Shown here: positions 1 through 58,700 of the stretch, in pieces
How the letters are laid out: each line of letters begins with the position of its first letter
How positions within the stretch are numbered: the first letter of the stretch is position 1
Source: Bacteroidales bacterium
GTDB lineage: Bacteria > Bacteroidota > Bacteroidia > Bacteroidales > UBA932
Length of the DNA: 58,700 nucleotides
Assembly: GCA_017549505.1 (NCBI GenBank)
Contig: JAFYUS010000037.1
Coordinates: 1-58,700 of the forward strand
Reading direction: 5' to 3'
Notes under the pieces: model-generated
The model's input: only the letters and a program-made list of their open reading frames with translations
What the model was told of the DNA's origin: nothing
The model's database searches: none
Made by a program: the position numbers and the translations under genes

Positions 1-174
<174 letters not shown>

Positions 175-215
175 TTAAAAGTTTTATGTAGTTTTTAAAT
201 TTTTTCGCAATCATA

Positions 216-249
216 CAAATTTACGGGTTTTTGGCAAATAATGCGCAAA
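216..249 (-). promoter_or_regulatory. Promoter of the PFOR gene
   Basis: On the minus strand the -7 box TAAATTTG (216-223) fits the Bacteroidetes consensus TAnnTTTG. A T-rich TTTG element lies about 22 bases upstream (246-249). It sits between the fabD terminator and the PFOR start codon, 48 bases before the ATG. Confidence 0.55.
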
Positions 250-260
250 AAACCGTAAAA

Positions 261-297
261 ATTTAAAAATGTCATCCTTGGAGACCAAAGATGACAT
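261..297 (-). terminator. Rho-independent terminator of fabD
   Basis: The arms ATGTCATC (269-276) and GATGACAT (290-297) are perfect inverted repeats. They continue inward through TTGG/CCAA across one mismatch, with a 3-base loop. On the minus strand the stem is followed by TTTTAAATTTTT. It starts eight bases after the fabD stop codon. Confidence 0.8.
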
Positions 298-304
298 CGT
301 ATAT

Positions 305-1159
305 CTATCGGAGGATTTTGCTGATCAGTCCCTGCAGAACTGTTCCCGGCCCAAGTTCTATGAACTCTTCTGCACCATCTGCTGCCATGTTCCTGACGCT
401 CTGTGTCCATCGGACCGGCGCGGTCAGCTGGGCAAGCAGGTTTCTCTTGATCTCTTCGGGATCAGTAGACGGAAGTGCTGTCACGTTCTGGTATATCGGG
501 CATGTCGGAGTCCTGAAGACGGTTTTTTCTATACCTTCTGCAAGTTCAGCACGGGCAGGTTCCATAAGAGGGGAGTGGAATGCTCCTCCAACAGGCAGAG
601 GCAAGGCTCTTTTCGCTCCTGCTTCCTTCATTCTGATGCATGCTTTCTCCACAGCTTCCTTTTCTCCAGAAATTACGATCTGGCCCTCGCAGTTGTAGTT
701 GGCAGGAATTACAGTTCCTTCGCATGCTGAACATATTTCTTCGACCTTTGCTGTCTCCAGGGCCAGTACGGCTGCCATCGATCCGGGGTTCATCTCGCAT
801 GCCTTCTGCATCGCTTCTGCTCTGACTGATACCAGTTTCAGACCATCTTCAAAATCGATTGCTCCAGCTGCCACAAGGGCTGAAAATTCTCCCAGGGAGT
901 GTCCTGCCACCATATCTGGAGTAAAGTCCTGAAGGCATCTGGCCATCACGACCGAATGAAGGAATATGGCAGGCTGGGTTACTCTTGTCTGCTTCAGCTC
1001 TTCTGCTGTTCCCTCGAACATTATGTCCGTTATCCTGAATCCCAGGATTTCGTTTGCCCTTTCAAGCATCATACGGGCAACTTCGTTGCTTTCATACAGG
1101 TCTTTAGCCATTCCGGGATACTGTGATCCCTGTCCCGGAAATACGTAAGCTTTCTTCAT
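305..1159 (-). CDS. fabD: Malonyl-CoA:ACP transacylase (FabD)
   Basis: FabD moves the malonyl group from CoA to acyl carrier protein in the cytoplasm, supplying the extender unit for fatty acid synthesis. The 284 residues are close to the usual bacterial length. The N-terminal FPGQGSQ motif is at residues 7-13. The nucleophile Ser88 sits in GHSLGE, Arg113 matches the carboxylate-binding arginine, and His195 in GAFHSPLM completes the Ser-His pair. The start MKKAYVFPGQG is the standard one. A TAATTTTG promoter box lies upstream and a hairpin terminator follows, so it is probably a single-gene unit. It belongs to the core genome and has no obvious link to the xylan genes. Confidence 0.96.
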   Translation of the reverse strand: MKKAYVFPGQGSQYPGMAKDLYESNEVARMMLERANEILGFRITDIMFEGTAEELKQTRVTQPAIFLHSVVMARCLQDFTPDMVAGHSLGEFSALVAAGAIDFEDGLKLVSVRAEAMQKACEMNPGSMAAVLALETAKVEEICSACEGTVIPANYNCEGQIVISGEKEAVEKACIRMKEAGAKRALPLPVGGAFHSPLMEPARAELAEGIEKTVFRTPTCPIYQNVTALPSTDPEEIKRNLLAQLTAPVRWTQSVRNMAADGAEEFIELGPGTVLQGLISKILR

Positions 1160-1189
1160 TTCAAAATAGGTTTAGGTTTATCTTATTCG

Positions 1190-1197
1190 CAAAATTA
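1190..1197 (-). promoter_or_regulatory. fabD promoter -7 box
   Basis: On the minus strand TAATTTTG fits TAnnTTTG and lies 30 bases upstream of the fabD ATG. No clear -33 box is seen. It is back-to-back with the tRNA-Arg promoter. Confidence 0.5.
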
Positions 1198-1208
1198 TAA
1201 AAAAACTC

Positions 1209-1216
1209 TATCTTTG
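1209..1216 (+). promoter_or_regulatory. tRNA-Arg promoter -7 box
   Basis: TATCTTTG fits TAnnTTTG and ends 11 bases before the first base of the mature tRNA, a normal distance for a stable RNA promoter. The -33 box is not recognisable. Confidence 0.6.
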
Positions 1217-1227
1217 TAATTCTATTC

Positions 1228-1299
1228 GCCCCTATAGTTTAATGGATAGAATTTCAGATTCCGGTTCTGACGGTTGCGGTTCGATTCCGCATGGGGGTA
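1228..1299 (+). tRNA. tRNA-Arg (anticodon CCG)
   Basis: A complete 72-base cloverleaf folds by eye. The acceptor stem GCCCCTA pairs with TGGGGGT with a G-U at the first and sixth pairs. The D arm is GTTT/GAAT. The anticodon stem TCAGA/TCTGA closes the loop TTCCGGT, giving anticodon CCG, which reads the arginine codon CGG. The variable loop is short and the T arm is TGCGG/CCGCA with loop TTCGATT. CCA is not encoded; the gene continues with the stop codon of the opposite-strand HTCS gene at the very next base. Confidence 0.93.
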
Positions 1300-4200
1300 C
1301 TAACCGAACAGCTTCTGCAGCGTCTCTTCGTCAGTACAGTTCATGTACTGTGCCGTAAATTCCTTTGGCGTCATTCCGAAATAATCATGGAACGAATTCG
1401 AGAAGTATGAGTGGGTAGAGAATCCCACCTTGTATGCAACTTCTGAAATGTTCACCTTGTTGTTGATCAGCAGGTATGCGGCCTGCTTCAGCCTTATTGA
1501 CCTGATCAGGTTGCTAGGTGAGATGTTCATCGTCTCCTTCAGCTTTCTGTTCAGATGGACACGGCTCATTCCGACCTCGCGGCTGAGCTCCTCGACGCTG
1601 AAATCAGGATTCTCGATATTCTTGCGTATTATTGCTATTACCTTGGTAGCCAGCTGGTTGTCGGCATTGTTCATCTTTATGTCACCGTATCCGTAATCTA
1701 TCTCCCTGGTGTATTTGTTCTTGATGGCATCTCTTGTGGCGATGGCGCTTGCCAATGCACTCTTGAGCATTTCGAGAGATATCGGCTTGGTGAAGAACCT
1801 GTCGGCGCCGCTGTCGATGCACCTCTGCTGGCTATGTTCATCTGTAGCTGATGTCAGCAGAATCACAGGTATATGGTTTGTTCCCGGATTCTTCTTGATC
1901 TTTTCGCATAGCTCTGCACCATCCATCTTGTCCATCATCAGGTCAGTTATGACTGCGTCCGGTATACTTGTGGAAATCTTTGACCATGCTTCCTTGCCAT
2001 TGATGCATACTTCTACATTGTAAATACTCTGAAGTTCCAGCTTAAGGTATGCTCGCATCTCGCTGTCATCGTCCACGAGCACGATGTTTTTCTTTCTGGA
2101 ATGCTTTACCTGTCTGGTATCATCCTCTGGTGTATTGTATGTGACGTCTTCGATGTTGACGTATTCTTCTTCGGAAAGAATAGGATTCTTGGTGTACAGG
2201 TCCTTGTGATTCTCCGGCTTTGTCATTTCTTCGACGCTAAGGTGTCCGCATCCGACAGGTATCCTTATCCTGAATGCAACTCCGCTTTCAGTGTTGTAAG
2301 CTGAAATGTCGCCATGGTGCAGGTCTACAAGCATCTTTGCCAGATTAAGTCCTACTCCGGATCCCATCTTTGCATCTCGTACGTCTACCTGATAATAGCG
2401 CTCGAACAGCCTGTCCAGATGTCTTTCCTCGATGTGATCTCCTGAATTCTCTATGATGAATTCTACATATTCCTCAATGTCAGGGTGTGGTAATGTCTCC
2501 TGATTCTTGATTGTACCGATGAGGCTGATCTTTACTGATCCGCCGTCATTTGTATATTTGAAGGCATTTGACAGGATATTGAAGATGATCTTGTCAAAAT
2601 TGCCCTGATCGACCCAGAGATTAGGCATGCTCAACTTGTTTTCCAGCTGGAAATCGATTTTCCTGCTCACTGCCAGGTTTTCGAAAGACTGCATTATGTC
2701 CTTTATGAAATACACGATGTCTGTTTCCACGAAATGCAGCTTCATCTGTCCGTTGTCTACTTTCCTCATGTCAAGCAGCTGGTTCACAAGTCTGAGGATA
2801 CGGAGGCAGTTTCTGTACATGAGGTTGTACAGATCCTTCTGTATCGGATCCTTTTCGCTTTCCCTCATCTTCTTCAAAGGACTCATTACCAATGTCAAAG
2901 GAGTGCGGATCTCGTGTGAGATGTTTGTGAACATCTTCAGTTTCATTTCCTTGATCTCAGACTCTTCCTGCTGCTCTTTTAGGGCTATCTTTCGGTTCCT
3001 GTATCCGATTACTGCCCTTCCTGCCAGAACACCGATCATCGCGTAAATGAACATCGCCCATGCACTCAGATACCATGGCGGGAGTATCTTGATACCTATT
3101 TCCTTATATGACAATGCATCTGGCCTGCCTTCGTAAAAAGCCCGGATTTTAAGCTTGTACCTGCCTGACGGTATATTTGTATATGTAGCAGTCTGCAGAC
3201 CTGGCATAGTTCTGTTCCAATTCTTTTCCAACCCCTCCATCATATATTCATAACAGATTTTCTTCGGGTTGGTGTATTCCAGTACGGAAAATTCCAGAGA
3301 GAACATGTCAGCATTGCTAGGCAAGGTAATCAATGTAGCCTCGGAAATATGCTTGTCAAGGATGTTGTCGCTTCCTTTCTGCGGGTCGTAATTTATGACC
3401 TCGTTCATCACATTAAGACTGGAAAGATAAAGCGGCGGAACGGCAGTCTCCCATCTGTCAACATAATGGGGGTTGAATGCCGTAAGACCGTTTATTCCTC
3501 CGAAGTACATTCGTCCCGAATCTGACACGAGGGCCGCTCTTACATTGAATTCGTTCTCCTGCAGTCCGTCATGCTGATAGAAGTTCTTGAAGGTACCTGA
3601 TTCACAGTGGAGGCGCGACAGGCCGTTGAGTGTAGATATCCAGAGATATCCGTCATTGTCTTCAAGAATTCCTGAAACCGAATTGCTCGCCAATCCGTCC
3701 TCTTCGGTGAATGTGTGCTTTTGCTTGCTGGCTCTATCCATAAGGATGAGACCTTCTCCTGTGCCGAGCCATATGTTGCCGTCCCTGCTCTCGAATATGG
3801 AGTTCACGCGTACAGACTTGTCTTTTACCAGTTCGTACGCTGTCAGTTTGTCGACGCGTCTGTCATATGCCATAGGACCGTTATAGGTTCCGATCCACAA
3901 CAGACCGGAGCTGTCTATCGTCAGATAGCTGATCCACTTGTAGTCATCGTCATCCCAAGTCCGGAGGACCTTTTCCTGCGCGGCATCAATCATTGAGAAT
4001 CCTTTGCCATGTGTACCTGCGTACATTATGTCATCGTCCGGACTATATGCCAGACTATATACTTTATCTGCGCCTAGATCTGTCTGACCCTTGAACTGCC
4101 TTACACCTCTCTGTGGAGTATAAGTAAATATTCCTCCCAGATATGTTGCAATCCAAAGTGTACCTCGTTTATCCAGTACAAGTGACATGATCGAGTTATT

Positions 4201-5436
4201 GGTCAGTCTTGAGTTCTCTGCTGAAAGATTGTATCCTGTTCCGTATCGGTCGGTCTGGAATACTCCTCCTCCGTCAGTTCCGACCCATAGGCAGCCTCTG
4301 ACATCATCGTAAACTACAGATGTCACACTGATGTTTCCGTTACCTCCGTTATTGGATCTGTTGAAGTCAAGATGCCTGAATCCGAACATGGATTTCGGGA
4401 TTATCATGACTCCCTTCTGGATTGCTCCGACCCAGACATTGCCCTGATTGTCTTCCAGAAGACTCTGGACTTTCCAACCAGATATGTTGAAAGGTATGTT
4501 TGAAATACGTATGTCTCTGATTGTTTCTGAATTGGCGTCGAATAATTTTATGCCATGATTTTCCGCTCCAACAAGAAATGTCCTTTCTCCGTATCGTGGG
4601 ACGATGTTATTGGATATCATGGACATAATGCTGTATTTCCCTTCAACCTTTCCACGGACCTTTCTTATCTTTCCGGTTGATGAGTCCATGACAAGGATTC
4701 CACTATTGGTAGTACCTATATATATGTTTCCTGTACTGCTTTCTTCTGTGAAGGAGTTGAATGTATCATGTTGTTCTGCCTTCAGTCCATTTTCCCAGAT
4801 GTCTGACACTTTTGTCATCTTCTCAGTATCTATGATATCCAGTCCTCCTTTTTCAGTGGTTATCCAGAGTCTTCCCTTGCTGTCCTTGAATACTTTGGAA
4901 ATGAATTCCGACGGCAGCATCTTGTTGATGGCGTTCTGTGTGTCGTGGTCTATCCTCCAACTGTCAGCTTCAATCACATAAAGTCCATGACCGGATGAAG
5001 ATGCAAGGATTTTCCTGCTCCCACCTATTGTCACCTCCAATATGGCAGTTATGTGCTGGTCAGAATCAGGAATGCTCCAGTCTTCCAGATTGAATTTCGT
5101 GAATGTGCAGTATTCTGTATCCAAGACCTGAAGTCCGGCTGAAGTTCCCACCCAGAACGTACCCTTGCTGTCCTCTAGAACCGTACGTACGATATTGCTT
5201 GCCAGAGAATTTGTATCCTGACGTTCATGCCTGAAGGTCGAGAACTTCATTCCGTCAAATTTCGACAGACCGTTTTCCGTCGAAATCCACATGAATCCCT
5301 TGCTGTCCTGGAAGATGTCGTGTATGTGGCTGTTAGCCAAGCCCTCTGCAGATGTGAAAAGACGGGCTGTCTGTGCTTGTGAACTGATTGCCGATGTGAC
5401 AAGCAATGCGGTCAATAGTAGTCTGATATGTTTCAT
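1300..5436 (-). CDS. Hybrid two-component system regulator (HTCS), xylan locus sensor
   Basis: A single 1378-residue protein combines sensor kinase and response regulator. In characterised Bacteroidetes the periplasmic propeller binds an oligosaccharide and the cytoplasmic AraC part activates the neighbouring SusC/D genes. Seen here: a signal peptide (about 1-21, ending SSQAQ); two-component propeller (Reg_prop) repeats over about 25-690, recognisable as recurring LW(I/V)GT-type strands; a Y_Y_Y domain at about 715-785; a membrane helix near 788-812; a HisKA/HATPase kinase with phospho-acceptor His841 in NISHEIRTPL; a receiver domain with phospho-acceptor Asp1165 in ITDLMMD; and a C-terminal AraC-type double helix-turn-helix (about 1275-1370). 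Every module looks intact. A xylan-derived ligand is inferred from the neighbourhood. The recombinase gene separates it from its probable target operon. Confidence 0.95.
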   Translation of the reverse strand: MKHIRLLLTALLVTSAISSQAQTARLFTSAEGLANSHIHDIFQDSKGFMWISTENGLSKFDGMKFSTFRHERQDTNSLASNIVRTVLEDSKGTFWVGTSAGLQVLDTEYCTFTKFNLEDWSIPDSDQHITAILEVTIGGSRKILASSSGHGLYVIEADSWRIDHDTQNAINKMLPSEFISKVFKDSKGRLWITTEKGGLDIIDTEKMTKVSDIWENGLKAEQHDTFNSFTEESSTGNIYIGTTNSGILVMDSSTGKIRKVRGKVEGKYSIMSMISNNIVPRYGERTFLVGAENHGIKLFDANSETIRDIRISNIPFNISGWKVQSLLEDNQGNVWVGAIQKGVMIIPKSMFGFRHLDFNRSNNGGNGNISVTSVVYDDVRGCLWVGTDGGGVFQTDRYGTGYNLSAENSRLTNNSIMSLVLDKRGTLWIATYLGGIFTYTPQRGVRQFKGQTDLGADKVYSLAYSPDDDIMYAGTHGKGFSMIDAAQEKVLRTWDDDDYKWISYLTIDSSGLLWIGTYNGPMAYDRRVDKLTAYELVKDKSVRVNSIFESRDGNIWLGTGEGLILMDRASKQKHTFTEEDGLASNSVSGILEDNDGYLWISTLNGLSRLHCESGTFKNFYQHDGLQENEFNVRAALVSDSGRMYFGGINGLTAFNPHYVDRWETAVPPLYLSSLNVMNEVINYDPQKGSDNILDKHISEATLITLPSNADMFSLEFSVLEYTNPKKICYEYMMEGLEKNWNRTMPGLQTATYTNIPSGRYKLKIRAFYEGRPDALSYKEIGIKILPPWYLSAWAMFIYAMIGVLAGRAVIGYRNRKIALKEQQEESEIKEMKLKMFTNISHEIRTPLTLVMSPLKKMRESEKDPIQKDLYNLMYRNCLRILRLVNQLLDMRKVDNGQMKLHFVETDIVYFIKDIMQSFENLAVSRKIDFQLENKLSMPNLWVDQGNFDKIIFNILSNAFKYTNDGGSVKISLIGTIKNQETLPHPDIEEYVEFIIENSGDHIEERHLDRLFERYYQVDVRDAKMGSGVGLNLAKMLVDLHHGDISAYNTESGVAFRIRIPVGCGHLSVEEMTKPENHKDLYTKNPILSEEEYVNIEDVTYNTPEDDTRQVKHSRKKNIVLVDDDSEMRAYLKLELQSIYNVEVCINGKEAWSKISTSIPDAVITDLMMDKMDGAELCEKIKKNPGTNHIPVILLTSATDEHSQQRCIDSGADRFFTKPISLEMLKSALASAIATRDAIKNKYTREIDYGYGDIKMNNADNQLATKVIAIIRKNIENPDFSVEELSREVGMSRVHLNRKLKETMNISPSNLIRSIRLKQAAYLLINNKVNISEVAYKVGFSTHSYFSNSFHDYFGMTPKEFTAQYMNCTDEETLQKLFG

Positions 5437-5464
5437 TTAGGCGGTGTTTCAGTGTTATATGTTG

Positions 5465-5472
5465 CAAAAATA
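5465..5472 (-). promoter_or_regulatory. HTCS promoter -7 box
   Basis: TATTTTTG on the minus strand fits TAnnTTTG and lies 28 bases upstream of the HTCS start. The region upstream is A/T rich without a clear -33 box. Confidence 0.45.
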
Positions 5473-5530
5473 TAACTTTTTATTTTTCTTTTGCCATTTT
5501 TGAAACATTAATTGTTACACAAAATTAAAA

Positions 5531-5573
5531 GGAGTTGGGAATTTGAATCCCCGACGCCCTGTTTATAACTCAG
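5531..5573 (-). other. tRNA 3'-half-like fragment (possible attachment-site remnant)
   Basis: The 290 bases between the HTCS and the recombinase hold no recognised gene. Read on the minus strand, 5552-5537 gives GGGGATTCAAATTCCC, which resembles a tRNA T arm with the canonical loop TTCAAAT. It is preceded by a short variable-loop-like stretch and CTGAGTTATAAACAG, which weakly resembles an anticodon arm, and is followed by ACTCC. No D arm or 5' acceptor strand is visible, so this is not a functional tRNA. It may be a remnant left at an integration site, or chance. Confidence 0.3.
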
Positions 5574-5726
5574 TGTTACAGACATATGCTGTCCCTTTGT
5601 ACTTGATTAAGTTATCTTAGGTAAGCTTCTTGAAGCTGATCATGGTTGTAAGCAGCTGGAATGGTCTGAGCCATCCTTTAGGAATGTTGATGCGTAGTGT
5701 AAATCCAACACCATTATACAAAAAGG

Positions 5727-7349
5727 TTATATCTGTGTCTTGTTGTCTTTGTATCGTGCCATTGAAGCCGACACGAATCTTTCAATATACTCATATTCGA
5801 CAGGAATCATGTTCTTATCCCATATCATATGTCTGTAGCTGTGATAATAGTATAACTCCGTGTCCCCTGTCATATACGTAACTACAAAGGCCCCTGTAGG
5901 AGCTGGCTTCTTACCGCTCTTCTTCTTTTCATATCTCATCAGCTCAATGCCGGATATGGTCTCCTGAATATATTTTGCTTTTTCTTCGTCAGAAGTCTCG
6001 ACAGTTATGTTTGTGTGAAAAGTGTTCAGCAGCCTGCTCATCTTCTCCTGCTGTGCATATATTTCCTTTTCCAATGAATCGATTATATCTGTGCATTGCT
6101 GGAATTGCACATATAGTGTCTCAAGCATGGAATCTCCCATGGTTTCCTTGAGTTTGCCGTCAACGATTCGTTCTTGTATCCGCCTACCCTTACATTCCAA
6201 CTGCGCCATGACTTTCTTTGCATGTTGCAGTTTGGCAGAATTAATCATCTCTTTTCTCTTTATTTCGCTTGTCAGCATCCTGGTCGTTTGTGTACTTGTA
6301 ATTATGTGGCATTCTTTCGTAAGATGCCACATGAAGCTATCCATGAGATTGATCGGTATTGAAATGCTGAAGATACCGTTCATCTCGACGCGTCTTGTCC
6401 CATAGCTTGCAGTGCTCATCTTAGGACTCAGGACCATTCCGTTTCTCTTGTCTTTTATCAATCCCTTGCAGAAATAAATATGTTTATGTGTGGTCTTTGC
6501 GCCTCTATGGTTGCTCTTCAACTTCATCTGAGCAGCTGCGAACACTTCATCGGACACCAATCTTGGATAACGATTACAGCTTTGTCTTTTCTCCGTCTTG
6601 CATTCCTTGCCTTTTGTATATGTCGTGTATACCGGTTTGTCTCCGATATATGCCACATTTTTCAGTATTGCCCTCACTATACCTGCAGCGCTGGATATGC
6701 TGCAGGCGCAGATCTGGCCGGTCTCCAGCAATTCCCGACCGATTACTGAAGTGGACTTGCCGACATTCACGTAGTCGTCGAAGATCTTCAGCACCATGGG
6801 CGCTTTTTCCTCATTGATGACAATGATGTTATCTTCGCCGATTGCGTAACCATGTGGCAGCATGCCGCCAACGTATTTACCGTCCTTCTGCTTCCTTGCC
6901 TTACCCCGCGCGAGCCTTTCCTTCCTGATATAACCTTCGTTTTCCGCCAGTGCGTTGAATATGGCAAACGTCATGTTAGCGGTTTCTTCAATCTTGAATT
7001 CCTTATCAAACAGTTTTATGTACGGTTTCAGTATTATCATCTGGACTTTATTCTCCTTGAGAAAGTTCCTGATGGAATAATTGACTTCTGCCCTTCGGCC
7101 TATACGACTGATTTCATATGCATACACACAGTCGTACATACCGGGATTGTCAAGAATCTTCTGTTTCAGCTCAATGAGTCCTAGACGTTGTTCCTCATCT
7201 AACTTTACTGCTGACTCCTTGTCTTCAATGAGGGTTATGTCTTTTTCCGGATAACCTTCTGCAACGGCAAACCTGATGACTTCCTCAGTCTGCTGCCGCA
7301 GGTCCTGTTTCAGCGTAGAAACGCGAGATAGGATGATTGCCTTGCCCAT
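5727..7349 (-). CDS. Large serine recombinase (resolvase/invertase family)
   Basis: The 540-residue protein starts MGKAIILSRVSTLKQDLRQQ, the classic N-terminus of a serine recombinase, with Arg9 and catalytic Ser11 in RVS. The resolvase domain covers about 1-150 and includes YEISRIGRR, which carries the conserved active-site arginines. A Recombinase (PF07508-like) domain follows at about 165-280. The rest is rich in charged helices, probably including a coiled coil near 385-445. A clear four-cysteine zinc ribbon is not visible. Such enzymes catalyse site-specific integration, excision or inversion through a 5'-phosphoserine link. It may mark an integrated element or control DNA rearrangement here; no flanking att repeats or invertible segment could be identified. 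The ATG chosen gives the standard N-terminus. Confidence 0.88.
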   Translation of the reverse strand: MGKAIILSRVSTLKQDLRQQTEEVIRFAVAEGYPEKDITLIEDKESAVKLDEEQRLGLIELKQKILDNPGMYDCVYAYEISRIGRRAEVNYSIRNFLKENKVQMIILKPYIKLFDKEFKIEETANMTFAIFNALAENEGYIRKERLARGKARKQKDGKYVGGMLPHGYAIGEDNIIVINEEKAPMVLKIFDDYVNVGKSTSVIGRELLETGQICACSISSAAGIVRAILKNVAYIGDKPVYTTYTKGKECKTEKRQSCNRYPRLVSDEVFAAAQMKLKSNHRGAKTTHKHIYFCKGLIKDKRNGMVLSPKMSTASYGTRRVEMNGIFSISIPINLMDSFMWHLTKECHIITSTQTTRMLTSEIKRKEMINSAKLQHAKKVMAQLECKGRRIQERIVDGKLKETMGDSMLETLYVQFQQCTDIIDSLEKEIYAQQEKMSRLLNTFHTNITVETSDEEKAKYIQETISGIELMRYEKKKSGKKPAPTGAFVVTYMTGDTELYYYHSYRHMIWDKNMIPVEYEYIERFVSASMARYKDNKTQI

Positions 7350-7374
7350 AATGGATGAGTTTTTATAGTTTTAG

Positions 7375-7496
7375 TAAATTTGGAACATTTATGTAAAAAT
7401 CGATACATGAAAGATCTGGATGCGCGTCAATTGTTTTATTTTTAAAAGTATTTGAAACATATGAAAAATCATCCTCGTCATTAATATTTATCTTTG
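7375..7496 (+). promoter_or_regulatory. Promoter region of the xus operon
   Basis: The 244 bases between the recombinase and xusA hold no gene. Two boxes fit TAnnTTTG on the plus strand: TAAATTTG (7375-7382) and TATCTTTG (7489-7496). The second, 98 bases before the xusA ATG, is the better candidate, but neither has a clear -33 box at 19-21 bases. That would suit a promoter that depends on an activator such as the HTCS. I saw no inverted repeat pair that would make the promoter invertible. Confidence 0.45.
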
Positions 7497-7593
7497 TATT
7501 GATAAATGTGTGCATTTGTTTTTGATCAGTTTTTGTTTGAAACCAAATTTACTCAACTATCCATAAATTATTAACAACAAAACAAAACCCGTA

Positions 7594-10500
7594 ATGAAAA
7601 ATGTAACAAAACGAAGTTGGAAGATCCCTACCATGATTTTCCTCATGCTGTTATGTTGCGTGACCGCTTCGGCTCAGTCGTTCACAGCGAAGGGAGTTGT
7701 AGTGGACAGCAATGGCGAACCTGTCATTGGCGCCGGTGTTGCACTCAAGGGTAACGAGACTGTGGGAACAGTTACCGACCTAGACGGTAACTTCGCACTC
7801 TCGGTTCCTGACGGCAATGCAGTCCTCGTTGTCTCATTCATCGGAATGGAGACCAAAGAGGTTCCTGTTTCTAAAAGTGCGATGAAAGTCATTCTTTCAG
7901 ATGACTCTCTCATGCTTGAAGAGACAATCGTAGTCGGTTACGGCCAGCAGAAGAAGGCTTCCGTAGTCGGCGCAATCACACAGACTACCGGTGAGGTTCT
8001 CGAAAGAGCAGCCGGAGTCAGCAGTGTTGGAGCTGCCCTTACCGGTAACCTTCCAGGTGTCGTGACTACCCAGTCAACCGGTATGCCAGGTGAAGAAGAC
8101 CCTAAGATCACAATCCGTAGCGGCTCTTCATGGAACGGCAACGATCCTCTCGTCCTTGTCGACGGTATCGAGCGTCCTATGACATCAGTGGACATCTCAT
8201 CAGTTGAAAGCATCTCTGTACTTAAGGATGCATCTGCAACTGCAGTCTATGGTGTGAAGGGTGCGAACGGTGTCATCCTCGTGACAACAAAGCGTGGTCA
8301 GGAAGGTAAGGCTAGAATCGATGTAGGCTTCAATGCTACAATGAAGGCTCCTTCAAAGCTTCCTAACAAGATGGACTCTTACGATGCCCTCATGGCACGT
8401 AACGTTTCGCTCGAGCATGAACTTGCTGTCAATGGAGCGGATTCATGGGAGTACATCAGACCACAGGCTTTCATCGAGAACTATCGTAACCAGACTACTG
8501 TAGCTCAGAAAGAGCGTTATCCTAATGTAGACTGGCAGAAGGCTCTCTTCAATGACTTTGCAATGTCTTATCAGGCAAATGTCAATGTAAGCGGTGGTAC
8601 AAAGTTCGTGAAGTACTTTGCGGCTGCTGACTATATCAATGAAGGTGACCTTTTCAAGGTATACCCTAACAATCGTGGTTATGAGTCTGGTTACGGTTAT
8701 GACCGTATCAATGTAAGAAGTAACCTCGACTTCAGCATCACAAAGACTACTACCTTGAGAGTGAATCTCGCAGGTTCAAGTGCAAGAAGAATCGCCCCTA
8801 CAATGAACTCTACCAACGATATCTGGCAGATCCAGCAGCAGTGGGCAGGTGCTTACAACATCGCACCGGACGTATTCCTTCCTGTATATTCTGACGGAGC
8901 TTGGGGATATTATCCACAGACTTCAAACGTGACCAACTCTGCTCAGAATCTTTCTACCGGTGGTATTTTCGAGACCACTACAAACCGCATCAATACTGAC
9001 TTCACCCTCGAGCAGGACCTCGGTTTCATCACCAAGGGTCTCTCTCTTAGAGGTCTGATCTCATGGGACAACCAGTTTGTTGAGTCTGGTCGTGGTGTAT
9101 CTGATATGTACAACGATCCTCAGTTCCGTTGGATCGACCCTGTTACAGGTCAGGAATATCTTAAGAGCCAGTTCGATACATATCATGGATTCGATTACAG
9201 CCAGCCTATCAAGTGGACTACTGGTGGCGGTTCTGTAAACAACTGGTCTACAATGCGTAACCTGTACTATCAGGGTCAGCTTAACTGGATGCGCACATTC
9301 AAGAAGCATGACGTAAGCGCCATGGGTCTCTTCAGCCGTTCGGAGAACGCTACAGGATCCATGATTCCTTATTATCGTGAGGACTGGGCATTCCGTGCCA
9401 CATATTCATGGAACGGTCGCTACCATGCTGAGTACAACGGTGCATACAACGGTTCCGAGAAGTTTGCTGACGTCAACCGTTTCGCATTCTTCCAGTCTGG
9501 TGCAGTTGGTTGGACAATCAGTGAAGAACCATTCATGAAGACTCTCCGTGAAAAGAGAATCATCGAATTCCTCAAGCTTCGTGCTTCATATGGTCAGATC
9601 GGTGATGACAACATCGGTTCACGTTGGCTTTACATGTCACAGTGGGCATATGGTGGAACAACCACAATGGACCTTAACCAGACAGCTTCAATTTATGACT
9701 GGTATCGTGAGTCTGCAATCGGTAACCCTGATGTGAAGTGGGAGACAGTAACCAAGGCTAACATCGGTCTCGATTACAACCTCTTCAAGGGTCTGATCGC
9801 CGGTACACTCGAAGTTTTCCAGGATGACCGTACAGACATCCTCGTAAGCGGTGGTGAGCGTTCAGTACCATCATACTTCGGTGGTACACCTCCAACAGTT
9901 AACCTCGGTCGCGTGCGCGCAAGCGGTTATGAGCTTGAACTCCGCGTCAACAAGCAGTTCAAGAACTCTCTCCGTCTCTGGGGTAATTTCAATATGACAC
10001 ATGCATCAAATGTAATCCTCCAGAAGGACGACCCTGAACTCCTTCCTAACTATCAGAAGGATGCAGGATATGCAATCGGTCAGTACAGATCACACATCGA
10101 CGCAGGTTTCCTCAATACTTGGGACGAGGTCTATGGTTCTCCTGCACACGAATCAAGCGATGCTCAGAAACTTCCAGGTGACTACTACATCGTTGACTTC
10201 AATGGTGACGGTGTTGTTGACAGCAAGGACTCTGCTCCTTATGGCTTTACCGGTACTCCTGAGAATACCTACAATGCAACTATCGGAGTTGAATACAAGG
10301 GATTCAGTGCATTCGTTCAGCTTTATGGCGTTACAAACGTTACCCGTGACGTTCCTCTCGCATCTTTCGGCAGCAAGCTCAATACCGTTTATAATATAGG
10401 TGAATGGTGGTCGGCTTTGAATCCGAATGCTGATGTTGTTGTCGCTCCGTTCAACAGAACTCCAAGCTACAATGATGCTACCCAGTATCTCTTCGACGGA

Positions 10501-10725
10501 TCATATTTCCGCGTAAAGAACATGGAAGTGGCTTATACCGTATATGGCGGATGGGCTAAGAAGATCGGTCTCAACTCATTCAAGATCTTCCTTAACGGTA
10601 ACAACCTCTGGCTCTGGACAAGAATGCCTGACGACCGTGAGTCTAACCTCGGCGGATACGGTGGCGGCGGCGGTGCTTACCCTACTGTAAGACGTTTCAA
10701 CCTTGGTGTTAAGTTTACACTCTAA
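7594..10725 (+). CDS. xusA: SusC-like TonB-dependent xylan oligosaccharide transporter (XusA type)
   Basis: This 1043-residue outer-membrane protein imports oligosaccharides using TonB energy and forms a capped complex with the SusD-like protein encoded next. A signal peptide ends near residue 28 (TASAQ). A carboxypeptidase regulatory-like (CarboxypepD_reg) domain occupies about 31-110. The TonB-linked motif EETIVVGYGQQKK follows, then the plug domain (about 115-235, with LVDGIERP and GANGVILVTTKRG) and the 22-strand barrel ending in VRRFNLGVKFTL. It is the first gene of the six-gene operon whose order matches the Prevotella/Bacteroides xusABCDE-xyn10C xylan cluster. Frequent GGT and CGT codons suggest high expression. 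Confidence 0.93.
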   Translation: MKNVTKRSWKIPTMIFLMLLCCVTASAQSFTAKGVVVDSNGEPVIGAGVALKGNETVGTVTDLDGNFALSVPDGNAVLVVSFIGMETKEVPVSKSAMKVILSDDSLMLEETIVVGYGQQKKASVVGAITQTTGEVLERAAGVSSVGAALTGNLPGVVTTQSTGMPGEEDPKITIRSGSSWNGNDPLVLVDGIERPMTSVDISSVESISVLKDASATAVYGVKGANGVILVTTKRGQEGKARIDVGFNATMKAPSKLPNKMDSYDALMARNVSLEHELAVNGADSWEYIRPQAFIENYRNQTTVAQKERYPNVDWQKALFNDFAMSYQANVNVSGGTKFVKYFAAADYINEGDLFKVYPNNRGYESGYGYDRINVRSNLDFSITKTTTLRVNLAGSSARRIAPTMNSTNDIWQIQQQWAGAYNIAPDVFLPVYSDGAWGYYPQTSNVTNSAQNLSTGGIFETTTNRINTDFTLEQDLGFITKGLSLRGLISWDNQFVESGRGVSDMYNDPQFRWIDPVTGQEYLKSQFDTYHGFDYSQPIKWTTGGGSVNNWSTMRNLYYQGQLNWMRTFKKHDVSAMGLFSRSENATGSMIPYYREDWAFRATYSWNGRYHAEYNGAYNGSEKFADVNRFAFFQSGAVGWTISEEPFMKTLREKRIIEFLKLRASYGQIGDDNIGSRWLYMSQWAYGGTTTMDLNQTASIYDWYRESAIGNPDVKWETVTKANIGLDYNLFKGLIAGTLEVFQDDRTDILVSGGERSVPSYFGGTPPTVNLGRVRASGYELELRVNKQFKNSLRLWGNFNMTHASNVILQKDDPELLPNYQKDAGYAIGQYRSHIDAGFLNTWDEVYGSPAHESSDAQKLPGDYYIVDFNGDGVVDSKDSAPYGFTGTPENTYNATIGVEYKGFSAFVQLYGVTNVTRDVPLASFGSKLNTVYNIGEWWSALNPNADVVVAPFNRTPSYNDATQYLFDGSYFRVKNMEVAYTVYGGWAKKIGLNSFKIFLNGNNLWLWTRMPDDRESNLGGYGGGGGAYPTVRRFNLGVKFTL

Positions 10726-10738
10726 TTGATTCGAAGCA

Positions 10739-12691
10739 ATGAAAAGAATATTCAATATAATATTGTTGGGATCAGCCCTGGTTCTGGGAATGTCTGCTGT
10801 TTCTTGTTCGAGTTATCTTGACAAGGAGGCTGACTCTACAATCTCGGGTGAAACCCCATTCGTGAACTTCCGAAACTTCCAGGGTTTCGTGGAGGAGATC
10901 TACAACTGTATTCCTGACAAGGAAAAATGTAACTGGTGTCCGTCTTGGAACTGGGGTGATGATGAGATCTTCAACCCTGAGGCTGACAACCGTATGACTC
11001 ATCAGGCCGACCTTGGTAACTTCCGTTATATTTGGAATAACGGCAGTGGTGGAAACTGGCTTTTCAAGCCTAACAGCAATCCGACATCTACCAACAAGTT
11101 CGACCATTCACTCTGGGGACATGCATGGTATTGCATCCGTAAGGCAAACGTGGGTCTTGAGGCTCTCGAAGCTGGCAAGATGGTAAACGGTTCGAAGGAA
11201 GAGAGAGACCTTATCGCAGGTCAGCTTTACTTCTTCCGCGCATGGTGGCACTATGAGATGATCAACTGGTTCGGAGGTCTTCCTTATATCGACAAGGCTT
11301 TCGATGCAAACGAGCCTCTCAACCTCCCTCGCCTTTCTTATCAGGAGTGTGCTGACAAGTGTGCTGAGGATTTCCGCAGAGCCGCAGACCTTCTCCCTAT
11401 CAACTGGGACGATACATCTGCAGGTAAGGCTACCACAGGTAAGAACATGCTCCGTATCAATAAGGTGATGGCTCTTGCATATCTTGGCAAGTGCTACCTT
11501 TGGGCAGGTTCTCCGCTTATGGAGCACGGTGCACAGCTTGGTGGTATCGCAAGCGGCAAGACTTACGCTTACAATACTGAGTACATGAACAAGGCTTCTG
11601 AAGCTCTTGGCGAACTTCTTGCTCTTGTTGAAGCAGGTCAGACACAGTATTCTCTCGCCGAGTATGATTATGCAAACATTTATATGCATGAGAAGGCAGA
11701 AGGTGCGACAACCCGCTTTACCGACAACTTCTATACAAGAAAGCAGAACTGGCTCATGCCTGGTACTGTAGAGGCTATCTTCCGTGGCCCTTCAAGCGAC
11801 TTCAACGGTTCGCACTGGAACACTACAAAGGTATTCGGCCCTAAGGTTGCAGGTCTCGTAGAGCATGATAACGTCATCCACCAGCCTACAGCTAATGCTG
11901 TCAATATGTATGGTATGGCAAACGGTCTCCCTCTTGATGATCCTGATTCAGGATTCGATCCTAACTTCCCATTCAAGGGACGTGACCCACGTTTCTACCA
12001 TGATATCGTATTCGACGGATTCCAGTATATCCATGGTGCACCTGGTGACCGCGAGGCTTATGTATACTGCGAGCTCTTCACTGGCGGAAACATGCGTCCG
12101 GTTGCAAACGGCAGCCGTACAGGTTACTTCATCCAGAAGCTTGTTCCTCACACATGTAATGTGATCGACCAGGATTATGCATGGGGTTCTGCAGTTCACG
12201 TATATCTTCCTTATATGCGTCTTGCCGATGTTTACCTGATGTATGCTGAGGCAACTGCTGCCAAGGATGCCGGCTTCTCAAGAAGCAACAAGGCAAGCAA
12301 CTGCAATCTTACTTCTGAAGCTGCTGTCAATAAGGTACGTGCAAGATGCGGTGCCGGCGAGGTAGCTGCAAAGTTCACAGGTACTGCATATATGGATGAA
12401 ATCCGTCGTGAGCGTGCTGTCGAGCTTATGTTCGAAGGTCATCGTTTCAGTGACCTCCAGCGTTGGCTCCTCCTCACCGAGGCTCCATACACCATCAAGA
12501 CTTCACAGGAGTTTGACCGTGTACAGAGTTCAGACTGGTTCAAGACTAATGACCCTAGGGATGCACAGGTTGCCAACTGGCGTGAGGAAGTTATTCTTGA
12601 GCGCGTATTCGGTACTAAACATTACTGGTTCCCATTGCCAGACAGCGAGGTTTACCTCTATGCTGACTTCCCACAGAATCCGGGCTGGTAA
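10739..12691 (+). CDS. xusB: SusD/RagB-family xylan-binding lipoprotein (XusB type)
   Basis: The 650-residue lipoprotein has a signal peptide ending at a lipobox (SAVSC, Cys23). SusD proteins sit on the cell surface as lids over SusC barrels and bind the glycan. Family marks visible are the TPR-like helical middle with the AYLGKCYLWAGS segment, the conserved RLADVYLMYAEA motif, RRERAVELMFEGHRFSDLQRW, and the C-terminal FPLPDSEV...NPGW. It begins 13 bases after xusA and is co-transcribed with it. The exact xylan structure bound cannot be read from sequence. Confidence 0.92.
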   Translation: MKRIFNIILLGSALVLGMSAVSCSSYLDKEADSTISGETPFVNFRNFQGFVEEIYNCIPDKEKCNWCPSWNWGDDEIFNPEADNRMTHQADLGNFRYIWNNGSGGNWLFKPNSNPTSTNKFDHSLWGHAWYCIRKANVGLEALEAGKMVNGSKEERDLIAGQLYFFRAWWHYEMINWFGGLPYIDKAFDANEPLNLPRLSYQECADKCAEDFRRAADLLPINWDDTSAGKATTGKNMLRINKVMALAYLGKCYLWAGSPLMEHGAQLGGIASGKTYAYNTEYMNKASEALGELLALVEAGQTQYSLAEYDYANIYMHEKAEGATTRFTDNFYTRKQNWLMPGTVEAIFRGPSSDFNGSHWNTTKVFGPKVAGLVEHDNVIHQPTANAVNMYGMANGLPLDDPDSGFDPNFPFKGRDPRFYHDIVFDGFQYIHGAPGDREAYVYCELFTGGNMRPVANGSRTGYFIQKLVPHTCNVIDQDYAWGSAVHVYLPYMRLADVYLMYAEATAAKDAGFSRSNKASNCNLTSEAAVNKVRARCGAGEVAAKFTGTAYMDEIRRERAVELMFEGHRFSDLQRWLLLTEAPYTIKTSQEFDRVQSSDWFKTNDPRDAQVANWREEVILERVFGTKHYWFPLPDSEVYLYADFPQNPGW

Positions 12692-12732
12692 CAGTAAGGA
12701 GAATTAAGTGTATAACTATTAAAGAATAGGCA

Positions 12733-15573
12733 ATGAAATATATTAAATCAACTTTCATTCTATTTGCAATGCTGGCTGTTTCTCCTTTCATGAACGCTCA
12801 GACTGCAGAGAATGAATCAGATGGCGATACTCAGGTCCAGGTCGCATATCGTACGGTTGCTGAAAGTGACCTCATCGGTAGCGTTGCCGTATTGGATTAT
12901 GAGGAATTGACTGACAAGAACTACAATACATACAGCCTTGACAATATGCAGGCTTATGTCAGTGGTTTCAATGGCAACTCTCTCTGGGGTATGGATGGTG
13001 ACAATAATCAGGGATATCTCGTGCTTATAGACGGTGTACCTCGTGATGCCAACAACGTCATGCCTACAGAGATCTCTCAGATCACATTCCTGAAGAGTGC
13101 TCAGGCAGTCGTGCTTTATGGTAGCCGTGCTGCAAAGGGAGCTGTTCTCATCACTACAAAGCGTGGAAATTATGACGGACTTAAGGTAGATGTACGTGCA
13201 AACACAGGTGTACATGTAGCTAAGGCTTATCCTGAGTACCTCGGTTCTGCTGAGTACATGACTTACTATAATGAAGCTCTTGCAAACGACGGAAAGGCTC
13301 CTCTTTATTCACAGGAGGAAATCTACTACCACAGTGCAGGTCTCAATCCGTACCGTTATCCGAACATTGACTACTACTCTTCAGAGTACATCAACAAAGC
13401 TTATAACCGTACGGACGTGACTGCCGAGATTTCAGGTGGTGGCGGAAGGGCACACTTCTACAGCAACGTAAGCTACTACAATCAGGGAGACTTCCTTACT
13501 GTAGGTGAGGCTGCAAACAACAACACCAGCCGTTTCAACGTACGTGGTAACGTTGACGTGAAGCTCAATGATTTCATCAAGGCTTACATCAACGCAAACA
13601 CTACATTCTATGACCAGAAGTCTGGAAAGGGTAACTACTGGGAGGCTGCAGCTACAATGCGTCCTAACTTCCCTAAGAATGCTTATCCTCTCATCCCTGT
13701 CGATATGATTGATCCTAACGCTACTGCAGCATGGGATATGATCAATGCATCCGGCAATATCTTCAATATCGGCGGTAAGGACTATTTCCTCGCAGGTACA
13801 CAGCAGAACAAGACCAACGTCTTCGCTGATATGTATGCTGCCGGTAGAAGCAAGTGGACAAGCCGTCAGTTCCAGTTCGACACAGGTGTTGAATTCGATC
13901 TCAACAAAGTCCTCAAGGGACTTACATTCAAGACCATGTTCGCAATGGACTACAAGACTTCGTACTCTACTTCGTACGATAACAGCTATGCCATCTACAC
14001 TCCTACATGGTCTATGTACAACGGTCAGGAGTATATTACTGACCTCAAGATGGAAGGTGAAGACCAGAAGTCAGGTAACCAGAACATCGGTGGTTCTGAT
14101 GCCGACATGACAGTACTCTGGAACGGTCACTTCGACTACAACAGAACTTTCGACGGCAAGCACAATGTAAACGCTATGCTCGTTGCAGGTGCATTCCGTC
14201 AGACCCTTGCAGGTGAGTACCATCGTACAGCAAACGCCAATCTTGGTGTTCAGGCTGCGTACAACTATGACCACAAATATTATTTCGACTTCAGTGGAGC
14301 ATATGTACACTCTGCAAAGCTCGCCCCTGGTCATCGTGGAGCCTTCTCACCATCAGTAACCCTCGGCTGGAATGTCGCTAACGAGTCATTCCTCAAGGAT
14401 TCTGATGCAGTTAATCAGCTTACTCTCAGCGTTTCTGCAAGTGAGATCAATCAGGATATCGATATAACCGGATACTATCTCTATGCACCTACATGGGCAA
14501 CTGACAGATGGGGTTACGGTTGGGCAGACGGTGAGGATTCACAGTATGCAGTGTCTACCCGTGGTGCGAACGACCTTCTCAGCTTCATCAAGAGAAGAGA
14601 AGTTTCTGCAAACCTCAGAGGTGCATTCTTCAACAAGTCTCTCACATTTGATGCTTCATGGTTCATCCAGTCAATGGAAGGATACCTGATTGACAATACT
14701 ACCACATGGCCTTCTCACATGTCTACATCATACCCTGACCAGTCATTCATCCCTTGGATGAACTACAACAACAACGCACGTACAGGTTGGGATGTAAGCG
14801 TGAACTATAAGAAGACCTTCGGTGACTTCACAGTAGGAGCAGGCGTGAACGCTACATGGTATGATACCCTCGCTTCTCTTCGTGACGAAGTCTACACTGA
14901 CCACAGACAGCGCCAGGGCAAGCCTCTCGACGGTATCTGGGGATATCAGAGCGCAGGTCTCTTCCAGTCAGAAGAGGAAATCGCCAACTGGCCGGAGCAG
15001 AACCTCGGTTCTACAGTACGTCCTGGTGACATCAAGTATATCGACCAGAATGAGGACGGCGTAGTCAATTCAGATGACCAGGTATTCCTCGGCAAGGGAG
15101 GATGGTATGGCAGCCCTCTCACTCTTGGTGCTAACCTTACTCTCAAGTACAAGAGCTTTACTCTCTTCGCTATCGCAACTGCCGGTTACGGTGCTTATGG
15201 CGTGAAGAACAGCTCATACTACTGGATTGACGCAGAAGACAAGTACTCTGCAATCGTACGTGACCGTTGGACTCCTGAGACAGCAGCTACCGCTACATAT
15301 CCACGTCTTACAGTATCTGAAGGTGCAAACAACTTCGTTACTTCTGACTTCTGGATGTACAAGGCCAACCGCATCGACCTTGCAAAGGTTCAGTTGACTT
15401 ACGAGATGCCTCAGGCTGTTCTTAAGAACAATAAGGTTGTAAAGGGATTCTCTGCATATATCAGCGGAAGCAACCTCCTCACAATCTCTCCTGAGCGCAA
15501 GCATATGGAAATGAACGTAGGATCAGCTCCTCAGACACGTTTCTACAATCTTGGAGTCAAGATCGGATTCTAA
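12733..15573 (+). CDS. xusC: Second SusC-like TonB-dependent transporter (XusC type)
   Basis: This 946-residue outer-membrane transporter has a signal peptide ending near residue 23 (MNAQT). Unlike xusA it lacks the N-terminal carboxypeptidase regulatory-like domain and starts almost directly at the plug (about 40-150, with YLVLIDGVPRD and SRAAKGAVLITTKRG). The barrel ends in FYNLGVKIGF. It forms the second of two tandem SusC/D pairs, as in the characterised xus cluster. It is placed 41 bases after xusB and 18 bases before xusD, so one transcript is likely. The shorter N-terminus is a real difference, not a truncation, since a normal signal peptide is present. Confidence 0.92.
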   Translation: MKYIKSTFILFAMLAVSPFMNAQTAENESDGDTQVQVAYRTVAESDLIGSVAVLDYEELTDKNYNTYSLDNMQAYVSGFNGNSLWGMDGDNNQGYLVLIDGVPRDANNVMPTEISQITFLKSAQAVVLYGSRAAKGAVLITTKRGNYDGLKVDVRANTGVHVAKAYPEYLGSAEYMTYYNEALANDGKAPLYSQEEIYYHSAGLNPYRYPNIDYYSSEYINKAYNRTDVTAEISGGGGRAHFYSNVSYYNQGDFLTVGEAANNNTSRFNVRGNVDVKLNDFIKAYINANTTFYDQKSGKGNYWEAAATMRPNFPKNAYPLIPVDMIDPNATAAWDMINASGNIFNIGGKDYFLAGTQQNKTNVFADMYAAGRSKWTSRQFQFDTGVEFDLNKVLKGLTFKTMFAMDYKTSYSTSYDNSYAIYTPTWSMYNGQEYITDLKMEGEDQKSGNQNIGGSDADMTVLWNGHFDYNRTFDGKHNVNAMLVAGAFRQTLAGEYHRTANANLGVQAAYNYDHKYYFDFSGAYVHSAKLAPGHRGAFSPSVTLGWNVANESFLKDSDAVNQLTLSVSASEINQDIDITGYYLYAPTWATDRWGYGWADGEDSQYAVSTRGANDLLSFIKRREVSANLRGAFFNKSLTFDASWFIQSMEGYLIDNTTTWPSHMSTSYPDQSFIPWMNYNNNARTGWDVSVNYKKTFGDFTVGAGVNATWYDTLASLRDEVYTDHRQRQGKPLDGIWGYQSAGLFQSEEEIANWPEQNLGSTVRPGDIKYIDQNEDGVVNSDDQVFLGKGGWYGSPLTLGANLTLKYKSFTLFAIATAGYGAYGVKNSSYYWIDAEDKYSAIVRDRWTPETAATATYPRLTVSEGANNFVTSDFWMYKANRIDLAKVQLTYEMPQAVLKNNKVVKGFSAYISGSNLLTISPERKHMEMNVGSAPQTRFYNLGVKIGF

Positions 15574-15591
15574 CATTAAAACCAGAGAACA

Positions 15592-17385
15592 ATGAAACTG
15601 AAAAATATTATAGCATTTGTGGCTTTGGTAACCACATTCAGTGCATGTGACGACCTCTTCGAACCTTCTGTGGAGAATGCACAGACTGCCGATGTGGTCT
15701 TCCAGAATGCGTCCAGTGCTCAGGGTATCTTGGGATATGCTTATGCGAACCTTCCTTTCGAGACCAAGAGTACAACAGATATCGCTACTGATGATGCAGT
15801 AACCAATGACCTTGAGAACAATTACCGTAAGATGGCACAGGGTTCATGGACAGCATCCAATGACCCGATGTCTCAGTGGGTTGCACGTAAGGCAACTATC
15901 CAGTATCTCAATGTGTTCATTGAGAATGTGGAGACTGTAAAGTGGTCAGCCTCTGCGTTCAAGCAGCAGATGTTCATGGACCATGCACGTGGTCAGGCTT
16001 ATGCTCTCCGTGCATTGAACATGTACTATCTCCTCAGAAACCATGGCGGTTGGGTAGATGATCAGCTCCTTGGAGTTCCTATCATCAACTATGTTGAAGG
16101 CCCTGGTACAGATTTCAACCAGCCAAGAGCTACATTCCAGGCTTGTGTCGAGCAGATCTATGCTGACGTTGAGGCTGCTATCGAGCTTCTCCCTCTTACC
16201 TACAAGGATCTGACAAATGTCAATGATCTTCCTGCCAAGTACAAGAGTATCGAAGGTGCTAACTTCGTGGACTACAATACCGTATTCGGTCTTAGAAAGA
16301 GCGGACTCATGAACGGTCTCATCTGTAAGACAATCAAGGCTCAGACCGCACTTCTTGCATCCAGCCCTGCTTTCAGAGAAGGTACAGAAGTTACTTCTGA
16401 GGAGGCTGCCAACCTTGCAGCTGATGTACTTGCCTTCGTAGGCGGAGTATCAGGTATGGATCCTAACGGTCATCTCTGGTATATGCAGAAGGCTGAGATC
16501 GATGGTCTTGGTTCGGGTTCAAATCCTAAGGAGATCATCTGGAGAGGTAACAAGAACAAGGGAACTGCTGACTATGACTTCGGACTTGCACAGGAACTTG
16601 ACAACTTCCCTCCAACCCTTTACGGAAAGGGACGTATCAATCCGTCACAGAACCTCGTAGACGCATTCCCTATGGCAAACGGTTATCCTATCGATGCATC
16701 TGGCAGCGGATATTCTGCTAATGATCCTTATGCTGACCGTGACCCACGTCTGAGCCAGTACGTTATGTACAACGGTACTGTATATCGTGATACCGAGATC
16801 ATCACAGGTTCTTACTCTGCTGATGACAACGGTCTTAACAAGATCGCCAATTCTACACGTACAGGTTACTACCTCCGCAAGCTTCTTCGCGATGACTGCG
16901 ACCCTAACTCAACTACTCAGCTCGCTCAGTATCACTACCCTGTATACATGAGATTCACTGAGATCTTCCTCGCTTATGCAGAGGCTGCAAACGAGGCATG
17001 GGGACCTAAGGGTGCCGGTTCAAACGGATACAGCGCATATGACGTGATCAAGGCTATCCGCCAGCGTGCCGGTATCGGTGTAGGTGGAAATGACCCTTAC
17101 CTCGAGACTTGCGCAGGAAATGCTGACATGATGCGTGAACTTATCCGTAACGAGCGCCGTATCGAGCTCTGCTTTGAGAACAAGCGTTTCTGGGATATGA
17201 GACGTTGGAAACTCGATCTTAATGAGACTGTAATGGGTATGAACGTCACTCAGGTAAACGGTGTCCTCAAGTATAACGAGATCGAAGTCGAGAACCGTAA
17301 CTTCAAGGACTATATGAACTACGGACCTATTCCTGATACAGAAGTGAGAAAGTGGAGCAACCTCGATCAGAATACAGGTTGGTAA
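15592..17385 (+). CDS. xusD: Second SusD/RagB-family lipoprotein (XusD type)
   Basis: The 597-residue surface lipoprotein has its lipobox at FSAC (Cys19). SusD features are the TPR-like core (ARGQAYALRALNMYYLL), MRFTEIFLAYAEAANEA, ELIRNERRIELCFENKRFWDMRRW and the ending PIPDTEV...NTGW. It should cap the XusC barrel. The sequence is clearly different from XusB, so the two pairs probably recognise different xylan pieces; this is inference. Confidence 0.92.
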   Translation: MKLKNIIAFVALVTTFSACDDLFEPSVENAQTADVVFQNASSAQGILGYAYANLPFETKSTTDIATDDAVTNDLENNYRKMAQGSWTASNDPMSQWVARKATIQYLNVFIENVETVKWSASAFKQQMFMDHARGQAYALRALNMYYLLRNHGGWVDDQLLGVPIINYVEGPGTDFNQPRATFQACVEQIYADVEAAIELLPLTYKDLTNVNDLPAKYKSIEGANFVDYNTVFGLRKSGLMNGLICKTIKAQTALLASSPAFREGTEVTSEEAANLAADVLAFVGGVSGMDPNGHLWYMQKAEIDGLGSGSNPKEIIWRGNKNKGTADYDFGLAQELDNFPPTLYGKGRINPSQNLVDAFPMANGYPIDASGSGYSANDPYADRDPRLSQYVMYNGTVYRDTEIITGSYSADDNGLNKIANSTRTGYYLRKLLRDDCDPNSTTQLAQYHYPVYMRFTEIFLAYAEAANEAWGPKGAGSNGYSAYDVIKAIRQRAGIGVGGNDPYLETCAGNADMMRELIRNERRIELCFENKRFWDMRRWKLDLNETVMGMNVTQVNGVLKYNEIEVENRNFKDYMNYGPIPDTEVRKWSNLDQNTGW

Positions 17386-17418
17386 GAAGTGTTATATAGA
17401 CATTAAAGATAGAATATT

Positions 17419-18948
17419 ATGAAATTGAGAAATATTTTTAGGATTTTGTCTGCTGGTGCAGTCTTGGCTGGTCTTGCATCCTGCCATAATCAGGAAAAGA
17501 TATTCCCGGATTATGAAGGCGGTATCTCTGCATACTTCGCATACCAGATGCCTGTACGTACTATCGTGCTTGGCGAGTCTGAGACCTTTGACACTTCGCT
17601 TGACAATCAGCACAAGTGCATCATCTATGGTACCATAGGTGGTTCTTACAAGGGCAAGGATGTCGTTATCGGCATTGACGTTGACGAGACTATTGCTGAA
17701 AATGTATATTATCCTGACGGTACGCCTGCCAAGGTAATGCCTGAGAATTACTATACACTTTCGACTGATAAGCTGAACTACGGAGGAACTCATATGGGTG
17801 GTGTTGAGGTTACTCTTACCGACGCATTCTTCGCTGATCCTGACGCTATCAAGACAAACTATGTGATCCCTGTAGTGATGACTGACATCATCAAGGGAGC
17901 AGACCAGATCAAGAGCGGTACTCCTCTTATCGAAGGTGAGACACCGATCCGTACAAATGCTGCATTGTGGAATGTCCAGCCTATGGACTACACACTTTAC
18001 GGTATCAAGTATGTGAATCCTTGGGATGGAAGCTGGCTTCGTCGCGGTGTTGACGTTGTTACAGGACAGGATGCTGGTACAGTAGTGCGTCATGGACAGT
18101 ATGTTGAGAATGATGAGGTTGTACGTCTCTCTACTGTTTCTCTTGATGCTGTCACTATTCCTGTCTCTACAAATATCAGCAAGACTATCGAGACTACAAT
18201 TACCAGCAACTATGCTCTCTATATGGTCAATCCTGCTGCTCAGGATGCAAACTGGAAGACTCAGGTATGGTACGATCTCGCTGAGCCTATGAAGTCTGGC
18301 AAGACTTATACATTCAAGTGTAAGGCTGCTGCTTCGGAGCAGTATGATTGGTGTTCGGTTTTCCTTCAGTCAACAACTGTTGAGGGACAGCAGAACTATG
18401 CACACGGAATGTCATTCTCTACTGACTGGAAGGAAGTGACAATGACTGTCAAGCCAGATAAGGAAGATTATAACAGACTTTGCTGGTGTTTTGGAGACAA
18501 GGCTATTACCTTGATGCTTGATGACATTACTTTCACAGAAGAAGGCTCTGATGTAAATCTCATTACTAACTGCAACTTCGAAGACCAGACAACTGAAGGC
18601 TGGGCTAGCTATGGCCAGTACGAGAAGATTGGTGGTGGTGAAGGTGGTGTCAAGTCTGAGACTATCACCACAAATGAGGTCAATGCAAAGACCTGTCAGG
18701 TGAAGCTTACATTCGACGCAAGCGGTAACTGTACAGTTTCTTCTGCAACTGAAGGCATCACTGCAAGCGGTACTGGTAAGTATGTGAAGGACGGTGAGAA
18801 GCTCGCTTGGGGCAACAAGGACCGTGACGGTATCTACCTCGACTACACCGTTGATTTCGGTGAGAAGAAGTATGCTGTCAAGGATACCCTCGTATCACGC
18901 AGCCGCGAGATAAAGCTCGAGACCTACACTCCTACCTATAAGGAATAA
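17419..18948 (+). CDS. xusE: DUF1735-containing surface glycan-binding lipoprotein (XusE type)
   Basis: The 509-residue lipoprotein has its lipobox at GLASC (Cys22). An N-terminal DUF1735 beta domain lies at about 28-155, beginning IFPDYEG and containing PDGTPAKVMPENYY. A CBM4/9-like jelly-roll segment follows at about 250-385, with LMLDDITFTEEGS closing it. A C-terminal domain at about 395-509 resembles the DUF5627-type module usually found behind DUF1735. Its place between xusD and the GH10 gene matches xusE of Prevotella, whose product is thought to be a surface xylan-binding protein. No catalytic motif is visible. The role is inferred from position and domain type. Confidence 0.82.
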   Translation: MKLRNIFRILSAGAVLAGLASCHNQEKIFPDYEGGISAYFAYQMPVRTIVLGESETFDTSLDNQHKCIIYGTIGGSYKGKDVVIGIDVDETIAENVYYPDGTPAKVMPENYYTLSTDKLNYGGTHMGGVEVTLTDAFFADPDAIKTNYVIPVVMTDIIKGADQIKSGTPLIEGETPIRTNAALWNVQPMDYTLYGIKYVNPWDGSWLRRGVDVVTGQDAGTVVRHGQYVENDEVVRLSTVSLDAVTIPVSTNISKTIETTITSNYALYMVNPAAQDANWKTQVWYDLAEPMKSGKTYTFKCKAAASEQYDWCSVFLQSTTVEGQQNYAHGMSFSTDWKEVTMTVKPDKEDYNRLCWCFGDKAITLMLDDITFTEEGSDVNLITNCNFEDQTTEGWASYGQYEKIGGGEGGVKSETITTNEVNAKTCQVKLTFDASGNCTVSSATEGITASGTGKYVKDGEKLAWGNKDRDGIYLDYTVDFGEKKYAVKDTLVSRSREIKLETYTPTYKE

Positions 18949-18968
18949 CTATTTAAAGTGACTAAGAT

Positions 18969-21230
18969 ATGAAACACTATAGTAAGATATTATTTCTTGC
19001 AGCCGCTTTCACAGGTCTTGTGTCTTGTGCAGTCAATGAGCTGAAGGAATTCCCTGTTGAACAGCCGGCTAATCTTGCTGCGTACGAATACCTCAAGGAG
19101 TATGAAGTACTTAAGAACTATGTGGACCGTACAGCCTCTCCCGACTTCAAGTTGGGAGCAGGCGTCACTGCAGGCGCATTCATCAATCACGGTCAGGAAT
19201 ACCTGATGTCCGTGTCTAATTTTGATGAGGTTACTCCGCTTACAGAAATGAACCATGCTGCCATCGTTGACAACAAGGGTAAGATGAGCTTCGACCTTGT
19301 CAAGGATTTCGTAAAGGATGCGAACAGTGCAGGTGTATCGGTTTACGGACAGGCTCTTGCATGGAACCAGCAGCAGAACAACAAGTTCCTGAATACCCTT
19401 ATCGCTGACAGAATAGATCCGAATTACGTTCCTGAACTTGTACCGGTTGAAAAGTACATCGACAGGACATGTATTGAGATCGTATCTCAGGATATGGTTT
19501 CAGCTGCATGGGATACCCAGTTCTGGATCATGTGTCCTACCGAGTTCAAGGAGGGTGATGCTTGGGAAGTTTCAATGGATATTTATGCACTTACCGAAGC
19601 AGCTCCTGGTACTCAGGTGCATAAGGCTACCCCTGGTGATTATCTTCACTACTCAGCTATCGGTAACCCTGCCTTCAAGACTGAATGGTCTACTTGGACA
19701 AATTCAGGTACCATGCCTGCAGAAGCTGCCGGAGGATATTCAATTGCATTCAACCTGAATGATCTTGCTACTGGAAACACATGGTATCTTGATAACATCA
19801 GCTTCAAGCTTAATGGTGTCGAGCAGGTTGTGAACGGTTCATGCGATGATCCTGAAGCGACTGAGAGCTTCTTCTCAAAGGAATATCCGGCTCCAAATCC
19901 TTCGCCTTCAAGAATCGTGACCAAGTATAAGAAGATCGATATGGTCGAGATTCCTAAGACTCAGGATGTAGCTCGTACATGCGTACAGGTTGTTTCTCAG
20001 GATATGGCTTCTGCTGCATGGGATACTCAGTTCTGGCTCTACTTCCCTGATTCTCCGATGAAGGAAGGTGACTCTTGGGAGGTTTCAATGGATGTCCGTG
20101 CTGACAAGGAGTCATATGCGGGTACCCAGACTCATGTAGGACCTGGCGGATATATCCACTGGGCAGCTATCGGAAATGTAACCTTCACTACAGAGTGGGC
20201 GACTTACACTGCCAGCGGTACAGTTGATTCTTCAATGAATACAGGTGATGCAATCGCATTCAACCTCAATGATTTCCAGGAGGCAAACAAATATTACTTC
20301 GACAACATCAGCTTCAAGCTCAACGGTGTTGAGGTTATTGCCAACGGTAGCTGTGACGATCCTAACGGAAATGCAAACTTCATTGCGAAGGAGTATCCTG
20401 CCGCAGCAGGCAGTCCTGCAAGAATCGTTGACCATTACACCATCGAACTTCCAGGTGGTAGAACTCCTCAGACTCCGGAAGAGATGAAGGATACTCTTAC
20501 AACTGCTATGGACAAGTGGATCAAGGGCGCGATGAATGCTACCGCAGGTCAGGTAAAGGCTTGGGATGCTGTAAAGGATCTTTATGCTGAAAGAGTTGAC
20601 GACGGTTCACGTTTCTACTGGCAGGATTACATCGGCGAGGATGACTATGTGAAGATGGCGTTCTCGAAGGCTCGTGCATACTATGCTGAAGCTGACGTAG
20701 ACGGAGATGGTACCGCTGACGGAAACGATCCTGCAGAACTTAAGCTCTTCATCAGCGAAGGTGGACTTGAGAACGCACAGAAACTCGCTTCTCTCGTTGC
20801 CAAGATCGCTGACTGGGAGAAGGATCCGAATGTCAAGATTGACGGTATTGCTGTACAGCTCCATGTTAATTATATCCTCAATGCTGATGCACAGACTGCT
20901 CAGGAGACTGCTATTGCTGAAATGTTCGCAAAACTTGCCGAGACAGGAAAGCTCATCAAGGTTTCTGAACTCAATATCGGTGTTGCAGAGACTGCAGGCG
21001 GAGCAGAGCTTGCCCCAGCTGCTTTGACTGAGGAACAGCATCATGCTGCAGCTGACTTCTACAAGTTCGTTGTCGGCAAGTATCTTGAGACTATCCCTGC
21101 TGCTCAGCAGTATGGTATAACCAAGTGGAGTACTTCAGATACAGCACAGAGTGCAACAGGTCTTTGGGATGCAAACTACGGACGTAAGCATACTTACGCT
21201 GGCTTTGCTGCCGGACTTCAGGGAGAATAA
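18969..21230 (+). CDS. GH10-family xylanase-like lipoprotein with two inserted CBM modules; acid/base site degenerate
   Basis: The 753-residue lipoprotein (lipobox VSC, Cys20) is in the xyn10C position of the xus cluster. The GH10 fold is split: the N-terminal part covers about 38-150, then two similar CBM4-like modules of about 165 residues (about 160-325 and 330-490), then the rest of the barrel to the end. Active GH10 enzymes carry WDxVNE, with Glu as the acid/base. Here the motif is WDAVKD (532-537), so Glu is replaced by Asp and the preceding Asn by Lys. The conserved WH of the substrate site is Trp132-Asn133, and the usual FINDYN motif reads FISEGG. The nucleophile Glu667 (VSELN) remains. 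The reading frame is open throughout. It is probably a xylan-binding protein with little or no hydrolase activity. Confidence 0.88.
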   Translation: MKHYSKILFLAAAFTGLVSCAVNELKEFPVEQPANLAAYEYLKEYEVLKNYVDRTASPDFKLGAGVTAGAFINHGQEYLMSVSNFDEVTPLTEMNHAAIVDNKGKMSFDLVKDFVKDANSAGVSVYGQALAWNQQQNNKFLNTLIADRIDPNYVPELVPVEKYIDRTCIEIVSQDMVSAAWDTQFWIMCPTEFKEGDAWEVSMDIYALTEAAPGTQVHKATPGDYLHYSAIGNPAFKTEWSTWTNSGTMPAEAAGGYSIAFNLNDLATGNTWYLDNISFKLNGVEQVVNGSCDDPEATESFFSKEYPAPNPSPSRIVTKYKKIDMVEIPKTQDVARTCVQVVSQDMASAAWDTQFWLYFPDSPMKEGDSWEVSMDVRADKESYAGTQTHVGPGGYIHWAAIGNVTFTTEWATYTASGTVDSSMNTGDAIAFNLNDFQEANKYYFDNISFKLNGVEVIANGSCDDPNGNANFIAKEYPAAAGSPARIVDHYTIELPGGRTPQTPEEMKDTLTTAMDKWIKGAMNATAGQVKAWDAVKDLYAERVDDGSRFYWQDYIGEDDYVKMAFSKARAYYAEADVDGDGTADGNDPAELKLFISEGGLENAQKLASLVAKIADWEKDPNVKIDGIAVQLHVNYILNADAQTAQETAIAEMFAKLAETGKLIKVSELNIGVAETAGGAELAPAALTEEQHHAAADFYKFVVGKYLETIPAAQQYGITKWSTSDTAQSATGLWDANYGRKHTYAGFAAGLQGE

Positions 21231-21271
21231 TCCACAAGTTTGATAATAAGGATTCAAATCCTTTCCATACG

Positions 21272-21307
21272 ATCGTCGGAGGCCCACGGACCTCCGACGA
21301 TTTTTTT
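21272..21307 (+). terminator. Rho-independent terminator of the xus operon
   Basis: A perfect 11-bp stem, ATCGTCGGAGG (21272-21282) with CCTCCGACGAT (21291-21301), has an 8-base loop and a run of seven T at 21301-21307. It separates the xus operon from the next unit. Confidence 0.93.
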
Positions 21308-21308
21308 A

Positions 21309-21338
21309 TTGTCGTGTGATAATAATTGTGTATATTTG
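21309..21338 (+). promoter_or_regulatory. Promoter of the CxxCH-propeller/DUF6057 operon
   Basis: TTG at 21309-21311 and TATATTTG at 21331-21338 are separated by 19 bases, the expected Bacteroidetes -33/-7 layout. It lies directly behind the xus terminator and 29 bases before the start codon at 21368. Confidence 0.7.
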
Positions 21339-21367
21339 TAAGTTAACACTATTAATGACACAAGTTT

Positions 21368-22831
21368 ATGCAACTATATATCCGTTATGTTGTAAACAGA
21401 CTCCTGATAGTTTGGGGCCTCATCTTGATTGCCGGATGTTCCCGTTGGGAGACCCCAGAGTCAGTATCTGATACGGAACCTCTGATTTTTCCTGACTATA
21501 AAGAAGTTACGATTCCGTATAATATCGCACCTCTTAATTTCATGATAGAAGGCGTCGGACGCATCCAGACGGTCATAAGTCTGGATGGAGCCGAACTGAT
21601 AAGAGTTTCCGGTAAGGAAGGAGTGATTGCAATTCCCTTGAAAAAGTGGAGTGCTATGATGGAATCTGCACAGGGCAAGGTGCTGGAATTCGAAGTGTCT
21701 GCATGGTCAGAAGAGAATCCTGAAGGTGTGAGATATGCTCCATTTAAAGTCAATGTGGCAGATGACGCCATAGATCCTTGGGTCGCATATCGCCTCATTG
21801 AGCCCGGTTACAAAAGCTGGAGACAACTGGGACTTTACCAGAGAAATCTGTCTACTTTCGAAGAAAGAGCCATCGTTACGAATACTACAGATATCGAGAC
21901 ATGTCTTAATTGCCATCATTTTCCGGCATATTCTGCCGGAAGCATGATGTTCCATGCCCGTGGCAGGAACGGTGGTACCATCCTTTATCACAATGGAGAA
22001 CTTTCCAAGATCAAGTTCAACGAGATCGGTCCTAAGAAGAACACTACATATCCGGCATGGCATCCAGAGGGCAGGATGATAGCCTTTTCTTCGAATAATA
22101 CCAGACAATCCTTTTATGTCCATGGAGAGAAGCCTATCGAGGTCTATGACTACACTTCCGATCTTCTACTTTATGATACGCAGACAGGAGAAGTGCTTGT
22201 AGATCCCCGTTTCATGACAGAGGAAACTCTGGAAACTTTCCCAGCATGGTCTCCAGACGGCAGGACTCTTTATTATGCTGCTTCTGACCGGAAGAATGTT
22301 CCTGCAGAGGTCGAACAGCTCCATTATCATATACTTTCTGTGCCATTTGATCCATCCAACCGTACATTTGGAGAGAAGATCGATACCCTTTACAATGCCC
22401 ATAAGAGCGGCGGAAGCGCTTCATATCCGAGGATCTCAGCTGACGGCAGGTATCTGCTTTATACATGGTCTGAGTATGGAACATTCCCTGTATGGCATCA
22501 GGAGGCCGATCTGAAGATGATAGATCTGACAACAGGGGAGCATGTGGATGTATCTGTGTGGAATGACCCTGATGAGGCTGACAGTTACCATTCATGGTCT
22601 TCCGACGGAAGATGGGTTGCCATCGGCAGCCGCCGTCTCGACGGAAGATATACCAGACTTTATTTCGCTTATCTTGACCGTGACGGAAAGGCGCACAAGC
22701 CTTTCCTCCTTCCGCAGGAAGATCCGCGCCATGACCTATGGCGCCTGAAGTCATATAATGTTCCTGAATTCGTCGACGCGGAGGTCGTACTTCCGGATTC
22801 GGTTGCAGAATTGTTTGAACCTGAGAAATAG
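21368..22831 (+). CDS. CxxCH-containing PD40/TolB-like beta-propeller lipoprotein, copy 1
   Basis: The 487-residue lipoprotein (lipobox IAGC, Cys24) has an N-terminal beta domain with FPDYKEVTIPYNIAPLNF (41-58), the first part of a propeller, then Cys179-Leu-Asn-Cys182-His183, a CxxCH site of the kind that carries covalent haem c. PD40-type propeller repeats follow (WHPEGRMIAFSS, WSPDGRTLYYA, ISADGRYLLYT, WSSDGRWVAIGS) and then a conserved KPFLLPQ segment. It resembles proteins annotated only as TolB-like in other Bacteroidetes. Haem attachment is inference; the motif could bind another metal. It is the first gene of its operon and is followed seven bases later by a DUF6057-like gene. Function unknown. 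Confidence 0.85.
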   Translation: MQLYIRYVVNRLLIVWGLILIAGCSRWETPESVSDTEPLIFPDYKEVTIPYNIAPLNFMIEGVGRIQTVISLDGAELIRVSGKEGVIAIPLKKWSAMMESAQGKVLEFEVSAWSEENPEGVRYAPFKVNVADDAIDPWVAYRLIEPGYKSWRQLGLYQRNLSTFEERAIVTNTTDIETCLNCHHFPAYSAGSMMFHARGRNGGTILYHNGELSKIKFNEIGPKKNTTYPAWHPEGRMIAFSSNNTRQSFYVHGEKPIEVYDYTSDLLLYDTQTGEVLVDPRFMTEETLETFPAWSPDGRTLYYAASDRKNVPAEVEQLHYHILSVPFDPSNRTFGEKIDTLYNAHKSGGSASYPRISADGRYLLYTWSEYGTFPVWHQEADLKMIDLTTGEHVDVSVWNDPDEADSYHSWSSDGRWVAIGSRRLDGRYTRLYFAYLDRDGKAHKPFLLPQEDPRHDLWRLKSYNVPEFVDAEVVLPDSVAELFEPEK

Positions 22832-22838
22832 ACAGCAT

Positions 22839-24272
22839 ATGAAGAAACCTTTTTTTACTCCAGCAAAGCTGCTGATTCTTGTGTCAGCTGTCCTTTTCCT
22901 CGTTTTCTGGTCAGTATGGTTTTTCTGTTACAGATATTATCTGATCTGGCTTGAGGGTTATTCATTCTTTTCGACTCTACCGGACTTCTTGCCACAATAT
23001 CTTGATGCTCAAGAAGGTATCCCAGGATATGTTGGAGCGTTCCTCCATCAGTTTTATGCAATGCCGGTTTTGGGAGCTGCAATCCAGTCTTTTCTTGCTG
23101 TGTGGCCTGTCGTATGTGCGGGAATCATAATTCTTCGTCTTTTCAAGAATCCGGAATGGTTGATGTGGATTTCATTGATTCCTCTTCTTTTCATCACTCA
23201 TCGTCAGTTCTGGGACCTGCATCTTTACTATACTGTGATAGCTGATATGCTCTTGACTGCAGCTATGATTCTTACAGTAGTTGTTACAGCTTTGGTGAAG
23301 TCGAAGTGTAAGCTTCCTCAGTGGAAGGGTAGCCTGTATGTCAATATGGCTCTGACATTGGTTGCGACAGTTATTTCAGTATACTTCCTGACCGGATTAC
23401 ATAAGAGCAACAGAATCCATGAAGAGAAGGCCCGCCTGGAATATCTGGGAGAGAACCATAGATGGAAGGATATCCTTGAAGAGGTTTCTCCAAAGGATGC
23501 AAAAGAGGATGAATTGAAACGTGCATATGCCTTGCTTGCGCTTTCAGAGTCCGGACTCCTGACAGATCATGCGTTCAGATATGGATTGGATGGTCAGGAT
23601 GACTTCGTATTCTATGAGAATATCGATCCGTTTTGTATCAACTATAACGCATTGTTCTATCAGTGTCTGGAGATGCGTAACGCAGTAATCCATCAGGCTT
23701 ATCAACTGGGTGTCCAGTCTGTGACAGGAGTCAGCTTTGCCAGTCTCCGCTATCTTGCTGATACATATATCGAACTTAAGGACTATACGATGGCAAGAAA
23801 ATATGTCGATATACTCAGTCATTCGTCTTGTCATGGAAAATGGGTAAAGGAAAGGCGTACCAGACTTGAGGCCATAAAACATGAAACTCCGGTATATGAG
23901 TACGATGAATACAAGGCGACCATATCGAACTTCAGCCACACCATATCATCGATGGTGGACCGTAACAGAGGTAACCGGAAGTATGCAGATCTGCTCCTGT
24001 GTTCACTTCTTGCAGACGAGGAGGGTGAACAGTTCAAGCAGATATTCAGATATGTCGCAGAAATACAATATCCGACGGGAGACACCATCCCTCGCTTGTA
24101 CGAAGAGGCTCTTATCCTTATTGCCATGGTTGAACCGGATGTGCTTGCAGGATATAAGATAAGCGAAGATACACGAAGGCGTTTTGCTGATTATATCACT
24201 ATGATGAACGCCGGCAAAGGCACTCAGGCTTTGAGAAAGCACGCAGATACATATTGGGCTTATTCGTATTAG
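22839..24272 (+). CDS. DUF6057-like polytopic membrane protein, copy 1
   Basis: I start this protein at the ATG at 22839 (MKKPFFTPAKLL), which puts a membrane helix at the N-terminus; the frame is open further upstream but that part overlaps the propeller gene. It has 477 residues. The N-terminal half (about 1-195) holds about five membrane helices and the family segment around GIPGYVGAFLHQFYAMPVLG. The C-terminal half (about 200-477) is soluble and helical, with TPR-like segments (YTMARKYVDILSHSSCHGKW) and the ending KHADTYWAYSY, shared with other copies in this window. No enzyme motif is recognised. It is always paired with a CxxCH propeller gene here. Function unknown. Confidence 0.8.
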   Translation: MKKPFFTPAKLLILVSAVLFLVFWSVWFFCYRYYLIWLEGYSFFSTLPDFLPQYLDAQEGIPGYVGAFLHQFYAMPVLGAAIQSFLAVWPVVCAGIIILRLFKNPEWLMWISLIPLLFITHRQFWDLHLYYTVIADMLLTAAMILTVVVTALVKSKCKLPQWKGSLYVNMALTLVATVISVYFLTGLHKSNRIHEEKARLEYLGENHRWKDILEEVSPKDAKEDELKRAYALLALSESGLLTDHAFRYGLDGQDDFVFYENIDPFCINYNALFYQCLEMRNAVIHQAYQLGVQSVTGVSFASLRYLADTYIELKDYTMARKYVDILSHSSCHGKWVKERRTRLEAIKHETPVYEYDEYKATISNFSHTISSMVDRNRGNRKYADLLLCSLLADEEGEQFKQIFRYVAEIQYPTGDTIPRLYEEALILIAMVEPDVLAGYKISEDTRRRFADYITMMNAGKGTQALRKHADTYWAYSY

Positions 24273-24275
24273 AAA

Positions 24276-25724
24276 ATGAAGAAAGGACTACATATATTAC
24301 TGTTTGCCGCTGTCTGTCTGTGTATGGCGGCAGGTGTCCATTTTGCACAGGAATTCCGTTTCTACAACATTGAGAGCAACGATCTGTTTCTATATGATTG
24401 GGCGGACATCTGGGGCAAGCTATGCAGGACCGGTGGTCTGGCGACTCTTCTTGCCTCTTTCTTTACACAGTTCATGAGGATTCCGTTTGTGGGCACAGTG
24501 ATCGTCAGTGGTATCTATATGCTGATCGCATACCTTCTTTACAGGATACTGGACCGCAGGGCGGATGCACCAGCTATGGCAGGATTCTGTCTTCTGCCGG
24601 CTGTCTTTCTGTTCCTCTGCATGGAGAATGACTATTACAGGTTCCAGGGCCATATGGCATTTCTGCTGATGGTGACGGCTTTGTTTGAGTATGTGTCTGT
24701 CAGCAAGGAGAAGCTGCGCTACATTTCCGGTATAGTGCTCATTCCTCTCCTTTATCATACGGCAGGCAGTGTTGCAGTGGCCTTTGTGGTCTCGGCAGTC
24801 GTATGGGAGATGACGGGATCGGGACTGAAAGGACTCAAGTCCATTGTATATCCGGCCGTGCTTGCAGCACTGGCTTATGTATATGTCAGATATTCCCTGG
24901 TAAGCAGCGTGGAACATGCACTGACTCCTTTCATGTATTATGACTGGCCTTCCACATATTTCTTCCCTGTTTATGCGTGGTCTATGGTTCCACTCATGAT
25001 TCTGGCGGCGTGGCTGCTGTCGAAGATTGATATGAAGCAGTCTTATAAGAAGACCGTAGCCATTGCAGGGCTGGTATTCTCATTCTTCCTGGCAGGTAAT
25101 TTCTACGGTCAGGTACATAGCAGAAGTTATTACCGTCTTATACAGGAGCAGTATTGGGCAGAAAACGGAGATTGGGACAGGATAATAAGGACTGCCGACC
25201 GCAGACAGCCTACGTTCCTGATAAGTTACCTCAATCTTGCGCTTGCGCAGAAAGGGCTTCTTGTACAGAATTACAAGTATTATAATCCTCAGGACCTGAC
25301 GTATATCATGTATCCTACGCCGAACCTCAAGACCGGCATGACTCTTCAGAGCACGGTATATTCTGCGTGGGACTACCATGCTGCTGCCCGTCAGGCAGCA
25401 TTCGATGCCAATGTGGTTACATCAGGCAACTGCAATCCACGCCAGCTCCAGGTGTTGGCAAGAACTAATGCTGCTCTCGGAGCCTATGAGGTTGCAGAGA
25501 AATATACAACAGTTCTGGAAAAGACTCTGTTCTATAGAGGTGTTGCAGAAGAGTTGAGACAGTCAATGAAAGAACCGGCAGTACTTCCGCTTACTGACCG
25601 TCATATACGTTACGATGGCCTCGAGGGAGACATGAGGGACATACTCGAAGTCGATGTGTCTCATCCGATATTGTCGCAGTTTCATCAGTTGTGCAAGATT
25701 TTGGAGAAAGGAGGTGAGAAATGA
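24276..25724 (+). CDS. DUF6057-like polytopic membrane protein, copy 2
   Basis: The 482-residue protein starts three bases after copy 1. It has about eight hydrophobic segments in residues 1-280 (for example GLHILLFAAVCLCMAAGVHF and IVYPAVLAALAYVYVRY), with the family segment TGGLATLLASFFTQFMRIPFVG near 50-72. A soluble helical C-terminal part follows and contains YEVAEKYTTVLEKTLFYRG. It lacks the DTYW-type ending seen in copies 1 and 3. Its stop codon overlaps the start of propeller copy 2 (ATGA, 25721-25724), so their translation is probably coupled. Frequent AGG and AGA codons contrast with the SusC genes and suggest modest expression. Function unknown. Confidence 0.8.
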   Translation: MKKGLHILLFAAVCLCMAAGVHFAQEFRFYNIESNDLFLYDWADIWGKLCRTGGLATLLASFFTQFMRIPFVGTVIVSGIYMLIAYLLYRILDRRADAPAMAGFCLLPAVFLFLCMENDYYRFQGHMAFLLMVTALFEYVSVSKEKLRYISGIVLIPLLYHTAGSVAVAFVVSAVVWEMTGSGLKGLKSIVYPAVLAALAYVYVRYSLVSSVEHALTPFMYYDWPSTYFFPVYAWSMVPLMILAAWLLSKIDMKQSYKKTVAIAGLVFSFFLAGNFYGQVHSRSYYRLIQEQYWAENGDWDRIIRTADRRQPTFLISYLNLALAQKGLLVQNYKYYNPQDLTYIMYPTPNLKTGMTLQSTVYSAWDYHAAARQAAFDANVVTSGNCNPRQLQVLARTNAALGAYEVAEKYTTVLEKTLFYRGVAEELRQSMKEPAVLPLTDRHIRYDGLEGDMRDILEVDVSHPILSQFHQLCKILEKGGEK

Positions 25725-27187
25725 GAAAGATGATGGTCATAGGGGCATTCCTGCTTATGCTCTGCTCCTGCTCTTCAGAGATCGATATAACCGGACATGC
25801 AAATCGTGAGCCGATGATATTTCCTGATTATAAGGGCGTTACTGTGCCTTGTAATATTGCCCCACTGGATTTCGAGGTCAGCTCAGACGAGGAGTGGACT
25901 TTGAAGATAGAGGCGGGAGACAAGGTACATTACCTCTCTGCAGACAACGGATTGTTTACTTTCGGCCGACGTTTCTGGAAGAAACTTCTCGAAGAAAACC
26001 GCGGATCTTCAATGACCTTTACCCTATATTTTAGGGGCGAAGACGGGTGGAATGCATGCAATCCTTTCGAGATCAACGTGGCTCAGGAAGAGATCGATCC
26101 ATATCTTGTATACCGTCTGATACCTCCGGGTTACAGTTTGTGGAACGAGATGGGCATCTATCAGAGAGACCTGACTTCATTCGATGAAAATGCGATTTAC
26201 AGAAATACTCAGGGAAGAGGCAACTGCGTGAACTGCCACTCGTTCCGTGACCGAGATCCGGAGGATATGCTTTTCCATATGAGATCGGAATTAGCGGGTA
26301 CATATATCTTCCGTGACGGAGCAAAGGAAAAACTTGATACAAAGACAGAAGAGACGATATCTCCACTTGTATATCCGTATTGGCATACTACAGGACGATA
26401 TGTGGCTTTCTCTGTGAACAAGACAAACCAGACCCTCCATGTGAAGGACCGCAATCAGATAGAGGTCTTCGATGAAGCCTCTGATGTAGTTGTGTATGAT
26501 GTCAAGAATCATGAAATTGTGACTGCTGATCTCCTTAGCGGCGATTCTTGGTTCGAGACCTTCCCTACATTCTCTCCTGACGGAAGAAGCCTTTATTTCT
26601 GCACATCTCCGGCTGCAGGCCCTATGCCGGATAGGTTCAAGGAAGCAAGATACAGCCTCTGCAGAGTGGATTTCAACCCTCAGGACTGTTCGTTCGGTAC
26701 AAAGGTGGATACCTTGTACAATGCTCTGACTGACGGAGGTAGCGTATCATTCCCAAGGATATCACCTGATGGAAAGATGCTCGTGTTCGCATTGAGCGGA
26801 TACGGCAATTTCTCCATATGGCACAAGGATTCCGACCTTTACTCGGTAAATCTTGAAACCCGGGATATCTCATGTATGACTCCTATTAACAGCGATGATG
26901 TCGAGAGCTACCATTCGTGGAGCTCCGACAGCCGGTGGCTGGCTTTCAGCAGCCGCCGCGATGACGGACTTTACACAAAACCGTATTTTGCATATGTTGA
27001 CAGTGACGGAAATGCTCATAAGCCTTTCCTCCTGCCTCAGAGAAATCCGAAGAAGTATTATGATTCCCAGATGTATGCCTACAACATACCTGAGCTTGTT
27101 TCCGGAAAGGTAGAGTTCAAGGGGAGTGAAATAGCGGATTTTGCCCGTAATGAGAAAGCAGTTAAATTGAAATATAACCTAAAGTAA
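25721..27187 (+). CDS. CxxCH-containing PD40/TolB-like beta-propeller lipoprotein, copy 2
   Basis: The 488-residue lipoprotein (lipobox around LCSC, Cys17) has IFPDYKGVTVPCNIAPLDF at 33-51, the CxxCH site Cys169-Val-Asn-Cys172-His173, and PD40 repeats (FSPDGRSLYFC, ISPDGKMLVFA, WSSDSRWLAFSSRR) with KPFLLPQ near the C-terminus. It overlaps the upstream DUF6057-like gene by four bases and the downstream Rid-like gene by one (TAATG), so the three are tightly coupled. Family function is unknown; haem c attachment is the first hypothesis. Confidence 0.85.
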   Translation: MRKMMVIGAFLLMLCSCSSEIDITGHANREPMIFPDYKGVTVPCNIAPLDFEVSSDEEWTLKIEAGDKVHYLSADNGLFTFGRRFWKKLLEENRGSSMTFTLYFRGEDGWNACNPFEINVAQEEIDPYLVYRLIPPGYSLWNEMGIYQRDLTSFDENAIYRNTQGRGNCVNCHSFRDRDPEDMLFHMRSELAGTYIFRDGAKEKLDTKTEETISPLVYPYWHTTGRYVAFSVNKTNQTLHVKDRNQIEVFDEASDVVVYDVKNHEIVTADLLSGDSWFETFPTFSPDGRSLYFCTSPAAGPMPDRFKEARYSLCRVDFNPQDCSFGTKVDTLYNALTDGGSVSFPRISPDGKMLVFALSGYGNFSIWHKDSDLYSVNLETRDISCMTPINSDDVESYHSWSSDSRWLAFSSRRDDGLYTKPYFAYVDSDGNAHKPFLLPQRNPKKYYDSQMYAYNIPELVSGKVEFKGSEIADFARNEKAVKLKYNLK

Positions 27188-28305
27188 TGACTTGTAAAAC
27201 TAAAGAGTATAAAGGAACATCGGTGCAGGTCGCTTCTTTCGTGAAGGAAGGTGGATGCTGTGAATACCATATGATAGTACATACGCTGGCTGCCGGCTCA
27301 TTCGAGCAGCAGCTTGTGGCTTTGCATGAAGCGTTTGATGATGCAATGGATGATATGTGCAGGGGAGCGCACCCTGTGTTCGTGAGATATTTCCTCAGTG
27401 ATATATCCAACCAGGCTGAAACATTGAAGAACATGTTGGATAAACGTCAGTCCTGTGCTGTATCAATCATAGGCCAGCCACCGATGGACGGAAGCAAAGT
27501 GGCGATGTGGGCTTATCTGGTTTCGGAAGCGGATGTGACTTCATGCGGAGAGGGATTGTGGAAAGCAGATTACCTCGGATATGAACATCTGTGGCTGGGA
27601 GATGCCTGCGGAAGGGGAGACTGTTCAGAGGAACAGACAATAAGACTGATGGATTCGTATCAGAAGGCTTTGGCTCCATACGGATGCAGCATTCAGGACC
27701 ATTGTCTGCGCACCTGGTTCTTCGTCCAGGATGTAGATGTGAATTATGCAGGAGTGGTGACAGGAAGGAAGCAGCAGTTCGATATGATGGGATTGACGGA
27801 AGATACCCATTATCTTGCCAGTACGGGAATCGCCGGAAGCAATGAGCTTCGTGATTCATGTGTCACTCTGGATACCTATGCTGCCGTCGGAATGTCGCAG
27901 GAATGTATCACATACCTGAAGGGGTCTACACACCTGAATCCGACTCATGAATACGGAGTCACTTTCGAGCGTGGTACGGCGGTGGATTATGATGACCGCA
28001 GGCATGTGCTGATTTCCGGAACCGCGAGTATCGACAACAAGGGACAGATTGTCCATCCCGGCGATGTGAAGGCGCAGACACTGCGCATGTGGGAGAATGT
28101 CTCTGTGCTTCTGGAGGAAGCAGGATGTACATATGCCGATGTGATGCATATGATCGTATATCTTCGTGACATAGCGGATTATGCGGATGTGAAGAAGATG
28201 TATGACGAGCGCTTTCCGGAACATCCGAAGGTCTTCGTCTGGGCACCTGTATGTCGCCCGGGCTGGTTGATCGAGATGGAATGTATCGCAGTAAGAAACA
28301 GATAA
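27187..28305 (+). CDS. Two-domain Rid/YjgF (chorismatase-like) family protein
   Basis: The 372-residue cytoplasmic protein has no signal peptide. The C-terminal half looks like a RidA/YjgF fold: VLISGTASIDNKGQIVHPGD, then QTLRMWENVSVLLEEAG, VMHMIVYLRD, and the ending VCRPGWLIEMECIAV. The N-terminal half appears to be a diverged second Rid-like domain, the arrangement found in chorismatases (FkbO/Hyg5/XanB2) and in uncharacterised Bacteroidetes relatives. Rid proteins deaminate reactive enamines or bind small metabolites; chorismatases hydrolyse chorismate. Which, if either, applies is not clear. It sits between a CxxCH propeller gene (one-base overlap) and a GH5 gene, 11 bases away, so it belongs to the xylan operon. 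Confidence 0.72.
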   Translation: MTCKTKEYKGTSVQVASFVKEGGCCEYHMIVHTLAAGSFEQQLVALHEAFDDAMDDMCRGAHPVFVRYFLSDISNQAETLKNMLDKRQSCAVSIIGQPPMDGSKVAMWAYLVSEADVTSCGEGLWKADYLGYEHLWLGDACGRGDCSEEQTIRLMDSYQKALAPYGCSIQDHCLRTWFFVQDVDVNYAGVVTGRKQQFDMMGLTEDTHYLASTGIAGSNELRDSCVTLDTYAAVGMSQECITYLKGSTHLNPTHEYGVTFERGTAVDYDDRRHVLISGTASIDNKGQIVHPGDVKAQTLRMWENVSVLLEEAGCTYADVMHMIVYLRDIADYADVKKMYDERFPEHPKVFVWAPVCRPGWLIEMECIAVRNR

Positions 28306-28316
28306 TGCTTGATATT

Positions 28317-30275
28317 ATGAAACGGTTTTATGTAATGATGGCTGCAGCTGTGCTGGTGATGACCGGTCTGTCCGGCTGCTTCCCTGATGATTATCTTGAC
28401 GAGACAAAGAAACCTGAAGTGGAGGTTCCCGATCCTGACGATGAGAAGGATCCGACTCCGGGTCCGGAGGATAATGCTCCTCTGGAGCTTAATGTTGTCG
28501 GACGCTATCTGAAGGATGCGCAGGGCAATATCGTCAACCTGCATGGTTTCGGTCAGACATACAGCCCGTTCTTTAACAACTGGGCCTGGAACAATTATGA
28601 TGTGCAGGGATGTCTGAACCATAACAGGAGCATGATTGACCAGGTACTTGCAGCAGGATGGAGGATGAACTTCATCCGTATGCATATGGACCCTTACTGG
28701 AGCGATGATCCGAACCAGGAGTCTGTCAGGTACGAAGGACATGAAAGATTCTCGGAAAGCCGTTTCAGGAAGTATCTGGACGAGGTTTTCGTGCCGATGG
28801 TGGAATATGCCAATTCGAAAGGGCTGTATGTCGTGATGCGTCCTCCTGGAGTGTCTCCTGAAAAGATCGCCCTGAACGATGATTACCAGGCGTTCCTGAT
28901 AAAGGTCTGGGATATCGTTTCGAAGCATAAGAAGCTGAAGAACAATGGCAAGGTCATGTTCGAGCTCGCAAACGAGCCTATCCATATCAAGGGACCGGAC
29001 GGAACATATGCCGGTAACGGTGACGGACATTTCAAGAATATGCAGCTGTATTTCCAGGCCATCATCGATGAAATCCGTGGCAATGGTGCACGTAATATAA
29101 TCTGGGTTCCGGGTCTCGGATATCAGTCGCAGTATGCCGGCTATGCAACTCATCGTTTTACAGGAGAGAATATCGGATTTGCTGTCCATGTATATCCGGG
29201 TTGGTACAACAGCGATGCGGAAGAGGAACCTAAGGAAAATATTGAAGGAAGCATCATAGGAGGCGGATATGAAGGATTCCAGAGAGGATGGGATGCTCAG
29301 ATAATGCCTGCAGCAGAGTATGCTCCGATCATGGTGACAGAGATGGACTGGGCTCCTAGAAAATATGATTCGTCATGGGGCAAGAGCATCACAGGAGTTG
29401 CCGGAGGTAAAGGTTTCGGTGCTAACTTCAAGTATATCGCCGATAATACAGGCAATGTCAGCTGGATGATATTCACAAGTCAGGAACTCCTTGCCCAGTT
29501 CAGGAATGTTCCGGGAACTCCAGGTAACTATACGTTCCTCAATGACCCTGAGGCATGTCCATGGCCGGTTTACCAGTGGTTCAAGGAATATGCCGGAGAG
29601 GCAGTACCGGAAGGAGAGCTTGTATCGTTGGAAATCAAGGATGTGGAAGGCTCTCTTGATATCCGTATGGGAGATAGCAAGAGCTTGATGGTCAATGCTG
29701 TATATGCTGATGGTACAACTAAGCCTGTTACTGATAAGGCAGAATTCACTCTTGATAAGACTGGCGTCGTTTCTGTAGAGGGCGGAAAGATTGTAGCCGT
29801 ACGCGAAGGCAAGGTGAATCTTACTATTTCTTACACCTCTGGTGCTGGAGTCACAAAGTCTGTGACATTGGCGGTAAATGTGATTACTCCGTTCCCACTC
29901 ACTGCTGCGATGTTCAATCCGTCCATCTGGGAACAGGGGTCATTTGATGAAGCGACAAGGACTCTCATTACCGGCCAGTATGGCTTCGGCGGATGGCAGT
30001 ATGCTGAAGGACTGGACCTGTCCGGATTCAGCAAGATTACGGTAGAGCTTGGAAACAACAATGACAGTCAGGTGTCGTTCAGACTTTTCGACAAGAACAA
30101 TTACTGGAGCGATCCTGCAATGTTTGATTTCGGAAGTTCACGTAAGGTGGAGGTCAATCTCCACAATATGAAGGACAAGAACGGCAATACAATCAGTCCT
30201 GCCCATATCTATATAGCAGGATTCTGGTCATTGGGAGGTAAGCCGATAATAATTGATAAGATAACATTAGAATAA
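28317..30275 (+). CDS. GH5-family endo-glycanase lipoprotein (probable xylanase) with BIG2 and C-terminal beta-sandwich
   Basis: I choose the ATG at 28317 (MKRFYVMMAAAV), which gives a proper lipoprotein signal with Cys21; the frame is open 22 codons further upstream but that would bury the signal. The product has 652 residues. After the cysteine comes the acidic leader FPDDYLDETKK and a Pro/Asp-rich linker (to about 55). The GH5 barrel spans about 57-450, with acid/base Glu220 in FELANEP and nucleophile Glu342 in MVTEMDW. A BIG2-like domain lies at about 455-540 and a CBM-like beta-sandwich at about 545-652. The context suggests xylan as substrate, but GH5 is functionally broad. The leader points to display on the cell surface. 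Confidence 0.88.
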   Translation: MKRFYVMMAAAVLVMTGLSGCFPDDYLDETKKPEVEVPDPDDEKDPTPGPEDNAPLELNVVGRYLKDAQGNIVNLHGFGQTYSPFFNNWAWNNYDVQGCLNHNRSMIDQVLAAGWRMNFIRMHMDPYWSDDPNQESVRYEGHERFSESRFRKYLDEVFVPMVEYANSKGLYVVMRPPGVSPEKIALNDDYQAFLIKVWDIVSKHKKLKNNGKVMFELANEPIHIKGPDGTYAGNGDGHFKNMQLYFQAIIDEIRGNGARNIIWVPGLGYQSQYAGYATHRFTGENIGFAVHVYPGWYNSDAEEEPKENIEGSIIGGGYEGFQRGWDAQIMPAAEYAPIMVTEMDWAPRKYDSSWGKSITGVAGGKGFGANFKYIADNTGNVSWMIFTSQELLAQFRNVPGTPGNYTFLNDPEACPWPVYQWFKEYAGEAVPEGELVSLEIKDVEGSLDIRMGDSKSLMVNAVYADGTTKPVTDKAEFTLDKTGVVSVEGGKIVAVREGKVNLTISYTSGAGVTKSVTLAVNVITPFPLTAAMFNPSIWEQGSFDEATRTLITGQYGFGGWQYAEGLDLSGFSKITVELGNNNDSQVSFRLFDKNNYWSDPAMFDFGSSRKVEVNLHNMKDKNGNTISPAHIYIAGFWSLGGKPIIIDKITLE

Positions 30276-30282
30276 TAACGCC

Positions 30283-32082
30283 ATGAAGAGATTCTTAAGT
30301 ATGCTTGGAGCTTCGGCTCTTGCAATGTTCTGCTGGACAGCATGTTTCCCGGATGATTATCTGGATGAGACAAAGAAGGAACCACCGGTTGTAAAGCCGG
30401 AACCAAAACCGGATCCTAAACCCGATAATGGAGATAAGGATGACACCGGTTCAGGATCGCAGGAAAATCTTTCATATGATGATCTTGCTGCATATGACTA
30501 TCTCAAGAATTATGTGAACCGCACCAAGTCTCCGGACTTTAAGCTTGGAGCTGCCGTTACCGTCAGCAACTTCCTGAAGAAGACCGACGAGTACAATATG
30601 GCAGTGAAGAACTTCAATGAGATGACAGCCGGAAATGCGATGAAGCAGGCTTCCATCCTCAGGCACGATGGCTCGATGGACTTCACTCAGGTGAGGAATT
30701 TCCTCAATGCTGCCGAACAGGCAGGCATGACTGTATATGGTCATACACTTGCATGGCACTCTCAGCAGTCCAATGCTTATCTTAACGGTCTGATAAAGGG
30801 AAAGAGAGTGGAACTCCCTGAATCTACCGGAGAAGTAGTGCTGCTTCAGTCAGATTTCAATGATGGCAACCATCCGTTCGGAGGTTGGGGCAACAACTCG
30901 ACACGTACTGTAGAAAACGGTGTCTTCAAGGTTACCAACCCGTCAGCAGTCAACAGCTGGGAGGCTCAGTTTGCCCACGACATGTCCGATCCTTTCGTGC
31001 CCGGTCAGAAATATGTACTTACTTTCAAGATAAAGGGATCGTCAGCAGGAAAGTTATCTGCTGGTTTCCAGATTACAGACGGATATAAGTCTGCTGGAGA
31101 ATTTCCTGACGTAAACTTCACGACCCAGTGGAAGGATGTGGAGATCGAATGTGAGTGTACGGCAGAAGGTGGAACCCGTCTGATTTTCAGCTTCGGTACC
31201 TTTGCCGGTGATATCTATATAGATGATTTCACATTCAAGGCGACAGGAGTGAATTATACATATGAGGAAATGACGGCTGTCGAGAAGAAGGAAGTGCTGA
31301 CTGCAGCCATGGACCGTTGGATCAAGGCTGTGATGGAAGTGACTGCAACAAGAGTTTCAGCTTGGGATGCTGTCAACGAGTCTGTCTCAGGCCGTGATAC
31401 CAATGGAGACGGATTCTACGAACTTGAGTCTGCTGCATGGGGAAGCTCGAACAACTTCTACTGGCAGGATTACCTCGGTTCCGGTGACTATGTCCGCATC
31501 GTGATCCAGAAGGCGCGTCAGTATTATGAAGAATTCGGCGGAACCGCTCCTCTCAGACTTTTCATCAACGACTATAACCTTGAGTCGGACTGGGATGACA
31601 ACAAGAAGCTCAAGAGCCTTATCCACTGGATCGAGGTTTGGGAATCTGACGGCATTACAAAGATCGACGGAATCGGTACCCAGATGCATATTTCATACTA
31701 TGAGAATCCTCAGACTCAGAAGAGCAAGGAGAATCATGTCGTGAAGATGCTCCAGCTGATGGCCAATACTGGAAAGCTCGTCAAGATTTCAGAACTTGAC
31801 ATGGGATATGTGAACAGTAACGGCACTACGCTCTCGACATCCCAGCTTACAGACGAGCAGCACAGAAAGATGGCCGATTATTATGACTTCATCGTGGCCA
31901 AGTATTTCGAGATTGTTCCTCCGGCACAGCAGTACGGTATCACCCAGTGGTGCCCTACTGACGCCCCTGGAGCTCTCGGCACCGGCTGGCGCGGTGGCGA
32001 GCCTGTCGGCCTCTTCGATCAGAACTACAACCGCAAGTATGCCTATGCCGGCTTTGCCAACGGCTTGATGAGGAATAAGTAG
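30283..32082 (+). CDS. GH10 endo-beta-1,4-xylanase lipoprotein with inserted CBM
   Basis: GH10 enzymes cut the xylan backbone with retention of configuration. The 599-residue lipoprotein (Cys21) shares the leader CFPDDYLDETKK with the upstream GH5 and has a Pro/Lys/Asp-rich linker to about 60. The catalytic domain is interrupted by a CBM4-like module at about 180-325. All key residues are present: His159 in HTLAWHSQQ, acid/base Glu366 in WDAVNES, FINDYN at 427-432, and nucleophile Glu504 in KISELDM. It begins seven bases after the GH5 gene. It is the catalytically intact GH10 of this window and probably acts at the cell surface. Confidence 0.94.
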   Translation: MKRFLSMLGASALAMFCWTACFPDDYLDETKKEPPVVKPEPKPDPKPDNGDKDDTGSGSQENLSYDDLAAYDYLKNYVNRTKSPDFKLGAAVTVSNFLKKTDEYNMAVKNFNEMTAGNAMKQASILRHDGSMDFTQVRNFLNAAEQAGMTVYGHTLAWHSQQSNAYLNGLIKGKRVELPESTGEVVLLQSDFNDGNHPFGGWGNNSTRTVENGVFKVTNPSAVNSWEAQFAHDMSDPFVPGQKYVLTFKIKGSSAGKLSAGFQITDGYKSAGEFPDVNFTTQWKDVEIECECTAEGGTRLIFSFGTFAGDIYIDDFTFKATGVNYTYEEMTAVEKKEVLTAAMDRWIKAVMEVTATRVSAWDAVNESVSGRDTNGDGFYELESAAWGSSNNFYWQDYLGSGDYVRIVIQKARQYYEEFGGTAPLRLFINDYNLESDWDDNKKLKSLIHWIEVWESDGITKIDGIGTQMHISYYENPQTQKSKENHVVKMLQLMANTGKLVKISELDMGYVNSNGTTLSTSQLTDEQHRKMADYYDFIVAKYFEIVPPAQQYGITQWCPTDAPGALGTGWRGGEPVGLFDQNYNRKYAYAGFANGLMRNK

Positions 32083-32099
32083 TATCTAGCATGATAATT

Positions 32100-32142
32100 G
32101 ACGTTTCGTGGTGCTGATTAATTATCAGTACCATGAAACGTC
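32100..32142 (+). promoter_or_regulatory. Long hairpin enclosing the start codon of the HdeD-like gene
   Basis: Bases 32100-32118 pair with 32124-32142 along 19 consecutive positions, two of them G-U, around a 5-base loop (TAATT). The ATG of the next gene (32133-32135) lies inside the right arm. The stem is followed by ATTTTG, only a weak T tract. It may end the GH5-GH10 transcript or control translation of the downstream gene. Confidence 0.75.
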
Positions 32143-32729
32143 ATTTTGAAAACCTGACAGAAAGAGCCGGCCGTGCTGTACAGCACTGGTGGCTCATGAT
32201 GCTTGCGGGCATCCTTTGCTTTGCCATGGGCATTGCAGTATTCGTATTCCCTCTGCAGAGTTATGTCACATTGAGCATACTTGCAGGAATCCTCATGCTC
32301 CTTGTCGGAGCTGCACAACTCATCATCGCTTCAACCAGCGGGAACTATCTCGCCATGCGCGGCTATATGCTGGTGGGTGGAGTGATCGATCTTATTCTGG
32401 GACTTCTCCTTTGTGTCTATCCGGGAGTGACCATGGCTCTTCTTCCTGTCATGCTCGGCATCTGGATGATGTACCACTCGTTCATGATGATAGCCTTCGG
32501 CGGTGACCTCGAGACATTCAGGGTCAAAGGCTCGGGCTGGACGATCCTTGGAGGCGTCCTGCTTCTGGCACTGTCATTTGTAGTACTTGTAAATCCTTTC
32601 AGCGCCGGAATAGCTGCTGTAATCGTGCTTTCCGGAGTAGGACTGATCGTATTCGGTATCCTTCTCTGCTGGGCGGCAAAGATATTCAAGGATATCGACA
32701 AGAGTTTTGAGAGAGAATATCCCCGCTAG
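32133..32729 (+). CDS. HdeD-like (DUF308) small membrane protein
   Basis: The 198-residue protein has about six membrane helices arranged as repeated hydrophobic hairpins (WWLMMLAGILCFAMGIAVF, ILAGILMLLVGAAQLII, and others), typical of the HdeD/DUF308 family. In Escherichia coli HdeD has been linked to acid resistance; the role in Bacteroidetes is unknown. The start ATG lies inside a 19-bp hairpin, so translation may be restrained. Its stop codon overlaps that of the convergent propeller gene. It may be a bystander in the xylan locus. Confidence 0.85.
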   Translation: MKRHFENLTERAGRAVQHWWLMMLAGILCFAMGIAVFVFPLQSYVTLSILAGILMLLVGAAQLIIASTSGNYLAMRGYMLVGGVIDLILGLLLCVYPGVTMALLPVMLGIWMMYHSFMMIAFGGDLETFRVKGSGWTILGGVLLLALSFVVLVNPFSAGIAAVIVLSGVGLIVFGILLCWAAKIFKDIDKSFEREYPR

Positions 32730-34168
32730 TCTGACATACGGAAGCCGAACTGGATCTTCTCTTTCGAGGTGACCAGTTTTTCAGCGCTTATTCCATCCAT
32801 ATCTACAGGTCCTGTGACGAACTCCGGTACGTTGTGGGACCTGTTCTGATAGCTGTAGTAATGCAGAGGATGTTTCTGCGGGAGCATGAAAGCCTTGCTT
32901 TCCTGGCCGTTTTCGTCTATATGGGTGAAGTATGGCCTTGAGTAAAGACCGTCATCCCTGCGGCTGCTGAACATCATCCAGCGGCTGTTTGATGACCAGC
33001 TGTGATGTGATTCAGTTCCGTCGCTGTTGGCTTTGGACATCGGGCGCGATTCCCCTGTTTCAAGATCGAGGATCCAAAGGTCAGCTTCCTTATGATAAAG
33101 AGGGAAGTTACCGTAATCGGCTATGTTGTAGACGAGGAATCTTCCGTCGTATGACGGCCTTGGGAATGTTGCACTCTTGCCCATTCCTTCAGCAAAGACC
33201 ACTGTATCTACCTTGCTTCCTATCGTGCCTGTAGCAGGGTCGAAGTCCACGCTACAGAGATTGTATCTTATCTGCTCGAATTCAGTCGCAATGGTTCTTG
33301 GAGTTGCGGCGCAGAAGTACATGGTCCTTCCGTCCGCTGAGAACGCCGGATATGTTTCCCATACATCCTTCTTCTTGATGGATTCTGCACTTATCAGAGT
33401 GTTGTTCCTGATGTCATAGGTCTGGCAGTCAGAGTCAAGGTCAAAGACTTCTATGAGTTTATCCGGACGGACGTGGAAGCCCTGACGTACTATATTTGAC
33501 GAATATGCAATGTAGTCACCGCTAGGATGCCAGTGGGTATATCCGCAGGAACCGATCGTTTCCGGCGTTCTGGTATTGTATACGCCCAGTTCTCCATCCA
33601 GATTGATCAGGGTGCCGCCATGACGGCCTCTTATATGGAAACTGTACTTGTCCGGGTCTCCTTTATGAGGTGTGTGGCAGTTGATGCAGCTGTTGAACTG
33701 TGTGTTCTCGAGAAGCGTCCTTTCATCATAATCTGAAAGTTTTCTTTCGTAGATGCCGATCTTGCTGAATACCTCATATCCCGGAGCGATGAGACGGTAT
33801 GTGATTCCGTAATCTATCTCATCTTCAGATACATGCATCGTCCAACTGTCCTGGAGTACACTGCTTTTGACAATGATGTCACTGCCCTTTGCAGCCTCAA
33901 GGAGTTTCTTCCATTCCTTCGCCTTCCAGACGACTTCACGTCCTTTTATGGTCACGCTCATGTCCCCGTGACTGAATGTCGTCTCTGGAACCGGACCGTC
34001 CGCAGCTGTGTAGCAGAAGTTAAGTGGAGCGATATTGACAGGAATCGTCACGTCCATATAGTCAGGCCATATCGGGCCGTCTGTATAGTGCGCTTCCGTA
34101 GGGTCGAATCTATAGCAGGAACTGACCAGCAGTATGCTAAGAGCTATGTGAATTATTGTTCTCATCAT
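32726..34168 (-). CDS. CxxCH-containing PD40/TolB-like beta-propeller lipoprotein, copy 3
   Basis: The 480-residue lipoprotein (lipobox VSSC, Cys18) has IWPDYMDVTIPVNIAPLNF at 33-51, the CxxCH site Cys161-Ile-Asn-Cys164-His165, propeller repeats (WHPSGDYIAYSS, FSADGRTMYFCA, WSSNSRWMMFSSRR) and KAFMLPQ near the end. It lies downstream of DUF6057 copy 3 on the minus strand and overlaps it by 32 bases; its signal peptide is encoded inside the end of that gene. A second ATG three bases in is an equally good start. Function unknown. Confidence 0.85.
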   Translation of the reverse strand: MMRTIIHIALSILLVSSCYRFDPTEAHYTDGPIWPDYMDVTIPVNIAPLNFCYTAADGPVPETTFSHGDMSVTIKGREVVWKAKEWKKLLEAAKGSDIIVKSSVLQDSWTMHVSEDEIDYGITYRLIAPGYEVFSKIGIYERKLSDYDERTLLENTQFNSCINCHTPHKGDPDKYSFHIRGRHGGTLINLDGELGVYNTRTPETIGSCGYTHWHPSGDYIAYSSNIVRQGFHVRPDKLIEVFDLDSDCQTYDIRNNTLISAESIKKKDVWETYPAFSADGRTMYFCAATPRTIATEFEQIRYNLCSVDFDPATGTIGSKVDTVVFAEGMGKSATFPRPSYDGRFLVYNIADYGNFPLYHKEADLWILDLETGESRPMSKANSDGTESHHSWSSNSRWMMFSSRRDDGLYSRPYFTHIDENGQESKAFMLPQKHPLHYYSYQNRSHNVPEFVTGPVDMDGISAEKLVTSKEKIQFGFRMSD

Positions 34169-35912
34169 TTTCTTCTATGATAGTATTAGATCTGTAACAA
34201 TAGTAGAACCAGTAAGTGTCTCCATATTCCTTCTGCATGATTTCCTCATTTTTGCCTGATCGGAAATCAGAGATGAATTTTGTGAATCGGGATTCGACCT
34301 GCCTTGAAATGAATCCCGGCATACCTTCTGGGCTGTCGTGATTCAACGACCAATAAAGTATGGCGGCTTCCTGATAGTGGCGGGCATCATCACCGATCTG
34401 CAGAAGCTGGTGGCATTCCATGAAGCGCTGAAGGTCCTTGCGGAGAAGACACCAGGCCAGCAGGTAGTTCATTGCTATCGTGTTTGTCGTGTTGTCAAGA
34501 TAGAGAAGTCCGAGCATCGAGTCCATTTCATCCTGACTGAAGAGGAAATCCCTGCTTCTTATCCTGACAGAAAGCATGTGTGCATATTCAGGAACAGCTG
34601 CTATAAGTGCAGGATTGTCAAGAAGCCTTTCTGTCTGCTCGGCCCATTTGCGATAGAATACGGTCTGTTTCAAGGCGTTTACATATTTCCTTGCGACGGC
34701 ATGGTTTCCGTTCAGAAGATTGGTCTTTGCAAGAGCTTGGCTGAACCTTGCACTCTTCTGGAAGTCAGGAATGCCTTCCTGGGCTTCAAAGAAGAAAGTC
34801 TGTGCGGTGTTGATCATTCCGAGGTTGTAGTATACGGTTCCTGTCGGACCTGGTGTGAAATGGTCTCTGACATATTTCGGCAGAAGTCCTGATGTGCCGT
34901 TCTGGTAGAAGGCGAACATATCGCTTGCTAGGTGTCCTGTCTTTGCAAGGGCAAGGTTGATGCATTCCACTGCGATAGGAGACTCCGGCTTGTTCCTGTC
35001 GGCTGCGTAAAGTATCTTGTTCCACTGTCCCATCCTGGTCATGAAGTCATATCCGAAAAGTTCTTCCTTGTCAAGGTCTATCGAACTTGGGATAAGGCAG
35101 GCTGCAGGTATTATGACTGTTGCCAAGGTCAGTGCAAATGCCTTGTCCTTCCGTATGACCCCGGCTGCCAGAACTGCAATCGGAACAAGTATGGCTGAAA
35201 TCCATGCGAACAGAGGGATGACGTAGCTGAATCTATGGTAATGGACGCCGAGAATCAGTCTGTCAAGAGGATATGGTGCGCAGAGGCGGGCTATGATGAC
35301 CGTTACGGCTGCCATCATAAGTGCGGCTCCGGCAAAAATGATATTTCCTTTTATACCTTTCCTTCTGGCAGCGCTGTTTATTCCCACGATGACAGGAGTG
35401 ATGAAACTTATGCCTCCGAACATGACGTACAGCACAGGGATGAGTGCGACGGTGATAATGTCCCCAAGTCTGTCCTTGCGGATCTTGATGAGGCAGAGAG
35501 CCGCAGCAAGGGAGGCGACAAGAGCCACTGCTGCAGTAATGAGGTTTTCCTCACCTCCGAAGAACAGGAACATGGCGGCAGCAGGAAGAAAACTCAGGGG
35601 ATAGCTTGCTGCATAACTGCCTTTTACCATATTCTTCCACGTCAGGAACTGAATCAGTCCGAGAAGTATGGACAGAATCAGGGCTCCGAGAGGTGCGTAA
35701 TAGAAGAACTGCACAAGAAAACCTGATATCCAGTCTCCAAGTCCTCCGGGAACGACCACGCTTTCGAGGAAATAATCCGTGCTGAAGCGGAAGAACTGCA
35801 GCTGTTCCTGGTAGTGGATATGATAAGGGTAAAGAAAATTAAAGAAAGCAAATGTCAGCAGAACGAATGTCGCTGATAGGATAGCGGATATGGTGGTTTG
35901 CCTTCGTGTCAT
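34137..35912 (-). CDS. DUF6057-like polytopic membrane protein, copy 3 (longest form)
   Basis: The 591-residue protein is the longest of the family here. Residues 1 to about 280 contain roughly nine membrane helices, with the family segment PGGLGDWISGFLVQFFYYAP near 55-75. The soluble C-terminal half has TPR-like repeats (AVARKYVNALKQTVFYRKW) and the full ending KEYGDTYWFYYCYRS near 565-580. The last codons overlap the start of propeller copy 3. It is transcribed divergently from the lipoprotein at 35984. No enzymatic or transporter signature is recognised. Confidence 0.82.
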   Translation of the reverse strand: MTRRQTTISAILSATFVLLTFAFFNFLYPYHIHYQEQLQFFRFSTDYFLESVVVPGGLGDWISGFLVQFFYYAPLGALILSILLGLIQFLTWKNMVKGSYAASYPLSFLPAAAMFLFFGGEENLITAAVALVASLAAALCLIKIRKDRLGDIITVALIPVLYVMFGGISFITPVIVGINSAARRKGIKGNIIFAGAALMMAAVTVIIARLCAPYPLDRLILGVHYHRFSYVIPLFAWISAILVPIAVLAAGVIRKDKAFALTLATVIIPAACLIPSSIDLDKEELFGYDFMTRMGQWNKILYAADRNKPESPIAVECINLALAKTGHLASDMFAFYQNGTSGLLPKYVRDHFTPGPTGTVYYNLGMINTAQTFFFEAQEGIPDFQKSARFSQALAKTNLLNGNHAVARKYVNALKQTVFYRKWAEQTERLLDNPALIAAVPEYAHMLSVRIRSRDFLFSQDEMDSMLGLLYLDNTTNTIAMNYLLAWCLLRKDLQRFMECHQLLQIGDDARHYQEAAILYWSLNHDSPEGMPGFISRQVESRFTKFISDFRSGKNEEIMQKEYGDTYWFYYCYRSNTIIEENDENNNSHSS

Positions 35913-35937
35913 TTCAAATTATTTTAACATTATCCGG

Positions 35938-35965
35938 CAAAGTTATTAAATTAATTATACCTTTG
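35938..35965. promoter_or_regulatory. Divergent promoters of two module operons, with palindrome TTTGCGCAAA
   Basis: The 71 bases between the divergent genes hold two -7 boxes: TACCTTTG on the plus strand (35958-35965) and TAACTTTG on the minus strand (35938-35945). The palindrome TTTGCGCAAA at 35962-35971 overlaps the plus-strand box. It may be an operator shared with the site at 38510. Confidence 0.6.
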
Positions 35966-35983
35966 CGCAAATATCTGCTCAAT

Positions 35984-37027
35984 ATGAGTCCAATAAAGAG
36001 TTTTTCTCCATTTATCATTTTTTTGTTCTTACTGATGTCCTGCTCGGACAACAGGACTTCTTACTATCGGACATGGCAGGAAGGTCATGACCTGACTGAC
36101 TCCCTGATGGTTGATTTTTATGGCGAAGAGAATGACGGCATTGAACATGCCTTAGGCCTTATTCTGGAGGCCATTGATGGCAATTGGGAGAAGGTTGAAG
36201 AGATGACCCGCGGCTCAAGGAAATCAGAGCTCTCAGCCTACTATCACAACCTTGCGATGGCGATGAAAGGTTGCCTTGCTGACAGTCTCATGTATTATTA
36301 TCAGCCATTTGGAAGAGGCCTTTTCATGCCTATAGGCGATGAATCCACTCAATTGAAGATCGCAGCAAGGTCAGAAGCCTGGTATCGTTTAGGTGAAATG
36401 ACAATGGCTGAGCACGCTGCCATGCTGGCTCAATCTTTTTCCCCAGGTCATTACGGTGTCCCATATCTTAAGCGTCTGGCGGAAGTCAATCTCGTTACCG
36501 GCCAGGAAGAAGCTGCCATGAAATACCTCAGGCTCCTGTCTGAAGAACCAGGATGCGGGAAGTGGGTTTCGGACAGAATGCCGGGACAGCAATCAGATGA
36601 GGTGAAGGAGCATCTGAAACAGATGAGGACTCTTGTCCCTACACAGGATGTGGTGCACAGCCAAGGCCAAAACAGAATTATTCTGAAAAATCTTCTTGCA
36701 TCGAATCCTGACAACCAGCTGGCGAGACAATACTTGCTCTGCTTTGATCTGTTGGTCAAGGATCTCAACAGTTTCATCCAGGATTACGACCCTTCAAGGG
36801 ACAGGTCCCGCCTTTATGATGAGGCTGTTCTGATATACTTGGCGCTGCATAATGATATCAATCCTCAGAGTCTTTCACATTTCCGTATCTCTAATGAGGT
36901 CTTCAGGGATTTCAATGATTATGACCATCTGTCAGTACTGAGTAAAGGCGCGATGGCTCCTATGCAGAAAAAATATGGTAATACCTATTGGTTCTTCTAT
37001 CAATATGCTCAAAGGAATACTAAATAA
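35984..37027 (+). CDS. Lipoprotein form of the DUF6057 C-terminal (TPR-like) domain
   Basis: I start at the ATG at 35984 (MSPIKSFSPFIIFLFLLMSC), which makes a clean lipoprotein signal with Cys20; 347 residues. It has no membrane helices beyond the signal. The whole mature part matches the soluble C-terminal half of the DUF6057-like proteins: AWYRLGEMTMAEHAAML, then ...EEAAMKYLRLLSEEPGCGKW, then SRLYDEAVLIYLALHND, then the ending KKYGNTYWFFYQYAQ. It therefore seems to replace the membrane partner in this copy. Its end overlaps the following propeller gene by 23 bases. Function unknown; a protein-protein interaction role is likely. Confidence 0.8.
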   Translation: MSPIKSFSPFIIFLFLLMSCSDNRTSYYRTWQEGHDLTDSLMVDFYGEENDGIEHALGLILEAIDGNWEKVEEMTRGSRKSELSAYYHNLAMAMKGCLADSLMYYYQPFGRGLFMPIGDESTQLKIAARSEAWYRLGEMTMAEHAAMLAQSFSPGHYGVPYLKRLAEVNLVTGQEEAAMKYLRLLSEEPGCGKWVSDRMPGQQSDEVKEHLKQMRTLVPTQDVVHSQGQNRIILKNLLASNPDNQLARQYLLCFDLLVKDLNSFIQDYDPSRDRSRLYDEAVLIYLALHNDINPQSLSHFRISNEVFRDFNDYDHLSVLSKGAMAPMQKKYGNTYWFFYQYAQRNTK

Positions 37028-38474
37028 GATCGCTGTTTCAGCGTTCGTTCTCTGGTTCTGCTCTGCCTGCGGCGGAGCGACAGTCGAGGTTGCGACAAAT
37101 TCTGACACTTTCATATATCCTGACTATGCAGGAGTTACTGTACCGGTCAATATAGCACCTCTCAATTTCCATTATACTGCAGCCGGAATCAAGAAGGCTG
37201 CAACTACAGTCCGCTTCAATGATACCGTTGTAGAATTCTCGGGTAAGGATGTTGTCTGGGATATGCAGCAGTGGAAGTCTCTGCTGGTTTCCGCTGTGTC
37301 CGATACAATAAGCTTTACTTCGGAACTTACGATGAAGGGCGGCGGAAAGCAGACTTATGAATGGGAAGTGTATGTGTCTCCTGACAAAATCGACCCATAT
37401 GTGTCATATCGTCTTATCGAACCTGCATATGAGGTGTGGCACGAGGTCGAAATCCGTGAAAGATGCATAGAGAATTTTGAAGAGAAAGCTTTGTCTGACT
37501 GGAAGAATACAGACAACTCCTGTATGAATTGCCATATTCACAGCCAAGCCCGTTCTGATCTTTCGATGTTTTATGTCCGAGGCAAGAAAGGAGGCGCGTT
37601 TCTTAACAGGAATGGAGAAGTCCGCAAACTGGCTTTGAACGCTGAAGGTATGGTATCAGGTACTGTCTATGGCGAAATACATCCTTCAGGCAGATATGGT
37701 GTCTTCTCATCCAATGTGGTCCTTCCTGGTTTCCACGCTTTGGGCAGTCAGAGAATGGAAGTTTATGATACGGCGTCTGACCTTGTCATAACAGATTTTG
37801 ACAAGAATGAACTCATCATTCCGCCACATCTGTCCCGCAACGATGTCTTTGAGACTTTCCCTGTGTTTTCTGCAGATGGGAAAAGCATATATTATTGTGT
37901 AGCCGACACACTTCCTGTGCCACGTGAGGTAGATAAGCTGAGATACTCGCTGATGAAGGTCAGTTTCGATCCGAAGACCGGCAAGACCGGCAGCCGTCCG
38001 GAAGTCGTGTGGGATGCTCAGCAGCATCAGGCAAGTATCTGTCATCCAAAATGTTCGCCTGACGGGAAATGGATCATGTATACTGTTGCAGACTATGGTA
38101 CATTCCCTATCTGGCATACGGAATGTGATCTCGAGATGATGAATCTCCAGACCGGCGAGATAGTGAAGATGAAAGCAGCGAATTCAGACCGTTCGGACAC
38201 ATATCACAGCTGGTCATCAGACAGCCGCTGGTTTGTCTTCGCCAGCAAGAGGGGAGATGGAAAATACGGTCGTGCCTATTTCTGTCATGTTGATGAACAT
38301 GGCAATGTCACAAAGCCATTTGTCCTTCCGCAGGAAGATCCATGGCTTTATGAGGATAGTCTACGTTCATACAATATTCCAGATCTTTCCGATGGTCCGG
38401 CAAACTTCGATGCCGAGATGATCGGACGGATGGTAAAAGAAACACAGGCCGAAATATTCAAGATAAGTCAATAG
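37005..38474 (+). CDS. CxxCH-containing PD40/TolB-like beta-propeller lipoprotein, copy 4
   Basis: I start at the ATG at 37005 (MLKGILNKIAVSAFVLWFCSAC), which gives a lipobox at Cys22; an upstream ATG in frame would add ten residues before the signal. The 489-residue product has IYPDYAGVTVPVNIAPLNF at 37-55, the CxxCH site Cys173-Met-Asn-Cys176-His177, propeller repeats (IHPSGRYGVFSS, FSADGKSIYYC, CSPDGKWIMYT, WSSDSRWFVFAS) and KPFVLPQ. It overlaps the upstream lipoprotein gene by 23 bases and precedes the third SusC/D pair. Function unknown. Confidence 0.85.
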   Translation: MLKGILNKIAVSAFVLWFCSACGGATVEVATNSDTFIYPDYAGVTVPVNIAPLNFHYTAAGIKKAATTVRFNDTVVEFSGKDVVWDMQQWKSLLVSAVSDTISFTSELTMKGGGKQTYEWEVYVSPDKIDPYVSYRLIEPAYEVWHEVEIRERCIENFEEKALSDWKNTDNSCMNCHIHSQARSDLSMFYVRGKKGGAFLNRNGEVRKLALNAEGMVSGTVYGEIHPSGRYGVFSSNVVLPGFHALGSQRMEVYDTASDLVITDFDKNELIIPPHLSRNDVFETFPVFSADGKSIYYCVADTLPVPREVDKLRYSLMKVSFDPKTGKTGSRPEVVWDAQQHQASICHPKCSPDGKWIMYTVADYGTFPIWHTECDLEMMNLQTGEIVKMKAANSDRSDTYHSWSSDSRWFVFASKRGDGKYGRAYFCHVDEHGNVTKPFVLPQEDPWLYEDSLRSYNIPDLSDGPANFDAEMIGRMVKETQAEIFKISQ

Positions 38475-38509
38475 TGCCTTGAGGGGTCGGATTGCGTATT
38501 TCTGAGGGG

Positions 38510-38523
38510 GATTTGCGCAAATC
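38510..38523. promoter_or_regulatory. Perfect 14-bp palindrome GATTTGCGCAAATC (candidate operator)
   Basis: It lies about 70 bases upstream of the -7 box of the third SusC gene. Its 10-bp core TTTGCGCAAA also occurs in the divergent promoter at 35962. A binding protein is not known. Confidence 0.45.
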
Positions 38524-38543
38524 TTAACAATTTTGTAACAGCG

Positions 38544-38587
38544 GTAGCATAGTGCCTTTTTACGAAAGGAAAACTATGCTACTTTTG
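38544..38587 (+). promoter_or_regulatory. Inverted repeat overlapping the promoter of the third SusC gene
   Basis: GTAGCATAGT (38544-38553) and ACTATGCTAC (38573-38582) are perfect 10-base arms. An inner CCTTT/AAAGG stem lies between them. The -7 box TACTTTTG (38580-38587) overlaps the right arm. The structure could be the terminator of the propeller operon (T-rich tail) or an operator. The gene-free 192 bases here hold nothing else recognisable apart from the palindrome at 38510. Confidence 0.6.
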
Positions 38588-38666
38588 TTATTTATTATGG
38601 TATGTTGAATCAACCCCAACGGAAAACCATTTTCACCATATTATTTAATTACTAACAAAAACCATT

Positions 38667-41600
38667 ATGAAAAGTAAACTGTTTACTTCTCTCATGCTGA
38701 TGTTCGCATGCATTTCAATGATGGCTCAGGCACCTCGTCAGGTGACCGGTACTGTCAAGGATGCAGCAGGCGCTTCAGTAATTGCGGCTTCGGTCGTAGA
38801 GCAAGGAAACACCAGCAATGGTGTCATTACCGATCTGGATGGAAATTTCGCGATTAATGTTCCTGCTGGAGCACAGCTCGTGATTTCATCTATCGGCTAT
38901 TCAACACAGGTAGTTGAAGTAGGAAATCAGACCGTACTTTCAATTGTCATGGAAGAGGATAGCCAGCTTCTTGAGGAAACTGTTGTCGTAGGATACGGTA
39001 CTCAGAAGAAGAAACTCGTTACCGGATCTACTGTTCAGGTAAAGGGTGACGCAATCGCAAAACTCAACACTACCAGTGCGCTGGGAGCTTTGCAGTCTTC
39101 AACCCCTGGTATGCAGATTACAGCAGCATCAGGTCAGCCTGGTGAAGGTTTCAAGGTCTCTATCCGTGGTATGGGTACAATCGGTGACTACGAGCCTCTC
39201 TATGTAATCGACGGTGTAGCCGGCGGAAGCATCAACTCTCTCAACCCTTCTGATATCGAGAGCATCGACGTCCTTAAGGATGCTGCATCTTGCGCTATTT
39301 ACGGTGCACGTGGTGCGAATGGTGTTGTTCTCGTAACAACAAAGCAGGGTAAGGCAGGTAAGTATACTGTAACTTACGACGGATCTTATGGTGTTCAGAA
39401 CGTTCAGAGAATGCCTGAGTTCCTCAACGCAAAGCAGTATATGGATGTAATGAGCCTTGTTAACGTCAACCACGGTGGTTCACCTATCGACTGGGCTGGC
39501 ATCCTTGAGCCTGCTTTCTATCAGAGCATCATGGACGGCACATTCACAGGTACAAACTGGCTTGACGCTATCCGTAACGAAAATGCCCCTTATCAGAACC
39601 ATTCGGTAAACATCGTCGGTGGTAGCGACATGACCAAGTTCTCATTCGGTATCTCCAACACTGACCAGGAGGGTATCTTCGGTTATCCTGTACAGTCTCA
39701 GTACAACCGTACTACAGTACGTATCAACTCAGATCACGTACTTCTCCGCAAGGGTGATCTCGATGTCATCACTTTCGGTCAGAACATGACTTACACTTAC
39801 AGTACCAAGGGTGGTATCGCTGAAGGTGACTTCTACTACAACGATATTTCCAACATGCTTCGCGCTAACCCTCTTGTTCCTCTTTATGATGCTGAGGGTA
39901 ATTACTCTGACTATGATGATCTCGCACCTCTCGGTATCTGGAATCTTACTACAGATGCAAGAAACCCAGTCGTGATCATGGAAAGAAGTGCAAGAGGTAA
40001 CAACCAGAGCCATAGCCACGGCCTCAACCTCTCTGCAAATCTCCGTATCCAGCCTATCAAGGGTCTCGTATTCCGCAGCCAGTTCAACTACAAGTTCGAT
40101 GCTGGTACATACCGCAGCTATGAGAGAACTTACAAGGTTAACGCTAAGGACTACAAGAACACTGACAGCGTTTCACAGAGCGCATATGCAGGTTGGGACT
40201 GGTCTTGGGAGAACACTGTAAACTATAAGTTCAATGTTGCTGAAAAGAACCACTTCGACATTCTCGCAGGTTCTACTCTCGAGCACTCAGGTTTCGGTGA
40301 GGAAGTAAGCGCAGAGAACTCTGGCGGAAAGTGGCCGGATAATCCTCTTTACGCTTATGTTGACAATATGAGCAATACATCCCTTACACTCGGCAACCTC
40401 GGCGGTAGCACATGGGGTGATTGGGGATTGGCTTCATTCTTCGGACGTGTAAACTACGACTACGATGAGAAGTATCTGTTCTCTGCTATCCTCCGTGCCG
40501 ATGGTTCATCTAACTTTGCTCCTGGCAACCGTTGGGGTATCTTCCCTTCAGTAGCTGCCGGTTGGGTACTGTCAAGCGAGCCATTCATGCAGGATCTCCA
40601 GGGTAAGGTAGATTACTTGAAGCTCCGCGCATCTTGGGGTCAGAACGGTAACTGCTCAGTATCTAACTTCCAGTATCTTTCTACTGTATCAGTAGGTGCT
40701 GATGACGGAGGTTATGCTTTCGGTACAGGTCCTCTCGAAATGTGGCAGACAGGTGCATATGCAGATAAGCTTGCAAACAAGGATATCACTTGGGAGACTT
40801 CAGAGCAGATCGACCTCGGTTTGGACGCACGCTTCTTCAACAACAGACTCTCGATGACATTCGACTGGTATCAGAAGAATACCAAGGACTGGCTCGTCAA
40901 CGCTCCTGTAATGGGACACTTCGGTATGAACGCACCTTATATCAATGGTGGTGATGTCCGTAACTCAGGTGTCGAGCTCGCATTCAACTGGAACGACGCT
41001 ATCGGTAAGGACTTCTCTTACTCAGTGGGTATCAACGGTGCTTACAACAAGAACAGAGTAACACGTATTGCAAACGACGAGGGTATCATCCACGGTGAGG
41101 GTGAGCTCGTTGAGGGTATTGCTGAGTTCTATCGCGCTCAGGTAGGTTATCCTATCGGTTACTTCTGGGCTTATAAGACTGACGGTGTATTCCAGAACCA
41201 GGCAGAGGTTGACCAGTGGGTTGCTTCAGGCAAGCCGACTATGGGTAACCCAGCACAGCCAGGTGACCTCAAGTTCGTTGACAATGACGGCGACGGTGAC
41301 CTTGACGACGATGACAAGACTATGGTCGGTGATCCTAATCCTGACTTCATCCTCGGTCTTAACTTCAGTGTATACTACAAGGGCTTCGACCTTAATGTAA
41401 GCGGTTACGGTAACTTCGGCCAGCAGGTATTCCGTGCATACAGAAGATATGGTGACCAGCAGTATGACAACTATACTACTGAGGTATTTGACTACTGGCA
41501 TGGTGAAGGTACTTCAAACAGGTATCCACGTCTTGTACCTGGAGCTACTTACAACTACCTCACTAACTCTGACCTCTTCATCGAGAACGCAGACTTCTTC

Positions 41601-41834
41601 AGAATCCAGACTGTCAGCCTTGGATATGACTTCAACAAGCTCATCAAGAACTCTCCGTTCGGTCAGCTCCGTCTTTATGTACAGACTAACAATCCATTCG
41701 TAATCACCAAGTACAAAGGTATGGACCCTGAGGTTGGTTCATCAGCTGGTAACGAGGATTGGGCAAAGGGTATCGACACAGGTTACTACCCACAGGCTCG
41801 TACTATGATCATTGGTGTTAATCTCAAATTCTAA
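38667..41834 (+). CDS. Third SusC-like TonB-dependent transporter
   Basis: The 1055-residue outer-membrane transporter has a signal peptide ending near residue 21 (SMMAQ) and a full CarboxypepD_reg domain (about 24-100, QVTGTVKDAAGASVIAASVV). The motif EETVVVGYGTQKKK follows, then the plug (about 115-230, LYVIDGVAGG, IYGARGANGVVLVTTKQG) and a barrel ending ARTMIIGVNLKF. It starts a separate operon with its own SusD and a surface lipoprotein. Its length and domains match XusA more than XusC. The substrate is presumably another xylan-derived oligosaccharide, inferred from the surrounding enzymes. Confidence 0.93.
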   Translation: MKSKLFTSLMLMFACISMMAQAPRQVTGTVKDAAGASVIAASVVEQGNTSNGVITDLDGNFAINVPAGAQLVISSIGYSTQVVEVGNQTVLSIVMEEDSQLLEETVVVGYGTQKKKLVTGSTVQVKGDAIAKLNTTSALGALQSSTPGMQITAASGQPGEGFKVSIRGMGTIGDYEPLYVIDGVAGGSINSLNPSDIESIDVLKDAASCAIYGARGANGVVLVTTKQGKAGKYTVTYDGSYGVQNVQRMPEFLNAKQYMDVMSLVNVNHGGSPIDWAGILEPAFYQSIMDGTFTGTNWLDAIRNENAPYQNHSVNIVGGSDMTKFSFGISNTDQEGIFGYPVQSQYNRTTVRINSDHVLLRKGDLDVITFGQNMTYTYSTKGGIAEGDFYYNDISNMLRANPLVPLYDAEGNYSDYDDLAPLGIWNLTTDARNPVVIMERSARGNNQSHSHGLNLSANLRIQPIKGLVFRSQFNYKFDAGTYRSYERTYKVNAKDYKNTDSVSQSAYAGWDWSWENTVNYKFNVAEKNHFDILAGSTLEHSGFGEEVSAENSGGKWPDNPLYAYVDNMSNTSLTLGNLGGSTWGDWGLASFFGRVNYDYDEKYLFSAILRADGSSNFAPGNRWGIFPSVAAGWVLSSEPFMQDLQGKVDYLKLRASWGQNGNCSVSNFQYLSTVSVGADDGGYAFGTGPLEMWQTGAYADKLANKDITWETSEQIDLGLDARFFNNRLSMTFDWYQKNTKDWLVNAPVMGHFGMNAPYINGGDVRNSGVELAFNWNDAIGKDFSYSVGINGAYNKNRVTRIANDEGIIHGEGELVEGIAEFYRAQVGYPIGYFWAYKTDGVFQNQAEVDQWVASGKPTMGNPAQPGDLKFVDNDGDGDLDDDDKTMVGDPNPDFILGLNFSVYYKGFDLNVSGYGNFGQQVFRAYRRYGDQQYDNYTTEVFDYWHGEGTSNRYPRLVPGATYNYLTNSDLFIENADFFRIQTVSLGYDFNKLIKNSPFGQLRLYVQTNNPFVITKYKGMDPEVGSSAGNEDWAKGIDTGYYPQARTMIIGVNLKF

Positions 41835-41847
41835 TTAAGTGACTGAT

Positions 41848-43590
41848 ATGAAAAAGTTATTATATTTCGCAGCAGTCGCTGTCTGTTCATCGCTCGTTTC
41901 TTGCGAGAGCTTCCTTGACACAACTAACTATTGGTCAAAGACAAGCGACAACTTCCCTGCAAATGAGGCCGATGCAGATCAGATGCTTATCGGTATCTAT
42001 AACAACCTTAACGTAGCTATCGGTAACGATCCTGCCAACAACCATCATCTTTGGGCTATGGCAGCTTCTGATGATTGCCTTGGCGGTGGTGGATCCAATG
42101 ACCCTGATTTCCAGGCTCAGGATTTTTTCCTCAATTCAGGTGCAGATCTTTACAATTCATTCTACTGCGACCGTTACACCGGTATCGCCCGTGCTAACGT
42201 AGCGATCGAGTCGTTCCCTAACTGCGGTCTCCCTGAAGAGAAGCTCAACCAGTATCTTGGTGAGGCATACTTCCTCCGTGCGTTCTTCTACTATGAGCTC
42301 GCATCAATGTTCGGCAATATCCCTTGCCCTGTTACTTCTACCGCTGATGCAACTCAGCCGCAGGTTTCAGGTGAGGCTCTCTGGGGACAGATCATCCAGG
42401 ATGCTAACACAGCTGCTACTCTTCTTCCTGCAGTAAAGGCTGCCGGTGACGGACATGCAGACAGATATGCAGCTCAGGCTCTCCTCGGTCGTGCATACCT
42501 TTTCTACTCAGGTTTCTACAATGATGAGGAAGTGACTCTTCCTAACGGTGAGACTATCACTAAGGCTGATGTTGCAGCTGCTATCAAGGACTGTGTAGAC
42601 AATTCTGGTTACAGCCTCGTTGATGACTATCACAACCTCTGGCCTTACTCAAACGAAGTGACTGTCGAAGATCCGGAATCTCCTTGGAAGGGTAAAGGTT
42701 ATAAGTTTGTCGGTAATGGTACCAACCCTGAGGCTATGTTCATGATCAAGTTCAACACACAGCCAGACTGGGGAACAACCATCGGTTATGCCAACCAGTA
42801 TGCTCTTCAGATGGGTATCCGTGCTCAGGATAGTTTCGAAGATCATTTCCCTCTTGGTGAAGGTTGGGGTAAGTGTCCGGTTTCACCAGCTTTCGTAGAT
42901 GAGTGGAAAAAGGCTGAACCGGATGATCAGCGTCGTGACGCTTCAATCCTCAAGTCTGATGTATGGGACAACTATCACTTCGGTCGTGACAACTATGTAC
43001 AGGAGACCGGTTACTTCCAGACAAAGAACATGCCTATTTCAGGTCGTGATGCTTCTGGTAAGTTATGGCATTCTTATGTCAACGTGATCAATCCTAATCT
43101 CAGCTGGAACGAAGGTGAGAATGATGACTATCAGCTCTGTACTATCGACGACCTGGTTCTTATCCGTTTTGCAGAGGTTCTTCTTATGGACGCTGAGCTT
43201 AACAACAACCAGACAAGTTTCGATGCTGTACGTAGCCGTGCCGGTCTTGCATCTAAGCCTATCACTCCAGAGAATATCCGTGCTGAGCGTCGTTGGGAGC
43301 TCGCTTTCGAGGGTATACGTTTCAATGACCTCCGTCGTTATGGTGAGGATTACGCAGTTGCTGCACTTGACAAGCAGGAAGGTGTAAAGATCTGGAATAT
43401 CGGTGTCGAGGGTACAAACAACGCGTCAAAGTTCAACGGAGGCTATGGTGCCCGTTATAAAGAGACTAAGGGCTTCGTACCTCTTCCATCAGCTCAGATT
43501 GCTCTCTCTGCCGGTTCTGGCCCTGAGTATAAGTACGAACAGAACCCAGGATGGGGAACAACTTCAGCTGAATACGGTGGTTGGCAATAA
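41848..43590 (+). CDS. Third SusD/RagB-family lipoprotein
   Basis: I use the ATG at 41848 (MKKLLYFAAVAVCSSLVSC); a GTG nine bases upstream is in frame but less likely. The 580-residue surface lipoprotein (Cys19) has the SusD core (EAYFLRAFFYYELASMFG), the motif LVLIRFAEVLLMDAEL and the region AERRWELAFEGIRFNDLRRYG. It ends with NPGWGTTSAEYGGWQ. It begins 13 bases after the SusC gene and should cap that barrel. Confidence 0.92.
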   Translation: MKKLLYFAAVAVCSSLVSCESFLDTTNYWSKTSDNFPANEADADQMLIGIYNNLNVAIGNDPANNHHLWAMAASDDCLGGGGSNDPDFQAQDFFLNSGADLYNSFYCDRYTGIARANVAIESFPNCGLPEEKLNQYLGEAYFLRAFFYYELASMFGNIPCPVTSTADATQPQVSGEALWGQIIQDANTAATLLPAVKAAGDGHADRYAAQALLGRAYLFYSGFYNDEEVTLPNGETITKADVAAAIKDCVDNSGYSLVDDYHNLWPYSNEVTVEDPESPWKGKGYKFVGNGTNPEAMFMIKFNTQPDWGTTIGYANQYALQMGIRAQDSFEDHFPLGEGWGKCPVSPAFVDEWKKAEPDDQRRDASILKSDVWDNYHFGRDNYVQETGYFQTKNMPISGRDASGKLWHSYVNVINPNLSWNEGENDDYQLCTIDDLVLIRFAEVLLMDAELNNNQTSFDAVRSRAGLASKPITPENIRAERRWELAFEGIRFNDLRRYGEDYAVAALDKQEGVKIWNIGVEGTNNASKFNGGYGARYKETKGFVPLPSAQIALSAGSGPEYKYEQNPGWGTTSAEYGGWQ

Positions 43591-43603
43591 AATTTGAGAA
43601 CTT

Positions 43604-45076
43604 ATGAAAAAGATATTATTTTTTGGAATGATTTGCGCGATGGGACTGTCTTTCGCAGCTTGCGAACCACAGCTCATTGACGGACCGGATGCGTATGCAA
43701 CGGTTGATGAAGCTACACTTGCTGAGGCTATCACCTACACTCAGTATGCTGATAAGGAGCTTACCCAGCCAGATCCAGCTGGTAACTTCGTGAAGTACAA
43801 CAGTGCAGTCGGTGTTGTACAGGTATTCAGCATGACTGGAGCGTCTCCACTTGTTACAGGAGCTGGTGGAACATTCAAGCTTCCTGTAAAGCGTGGACAT
43901 GTTGGCAATATCAGTATGAAATTCCGCCTCCCAAATGCTGACGGTACTTTTACTACAGCTACAAAGGAATTCACTTGTACTCCTCCATCGGAGCTTACAC
44001 GTGAGCAGATTCTCCTTTCTGGTGATTATGGTCAGAAAGTTTGGATGTTTGAACAGACATTTGAACCATGGGGTAATGCCGGTTATGTTGAAGGTGAAGG
44101 CGCTATGTTTGATGTCATCAATGGATGGGACTCTTGGTGGTGGGGTATTGACCACGAAGAGTATACTTTCGAGAGCCAGATACCAGATATCGTTGAAGGA
44201 GGAGTCGCAATGGGTGATGAGCATAAATCAGCTTACATGGTATTTGACGAGGATGGACTCGTTCAGACATTTGCACCAGATGGTACATTAGTCCGTAAGG
44301 GTGGCTACAAGCTCGAGAACTATGATCCTGAGCGCTCAAGTGGTTGGGAACTCGCTAAGTTCACTACTTCTGAGCCAGCTATCCTCTTCCCTTGGGATGT
44401 AGATGGAGCAGGTGCTGTAAAAGAGTTTGACGTTATGTATCTCACCCCGCAGAACATGACTCTCGCATATGTACCAGCAGGTGCAGGTGACTGGGATACT
44501 ATCACTTACTGGCGTTTCGTTTCTGGTACACCTGATATGTATACTTTGGAAGGAAAGTGGACATATGGTGTTGAACTTAATTCTAGATACTCTTTCGTTT
44601 ACGGTGGTGCTCCTAAGGAAGGCGAAGGTTTCGACTATAATGAACTCACTGGAGATCTTCCAGGCTTCTCATGGGGTTATGCTCCAAGCAGACTTGCTGA
44701 AAAGTCAGAGCTCTATGCTGAAAGAGGTCAGGTATTCGGCGATGCAGCTGAAGGCGCTTACATGGAGTTCAAGGAGGATTGGGTTACTACATACTCTCCT
44801 GCAGGTGAAAAGGTACGTGAAGCTACTTGGAGCATTCAGATGAATGATCCTACAGTCAACGGCCGTCGTGGTGACAATGGTATCGAACTCGGTACTCTTA
44901 CTACAACAGGCCCAGGTCTCCTCTTCCCTTGGACTTACCAGACTCCAGGTGTCCCTGTTACCGAGTATAAGATCCTTTACTACGATTCTAATAATATCGT
45001 TCTTTACAAAGAAGGTCCAGAGGATCCTGAATTTGATAATATGACAATGTGGGTATTCTCACGTGTTAAGGAATAG
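43604..45076 (+). CDS. Surface lipoprotein with two tandem repeats (possible glycan-binding protein)
   Basis: The 490-residue lipoprotein has its lipobox at FAAC (Cys20). An N-terminal beta domain occupies about 25-125. Two related domains of about 170 residues follow (about 140-312 and 316-490). Each starts with a WxxG/WTYG-like strand, contains AYM(V/E)F-E/D-D...(Q/T)T(F/Y)(A/S)P-G, includes the motif GxxxLFPW near its end, and closes with I/M-T-x-W-V/R-F. No catalytic motif is seen and I do not recognise the family. Its position as third gene after SusC/D is typical of surface glycan-binding proteins (SusE/F or SGBP type). A terminator follows 24 bases later. Confidence 0.7.
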   Translation: MKKILFFGMICAMGLSFAACEPQLIDGPDAYATVDEATLAEAITYTQYADKELTQPDPAGNFVKYNSAVGVVQVFSMTGASPLVTGAGGTFKLPVKRGHVGNISMKFRLPNADGTFTTATKEFTCTPPSELTREQILLSGDYGQKVWMFEQTFEPWGNAGYVEGEGAMFDVINGWDSWWWGIDHEEYTFESQIPDIVEGGVAMGDEHKSAYMVFDEDGLVQTFAPDGTLVRKGGYKLENYDPERSSGWELAKFTTSEPAILFPWDVDGAGAVKEFDVMYLTPQNMTLAYVPAGAGDWDTITYWRFVSGTPDMYTLEGKWTYGVELNSRYSFVYGGAPKEGEGFDYNELTGDLPGFSWGYAPSRLAEKSELYAERGQVFGDAAEGAYMEFKEDWVTTYSPAGEKVREATWSIQMNDPTVNGRRGDNGIELGTLTTTGPGLLFPWTYQTPGVPVTEYKILYYDSNNIVLYKEGPEDPEFDNMTMWVFSRVKE

Positions 45077-45100
45077 TAATATTCATCTCCCTTAATATTA

Positions 45101-45132
45101 AGGCAGTTGCTTTGCAGCAACTGCCTTTTTTT
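45101..45132 (+). terminator. Rho-independent terminator of the third SusC/D operon
   Basis: AGGCAGTTGC (45101-45110) and GCAACTGCCT (45117-45126) form a perfect 10-bp stem with a 6-base loop and a T tract to 45132. Confidence 0.93.
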
Positions 45133-45141
45133 GTATATTTG
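45111..45141 (+). promoter_or_regulatory. Promoter of the DUF6057/propeller/GH43-GH31-GH95 operon
   Basis: TATATTTG at 45134-45141 is a good -7 box. The -33 TTTG at 45111-45114, 19 bases upstream, lies in the loop of the terminator hairpin of the preceding operon. Confidence 0.6.
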
Positions 45142-45194
45142 TTGGATTCTTCAGGCATCTATGTCAGCTTGAATAGTTTTAACATCTATAAATA

Positions 45195-46670
45195 ATGAAT
45201 AAGTCATTGCAATATATCTCTTCTGCAGTATTTGGTGTTGCTGTCTTCCTGTATTGGATCTTGCTTCATCCTTATGCATTAGGCCTGCAGGAGCAGAACC
45301 AGCTCTTCCTTTTTACAAGTGACTACTTTTTGGAAAGAATCGTCATTGCAGGAGGGCTTGCAGATTATATCTCAGAATTCATCACCCAGTTCAATTTTCT
45401 CCCTTACCTTGGAGAGATCCTTATGGCTGTCATCTTTGTAGTCTTTCAAAGATCGATTGCAAAGGCTGTTGGACGTGATGATCTGTACGCTTTCAGTTTT
45501 ATAGCCCCTGTGATGATGCTGATATATATGGGCGATATATATGTCCTGCTCAGCTATCTGGTGGCACTGATCATTTCTGTGCAACTCTGCATATGTTACT
45601 GTAAGTGGAAGGGTTTTGTCTGGACTGCAATTGCAACAGTGCTTGGCTATTGGCTTATAGGTCCTGCAGTTTTCGTATTCACGTTCTTCGTCTGCATCAA
45701 GGAAAAGAATATCAGATCTATGATCCTCATTGCTTTGGCCCTTCTAGCAATTGTTATTTCCAAGTTGACTTATCTCCACCAGTATCCTTGGAAGACAGTT
45801 GTGTTTGGTGTCAATTATTATAGAAAGGCTGTCACAGTGCCCGCCATGCAGCTTGTTATAGCTTGTTTCATCCTGATGATACCTGTCCTTGCTGATTATC
45901 TCCCTAGATTAAAGAAAGTTGCTGGTATTCTGATATATGTGGCTGTCTTTGTCGTTGGTGCATTGACCTTGCATCTTACTTATAAGAAGGATATTGTCGA
46001 AATTGTCGCATACGATCAGCTTGTCCGTCATGAAGATTGGGATGGCATCCTGAAGCGTGCTGAAAAGTATCAGCCGGATTCTGATCTGGCCAGCGTCAGC
46101 ATCAATCTCGCCTTGTTCATGAGCGGCAGAGGAGCTGACTTCCCTGAATTCAAGCAGTTCGGAACTACAGGACTTATACAACCTAGGGTAAGAGACTTCA
46201 TTTCCAACTCATCTTCTTGCGAGGTCTTCTGGAGATTAGGAATGATCAACGAGTCTCTCCGTTATGCCTTCGATACTCAGGAATCATTGGTCAACAATAG
46301 AAAGAGCGGCCGATGGACCTCCAGGATGGCGGAATGTCAGATTCTCAACGGCCGTCATGATGTCGCTCAGAAGTATCTTGATATCCTCGATCACAGCTTG
46401 TTCCACAGAAAGTGGGCTGATGAACATAGAAAATATTTAAGGAATGACGAAGAAATAGCCTCCGATAATGTATATGCTTATCTGAGGTCAGTGCGATACA
46501 AGGAAGATTTCCTTTTCTTCTATCCGGAAATGGACAAGATGCTTGCAAAGCTCTATTACGAGAACAATAATAATTATCTGGCAGCCTGGTACTATAAAGC
46601 GTGGACTGCTCTTAAACCGTTAAATGCAAATGATGAAGAAACATTTACTGGCAACTCTCACGCTAATTAG
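45195..46670 (+). CDS. DUF6057-like polytopic membrane protein, copy 4
   Basis: The 491-residue protein has about nine membrane helices in residues 1-270, with AGGLADYISEFITQFNFLPYLG near 53-74 matching the family segment. A soluble C-terminal part contains DVAQKYLDILDHSLFHRKW. Compared with copy 3 it lacks the last part with the DTYW ending: the frame runs on for about 47 bases into the start of the propeller gene and stops. It is the first gene of an operon that continues to the side-chain-cleaving glycosidases. Function unknown. Confidence 0.8.
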   Translation: MNKSLQYISSAVFGVAVFLYWILLHPYALGLQEQNQLFLFTSDYFLERIVIAGGLADYISEFITQFNFLPYLGEILMAVIFVVFQRSIAKAVGRDDLYAFSFIAPVMMLIYMGDIYVLLSYLVALIISVQLCICYCKWKGFVWTAIATVLGYWLIGPAVFVFTFFVCIKEKNIRSMILIALALLAIVISKLTYLHQYPWKTVVFGVNYYRKAVTVPAMQLVIACFILMIPVLADYLPRLKKVAGILIYVAVFVVGALTLHLTYKKDIVEIVAYDQLVRHEDWDGILKRAEKYQPDSDLASVSINLALFMSGRGADFPEFKQFGTTGLIQPRVRDFISNSSSCEVFWRLGMINESLRYAFDTQESLVNNRKSGRWTSRMAECQILNGRHDVAQKYLDILDHSLFHRKWADEHRKYLRNDEEIASDNVYAYLRSVRYKEDFLFFYPEMDKMLAKLYYENNNNYLAAWYYKAWTALKPLNANDEETFTGNSHAN

Positions 46671-48087
46671 TCTTGCACTGGTTTCCTGCACAAGGGAGAC
46701 TGTGCTGCGTGAAGAATTGCCCGATATTTTCCCAGATTACATAGGTGTGACGATCCCAGCAGAGATCGCTCCTTTGAACTTCGATCTTCCTGAGGAATAT
46801 TCTAAAGTTTATGCGAGGGTCACAGACCCTAAAGGAAATGTCATCACTGCTAAAGGAGACTATGCCGGCTTCAATGTGAAGAAATGGCATGAGATTACTG
46901 CTGCCAATCCAGGAGAGACTCTGACTGTTACGGTAGCCGGATATAAAGACGGCAGGTGGGAACAGTTCCGTCCCTTCTTCATCTATGTGAGCGAGTACTC
47001 TCTTGATGATTTCGGCGTGACCTACCGTAAGTTCGCTCCAGGATATGAAACCTACAGCAAGATCGGTATCTATCAGAGGAATATCCATAATTTCAATGAA
47101 GACCCGATAGTGGAAGGTACTCTCCTTCCAGGTCAATGTATGGGATGTCATACTGCAAACGCGACAAGTCCTGATGAGTTCCTGTTCCATCTTCGAGGTA
47201 AGCACGGTGCTACAATCGTCCAGAAGGACGGTCAAAGAAAATGGTTGGAAACCAAGACTGACCGAACTATAGGAAGGACTGCATATTCGTACTGGCATCC
47301 TTCCGGAAAATATATCACCCATTCCAACAATCTTGTCCATCAGCTTTTCTGGACAGGAAACAATGACAGATATATCGAAGTCTACGATGAAGCATCCGAT
47401 GTGATCGTGCATGATGTGGATAATGATCAGTTTATACTTTCACCAGAGCTGATGACAGAAGATTTCGAGACCTATCCTGCCTTTTCAAGCGACGGAAAGA
47501 CGCTTTTCTACTGTTCTGCACCAAAGGTTCAGGTCCCTGCTCAGGCACAAGATCTCCACTATAATCTCTGTGCAGTGGATTTTGATGAAGAGACCGGAAA
47601 GATCGGAACTCAGGTCGATACGCTGATCAATGCGTATGCGATGAAGAAAAGCGTTACAATGCCTCGTCCTTCTTATGATGGAAGATGGATTCTTTATTCA
47701 TTTGCAGATTTCGGATGTTTCCCTATAAACCATAAGGAATCAGATCTATGGCTTCTGGATCTGCAGGATGGCAGCACTCATCCGCTTGACAGGGCCAATT
47801 CTCCATATTGTGAAAGCTTCCACAACTGGAGTTCGAATTCCCGTTGGATACTTTTTTCGAGCCGTCGTGGCGATAATCTTTATTCAAGGATATATATCGC
47901 CGAGATCGATGATGATGGTAATGCCTCAAAACCTTTCCTTCTTCCTCAGAAAGATCCGTCTTTCTACCACAAGACCCTCTTTACTTTCAATGTTCCTGAT
48001 TTTACGAGAGGAAAGGTGAAATTCAAGACCTCTACAGCATATAAGGAAGCATTTTCAGATGAACGTACACATATAAAAGTAGAATAA
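46624..48087 (+). CDS. CxxCH-containing PD40/TolB-like beta-propeller lipoprotein, copy 5
   Basis: The 487-residue lipoprotein (lipobox LVSC, Cys22) could start at the ATGs at 46624, 46630 or 46633; all give a workable signal. It has IFPDYIGVTIPAEIAPLNF at 35-53, the CxxCH site Cys172-Met-Gly-Cys175-His176, propeller repeats (WHPSGKYITHS, FSSDGKTLFYCSA, WSSNSRWILFSSRR) and KPFLLPQ. It overlaps copy 4 of DUF6057 by up to 47 bases, and its stop codon shares one base with the next start (TAATG). Function unknown. Confidence 0.85.
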   Translation: MQMMKKHLLATLTLISLALVSCTRETVLREELPDIFPDYIGVTIPAEIAPLNFDLPEEYSKVYARVTDPKGNVITAKGDYAGFNVKKWHEITAANPGETLTVTVAGYKDGRWEQFRPFFIYVSEYSLDDFGVTYRKFAPGYETYSKIGIYQRNIHNFNEDPIVEGTLLPGQCMGCHTANATSPDEFLFHLRGKHGATIVQKDGQRKWLETKTDRTIGRTAYSYWHPSGKYITHSNNLVHQLFWTGNNDRYIEVYDEASDVIVHDVDNDQFILSPELMTEDFETYPAFSSDGKTLFYCSAPKVQVPAQAQDLHYNLCAVDFDEETGKIGTQVDTLINAYAMKKSVTMPRPSYDGRWILYSFADFGCFPINHKESDLWLLDLQDGSTHPLDRANSPYCESFHNWSSNSRWILFSSRRGDNLYSRIYIAEIDDDGNASKPFLLPQKDPSFYHKTLFTFNVPDFTRGKVKFKTSTAYKEAFSDERTHIKVE

Positions 48088-48584
48088 TGAAAAGGATAAT
48101 CTTTACACTTTTTACAGCAGCGATGCTGGCTTCATGTACTCGAAGCAATGAATATGTGATCCATGGAACTGTCGCTAACCATGAGCTCGAAGGAGCAAAG
48201 GTATACCTTGTCCCTATAGAAGAAGTAAGCAAGGAAAACGTTGACTCTACCTATATCCATAACCAGTTCTTCGAATTCAGAGGAACTGATGAGAGGGTAG
48301 TCGACATAAGACTCGAAAGACGTAAGAGGTTGGGTGTTGAAACGCTCCTGGTAGTCACAGAACCTGGTGATATTTATGTGACACTCGGCAAGACCAGTAC
48401 CGGAAGAGGAACGCCTCAGAATGACACCATCCAGGCGTGGAAGCATCTTACCCAGAGTCTTTACAGGAAGCAGATAGATAAGGAATATTATTTCAGCCGT
48501 ACGCTTGAGATGGCCGGAAATATCGGCGAGAAAACGACTCTCGGTACATTTCTGCTCTCCTCCATACCTGAAGACGCTAAATAA
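48087..48584 (+). CDS. DUF4369-like lipoprotein without thioredoxin domain
   Basis: The 165-residue lipoprotein has its lipobox at LASC (Cys17). The body (about 22-125) resembles the DUF4369 domain, with IHGTVANHELEGAKVYL, a beta-rich middle, and GTPQNDTIQAW. In most Bacteroidetes this domain precedes a TlpA-like thioredoxin domain with a CxxC site. Here the protein ends after a short helical tail and has no CxxC. It is coupled to the CxxCH propeller gene upstream by a one-base overlap. A link to envelope redox chemistry or haem protein maturation is possible but unproven. Confidence 0.7.
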   Translation: MKRIIFTLFTAAMLASCTRSNEYVIHGTVANHELEGAKVYLVPIEEVSKENVDSTYIHNQFFEFRGTDERVVDIRLERRKRLGVETLLVVTEPGDIYVTLGKTSTGRGTPQNDTIQAWKHLTQSLYRKQIDKEYYFSRTLEMAGNIGEKTTLGTFLLSSIPEDAK

Positions 48585-48604
48585 CAAAGATATAATCATA
48601 ACAC

Positions 48605-50239
48605 ATGAAACTTAACCAGATTCTTAACGCCGTTGCATCAGCTGCAATGCTTGTTGGTGCAACGGCATGTGTGTCTTCCGTCAAGGAAGTACCTTCTACT
48701 GTAGGAAACCCTTATCTTCCGTTATGGGAACACATTCCTGATGGAGAACCATACGTGTTTGAAGATCCTGATAAACCGGGGGAGTACAGGGTTTATATTT
48801 ATGGATCGCACGATTCGATGATCACCGGATATTGCGGCCGCGAGCTTGTAGTCTGGTCTGCACCTGTAGATGATCTTAATGAATGGAGATACGACGGTGA
48901 AATCCTTAGGGTCCTGAACAATGCAAATGGAGAGCCTTTGAACAGAGAGGGACTTTCCGATGTCCTTTATGCACCGGATGTGACCGAGAAGATTGAGGCT
49001 GACGGAACGAAGATGTATTACCTCTTCCCGAATGACATGGAATTCGGCAGGCGTTCGCTGATAGCGAAAAGTCCTAGACCCGACGGACCATTCGAGGTGT
49101 GCAACTGGAGCAAGGAGAATCCTTCCTGGACCGAAGGAATCCTTGAATTCGATCCGTCCGTCTTCGTAGACGACGATGGCCGTGTGTACGGATATTGGGG
49201 ATTCGAATGTTCATATGCTGCAGAACTTGACCCGAATACGATGTGTACCCTGAAGGAGGGTACGGAAATCGTCAAGGATATGATTTCAAGCAGCAAGTCA
49301 GAGGACATCTTCCGCTTCTTCGAAGCGTCATCGATCCGTAAGATCGATGACAAGTATGTGCTCGTATACAGCAGAGTGACCCACGACGGAGAATTTGGCC
49401 TTCCTTCAACGAACTATACGTTGGCTTATGCCTATTCCGACGGACCTCTCGGTCCGTGGACATACGGCGGTACGATCATCGACGGTCGCGGACGCGAAGT
49501 CGATGAGGACGGCAACGTGATTGCGTCTGCTACTGTATCTGGAAACACCCACGGAGGTATCTGCAGGATCAATGGTCAGTGGTATGTGTTCTATCACAGA
49601 CAGACCGGCACGAATGAATATGCCCGTCAGGCTATGGTGGCTCCGATTACTGTAGAGGTCGAAAAAGGAATTGGCGGAAAGGTCCATATATCTGAGGGTG
49701 AATACAATTCAGAGGGATTTTCGTTGAACGGACTTGATCCTCTTGAGGCTCACTCTGCGGGTCTGGCATGTTGGTATACCGGACCGAAGGTCGCTCTGCA
49801 TGAATATCCGAACAATATTTTCTTCGGTTCATACGTGGCTTCCGGTTATGGCACTGATGATAAGTTCGAGGCTCCGTACGATCTCAGGAACAATACAAAT
49901 CCTGTCGTGAACAATACTGACGGTTCGATCGTCGGTTATAAATATTTCAACTTTGACGGTACATACGGCCGTAAAGGACTGGATCTGATCCTTAACCTCG
50001 TACCTGAAGGAGTAGGTGGAACAATCACAGTCATGGTAGACAGACCATGGGCTTCGCAGGGTGGTGTAGAGGTCGGCAGAATCGATCTCAAGGCAGATAT
50101 GCCTGAGTCTCCTGTTGATGTCAGGATAGCCGTTCCTGAACTGACGAAGATGAATGGCAAGCATGCCGTCTATCTGAAATTCTCTTCGGATGTCAAGGAA
50201 GAGTCCATATGTGTGCTTAATACGATAAAATTCAAATAA
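48605..50239 (+). CDS. GH43-family glycosidase lipoprotein (arabinofuranosidase/xylosidase type) with C-terminal CBM6-like domain
   Basis: GH43 enzymes hydrolyse arabinofuranosyl or xylosyl linkages in xylan with inversion. The 544-residue protein has a signal ending around ATAC (Cys22). The five-bladed propeller domain covers about 35-365 and contains the three carboxylates: base Asp46 (PDGEP), modulator Asp183 (FDPSVFVDDDG) and acid Glu240 (FFEASSIRK). A CBM6-like beta-sandwich follows at about 395-544. The subfamily, and so the exact bond cleaved, cannot be fixed by eye. It sits one base before the GH31 gene and is probably periplasmic. Confidence 0.9.
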   Translation: MKLNQILNAVASAAMLVGATACVSSVKEVPSTVGNPYLPLWEHIPDGEPYVFEDPDKPGEYRVYIYGSHDSMITGYCGRELVVWSAPVDDLNEWRYDGEILRVLNNANGEPLNREGLSDVLYAPDVTEKIEADGTKMYYLFPNDMEFGRRSLIAKSPRPDGPFEVCNWSKENPSWTEGILEFDPSVFVDDDGRVYGYWGFECSYAAELDPNTMCTLKEGTEIVKDMISSSKSEDIFRFFEASSIRKIDDKYVLVYSRVTHDGEFGLPSTNYTLAYAYSDGPLGPWTYGGTIIDGRGREVDEDGNVIASATVSGNTHGGICRINGQWYVFYHRQTGTNEYARQAMVAPITVEVEKGIGGKVHISEGEYNSEGFSLNGLDPLEAHSAGLACWYTGPKVALHEYPNNIFFGSYVASGYGTDDKFEAPYDLRNNTNPVVNNTDGSIVGYKYFNFDGTYGRKGLDLILNLVPEGVGGTITVMVDRPWASQGGVEVGRIDLKADMPESPVDVRIAVPELTKMNGKHAVYLKFSSDVKEESICVLNTIKFK

Positions 50240-50240
50240 C

Positions 50241-53093
50241 ATGAAAACTAAACTGACCTTTTTGTCATTTATTGCTCTTGCAGTTATGAGCGCTTGTACC
50301 GGAACTGTAAGACAGGATGAGAACGGTGTTATCGTGAAGGTGCAGCAGCCGGTGGAAAATGGTCCTGCCCTTGTCCGACTTGAAGTGATGGGCGAGAAAC
50401 TGATCCGTGTTTCTGCTACTCCGGAAAAGAAGTTTGCAGATCCGCAGAGCCTTGTTGTCCTTCCTGTTACTGAAGAGACTGCGTTTGAGGTTACTCAGGA
50501 CGGAGAGACCGTGACCGTATCTACGTCAGCAGTCAAGGCTAATGTATGTACTGCGACAGGTGCCGTATGGTTCACTGACCTTGAAGGCAATGTGATCCTT
50601 GCAGAGCAGAGCGGTGGGGGAAAGACATTTGAGCCTATAGAAGTTGAAGGAACCCATGGATATTCATTCCGTCAGGTTTTTGAATCTCCAGAAGATGAGG
50701 CTTTCTATGGTCTTGGACAGCATCAGGCAGATGAATTTAACTACAAAGGCAAGAATGAACAGCTTTTCCAATATAATACGAAGGTGTCAGTTCCTTTCAT
50801 AGTCTCCAACAAGGGCTATGGTGTACTTATGGACAGCTATTCCATCATGCGTTTCGGTAATCCTCAGGATTACAAGCAGTTGGGAGAAGTATTCAAGCTT
50901 TATAACAAGGATGGAAAGGAAGGATGCCTTACAGGTATATATGATCCTGCAGATGGAGAGACGGTTGTCAGAGACGAGCCAAAGATCTATTTCGAACACC
51001 TTGTGGCACCTGAAATGGCCAAGGTTGTCAATCTTCCTGAGGATTTCCAGTTCTTCAACTCCAAGGTAAGATATGAAGGATCGATCGAGGCTCCTGCTAC
51101 AGGAGAGTATCAGTTCATCCTTTACTATGCGGGTTATACGACTGTCAATATCGACGGCAAGGAAGTCGTTCCTGAGCGTTGGAGAACAGCCTGGAACCCG
51201 AATGCATATAAGTTTACCGTAAGTCTCGAAGCCGGCAAGAAAGTGCCTCTTTCGATCGACTGGCAGCCGGATGGTGGAGTTTCATACTGCGGCCTCCGCG
51301 TTTATGACGTAGTTGATCCGGTAGAACAGGCAAAGCACTCATGGTGGAGCGAGATGAGCAAGCAGATGGACTGGTATTTCATCGCAGGTGACGATATGGA
51401 TGAGATCATCAGCGGTTACAGAACCCTTACCGGAAAAGCCCAGATCATGCCTAAGTGGGCCATGGGATACTGGCAGAGCCGCGAGCGCTACAAGACATCA
51501 ACTGAGATGATCGAGGCTCTCGAAGGATTCCGCAAGAGAAACATTCCTATCGACAATATCGTGATGGACTGGAGCCATTGGGAAGAGGATGCATGGGGTA
51601 GCCACGAATTCGACCCTGCAAGATTCCCGGATCCAAAGGCTATGGTGGATTCGATCCATAACATGGGAGGCCGTATGATGATTTCTGTATGGCCTAAGTT
51701 CTATATTGATACAGAACACTATAAGGAACTCAACGATAAGGGTTGGATGTATAACAAGGCCAACGAGGACGGTATCCGTGACTGGATCGGCCAGGGTTAT
51801 CTCTACGGCTTCTATGATGCATATGCCCCAGGTGCCCGCGAGCTCTTCTGGAAACAGATGTATGACCACTACTATCCTCTCGGAATCGATGCATGGTGGA
51901 TGGATGCATCAGAACCTAACGTGCGTGACTGTACTGACATGGATTACAGGAAGGCTCTCTGTGGCCCTACTGCGCTCGGATCGTCTACAGAGTATTTCAA
52001 TACATATTCTATCGTAAACGCGGACGCTATCTATAATGGTCAGCGCGGAGTCGATCCGGACAAGCGCGTATTTCTGCTTACACGAAGCGGATTTGCTGGC
52101 CTTCAGAGATATTCTACAGCTACATGGAGCGGCGATATCGCGACAAGATGGGAGGATATGAAGGCTCAGATTTCAGCCGGTCTTAATTTCGCCATCAGCG
52201 GTATTCCATACTGGACAATGGACATCGGAGGATTCAGTGTCGAGAACAGATTCGTGGCTGGTCAGGAAATCTACAACCGTACAGGCCGCGAGAACGAGGA
52301 CCAGAAGGAATGGAGAGAACTCAATACACGTTGGTTCCAGTTCGGAGCCTTCTGTCCGCTCTTCCGTGCTCACGGCCAGTATCCTTTCCGCGAACCTTGG
52401 GAAATCGCTCCGGAAGGACATCCTGCATACGAATCCATCGTGTACTATACGAAACTCCGTTATACTCTCATGCCTTATATCTACTCTCTCGCAGGTAAGA
52501 CATGGTTCGAGGACTATACCATCATGCGTCCTCTGGTAATGGACTTCCTTGGTGACAAGAAGGTTGAGAACATAGGTGATACCTATATGTTCGGTCCTGC
52601 ATTCCTTGTCGCTCCGGTTTATGAGTACGGAGCACGCAAGCGTGATGTCTACTTCCCTGAGTCTGCAGGATGGTATGACTTCTACAGCAACAAGTTCTAT
52701 GCAGCAGGTGTAGAGAAGACAGTTGATGCTCCTTATGGCAGGATGCCTCTGTATGTACGTGCCGGTTCTATCGTTCCTTGCGGACCTGAGATCCAGTGGA
52801 CTGACCAGAAGCAGGCTGATGTGATCGACCTTTATGTATATCAGGGCGCAGATGCCGAATTCACACTGTACGAGGACGAGAACGTCAACTATAATTATGA
52901 GAAGGGTGCTTATGCTACTATTCAGTTCGATTACGATGAAGCTGCAAAGACCTTGAAGATTGCCGGTCGCAAGGGCGAGTTCCCTGGAATGCTCAAGGAG
53001 CGCGTGTTCAATGTCATACCTGTTTCAAAGGACGGAAAGGGCAAGGCACATGTGGTGAAATATGATGGAACAGCGACTGTGGTCGCACTCTGA
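50241..53093 (+). CDS. GH31 glycosidase lipoprotein with PA14 insert, probable alpha-xylosidase
   Basis: The 950-residue protein has its lipobox at MSAC (Cys19). The GH31 barrel includes nucleophile Asp555 in WWMDASEP and acid/base Asp632 in WSGDI. A PA14-like insert lies at about 245-360 (GSIEAPATGEYQFILYYAGYTTVNIDGKEV), as in characterised bacterial alpha-xylosidases. Alpha-xylosidases remove alpha-linked xylose from xyloglucan or from branched side chains of complex xylans; here the neighbours favour xylan. Alpha-glucosidase activity is a less likely alternative. It starts one base after the GH43 stop codon. Confidence 0.9.
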   Translation: MKTKLTFLSFIALAVMSACTGTVRQDENGVIVKVQQPVENGPALVRLEVMGEKLIRVSATPEKKFADPQSLVVLPVTEETAFEVTQDGETVTVSTSAVKANVCTATGAVWFTDLEGNVILAEQSGGGKTFEPIEVEGTHGYSFRQVFESPEDEAFYGLGQHQADEFNYKGKNEQLFQYNTKVSVPFIVSNKGYGVLMDSYSIMRFGNPQDYKQLGEVFKLYNKDGKEGCLTGIYDPADGETVVRDEPKIYFEHLVAPEMAKVVNLPEDFQFFNSKVRYEGSIEAPATGEYQFILYYAGYTTVNIDGKEVVPERWRTAWNPNAYKFTVSLEAGKKVPLSIDWQPDGGVSYCGLRVYDVVDPVEQAKHSWWSEMSKQMDWYFIAGDDMDEIISGYRTLTGKAQIMPKWAMGYWQSRERYKTSTEMIEALEGFRKRNIPIDNIVMDWSHWEEDAWGSHEFDPARFPDPKAMVDSIHNMGGRMMISVWPKFYIDTEHYKELNDKGWMYNKANEDGIRDWIGQGYLYGFYDAYAPGARELFWKQMYDHYYPLGIDAWWMDASEPNVRDCTDMDYRKALCGPTALGSSTEYFNTYSIVNADAIYNGQRGVDPDKRVFLLTRSGFAGLQRYSTATWSGDIATRWEDMKAQISAGLNFAISGIPYWTMDIGGFSVENRFVAGQEIYNRTGRENEDQKEWRELNTRWFQFGAFCPLFRAHGQYPFREPWEIAPEGHPAYESIVYYTKLRYTLMPYIYSLAGKTWFEDYTIMRPLVMDFLGDKKVENIGDTYMFGPAFLVAPVYEYGARKRDVYFPESAGWYDFYSNKFYAAGVEKTVDAPYGRMPLYVRAGSIVPCGPEIQWTDQKQADVIDLYVYQGADAEFTLYEDENVNYNYEKGAYATIQFDYDEAAKTLKIAGRKGEFPGMLKERVFNVIPVSKDGKGKAHVVKYDGTATVVAL

Positions 53094-53122
53094 TAATGGG
53101 AAGAATTCTTAATTGATGTAAA

Positions 53123-55582
53123 ATGAAGCGGATATTGTTTTTGCTTGCCTTGACGGCAGCAGCATGCACCTCAGAAGAAGAGACAGATCTGAAACTATGG
53201 TATGATGAACCTGCAGGACAGTGGGTTGAGGCTCTTCCTGTCGGTAACGGAAGGCTTGGAGCCATGGTCTTCGGCGGACCGTCAATGGAAAGGCTGCAGC
53301 TCAATGAAGAGACTGTATGGGCCGGACAGCCAAACAGCAATGCCAATCCGAATATTGAGGACGGGGCATTGGACCGTATCCGCGAGCTGATCTTCGAAGG
53401 CAAGTACAGAGCAGCGCAGGATATGGTCGATCAGAAGATATTCTACAGGGTCAATCATGGAATGCCTTATCAGGCAATCGGTGACTTTCTTATCGAATTC
53501 CCCGGCCATGAGGAATACTCGGATTATTATCGTGATCTCGATATATCTGACGCAACCGCGTCCGTAAGGTATACTGTCGACGGTACCGTGTATGAAAGGG
53601 AAGTGATTACTGCTTTTGCCGATGATGTCATGGCTGTAAAGCTCTCTGCATCAGAGAAGGGCAAGATTACCTTCAACTCGTCTTTCGCTTCTCCTCACAA
53701 GATCCATTCTGTTACAGTTGAAGATGGCGATCTCGTGCTGAGGGGACGTACCGGAGATCATGAAGGCCTCGAGGGCAAGGTGAATTTCGTTACTCGCGCA
53801 AGGGTCATCCACAAAGGAGGTTCGCTTTCCGAATCATCGGAAGGACTTTCGCTGGAAGGAGCCGATGAAGCATATGTGCTGATATCTACAGGTACCAATT
53901 TCACTGATTACAAGACCCTTGATGCTGATCCTGAAAAGGAAGCGAAGGAAATCCTCGATGCTGCATCCGCAAAGACATATGCTGCAATGAGAAAAGCTCA
54001 CGTCAAGGAATATCAGAAGTATTTCAACCGTGTCGGTCTTGATCTGGGTTCGACTCCTGCGGCTTCTGCCACTACTGATGTGAGAGTCAAGGATTTTGCA
54101 TCCGGCGATGACCCGCAGCTGGTTGAACTGTATTTCCAGTTCGGACGATATCTTCTTATCTGCAGTTCGCAGCCTGGCGGTCAGCCTGCCAATCTTCAGG
54201 GCATCTGGGCGGACGGGCTCTATCCTGCCTGGGACAGCAAATATACTACTAACATCAACGTGGAGATGAACTATTGGCCCGCAGAGATAGCAAATCTCTC
54301 CGAACTTCATGAACCGTTCATAAAGATGGTCAGCGAGGTCGCGCAGACCGGTGCAGAGACAGCGAAGACCATGTACGGCGCGCGCGGTTGGGTCCTCCAT
54401 CACAATACTGACATCTGGAGAATTACCGGACCGGTCGATTTCGCGGCATCAGGAATGTGGCCTACTGGCGGAGCATGGTTCTGCCGCCATCTCTGGGAGC
54501 ATTACCTCCATACCGGTGACATGGACTTCCTTGCGCAGGTCTATCCGCTGATGAAGGGAGCTGCCGAATTCTTCGTTGACTTCATGATTGAAGAACCTGA
54601 GCATGGCTGGATGGTGGTCGCACCTTCCAATTCGCCTGAAAACGCATTTATGCGTGATCCAGGCGATGTCACCGTCTGTGCAGGAACTACCATGGACAAC
54701 CAGATGGTGTCGGAACTGTTTACCAATGTCATTGCCGCTTCCAGCCTTCTTGAGGCTGACGAAGCCTTTTCAGATACTCTTGCAGTGTTGAAGTCAAAGA
54801 TGGCTCCGATGCAGATAGGCAAGCATGCACAGCTTCAGGAATGGATGTACGACTGGGACAATCCGAATGACCATCATCGTCATGTCTCCCACTTGTACGG
54901 CCTCTTCCCTGGCAACCAGATATCTCCTTGGAGGACTCCTGAGCTCTTTGCTGCAGCACGTAATTCGCTCAACTATCGCGGCGATCCTGCAACAGGATGG
55001 TCAATGGGATGGAAGGTATGCCTTTGGGCCCGCCTTCTTGATGGAAACAGGGCATACAAGCTCATAACCGATCAGCTGAGTCCTGCCGGAAGTACCGGCT
55101 TCTGGGGCAAAGGCGGCACATATCCGAATCTCTTCGATGCCCATCCGCCGTTCCAGATCGACGGCAACTTCGGCTGTACAGCCGGAATCGCCGAGATGCT
55201 GCTGCAGAGCCACGACGGAGCGGTACATGTCCTTCCGTCGGTTCCCGACAGATGGAAGGACGGCAAGGTCAGCGGCCTTGTCGCCAGAGGCGGATTCATT
55301 GTGGACATAGAGTGGAAGGATGGTAAGATCTCATACATGAAGGTCAAGTCGACGCTCGGCGGAAATCTCCGCCTCAGGTCGGAAGACGCCCTTGCCATGA
55401 AGAACGGCAAGGCCCTCGCCATCGCAGAGGGCGAGAATGTCAATCCGTATTTTGCTGTTCCGGATACAGCACAGCCGCTTGTCTCTCCGGAGGCTGGTCT
55501 TGAACTGGTGGCGATGCCTTATACCTATATATATGATGTTCCTACCGAGGCAGGAAAGGAATATGTGTTTGTAGCAAGGTAA
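53123..55582 (+). CDS. GH95 glycosidase lipoprotein (alpha-L-fucosidase or alpha-L-galactosidase)
   Basis: The 819-residue protein has its lipobox at AAAC (Cys15). The N-terminal beta domain begins [25 protein letters not shown], the typical GH95 start. The (alpha/alpha)6 barrel carries [18 protein letters not shown], general acid Glu506 in SNSPENAF, and Asp680 in QIDGNFG. GH95 enzymes use an asparagine-activated water to remove terminal alpha-1,2-linked L-fucose; some Bacteroides xylan-locus members prefer L-galactose, found in corn xylan side chains. The setting favours the second activity, as inference. It follows the GH31 gene by 29 bases and precedes the regulator by three. Confidence 0.9.
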
Positions 55583-55585
55583 GCC

Positions 55586-56323
55586 ATGGGCGATAATGTA
55601 CAGACCAATTCGGCGATTTCGGTCGATTGTGTGATCTTCGGTTTTGACGGAGTCAACATCAAGGTCCTGCTTGTGCGCAGGCGCACGGCAGACCCATTGT
55701 ATCATGACCGGGAGCTTAAGCTCCCCGGTGCCATGATACGGGAGAATGAGACTCTGCCGGAAGCTGCGGCAAGAGTGCTTGAAGGCAGCACAGGACTGAA
55801 AGACATATATCTTAAGCAGACGGCAATATTCTCTGATCCGAAGCGTGTCGATGAGTCGGAGCTTGACTGGATAGGGAAGTATCACGGTATCCATACGGTC
55901 AGGGTCGTCACTGTAGGTTATTATGCTCTGGTGAAACTTGACCAGGGTATGATCAATTATACACGACGTCAGGGAGCAGTATGGATGAATGTAGATGATA
56001 TCCATAACCTCATAATGGACCATATGGACATTCTTTCTGATGCACTGACCGTGCTTCAGAAAGATATCCTTTGGTCACCGATCGCTTTCAAGCTTCTTCC
56101 TAAGAAGTTTACCGTACGCCAGCTGCAGAATCTTTTGGAGGCTGTATTCGGTATCGAGATCGATAACCGTAACTTCAGAAAGAAGCTCTTCGCTTCCGGC
56201 ATTCTGATAGAAACAGGGGAAATGGAGAAGAATGTGAGCCATAAGCCGGCCAGACTATATACCGTAAACAAGAATGCCGTGGGCAAGAAAAAGCCGGATG
56301 TAGTAAAAATCTTTACAATTTAA
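55586..56323 (+). CDS. xylR: NrtR-type regulator of xylose use (Nudix sensor domain + winged helix)
   Basis: The 245-residue cytoplasmic protein has an N-terminal Nudix-like domain (about 8-150) and a C-terminal winged-helix DNA-binding domain (about 155-235, FTVRQLQNLLEAVFGIEIDNRNFRKKL). The Nudix box is degenerate: the glycine and three glutamates of GX5EX7REUXEEXGU are mostly lost in AMIRENETLPEAAARVLEGS, so it should bind a ligand instead of hydrolysing one. In Bacteroides, relatives next to xylB-xylA repress xylose genes and respond to sugar. Here it ends 129 bases before xylB, with a repeat in the gap that may be its operator. Confidence 0.85.
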   Translation: MGDNVQTNSAISVDCVIFGFDGVNIKVLLVRRRTADPLYHDRELKLPGAMIRENETLPEAAARVLEGSTGLKDIYLKQTAIFSDPKRVDESELDWIGKYHGIHTVRVVTVGYYALVKLDQGMINYTRRQGAVWMNVDDIHNLIMDHMDILSDALTVLQKDILWSPIAFKLLPKKFTVRQLQNLLEAVFGIEIDNRNFRKKLFASGILIETGEMEKNVSHKPARLYTVNKNAVGKKKPDVVKIFTI

Positions 56324-56331
56324 TTGCTGTA

Positions 56332-56358
56332 AGTGTCTGATATATAGTGTCTGATATA
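56332..56358 (+). repeat. Two tandem copies of AGTGTCTGATATA (candidate XylR operator)
   Basis: The copies at 56332-56344 and 56346-56358 are identical, with a period of 14 bases. They lie 53 bases upstream of the -7 box of xylB, where a regulator site would be expected. No other copy was noticed in the window. Confidence 0.55.
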
Positions 56359-56410
56359 GATACTTAGCGTAATTTTGGTACAATCATGTGAATCTATTGC
56401 ATCTTTTTTA

Positions 56411-56418
56411 TAAATTTG
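56411..56418 (+). promoter_or_regulatory. xylB-xylA promoter -7 box
   Basis: TAAATTTG fits TAnnTTTG and lies 34 bases upstream of the xylB ATG. No clear -33 box is seen. Confidence 0.55.
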
Positions 56419-56452
56419 CATTGATGTATTAAAAATCACTAAAGCTAAAACT

Positions 56453-57925
56453 ATGTATCTATTAGGTTACGATATCGGAAGTTCGTCAGTTAAGGCGAGC
56501 ATCGTGGATGCAGAAAGCGGAAAATGCGCTGCATCAGCATTTTATCCAAAGTCAGAGGCTCCTATCATCGCTGTGAAGAAGGGATGGGCAGAGCAGGAAC
56601 CAGCTTCATGGTGGGAATATCTCAAGCAGGCTACAGCCGACATCCTCGCTGCTTCAGGAGCAGATCCTAAAGATATCAAGGCTATCGGTATCTCTTATCA
56701 GATGCATGGTCTTGTCTGTGTGGACAAGGATATGAACGTGCTTCGTCCTTCAATCATCTGGTGTGACTCTCGCGCTGTTCCTTACGGCCAGAACGCATTC
56801 GACACGCTCGGCCACGAGAACTGCCTCTCGCATCTTCTCAACTCTCCGGGTAACTTTACTGCATCGAAGCTTGCATGGGTAAAGGAAAACGAACCTGAAC
56901 TCTATGCCAAGATATATAAGATCATGCTTCCTGGCGATTATATCGCGATGAAGCTCAGCGGCGAGATCTGCACTACAGTGTCAGGACTTTCCGAGGGAAT
57001 GTTCTGGGACTTCAAGGAGAATTCAGTGTCAAAGATGCTTCTTGACTACTACGGCATCGACGCATCGCTCATTCCTGAGATCCGTCCTACATTCTCGGAG
57101 CAGGGCAGGGTAAGCGCAGCAGCTGCTGCAGAACTCGGACTCGCTGAAGGAACTCCTATCACATACCGTGGCGGTGACCAGCCTAACAACGCTCTTTCGC
57201 TCAACGTGTTCAACCCTGGCGAAATCGCTTCTACAGCAGGTACATCAGGCGTTGTCTACGGAGTCCTCGGAGATGTGAACTATGATCCTAAATCACGTGT
57301 GAATACATTTGCACATGTCAACCATACTGCAGAACAGACACGCCTCGGTGTTCTCCTCTGCATCAACGGTACAGGTATCCTCAATTCATGGATGAAGAGA
57401 AACGTTGCTTCGGAAGGAATCTCTTATGCTGATATGAATGATGTAGCTGCCCAGGCCCCTATAGGAAGTGCAGGAGTAAGCATCCTTCCGTTCGGTAACG
57501 GAGCAGAGCGTATGCTTGAAAACAAGGAAGTTGGAGCTTCTATCCACGGAGTGAACTTCAACGTACACAATAAGTCGCATCTTCTCCGTGCAGCTCAGGA
57601 AGGAATCGTATTCTCGTTCAAGTACGGAATCGAAGTGATGGAGCAGATGGGAATGAACGTCAGCAAGATCCACGCAGGTCATGCAAACATGTTCCTTAGC
57701 CCTATCTTCCGTGATACTCTTGCAGGAGTTACCGGCGCAGTGATCGATCTCTATGATACAGACGGTTCAGTCGGTGCAGCAAAGGGTGCGGGTATCGGAG
57801 CTGGTATCTACAAGGATAACAAGGAGGCCTTCTCAACTCTCGAGAAGCTCGCAGTCATCGAGCCGTCTGCAGCAGACGCTCAGGCTTATGCAGATGCATA
57901 TGAAACTTGGAAATCAAGATTATAA
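56453..57925 (+). CDS. xylB: Xylulokinase
   Basis: XylB phosphorylates D-xylulose to D-xylulose 5-phosphate with ATP in the cytoplasm. The 490-residue FGGY-family protein begins MYLLGYDIGSSSVKASIVD (phosphate-binding loop). It contains SYQMHGLVCVD and catalytic Asp242 in RGGDQPNNAL, then the second nucleotide-binding segment with TAGTSGVVYG and the C-terminal DTDGSVGAAKGAGIGAG. Length and motifs are normal. It is followed after 32 bases by xylA, so the two form an operon under the upstream Nudix-type regulator. Confidence 0.96.
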   Translation: MYLLGYDIGSSSVKASIVDAESGKCAASAFYPKSEAPIIAVKKGWAEQEPASWWEYLKQATADILAASGADPKDIKAIGISYQMHGLVCVDKDMNVLRPSIIWCDSRAVPYGQNAFDTLGHENCLSHLLNSPGNFTASKLAWVKENEPELYAKIYKIMLPGDYIAMKLSGEICTTVSGLSEGMFWDFKENSVSKMLLDYYGIDASLIPEIRPTFSEQGRVSAAAAAELGLAEGTPITYRGGDQPNNALSLNVFNPGEIASTAGTSGVVYGVLGDVNYDPKSRVNTFAHVNHTAEQTRLGVLLCINGTGILNSWMKRNVASEGISYADMNDVAAQAPIGSAGVSILPFGNGAERMLENKEVGASIHGVNFNVHNKSHLLRAAQEGIVFSFKYGIEVMEQMGMNVSKIHAGHANMFLSPIFRDTLAGVTGAVIDLYDTDGSVGAAKGAGIGAGIYKDNKEAFSTLEKLAVIEPSAADAQAYADAYETWKSRL

Positions 57926-57957
57926 TCATACTAACACTTTATTATTACACTTGAATT

Positions 57958-58700
57958 ATGGCAACAAAAGAATTTTTCCCTGGTATCGGTAAGATCCAGT
58001 TCGAAGGCAAGGAGAGCAAGAACCCTATGGCTTTCCGTTACTATGACGCAAACAAGGTTATCCTTGGCAAGAAGATGAGCGAGTGGCTCAAGTTCGCTAT
58101 GGCTTGGTGGCACACACTCTGCGCTGAGGGTGCTGACCAGTTCGGTGGCGGTACAAAGTCTTTCCCTTGGAACGCAGCTGCTTGCCCTGTACAGGTTGCA
58201 AAGGATAAGGTAGACGCAGGATTCGAATTCATGCAGAAGATGGGTATCGAGTACTACTGCTTCCACGATGTAGACCTCGTTGACGAGGGTGCAAATGTTG
58301 AGGAGTATGAGGCAAGACTTAAGGAAGTCGTAGCTTACCTCAAGGAGAAGCAGGCTGAGACAGGTATCAAGCTTCTTTGGGGAACAGCAAACGTATTCGG
58401 TAACAAGCGTTATATGAACGGTGCTGCTACAAACCCTGATTTCGACGTTGTTGCTCGCGCTGCCGTTCAGATCAAGAACGCTATCGACGCTACTATCGAG
58501 CTCGGCGGTCAGAACTATGTATTCTGGGGTGGCCGTGAAGGTTACATGAGCCTTCTCAACACAGACCAGAAGAGAGAGAAGGAGCACCTTGCAATGATGC
58601 TTACTCTCGCTCGTGACTACGCTCGTTCAAAGGGCTTCACAGGAACATTCCTCATCGAGCCTAAGCCAATGGAGCCTTCAAAGCACCAGTACGATGTTGA
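57958..58700 (+). CDS. xylA: Xylose isomerase, N-terminal part (gene runs off the window)
   Basis: The enzyme interconverts D-xylose and D-xylulose. The frame starts at the ATG at 57958 ([20 protein letters not shown]) and stays open to the right edge; 247 residues are present of an expected total near 440. Active-site residues visible are His103 and Asp106 in CFHDVDLV, and Glu234 and Lys236 in IEPKPMEP, both part of the metal and substrate site. The length of the N-terminal part fits class II xylose isomerase. It is co-transcribed with xylB. Confidence 0.95.

Follow-up and report, generated by a model that had tools for sequence, protein, structure and literature searches.

Five gene pairs in one locus of a Bacteroidales bacterium (UBA932) encode a propeller lipoprotein with a single CxxCH site and a DUF6057 protein. 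From their sequences, we judge on balance that this module is a periplasmic, membrane-tethered, paired c-type haem protein. The window analysed (the whole stretch of 58,700 nt) belongs to contig JAFYUS010000037.1 of assembly GCA_017549505.1. The assembly is 78% complete and its five propellers all lie inside the window. No paper describing the module was found in the open-licence PMC literature; a candidate, the PD40 mention in a passage of PMC4010731, was rejected and concerns an OmpA-type protein. The features of the locus are as follows.

18969..21230, + strand: GH10 enzyme (PF00331)
21368..22831, + strand: propeller lipoprotein copy 1, CLNCH at 21902-21916 (PD40, alignment)
22839..24272, + strand: DUF6057 partner of copy 1 (PF19529, 1.6e-50, scanned from the earlier start 22758)
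24276..25724, + strand: DUF6057 partner of copy 2 (PF19529, 2e-76)
25721..27187, + strand: propeller lipoprotein copy 2, CVNCH at 26225-26239 (PD40, alignment)
27187..28305, + strand: chorismatase-like protein (Rid/FkbO-Hyg5 family fold), proposed third part (PF01042)
28251..32082, + strand: GH5 and GH10 enzymes (PF00150, PF00331)
32726..34168, - strand: propeller lipoprotein copy 3, CINCH at 33674-33688 (PD40, alignment)
34137..35912, - strand: DUF6057 partner of copy 3, full length (PF19529, 3.3e-156)
35984..37027, + strand: DUF6057 C-terminal half with lipoprotein-type signal, partner of copy 4 (PF19529 positions 243-569)
37005..38474, + strand: propeller lipoprotein copy 4, CMNCH at 37521-37535 (PD40, alignment)
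38667..45076, + strand: SusC, SusD and a third gene (43604, without Pfam match) between copies 4 and 5 (Plug, SusD families)
45195..46670, + strand: DUF6057 partner of copy 5 (PF19529, 1.6e-103)
46624..48087, + strand: propeller lipoprotein copy 5, CMGCH at 47137-47151 (PD40, alignment)
48087..48584, + strand: DUF4369 protein, optional neighbour (PF14289)

Five CxxCH-bearing PD40 propeller lipoproteins had been described in an earlier note on this DNA, and open reading frames, Pfam and alignment agree with that description. All five copies matched PD40 (E 6e-9 to 4.5e-17), have lipobox-type starts (judged by eye) and share the xPDYxxVT(I/V)P start and C..CH; identity to the first copy was 35-38% in the alignment. 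The site is CxNCH in four copies and CMGCH in copy 5, with its first Cys at residues 179, 169, 161, 173 (counted from 37005) and 172 of copies 1-5. Copy 4 may start earlier, at an upstream ATG (36975) that is also open. Recent local duplication was not supported as the origin of the five copies: their mutual identity is just 34-43%, counterparts of copies 1 and 2 with 61-68% identity occur in L006 and L007 (for copy 1, 68% and 63%, respectively), and the nearest relatives of copies 3-5 are copies from other loci.

The five partners named in the same note (at 22839, 24276, 34137(-), 35984 and 45195) were all identified as PF19529 DUF6057 proteins, scoring between 173 and 522 bits where the cut-off is 29.8. 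A simple hydropathy script called seven hydrophobic segments in the 34137 protein and no membrane segment in the 35984 protein, which has a lipobox-like signal by eye. The nearest relatives of the copy-1 partner are the partners of copy-1 relatives. PDB sequence searches with DUF6057 returned nothing convincing. In 38 members, the C-terminal half gave isolated weak TPR family matches alone (among the best 25 of 26 Pfam families), and its profile comparison with the C-terminal tails of remote propellers gave a probability of 2.9%. An apparent DUF6057-propeller fusion in L055 (989-aa ORF) was discarded as an upstream-start artefact.

With its several membrane segments and a first loop region in which a Glu (35/37) and a Gln (36/37) are near-invariant, DUF6057 might be read as a GT-C glycosyltransferase with a helical periplasmic domain, for which the propeller would be a binding or scaffold subunit and the CxxCH would serve the enzyme. 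When profiles were compared, 25 PMT_2-type proteins reached a probability of 47% (CcsBA 7%, ammonium transporter 0.3%), but the aligned stretch falls outside the conserved (catalytic first) loop, no GT-C family was among the best 25 of 26 families for 38 DUF6057 members, and the partner of copy 4 is without the membrane half. We regard this reading as very improbable.

Propeller and DUF6057 were searched in a sample of 198 Bacteroidales genomes (21 carriers, 177 non-carriers; 49 carriers in total with further sampling). Carriers were defined by a propeller match with E below 1e-90, a cut chosen after the table had been seen; any threshold from 1e-30 to 1e-90 gave the identical set, and G134 was included via a partial match. 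At E 0.001, 69 of the 198 genomes matched the propeller, the best non-carrier reaching 2.6e-29; DUF6057 matched in 26 genomes at 0.001 and exceeded its cut-off in 21. The same 21 genomes hold both proteins and span 19 family labels. For 144 of the 150 propellers, a DUF6057 gene lies no more than 1.5 kb away. Across 129 pairs the distance matrices of the two proteins correlated with r=0.797, a value reached in none of 2000 partner swaps within genomes or loci (mean 0.636, maximum 0.739). Propeller and DUF6057 thus co-evolve pair by pair. The family is large, with at least 573 matched stretches in one scan, from which 80 loci were kept. A class-wide search using the canonical group recovered three of 149 genomes at 1e-15 (G000, which is the host, G095 and the remote member G325), and a phylum-wide one using the remote group two of 198 at E 1e-40.

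Conservation of the CxxCH site and presence of cytochrome c maturation genes had been set as checks on the suggestion that the propellers are extracytoplasmic haem proteins. Outside the window, 135 loci supplied 150 unique propeller ORFs, of which 149 contain CxxCH; the remaining one is a fragment of 173 aa at the edge of its region. All nine remote relatives have CxNCH. When the sequences of 144 relatives encoded at other loci were shuffled, CxxCH arose by chance in 0.4% of the proteins. Of these 144 relatives, 133 match a permissive lipobox pattern within their first 60 residues. The His of the site is invariant to the same degree as both Cys, and no further His except H401 (copy-4 numbering) exceeds 85% in the canonical as well as the remote group. 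Among 30 propeller members, no cytochrome c domain scored above its Pfam cut-off; the sole cytochrome-type matches were weak and single (magnetochrome E 0.072, NrfB-like E 0.15). In the host (G000), a CcsA-type and a ResB-type gene lie side by side next to a CCP/MauG cytochrome. The haem-protein suggestion survives because the CxxCH is conserved and the host has assembly genes; haem itself stays a prediction, and its covalent attachment at CxxCH is supported but unproven.

The same Cys and His residues could instead form a non-haem metal site or a structural disulfide, with the propeller acting as a TolB-like, non-redox binding or assembly platform for surface complexes. Such a platform would be in keeping with what the propeller matches in PDB sequence searches (TolB, DPP6-type and further propeller-type or uncharacterised proteins, of which none is labelled a cytochrome) and with the 20 of 136 immediate same-strand neighbours, among the families listed, that are TonB-receptor plug (11) or SusD (9) proteins. 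Against it stand the invariance of the His alongside both Cys, the association of the module with cytochrome c assembly genes, and a chorismatase-like companion family that lies near di-haem enzymes and CcsBA elsewhere. We consider the platform improbable, yet the most credible alternative to a c-type haem protein.

PF01578 (cytochrome c assembly) was found in 48 of 49 carriers vs 143 of 177 non-carriers (two-sided p=0.0015, in a test that ignores phylogeny). CcsBA is described in a passage of PMC10663686 as attaching haem to CXXCH. In four families (f37, f53, f67 and f83), one genome each (G037, G053, G067 and G083) was without PF01578, ResB and the module, and sister genomes with PF01578 and ResB carry it: G695 (f37), G602 and G699 (f53), G158 and G612 (f67), and G562 and G665 (f83). 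The association is one-sided, because most non-carriers also have PF01578, as does G136 (f37), in which the assembly genes are present and the module is absent. The exceptional carrier, G598 (240 contigs, 99% complete), has CLNCH and was without detectable PF01578 or ResB.

The xylan setting reported for the module is real: it comprises two GH10 genes, GH5, GH43 and GH31, and three SusC-type and three SusD-type genes. Haem propellers that oxidise xylan-linked aromatics or sugars, or that assemble surface enzymes, would fit a module placed between GH10 and SusCD genes, with close relatives of copies 1 and 2 in L006 and L007 and with GH10 also adjoining it in L006 and two further neighbours (3/74, among the families listed). 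A xylan-specific role is nevertheless not supported, because the module's immediate neighbours elsewhere are mixed and include pfkA, meaB, genes of arginine biosynthesis, further hydrolases and outer-membrane receptors of several kinds; copies 3-5, moreover, are closest to copies from other loci. The consistent company of SusC/SusD and glycan enzymes that marks a PUL component was not found in these surveys, whose figures rest on the best 25 Pfam families. We give little credence to the xylan-specific role; the module may instead be a haem-based redox system not described so far.

The chorismatase-like protein (27187..28305) is proposed as the third part of this system. It scored 39.7 bits against TIGR04444, far under the cut-off of 325. 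Its family profile matched PDB entries 5ag3, which we take to be Hyg5, at E 1.2e-44 and 4bps (FKBO) at 1.3e-35. The position aligned with Hyg5 334 is Glu in all 51 family members (E363 in the window protein). In a passage of PMC7170507, Glu-334 of Hyg5 is given as the essential acid, and chorismatase products as feeding polyketides and pigments. The family was present in 21 of 21 first-sample carriers vs 11 of 177 non-carriers (p=1e-20, ignoring phylogeny); the test used a query (A6) built from propeller-adjacent genes and covered 21 of the 49 carriers. Nineteen of the 21 carriers have one such gene, and the remaining carriers two or three.

Within three genes of the chorismatase-like gene, 12 of 30 loci contain a non-propeller CxxCH protein or CcsBA, including DHOR and MauG-like di-haem proteins, and 16 of 30 contain no CxxCH protein, propellers included, and no CcsBA. 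In other loci, the family has as its direct neighbour a CCP/MauG-type protein containing a cytochrome d1-like stretch. DHOR/imelysin/porin and MauG-like Bacteroidales loci resemble the window in their chorismatase-like gene, some with CcsBA, but none of ten such stretches had a labelled DUF6057 or PD40-CxNCH propeller. The window protein resembles the FkbO/Hyg5/XanB2 chorismatases in its family profile matches and in the Glu at position 334; it differs in its score under the TIGR04444 cut-off and in its link here to putative c-type haem proteins. Perhaps a predicted aromatic product made from chorismate serves the system.

For the module itself, we propose that the propeller lipoprotein is exported and that haem would be joined at CxxCH by the host System II (CcsB/CcsA), with the invariant late-propeller H401 possibly completing the haem site as distal ligand. 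Each propeller would dock on its own DUF6057 protein, predicted to be an inner-membrane protein with its C-terminal half facing the periplasm. Held in this way, the propeller is probably redox-active, and the pair could perform redox chemistry or haem-based sensing. The chorismatase-like enzyme may supply an aromatic that works with the haem proteins, and different copies would be placed in different loci, the xylan locus being one of many. A more far-reaching version, which we regard as unlikely and put forward tentatively, is a multi-part Bacteroidales redox system in which the chorismatase-like enzyme would turn chorismate into an aromatic acid or a related molecule; as mediator, ligand or substrate, this product would serve a suite of exported c-type haem proteins (propellers on DUF6057, elsewhere DHOR/MauG-like di-haem proteins) and independent pairs would plug in at uptake and metabolic loci.

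Like System II mono-haem c-type cytochromes, the module propeller is predicted to be exported and has one CxxCH and CcsB/CcsA in the host genome; unlike them, it is without an above-cut-off cytochrome c Pfam match, has a DUF6057 partner, and carries its site between an N-terminal domain and the PD40 propeller. Cytochrome cd1/MauG-type propeller proteins likewise combine a propeller with a c-haem site, but have two CxxCH and D1-type repeats in place of one CxxCH and PD40. TolB and DPP IV-type propellers share the PD40 repeats and weak PDB sequence matches; they are not known to have a CxxCH site or a DUF6057 partner.

Among gut fermenters the Bacteroidales are dominant, and few of their c-type cytochromes are well studied. 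If correct, the proposal would add an extra envelope redox layer in this order and assign a function for the first time to DUF6057 and to the chorismatase-like family. As chorismatase-like genes lie near CcsBA and di-haem genes, hypotheses on haem and chorismate products would be directly testable in culturable species, for example Parabacteroides distasonis.

Two genes of the locus, those for the chorismatase-like protein (27187-28305) and the DUF4369 protein (48087), were absent from the earlier note. DUF4369 proteins account for 11 of 136 immediate same-strand neighbours of the module elsewhere, among the families listed.

Module genes in the window were confirmed at the positions named in the earlier note:

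21368, CxxCH propeller lipoprotein, copy 1
25721, propeller, copy 2
32726 (-), propeller, copy 3
37005, propeller, copy 4
46624, propeller, copy 5
22839, DUF6057 partner
24276, DUF6057 partner
34137 (-), DUF6057 partner
35984, DUF6057 partner
45195, DUF6057 partner

PD40 repeats were matched in all five propellers. The PDYxxVTxP start and single CxxCH proposed for them held in the alignment, together with many further invariant residues; the motif is CxNCH in four copies and CMGCH in copy 5. All five partners matched the DUF6057 model (PF19529), a family for which no mention by name was found in open-licence literature. The 35984 gene encodes only the C-terminal DUF6057 half, preceded by a lipobox-like signal, and no membrane segment was called in its product, so this half is probably exported; this suggests a periplasmic-facing C-terminal half in the other partners too. 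Among 133 propeller-adjacent DUF6057 ORFs outside the window, the 22 shortest were examined in detail: lipobox-like starts were found in none, and a membrane segment was lacking only in three fragments of 82–201 residues. The host assembly (G000; 2.1 Mb, 78% complete) contains five propellers, every one within the window.

Most likely, the propeller is a periplasmically tethered mono-haem c protein, which the inner-membrane DUF6057 protein would hold in place. The pair would perform redox work or redox sensing beside whichever locus encodes it, perhaps with a chorismate product, possibly aromatic, as helper molecule. What the searches and alignments themselves show is motif conservation, starts of lipobox type, co-evolving pairs, joint occurrence in genomes and the presence of assembly genes; haem binding, topology, docking, the redox function and the aromatic are inferences.

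For conservation, named genome contigs were scanned, giving at least 573 stretches that encode a propeller relative. From these, the 80 best loci were retained; their record titles name Bacteroidetes. A wider set, including plasmid-collection records, brought together 150 unique propeller ORFs at 135 loci other than the window. Loss of CxxCH in homologues, which according to the earlier note would speak against haem, was seen in one ORF only, a fragment of 173 aa at the edge of a region. The other 149/150 kept the motif, always as C[MVIL]NCH (chance CxxCH rate in shuffled sequences, 0.4%). Weak matches of the order and class searches, plus a phylum search, led to a remote propeller group of similar layout with CxNCH in 9/9; six of the nine have a C-terminal tail of about 180 residues or more, and TPR matches were obtained in both tailed proteins scanned. 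When 30 canonical propellers (five from the window) were aligned with the 9 remote ones, no Cys/His position exceeded 85% in both groups apart from the Cys and His of CxxCH and a late-propeller histidine, H401 (copy-4 numbering), proposed as a haem-site residue.

Cytochrome c assembly genes, whose absence from host genomes had been named as a second refutation, are present in the host assembly: CcsA-type and ResB-type genes lie side by side, adjoining a triple-CxxCH cytochrome of the CCP/MauG type. Haem attachment to CXXCH by CcsBA (System II) is established (PMC10663686). The assembly family PF01578 was found in 48/49 module carriers, drawn from two overlapping samples, versus 143/177 non-carriers from the first sample (p = 0.0015). 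Four families (f37, f53, f67, f83) combine genomes that have neither assembly genes nor module with sister genomes that have both; G136 (f37) has the genes without the module. The sole PF01578-negative carrier, G598 (locus L158), nevertheless encodes a CLNCH propeller. Neither PF01578 nor ResB was detected in its 240-contig assembly, which could be explained by missing sequence; the exception counts against the c-haem reading.

Pairing was assessed by the proposed co-occurrence survey in 198 Bacteroidales genomes, counting propeller matches with E <1e-90 (one match partial) and, separately, DUF6057 matches over cut-off. Both occurred in the identical 21 genomes. A DUF6057 gene lay within 1.5 kb of 144/150 propellers; the six others include the 173-aa fragment and one propeller at a contig end. 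At L029:213-3698, the DUF6057 model has no match near the propeller, which immediately follows a SusD-like gene. Distance matrices of 129 adjacent pairs correlated with r = 0.797. With partners permuted only within 17 genomes or loci holding several pairs, mean r was 0.636 and maximum 0.739 (0/2000 permutations reached the observed value); thus each propeller tends to own a specific DUF6057, as expected of touching proteins. Window copies 1 and 2 have close counterparts in loci L006 and L007. Recent local duplication of the five copies was not supported, since copies 3, 4 and 5 are nearest to copies of other loci.

A candidate third part adjoins the module:

27187-28305 (+), chorismatase-like gene directly after propeller copy 2

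Its product has a Rid/chorismatase-type fold as judged by sequence and is called chorismatase-like only, because it scores far under the curated chorismatase cut-off. It is predicted to be cytoplasmic, with no obvious signal peptide by eye. The residue aligned with Hyg5 Glu-334, reported as essential for converting chorismate (PMC7170507), is kept in 51/51 family members. In 11 of the best 80 named loci, the family adjoins a propeller or the DUF6057 paired with it; it lies within 400 bp of 15/150 propellers and is adjacent in 4/8 remote-propeller loci. It was present in 21/21 first-sample carriers (of 49 carriers in all) versus 11/177 non-carriers (p = 1e-20); these 11 include two genomes with a remote propeller (G065, G147) and two partial matches (G018, G053).

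A CxxCH protein or CcsBA was encoded within three genes of the chorismatase-like gene in 14/30 loci and was not a propeller in 12 of them. Domain assignments come from Pfam scans of a single representative of each family. Ten of the 12 form two clusters. The first (L223, L224, L231, L242, L247) has a DHOR di-haem oxidoreductase, a porin and a small CxxCH protein that matched no Pfam family, with imelysin in 4/5 loci and CcsBA directly adjoining the chorismatase-like gene in L223 and L224. The second (L226, L227, L228, L244, L251) has a MauG-like di-CxxCH protein; L227 and L228 additionally encode CcsBA and a large protein of 1331–1332 aa with two CxxCH sites:

L227:4499-8494, large di-CxxCH protein; hydrazine-synthase alpha middle, FGE-sulfatase and NPCBM domains (Pfam scan)
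L228:10273-14271, large di-CxxCH protein

L225 has DHOR-type and CcsBA genes, and L245, one of the 12, has a non-propeller CxxCH protein. Including propellers, CxxCH/CcsBA genes made up 25/173 genes within three positions versus 6/170 further out (p = 0.0005); propeller-adjacent cases arise partly by construction, because the family query was built from propeller-adjacent genes, and the di-haem clusters do not.

The xylan setting described earlier holds in the window and is one among many elsewhere. Of 136 immediate same-strand neighbours, 11 were plug-domain receptors, 9 SusD and 11 DUF4369 proteins, the rest of those listed being mixed. The recurrent DUF4369 family is represented in the window:

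48087-48584, DUF4369 protein directly after propeller copy 5

One annotated Parabacteroides distasonis copy lies in a glycosyl hydrolase and AGE-epimerase locus following arginine-biosynthesis genes; others have SusCD or an outer-membrane receptor as neighbours, or are flanked by meaB and pfkA. Records NZ_OY725752.1, NZ_OY725768.1 and NZ_OY725790.1 (L101-L104), filed as plasmids of this species, carry the core genes argC, pfkA, cmk and peptide chain release factor 3, and resemble parts of a chromosome. The module was absent from all three other genomes of the host's genus and all three others of its family that were sampled, suggesting that the host lineage gained it horizontally. Two further window genes were noted:

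5727-7349 (-), resolvase-family serine recombinase, flanked by the hybrid regulator and the xylan locus
1300-5436 (-), hybrid two-component regulator (domains: Reg_prop, HATPase, receiver, AraC-type)

The recombinase is a possible trace of mobility, in agreement with the module's absence from the other sampled same-genus genomes, and the regulator perhaps controls the xylan locus.
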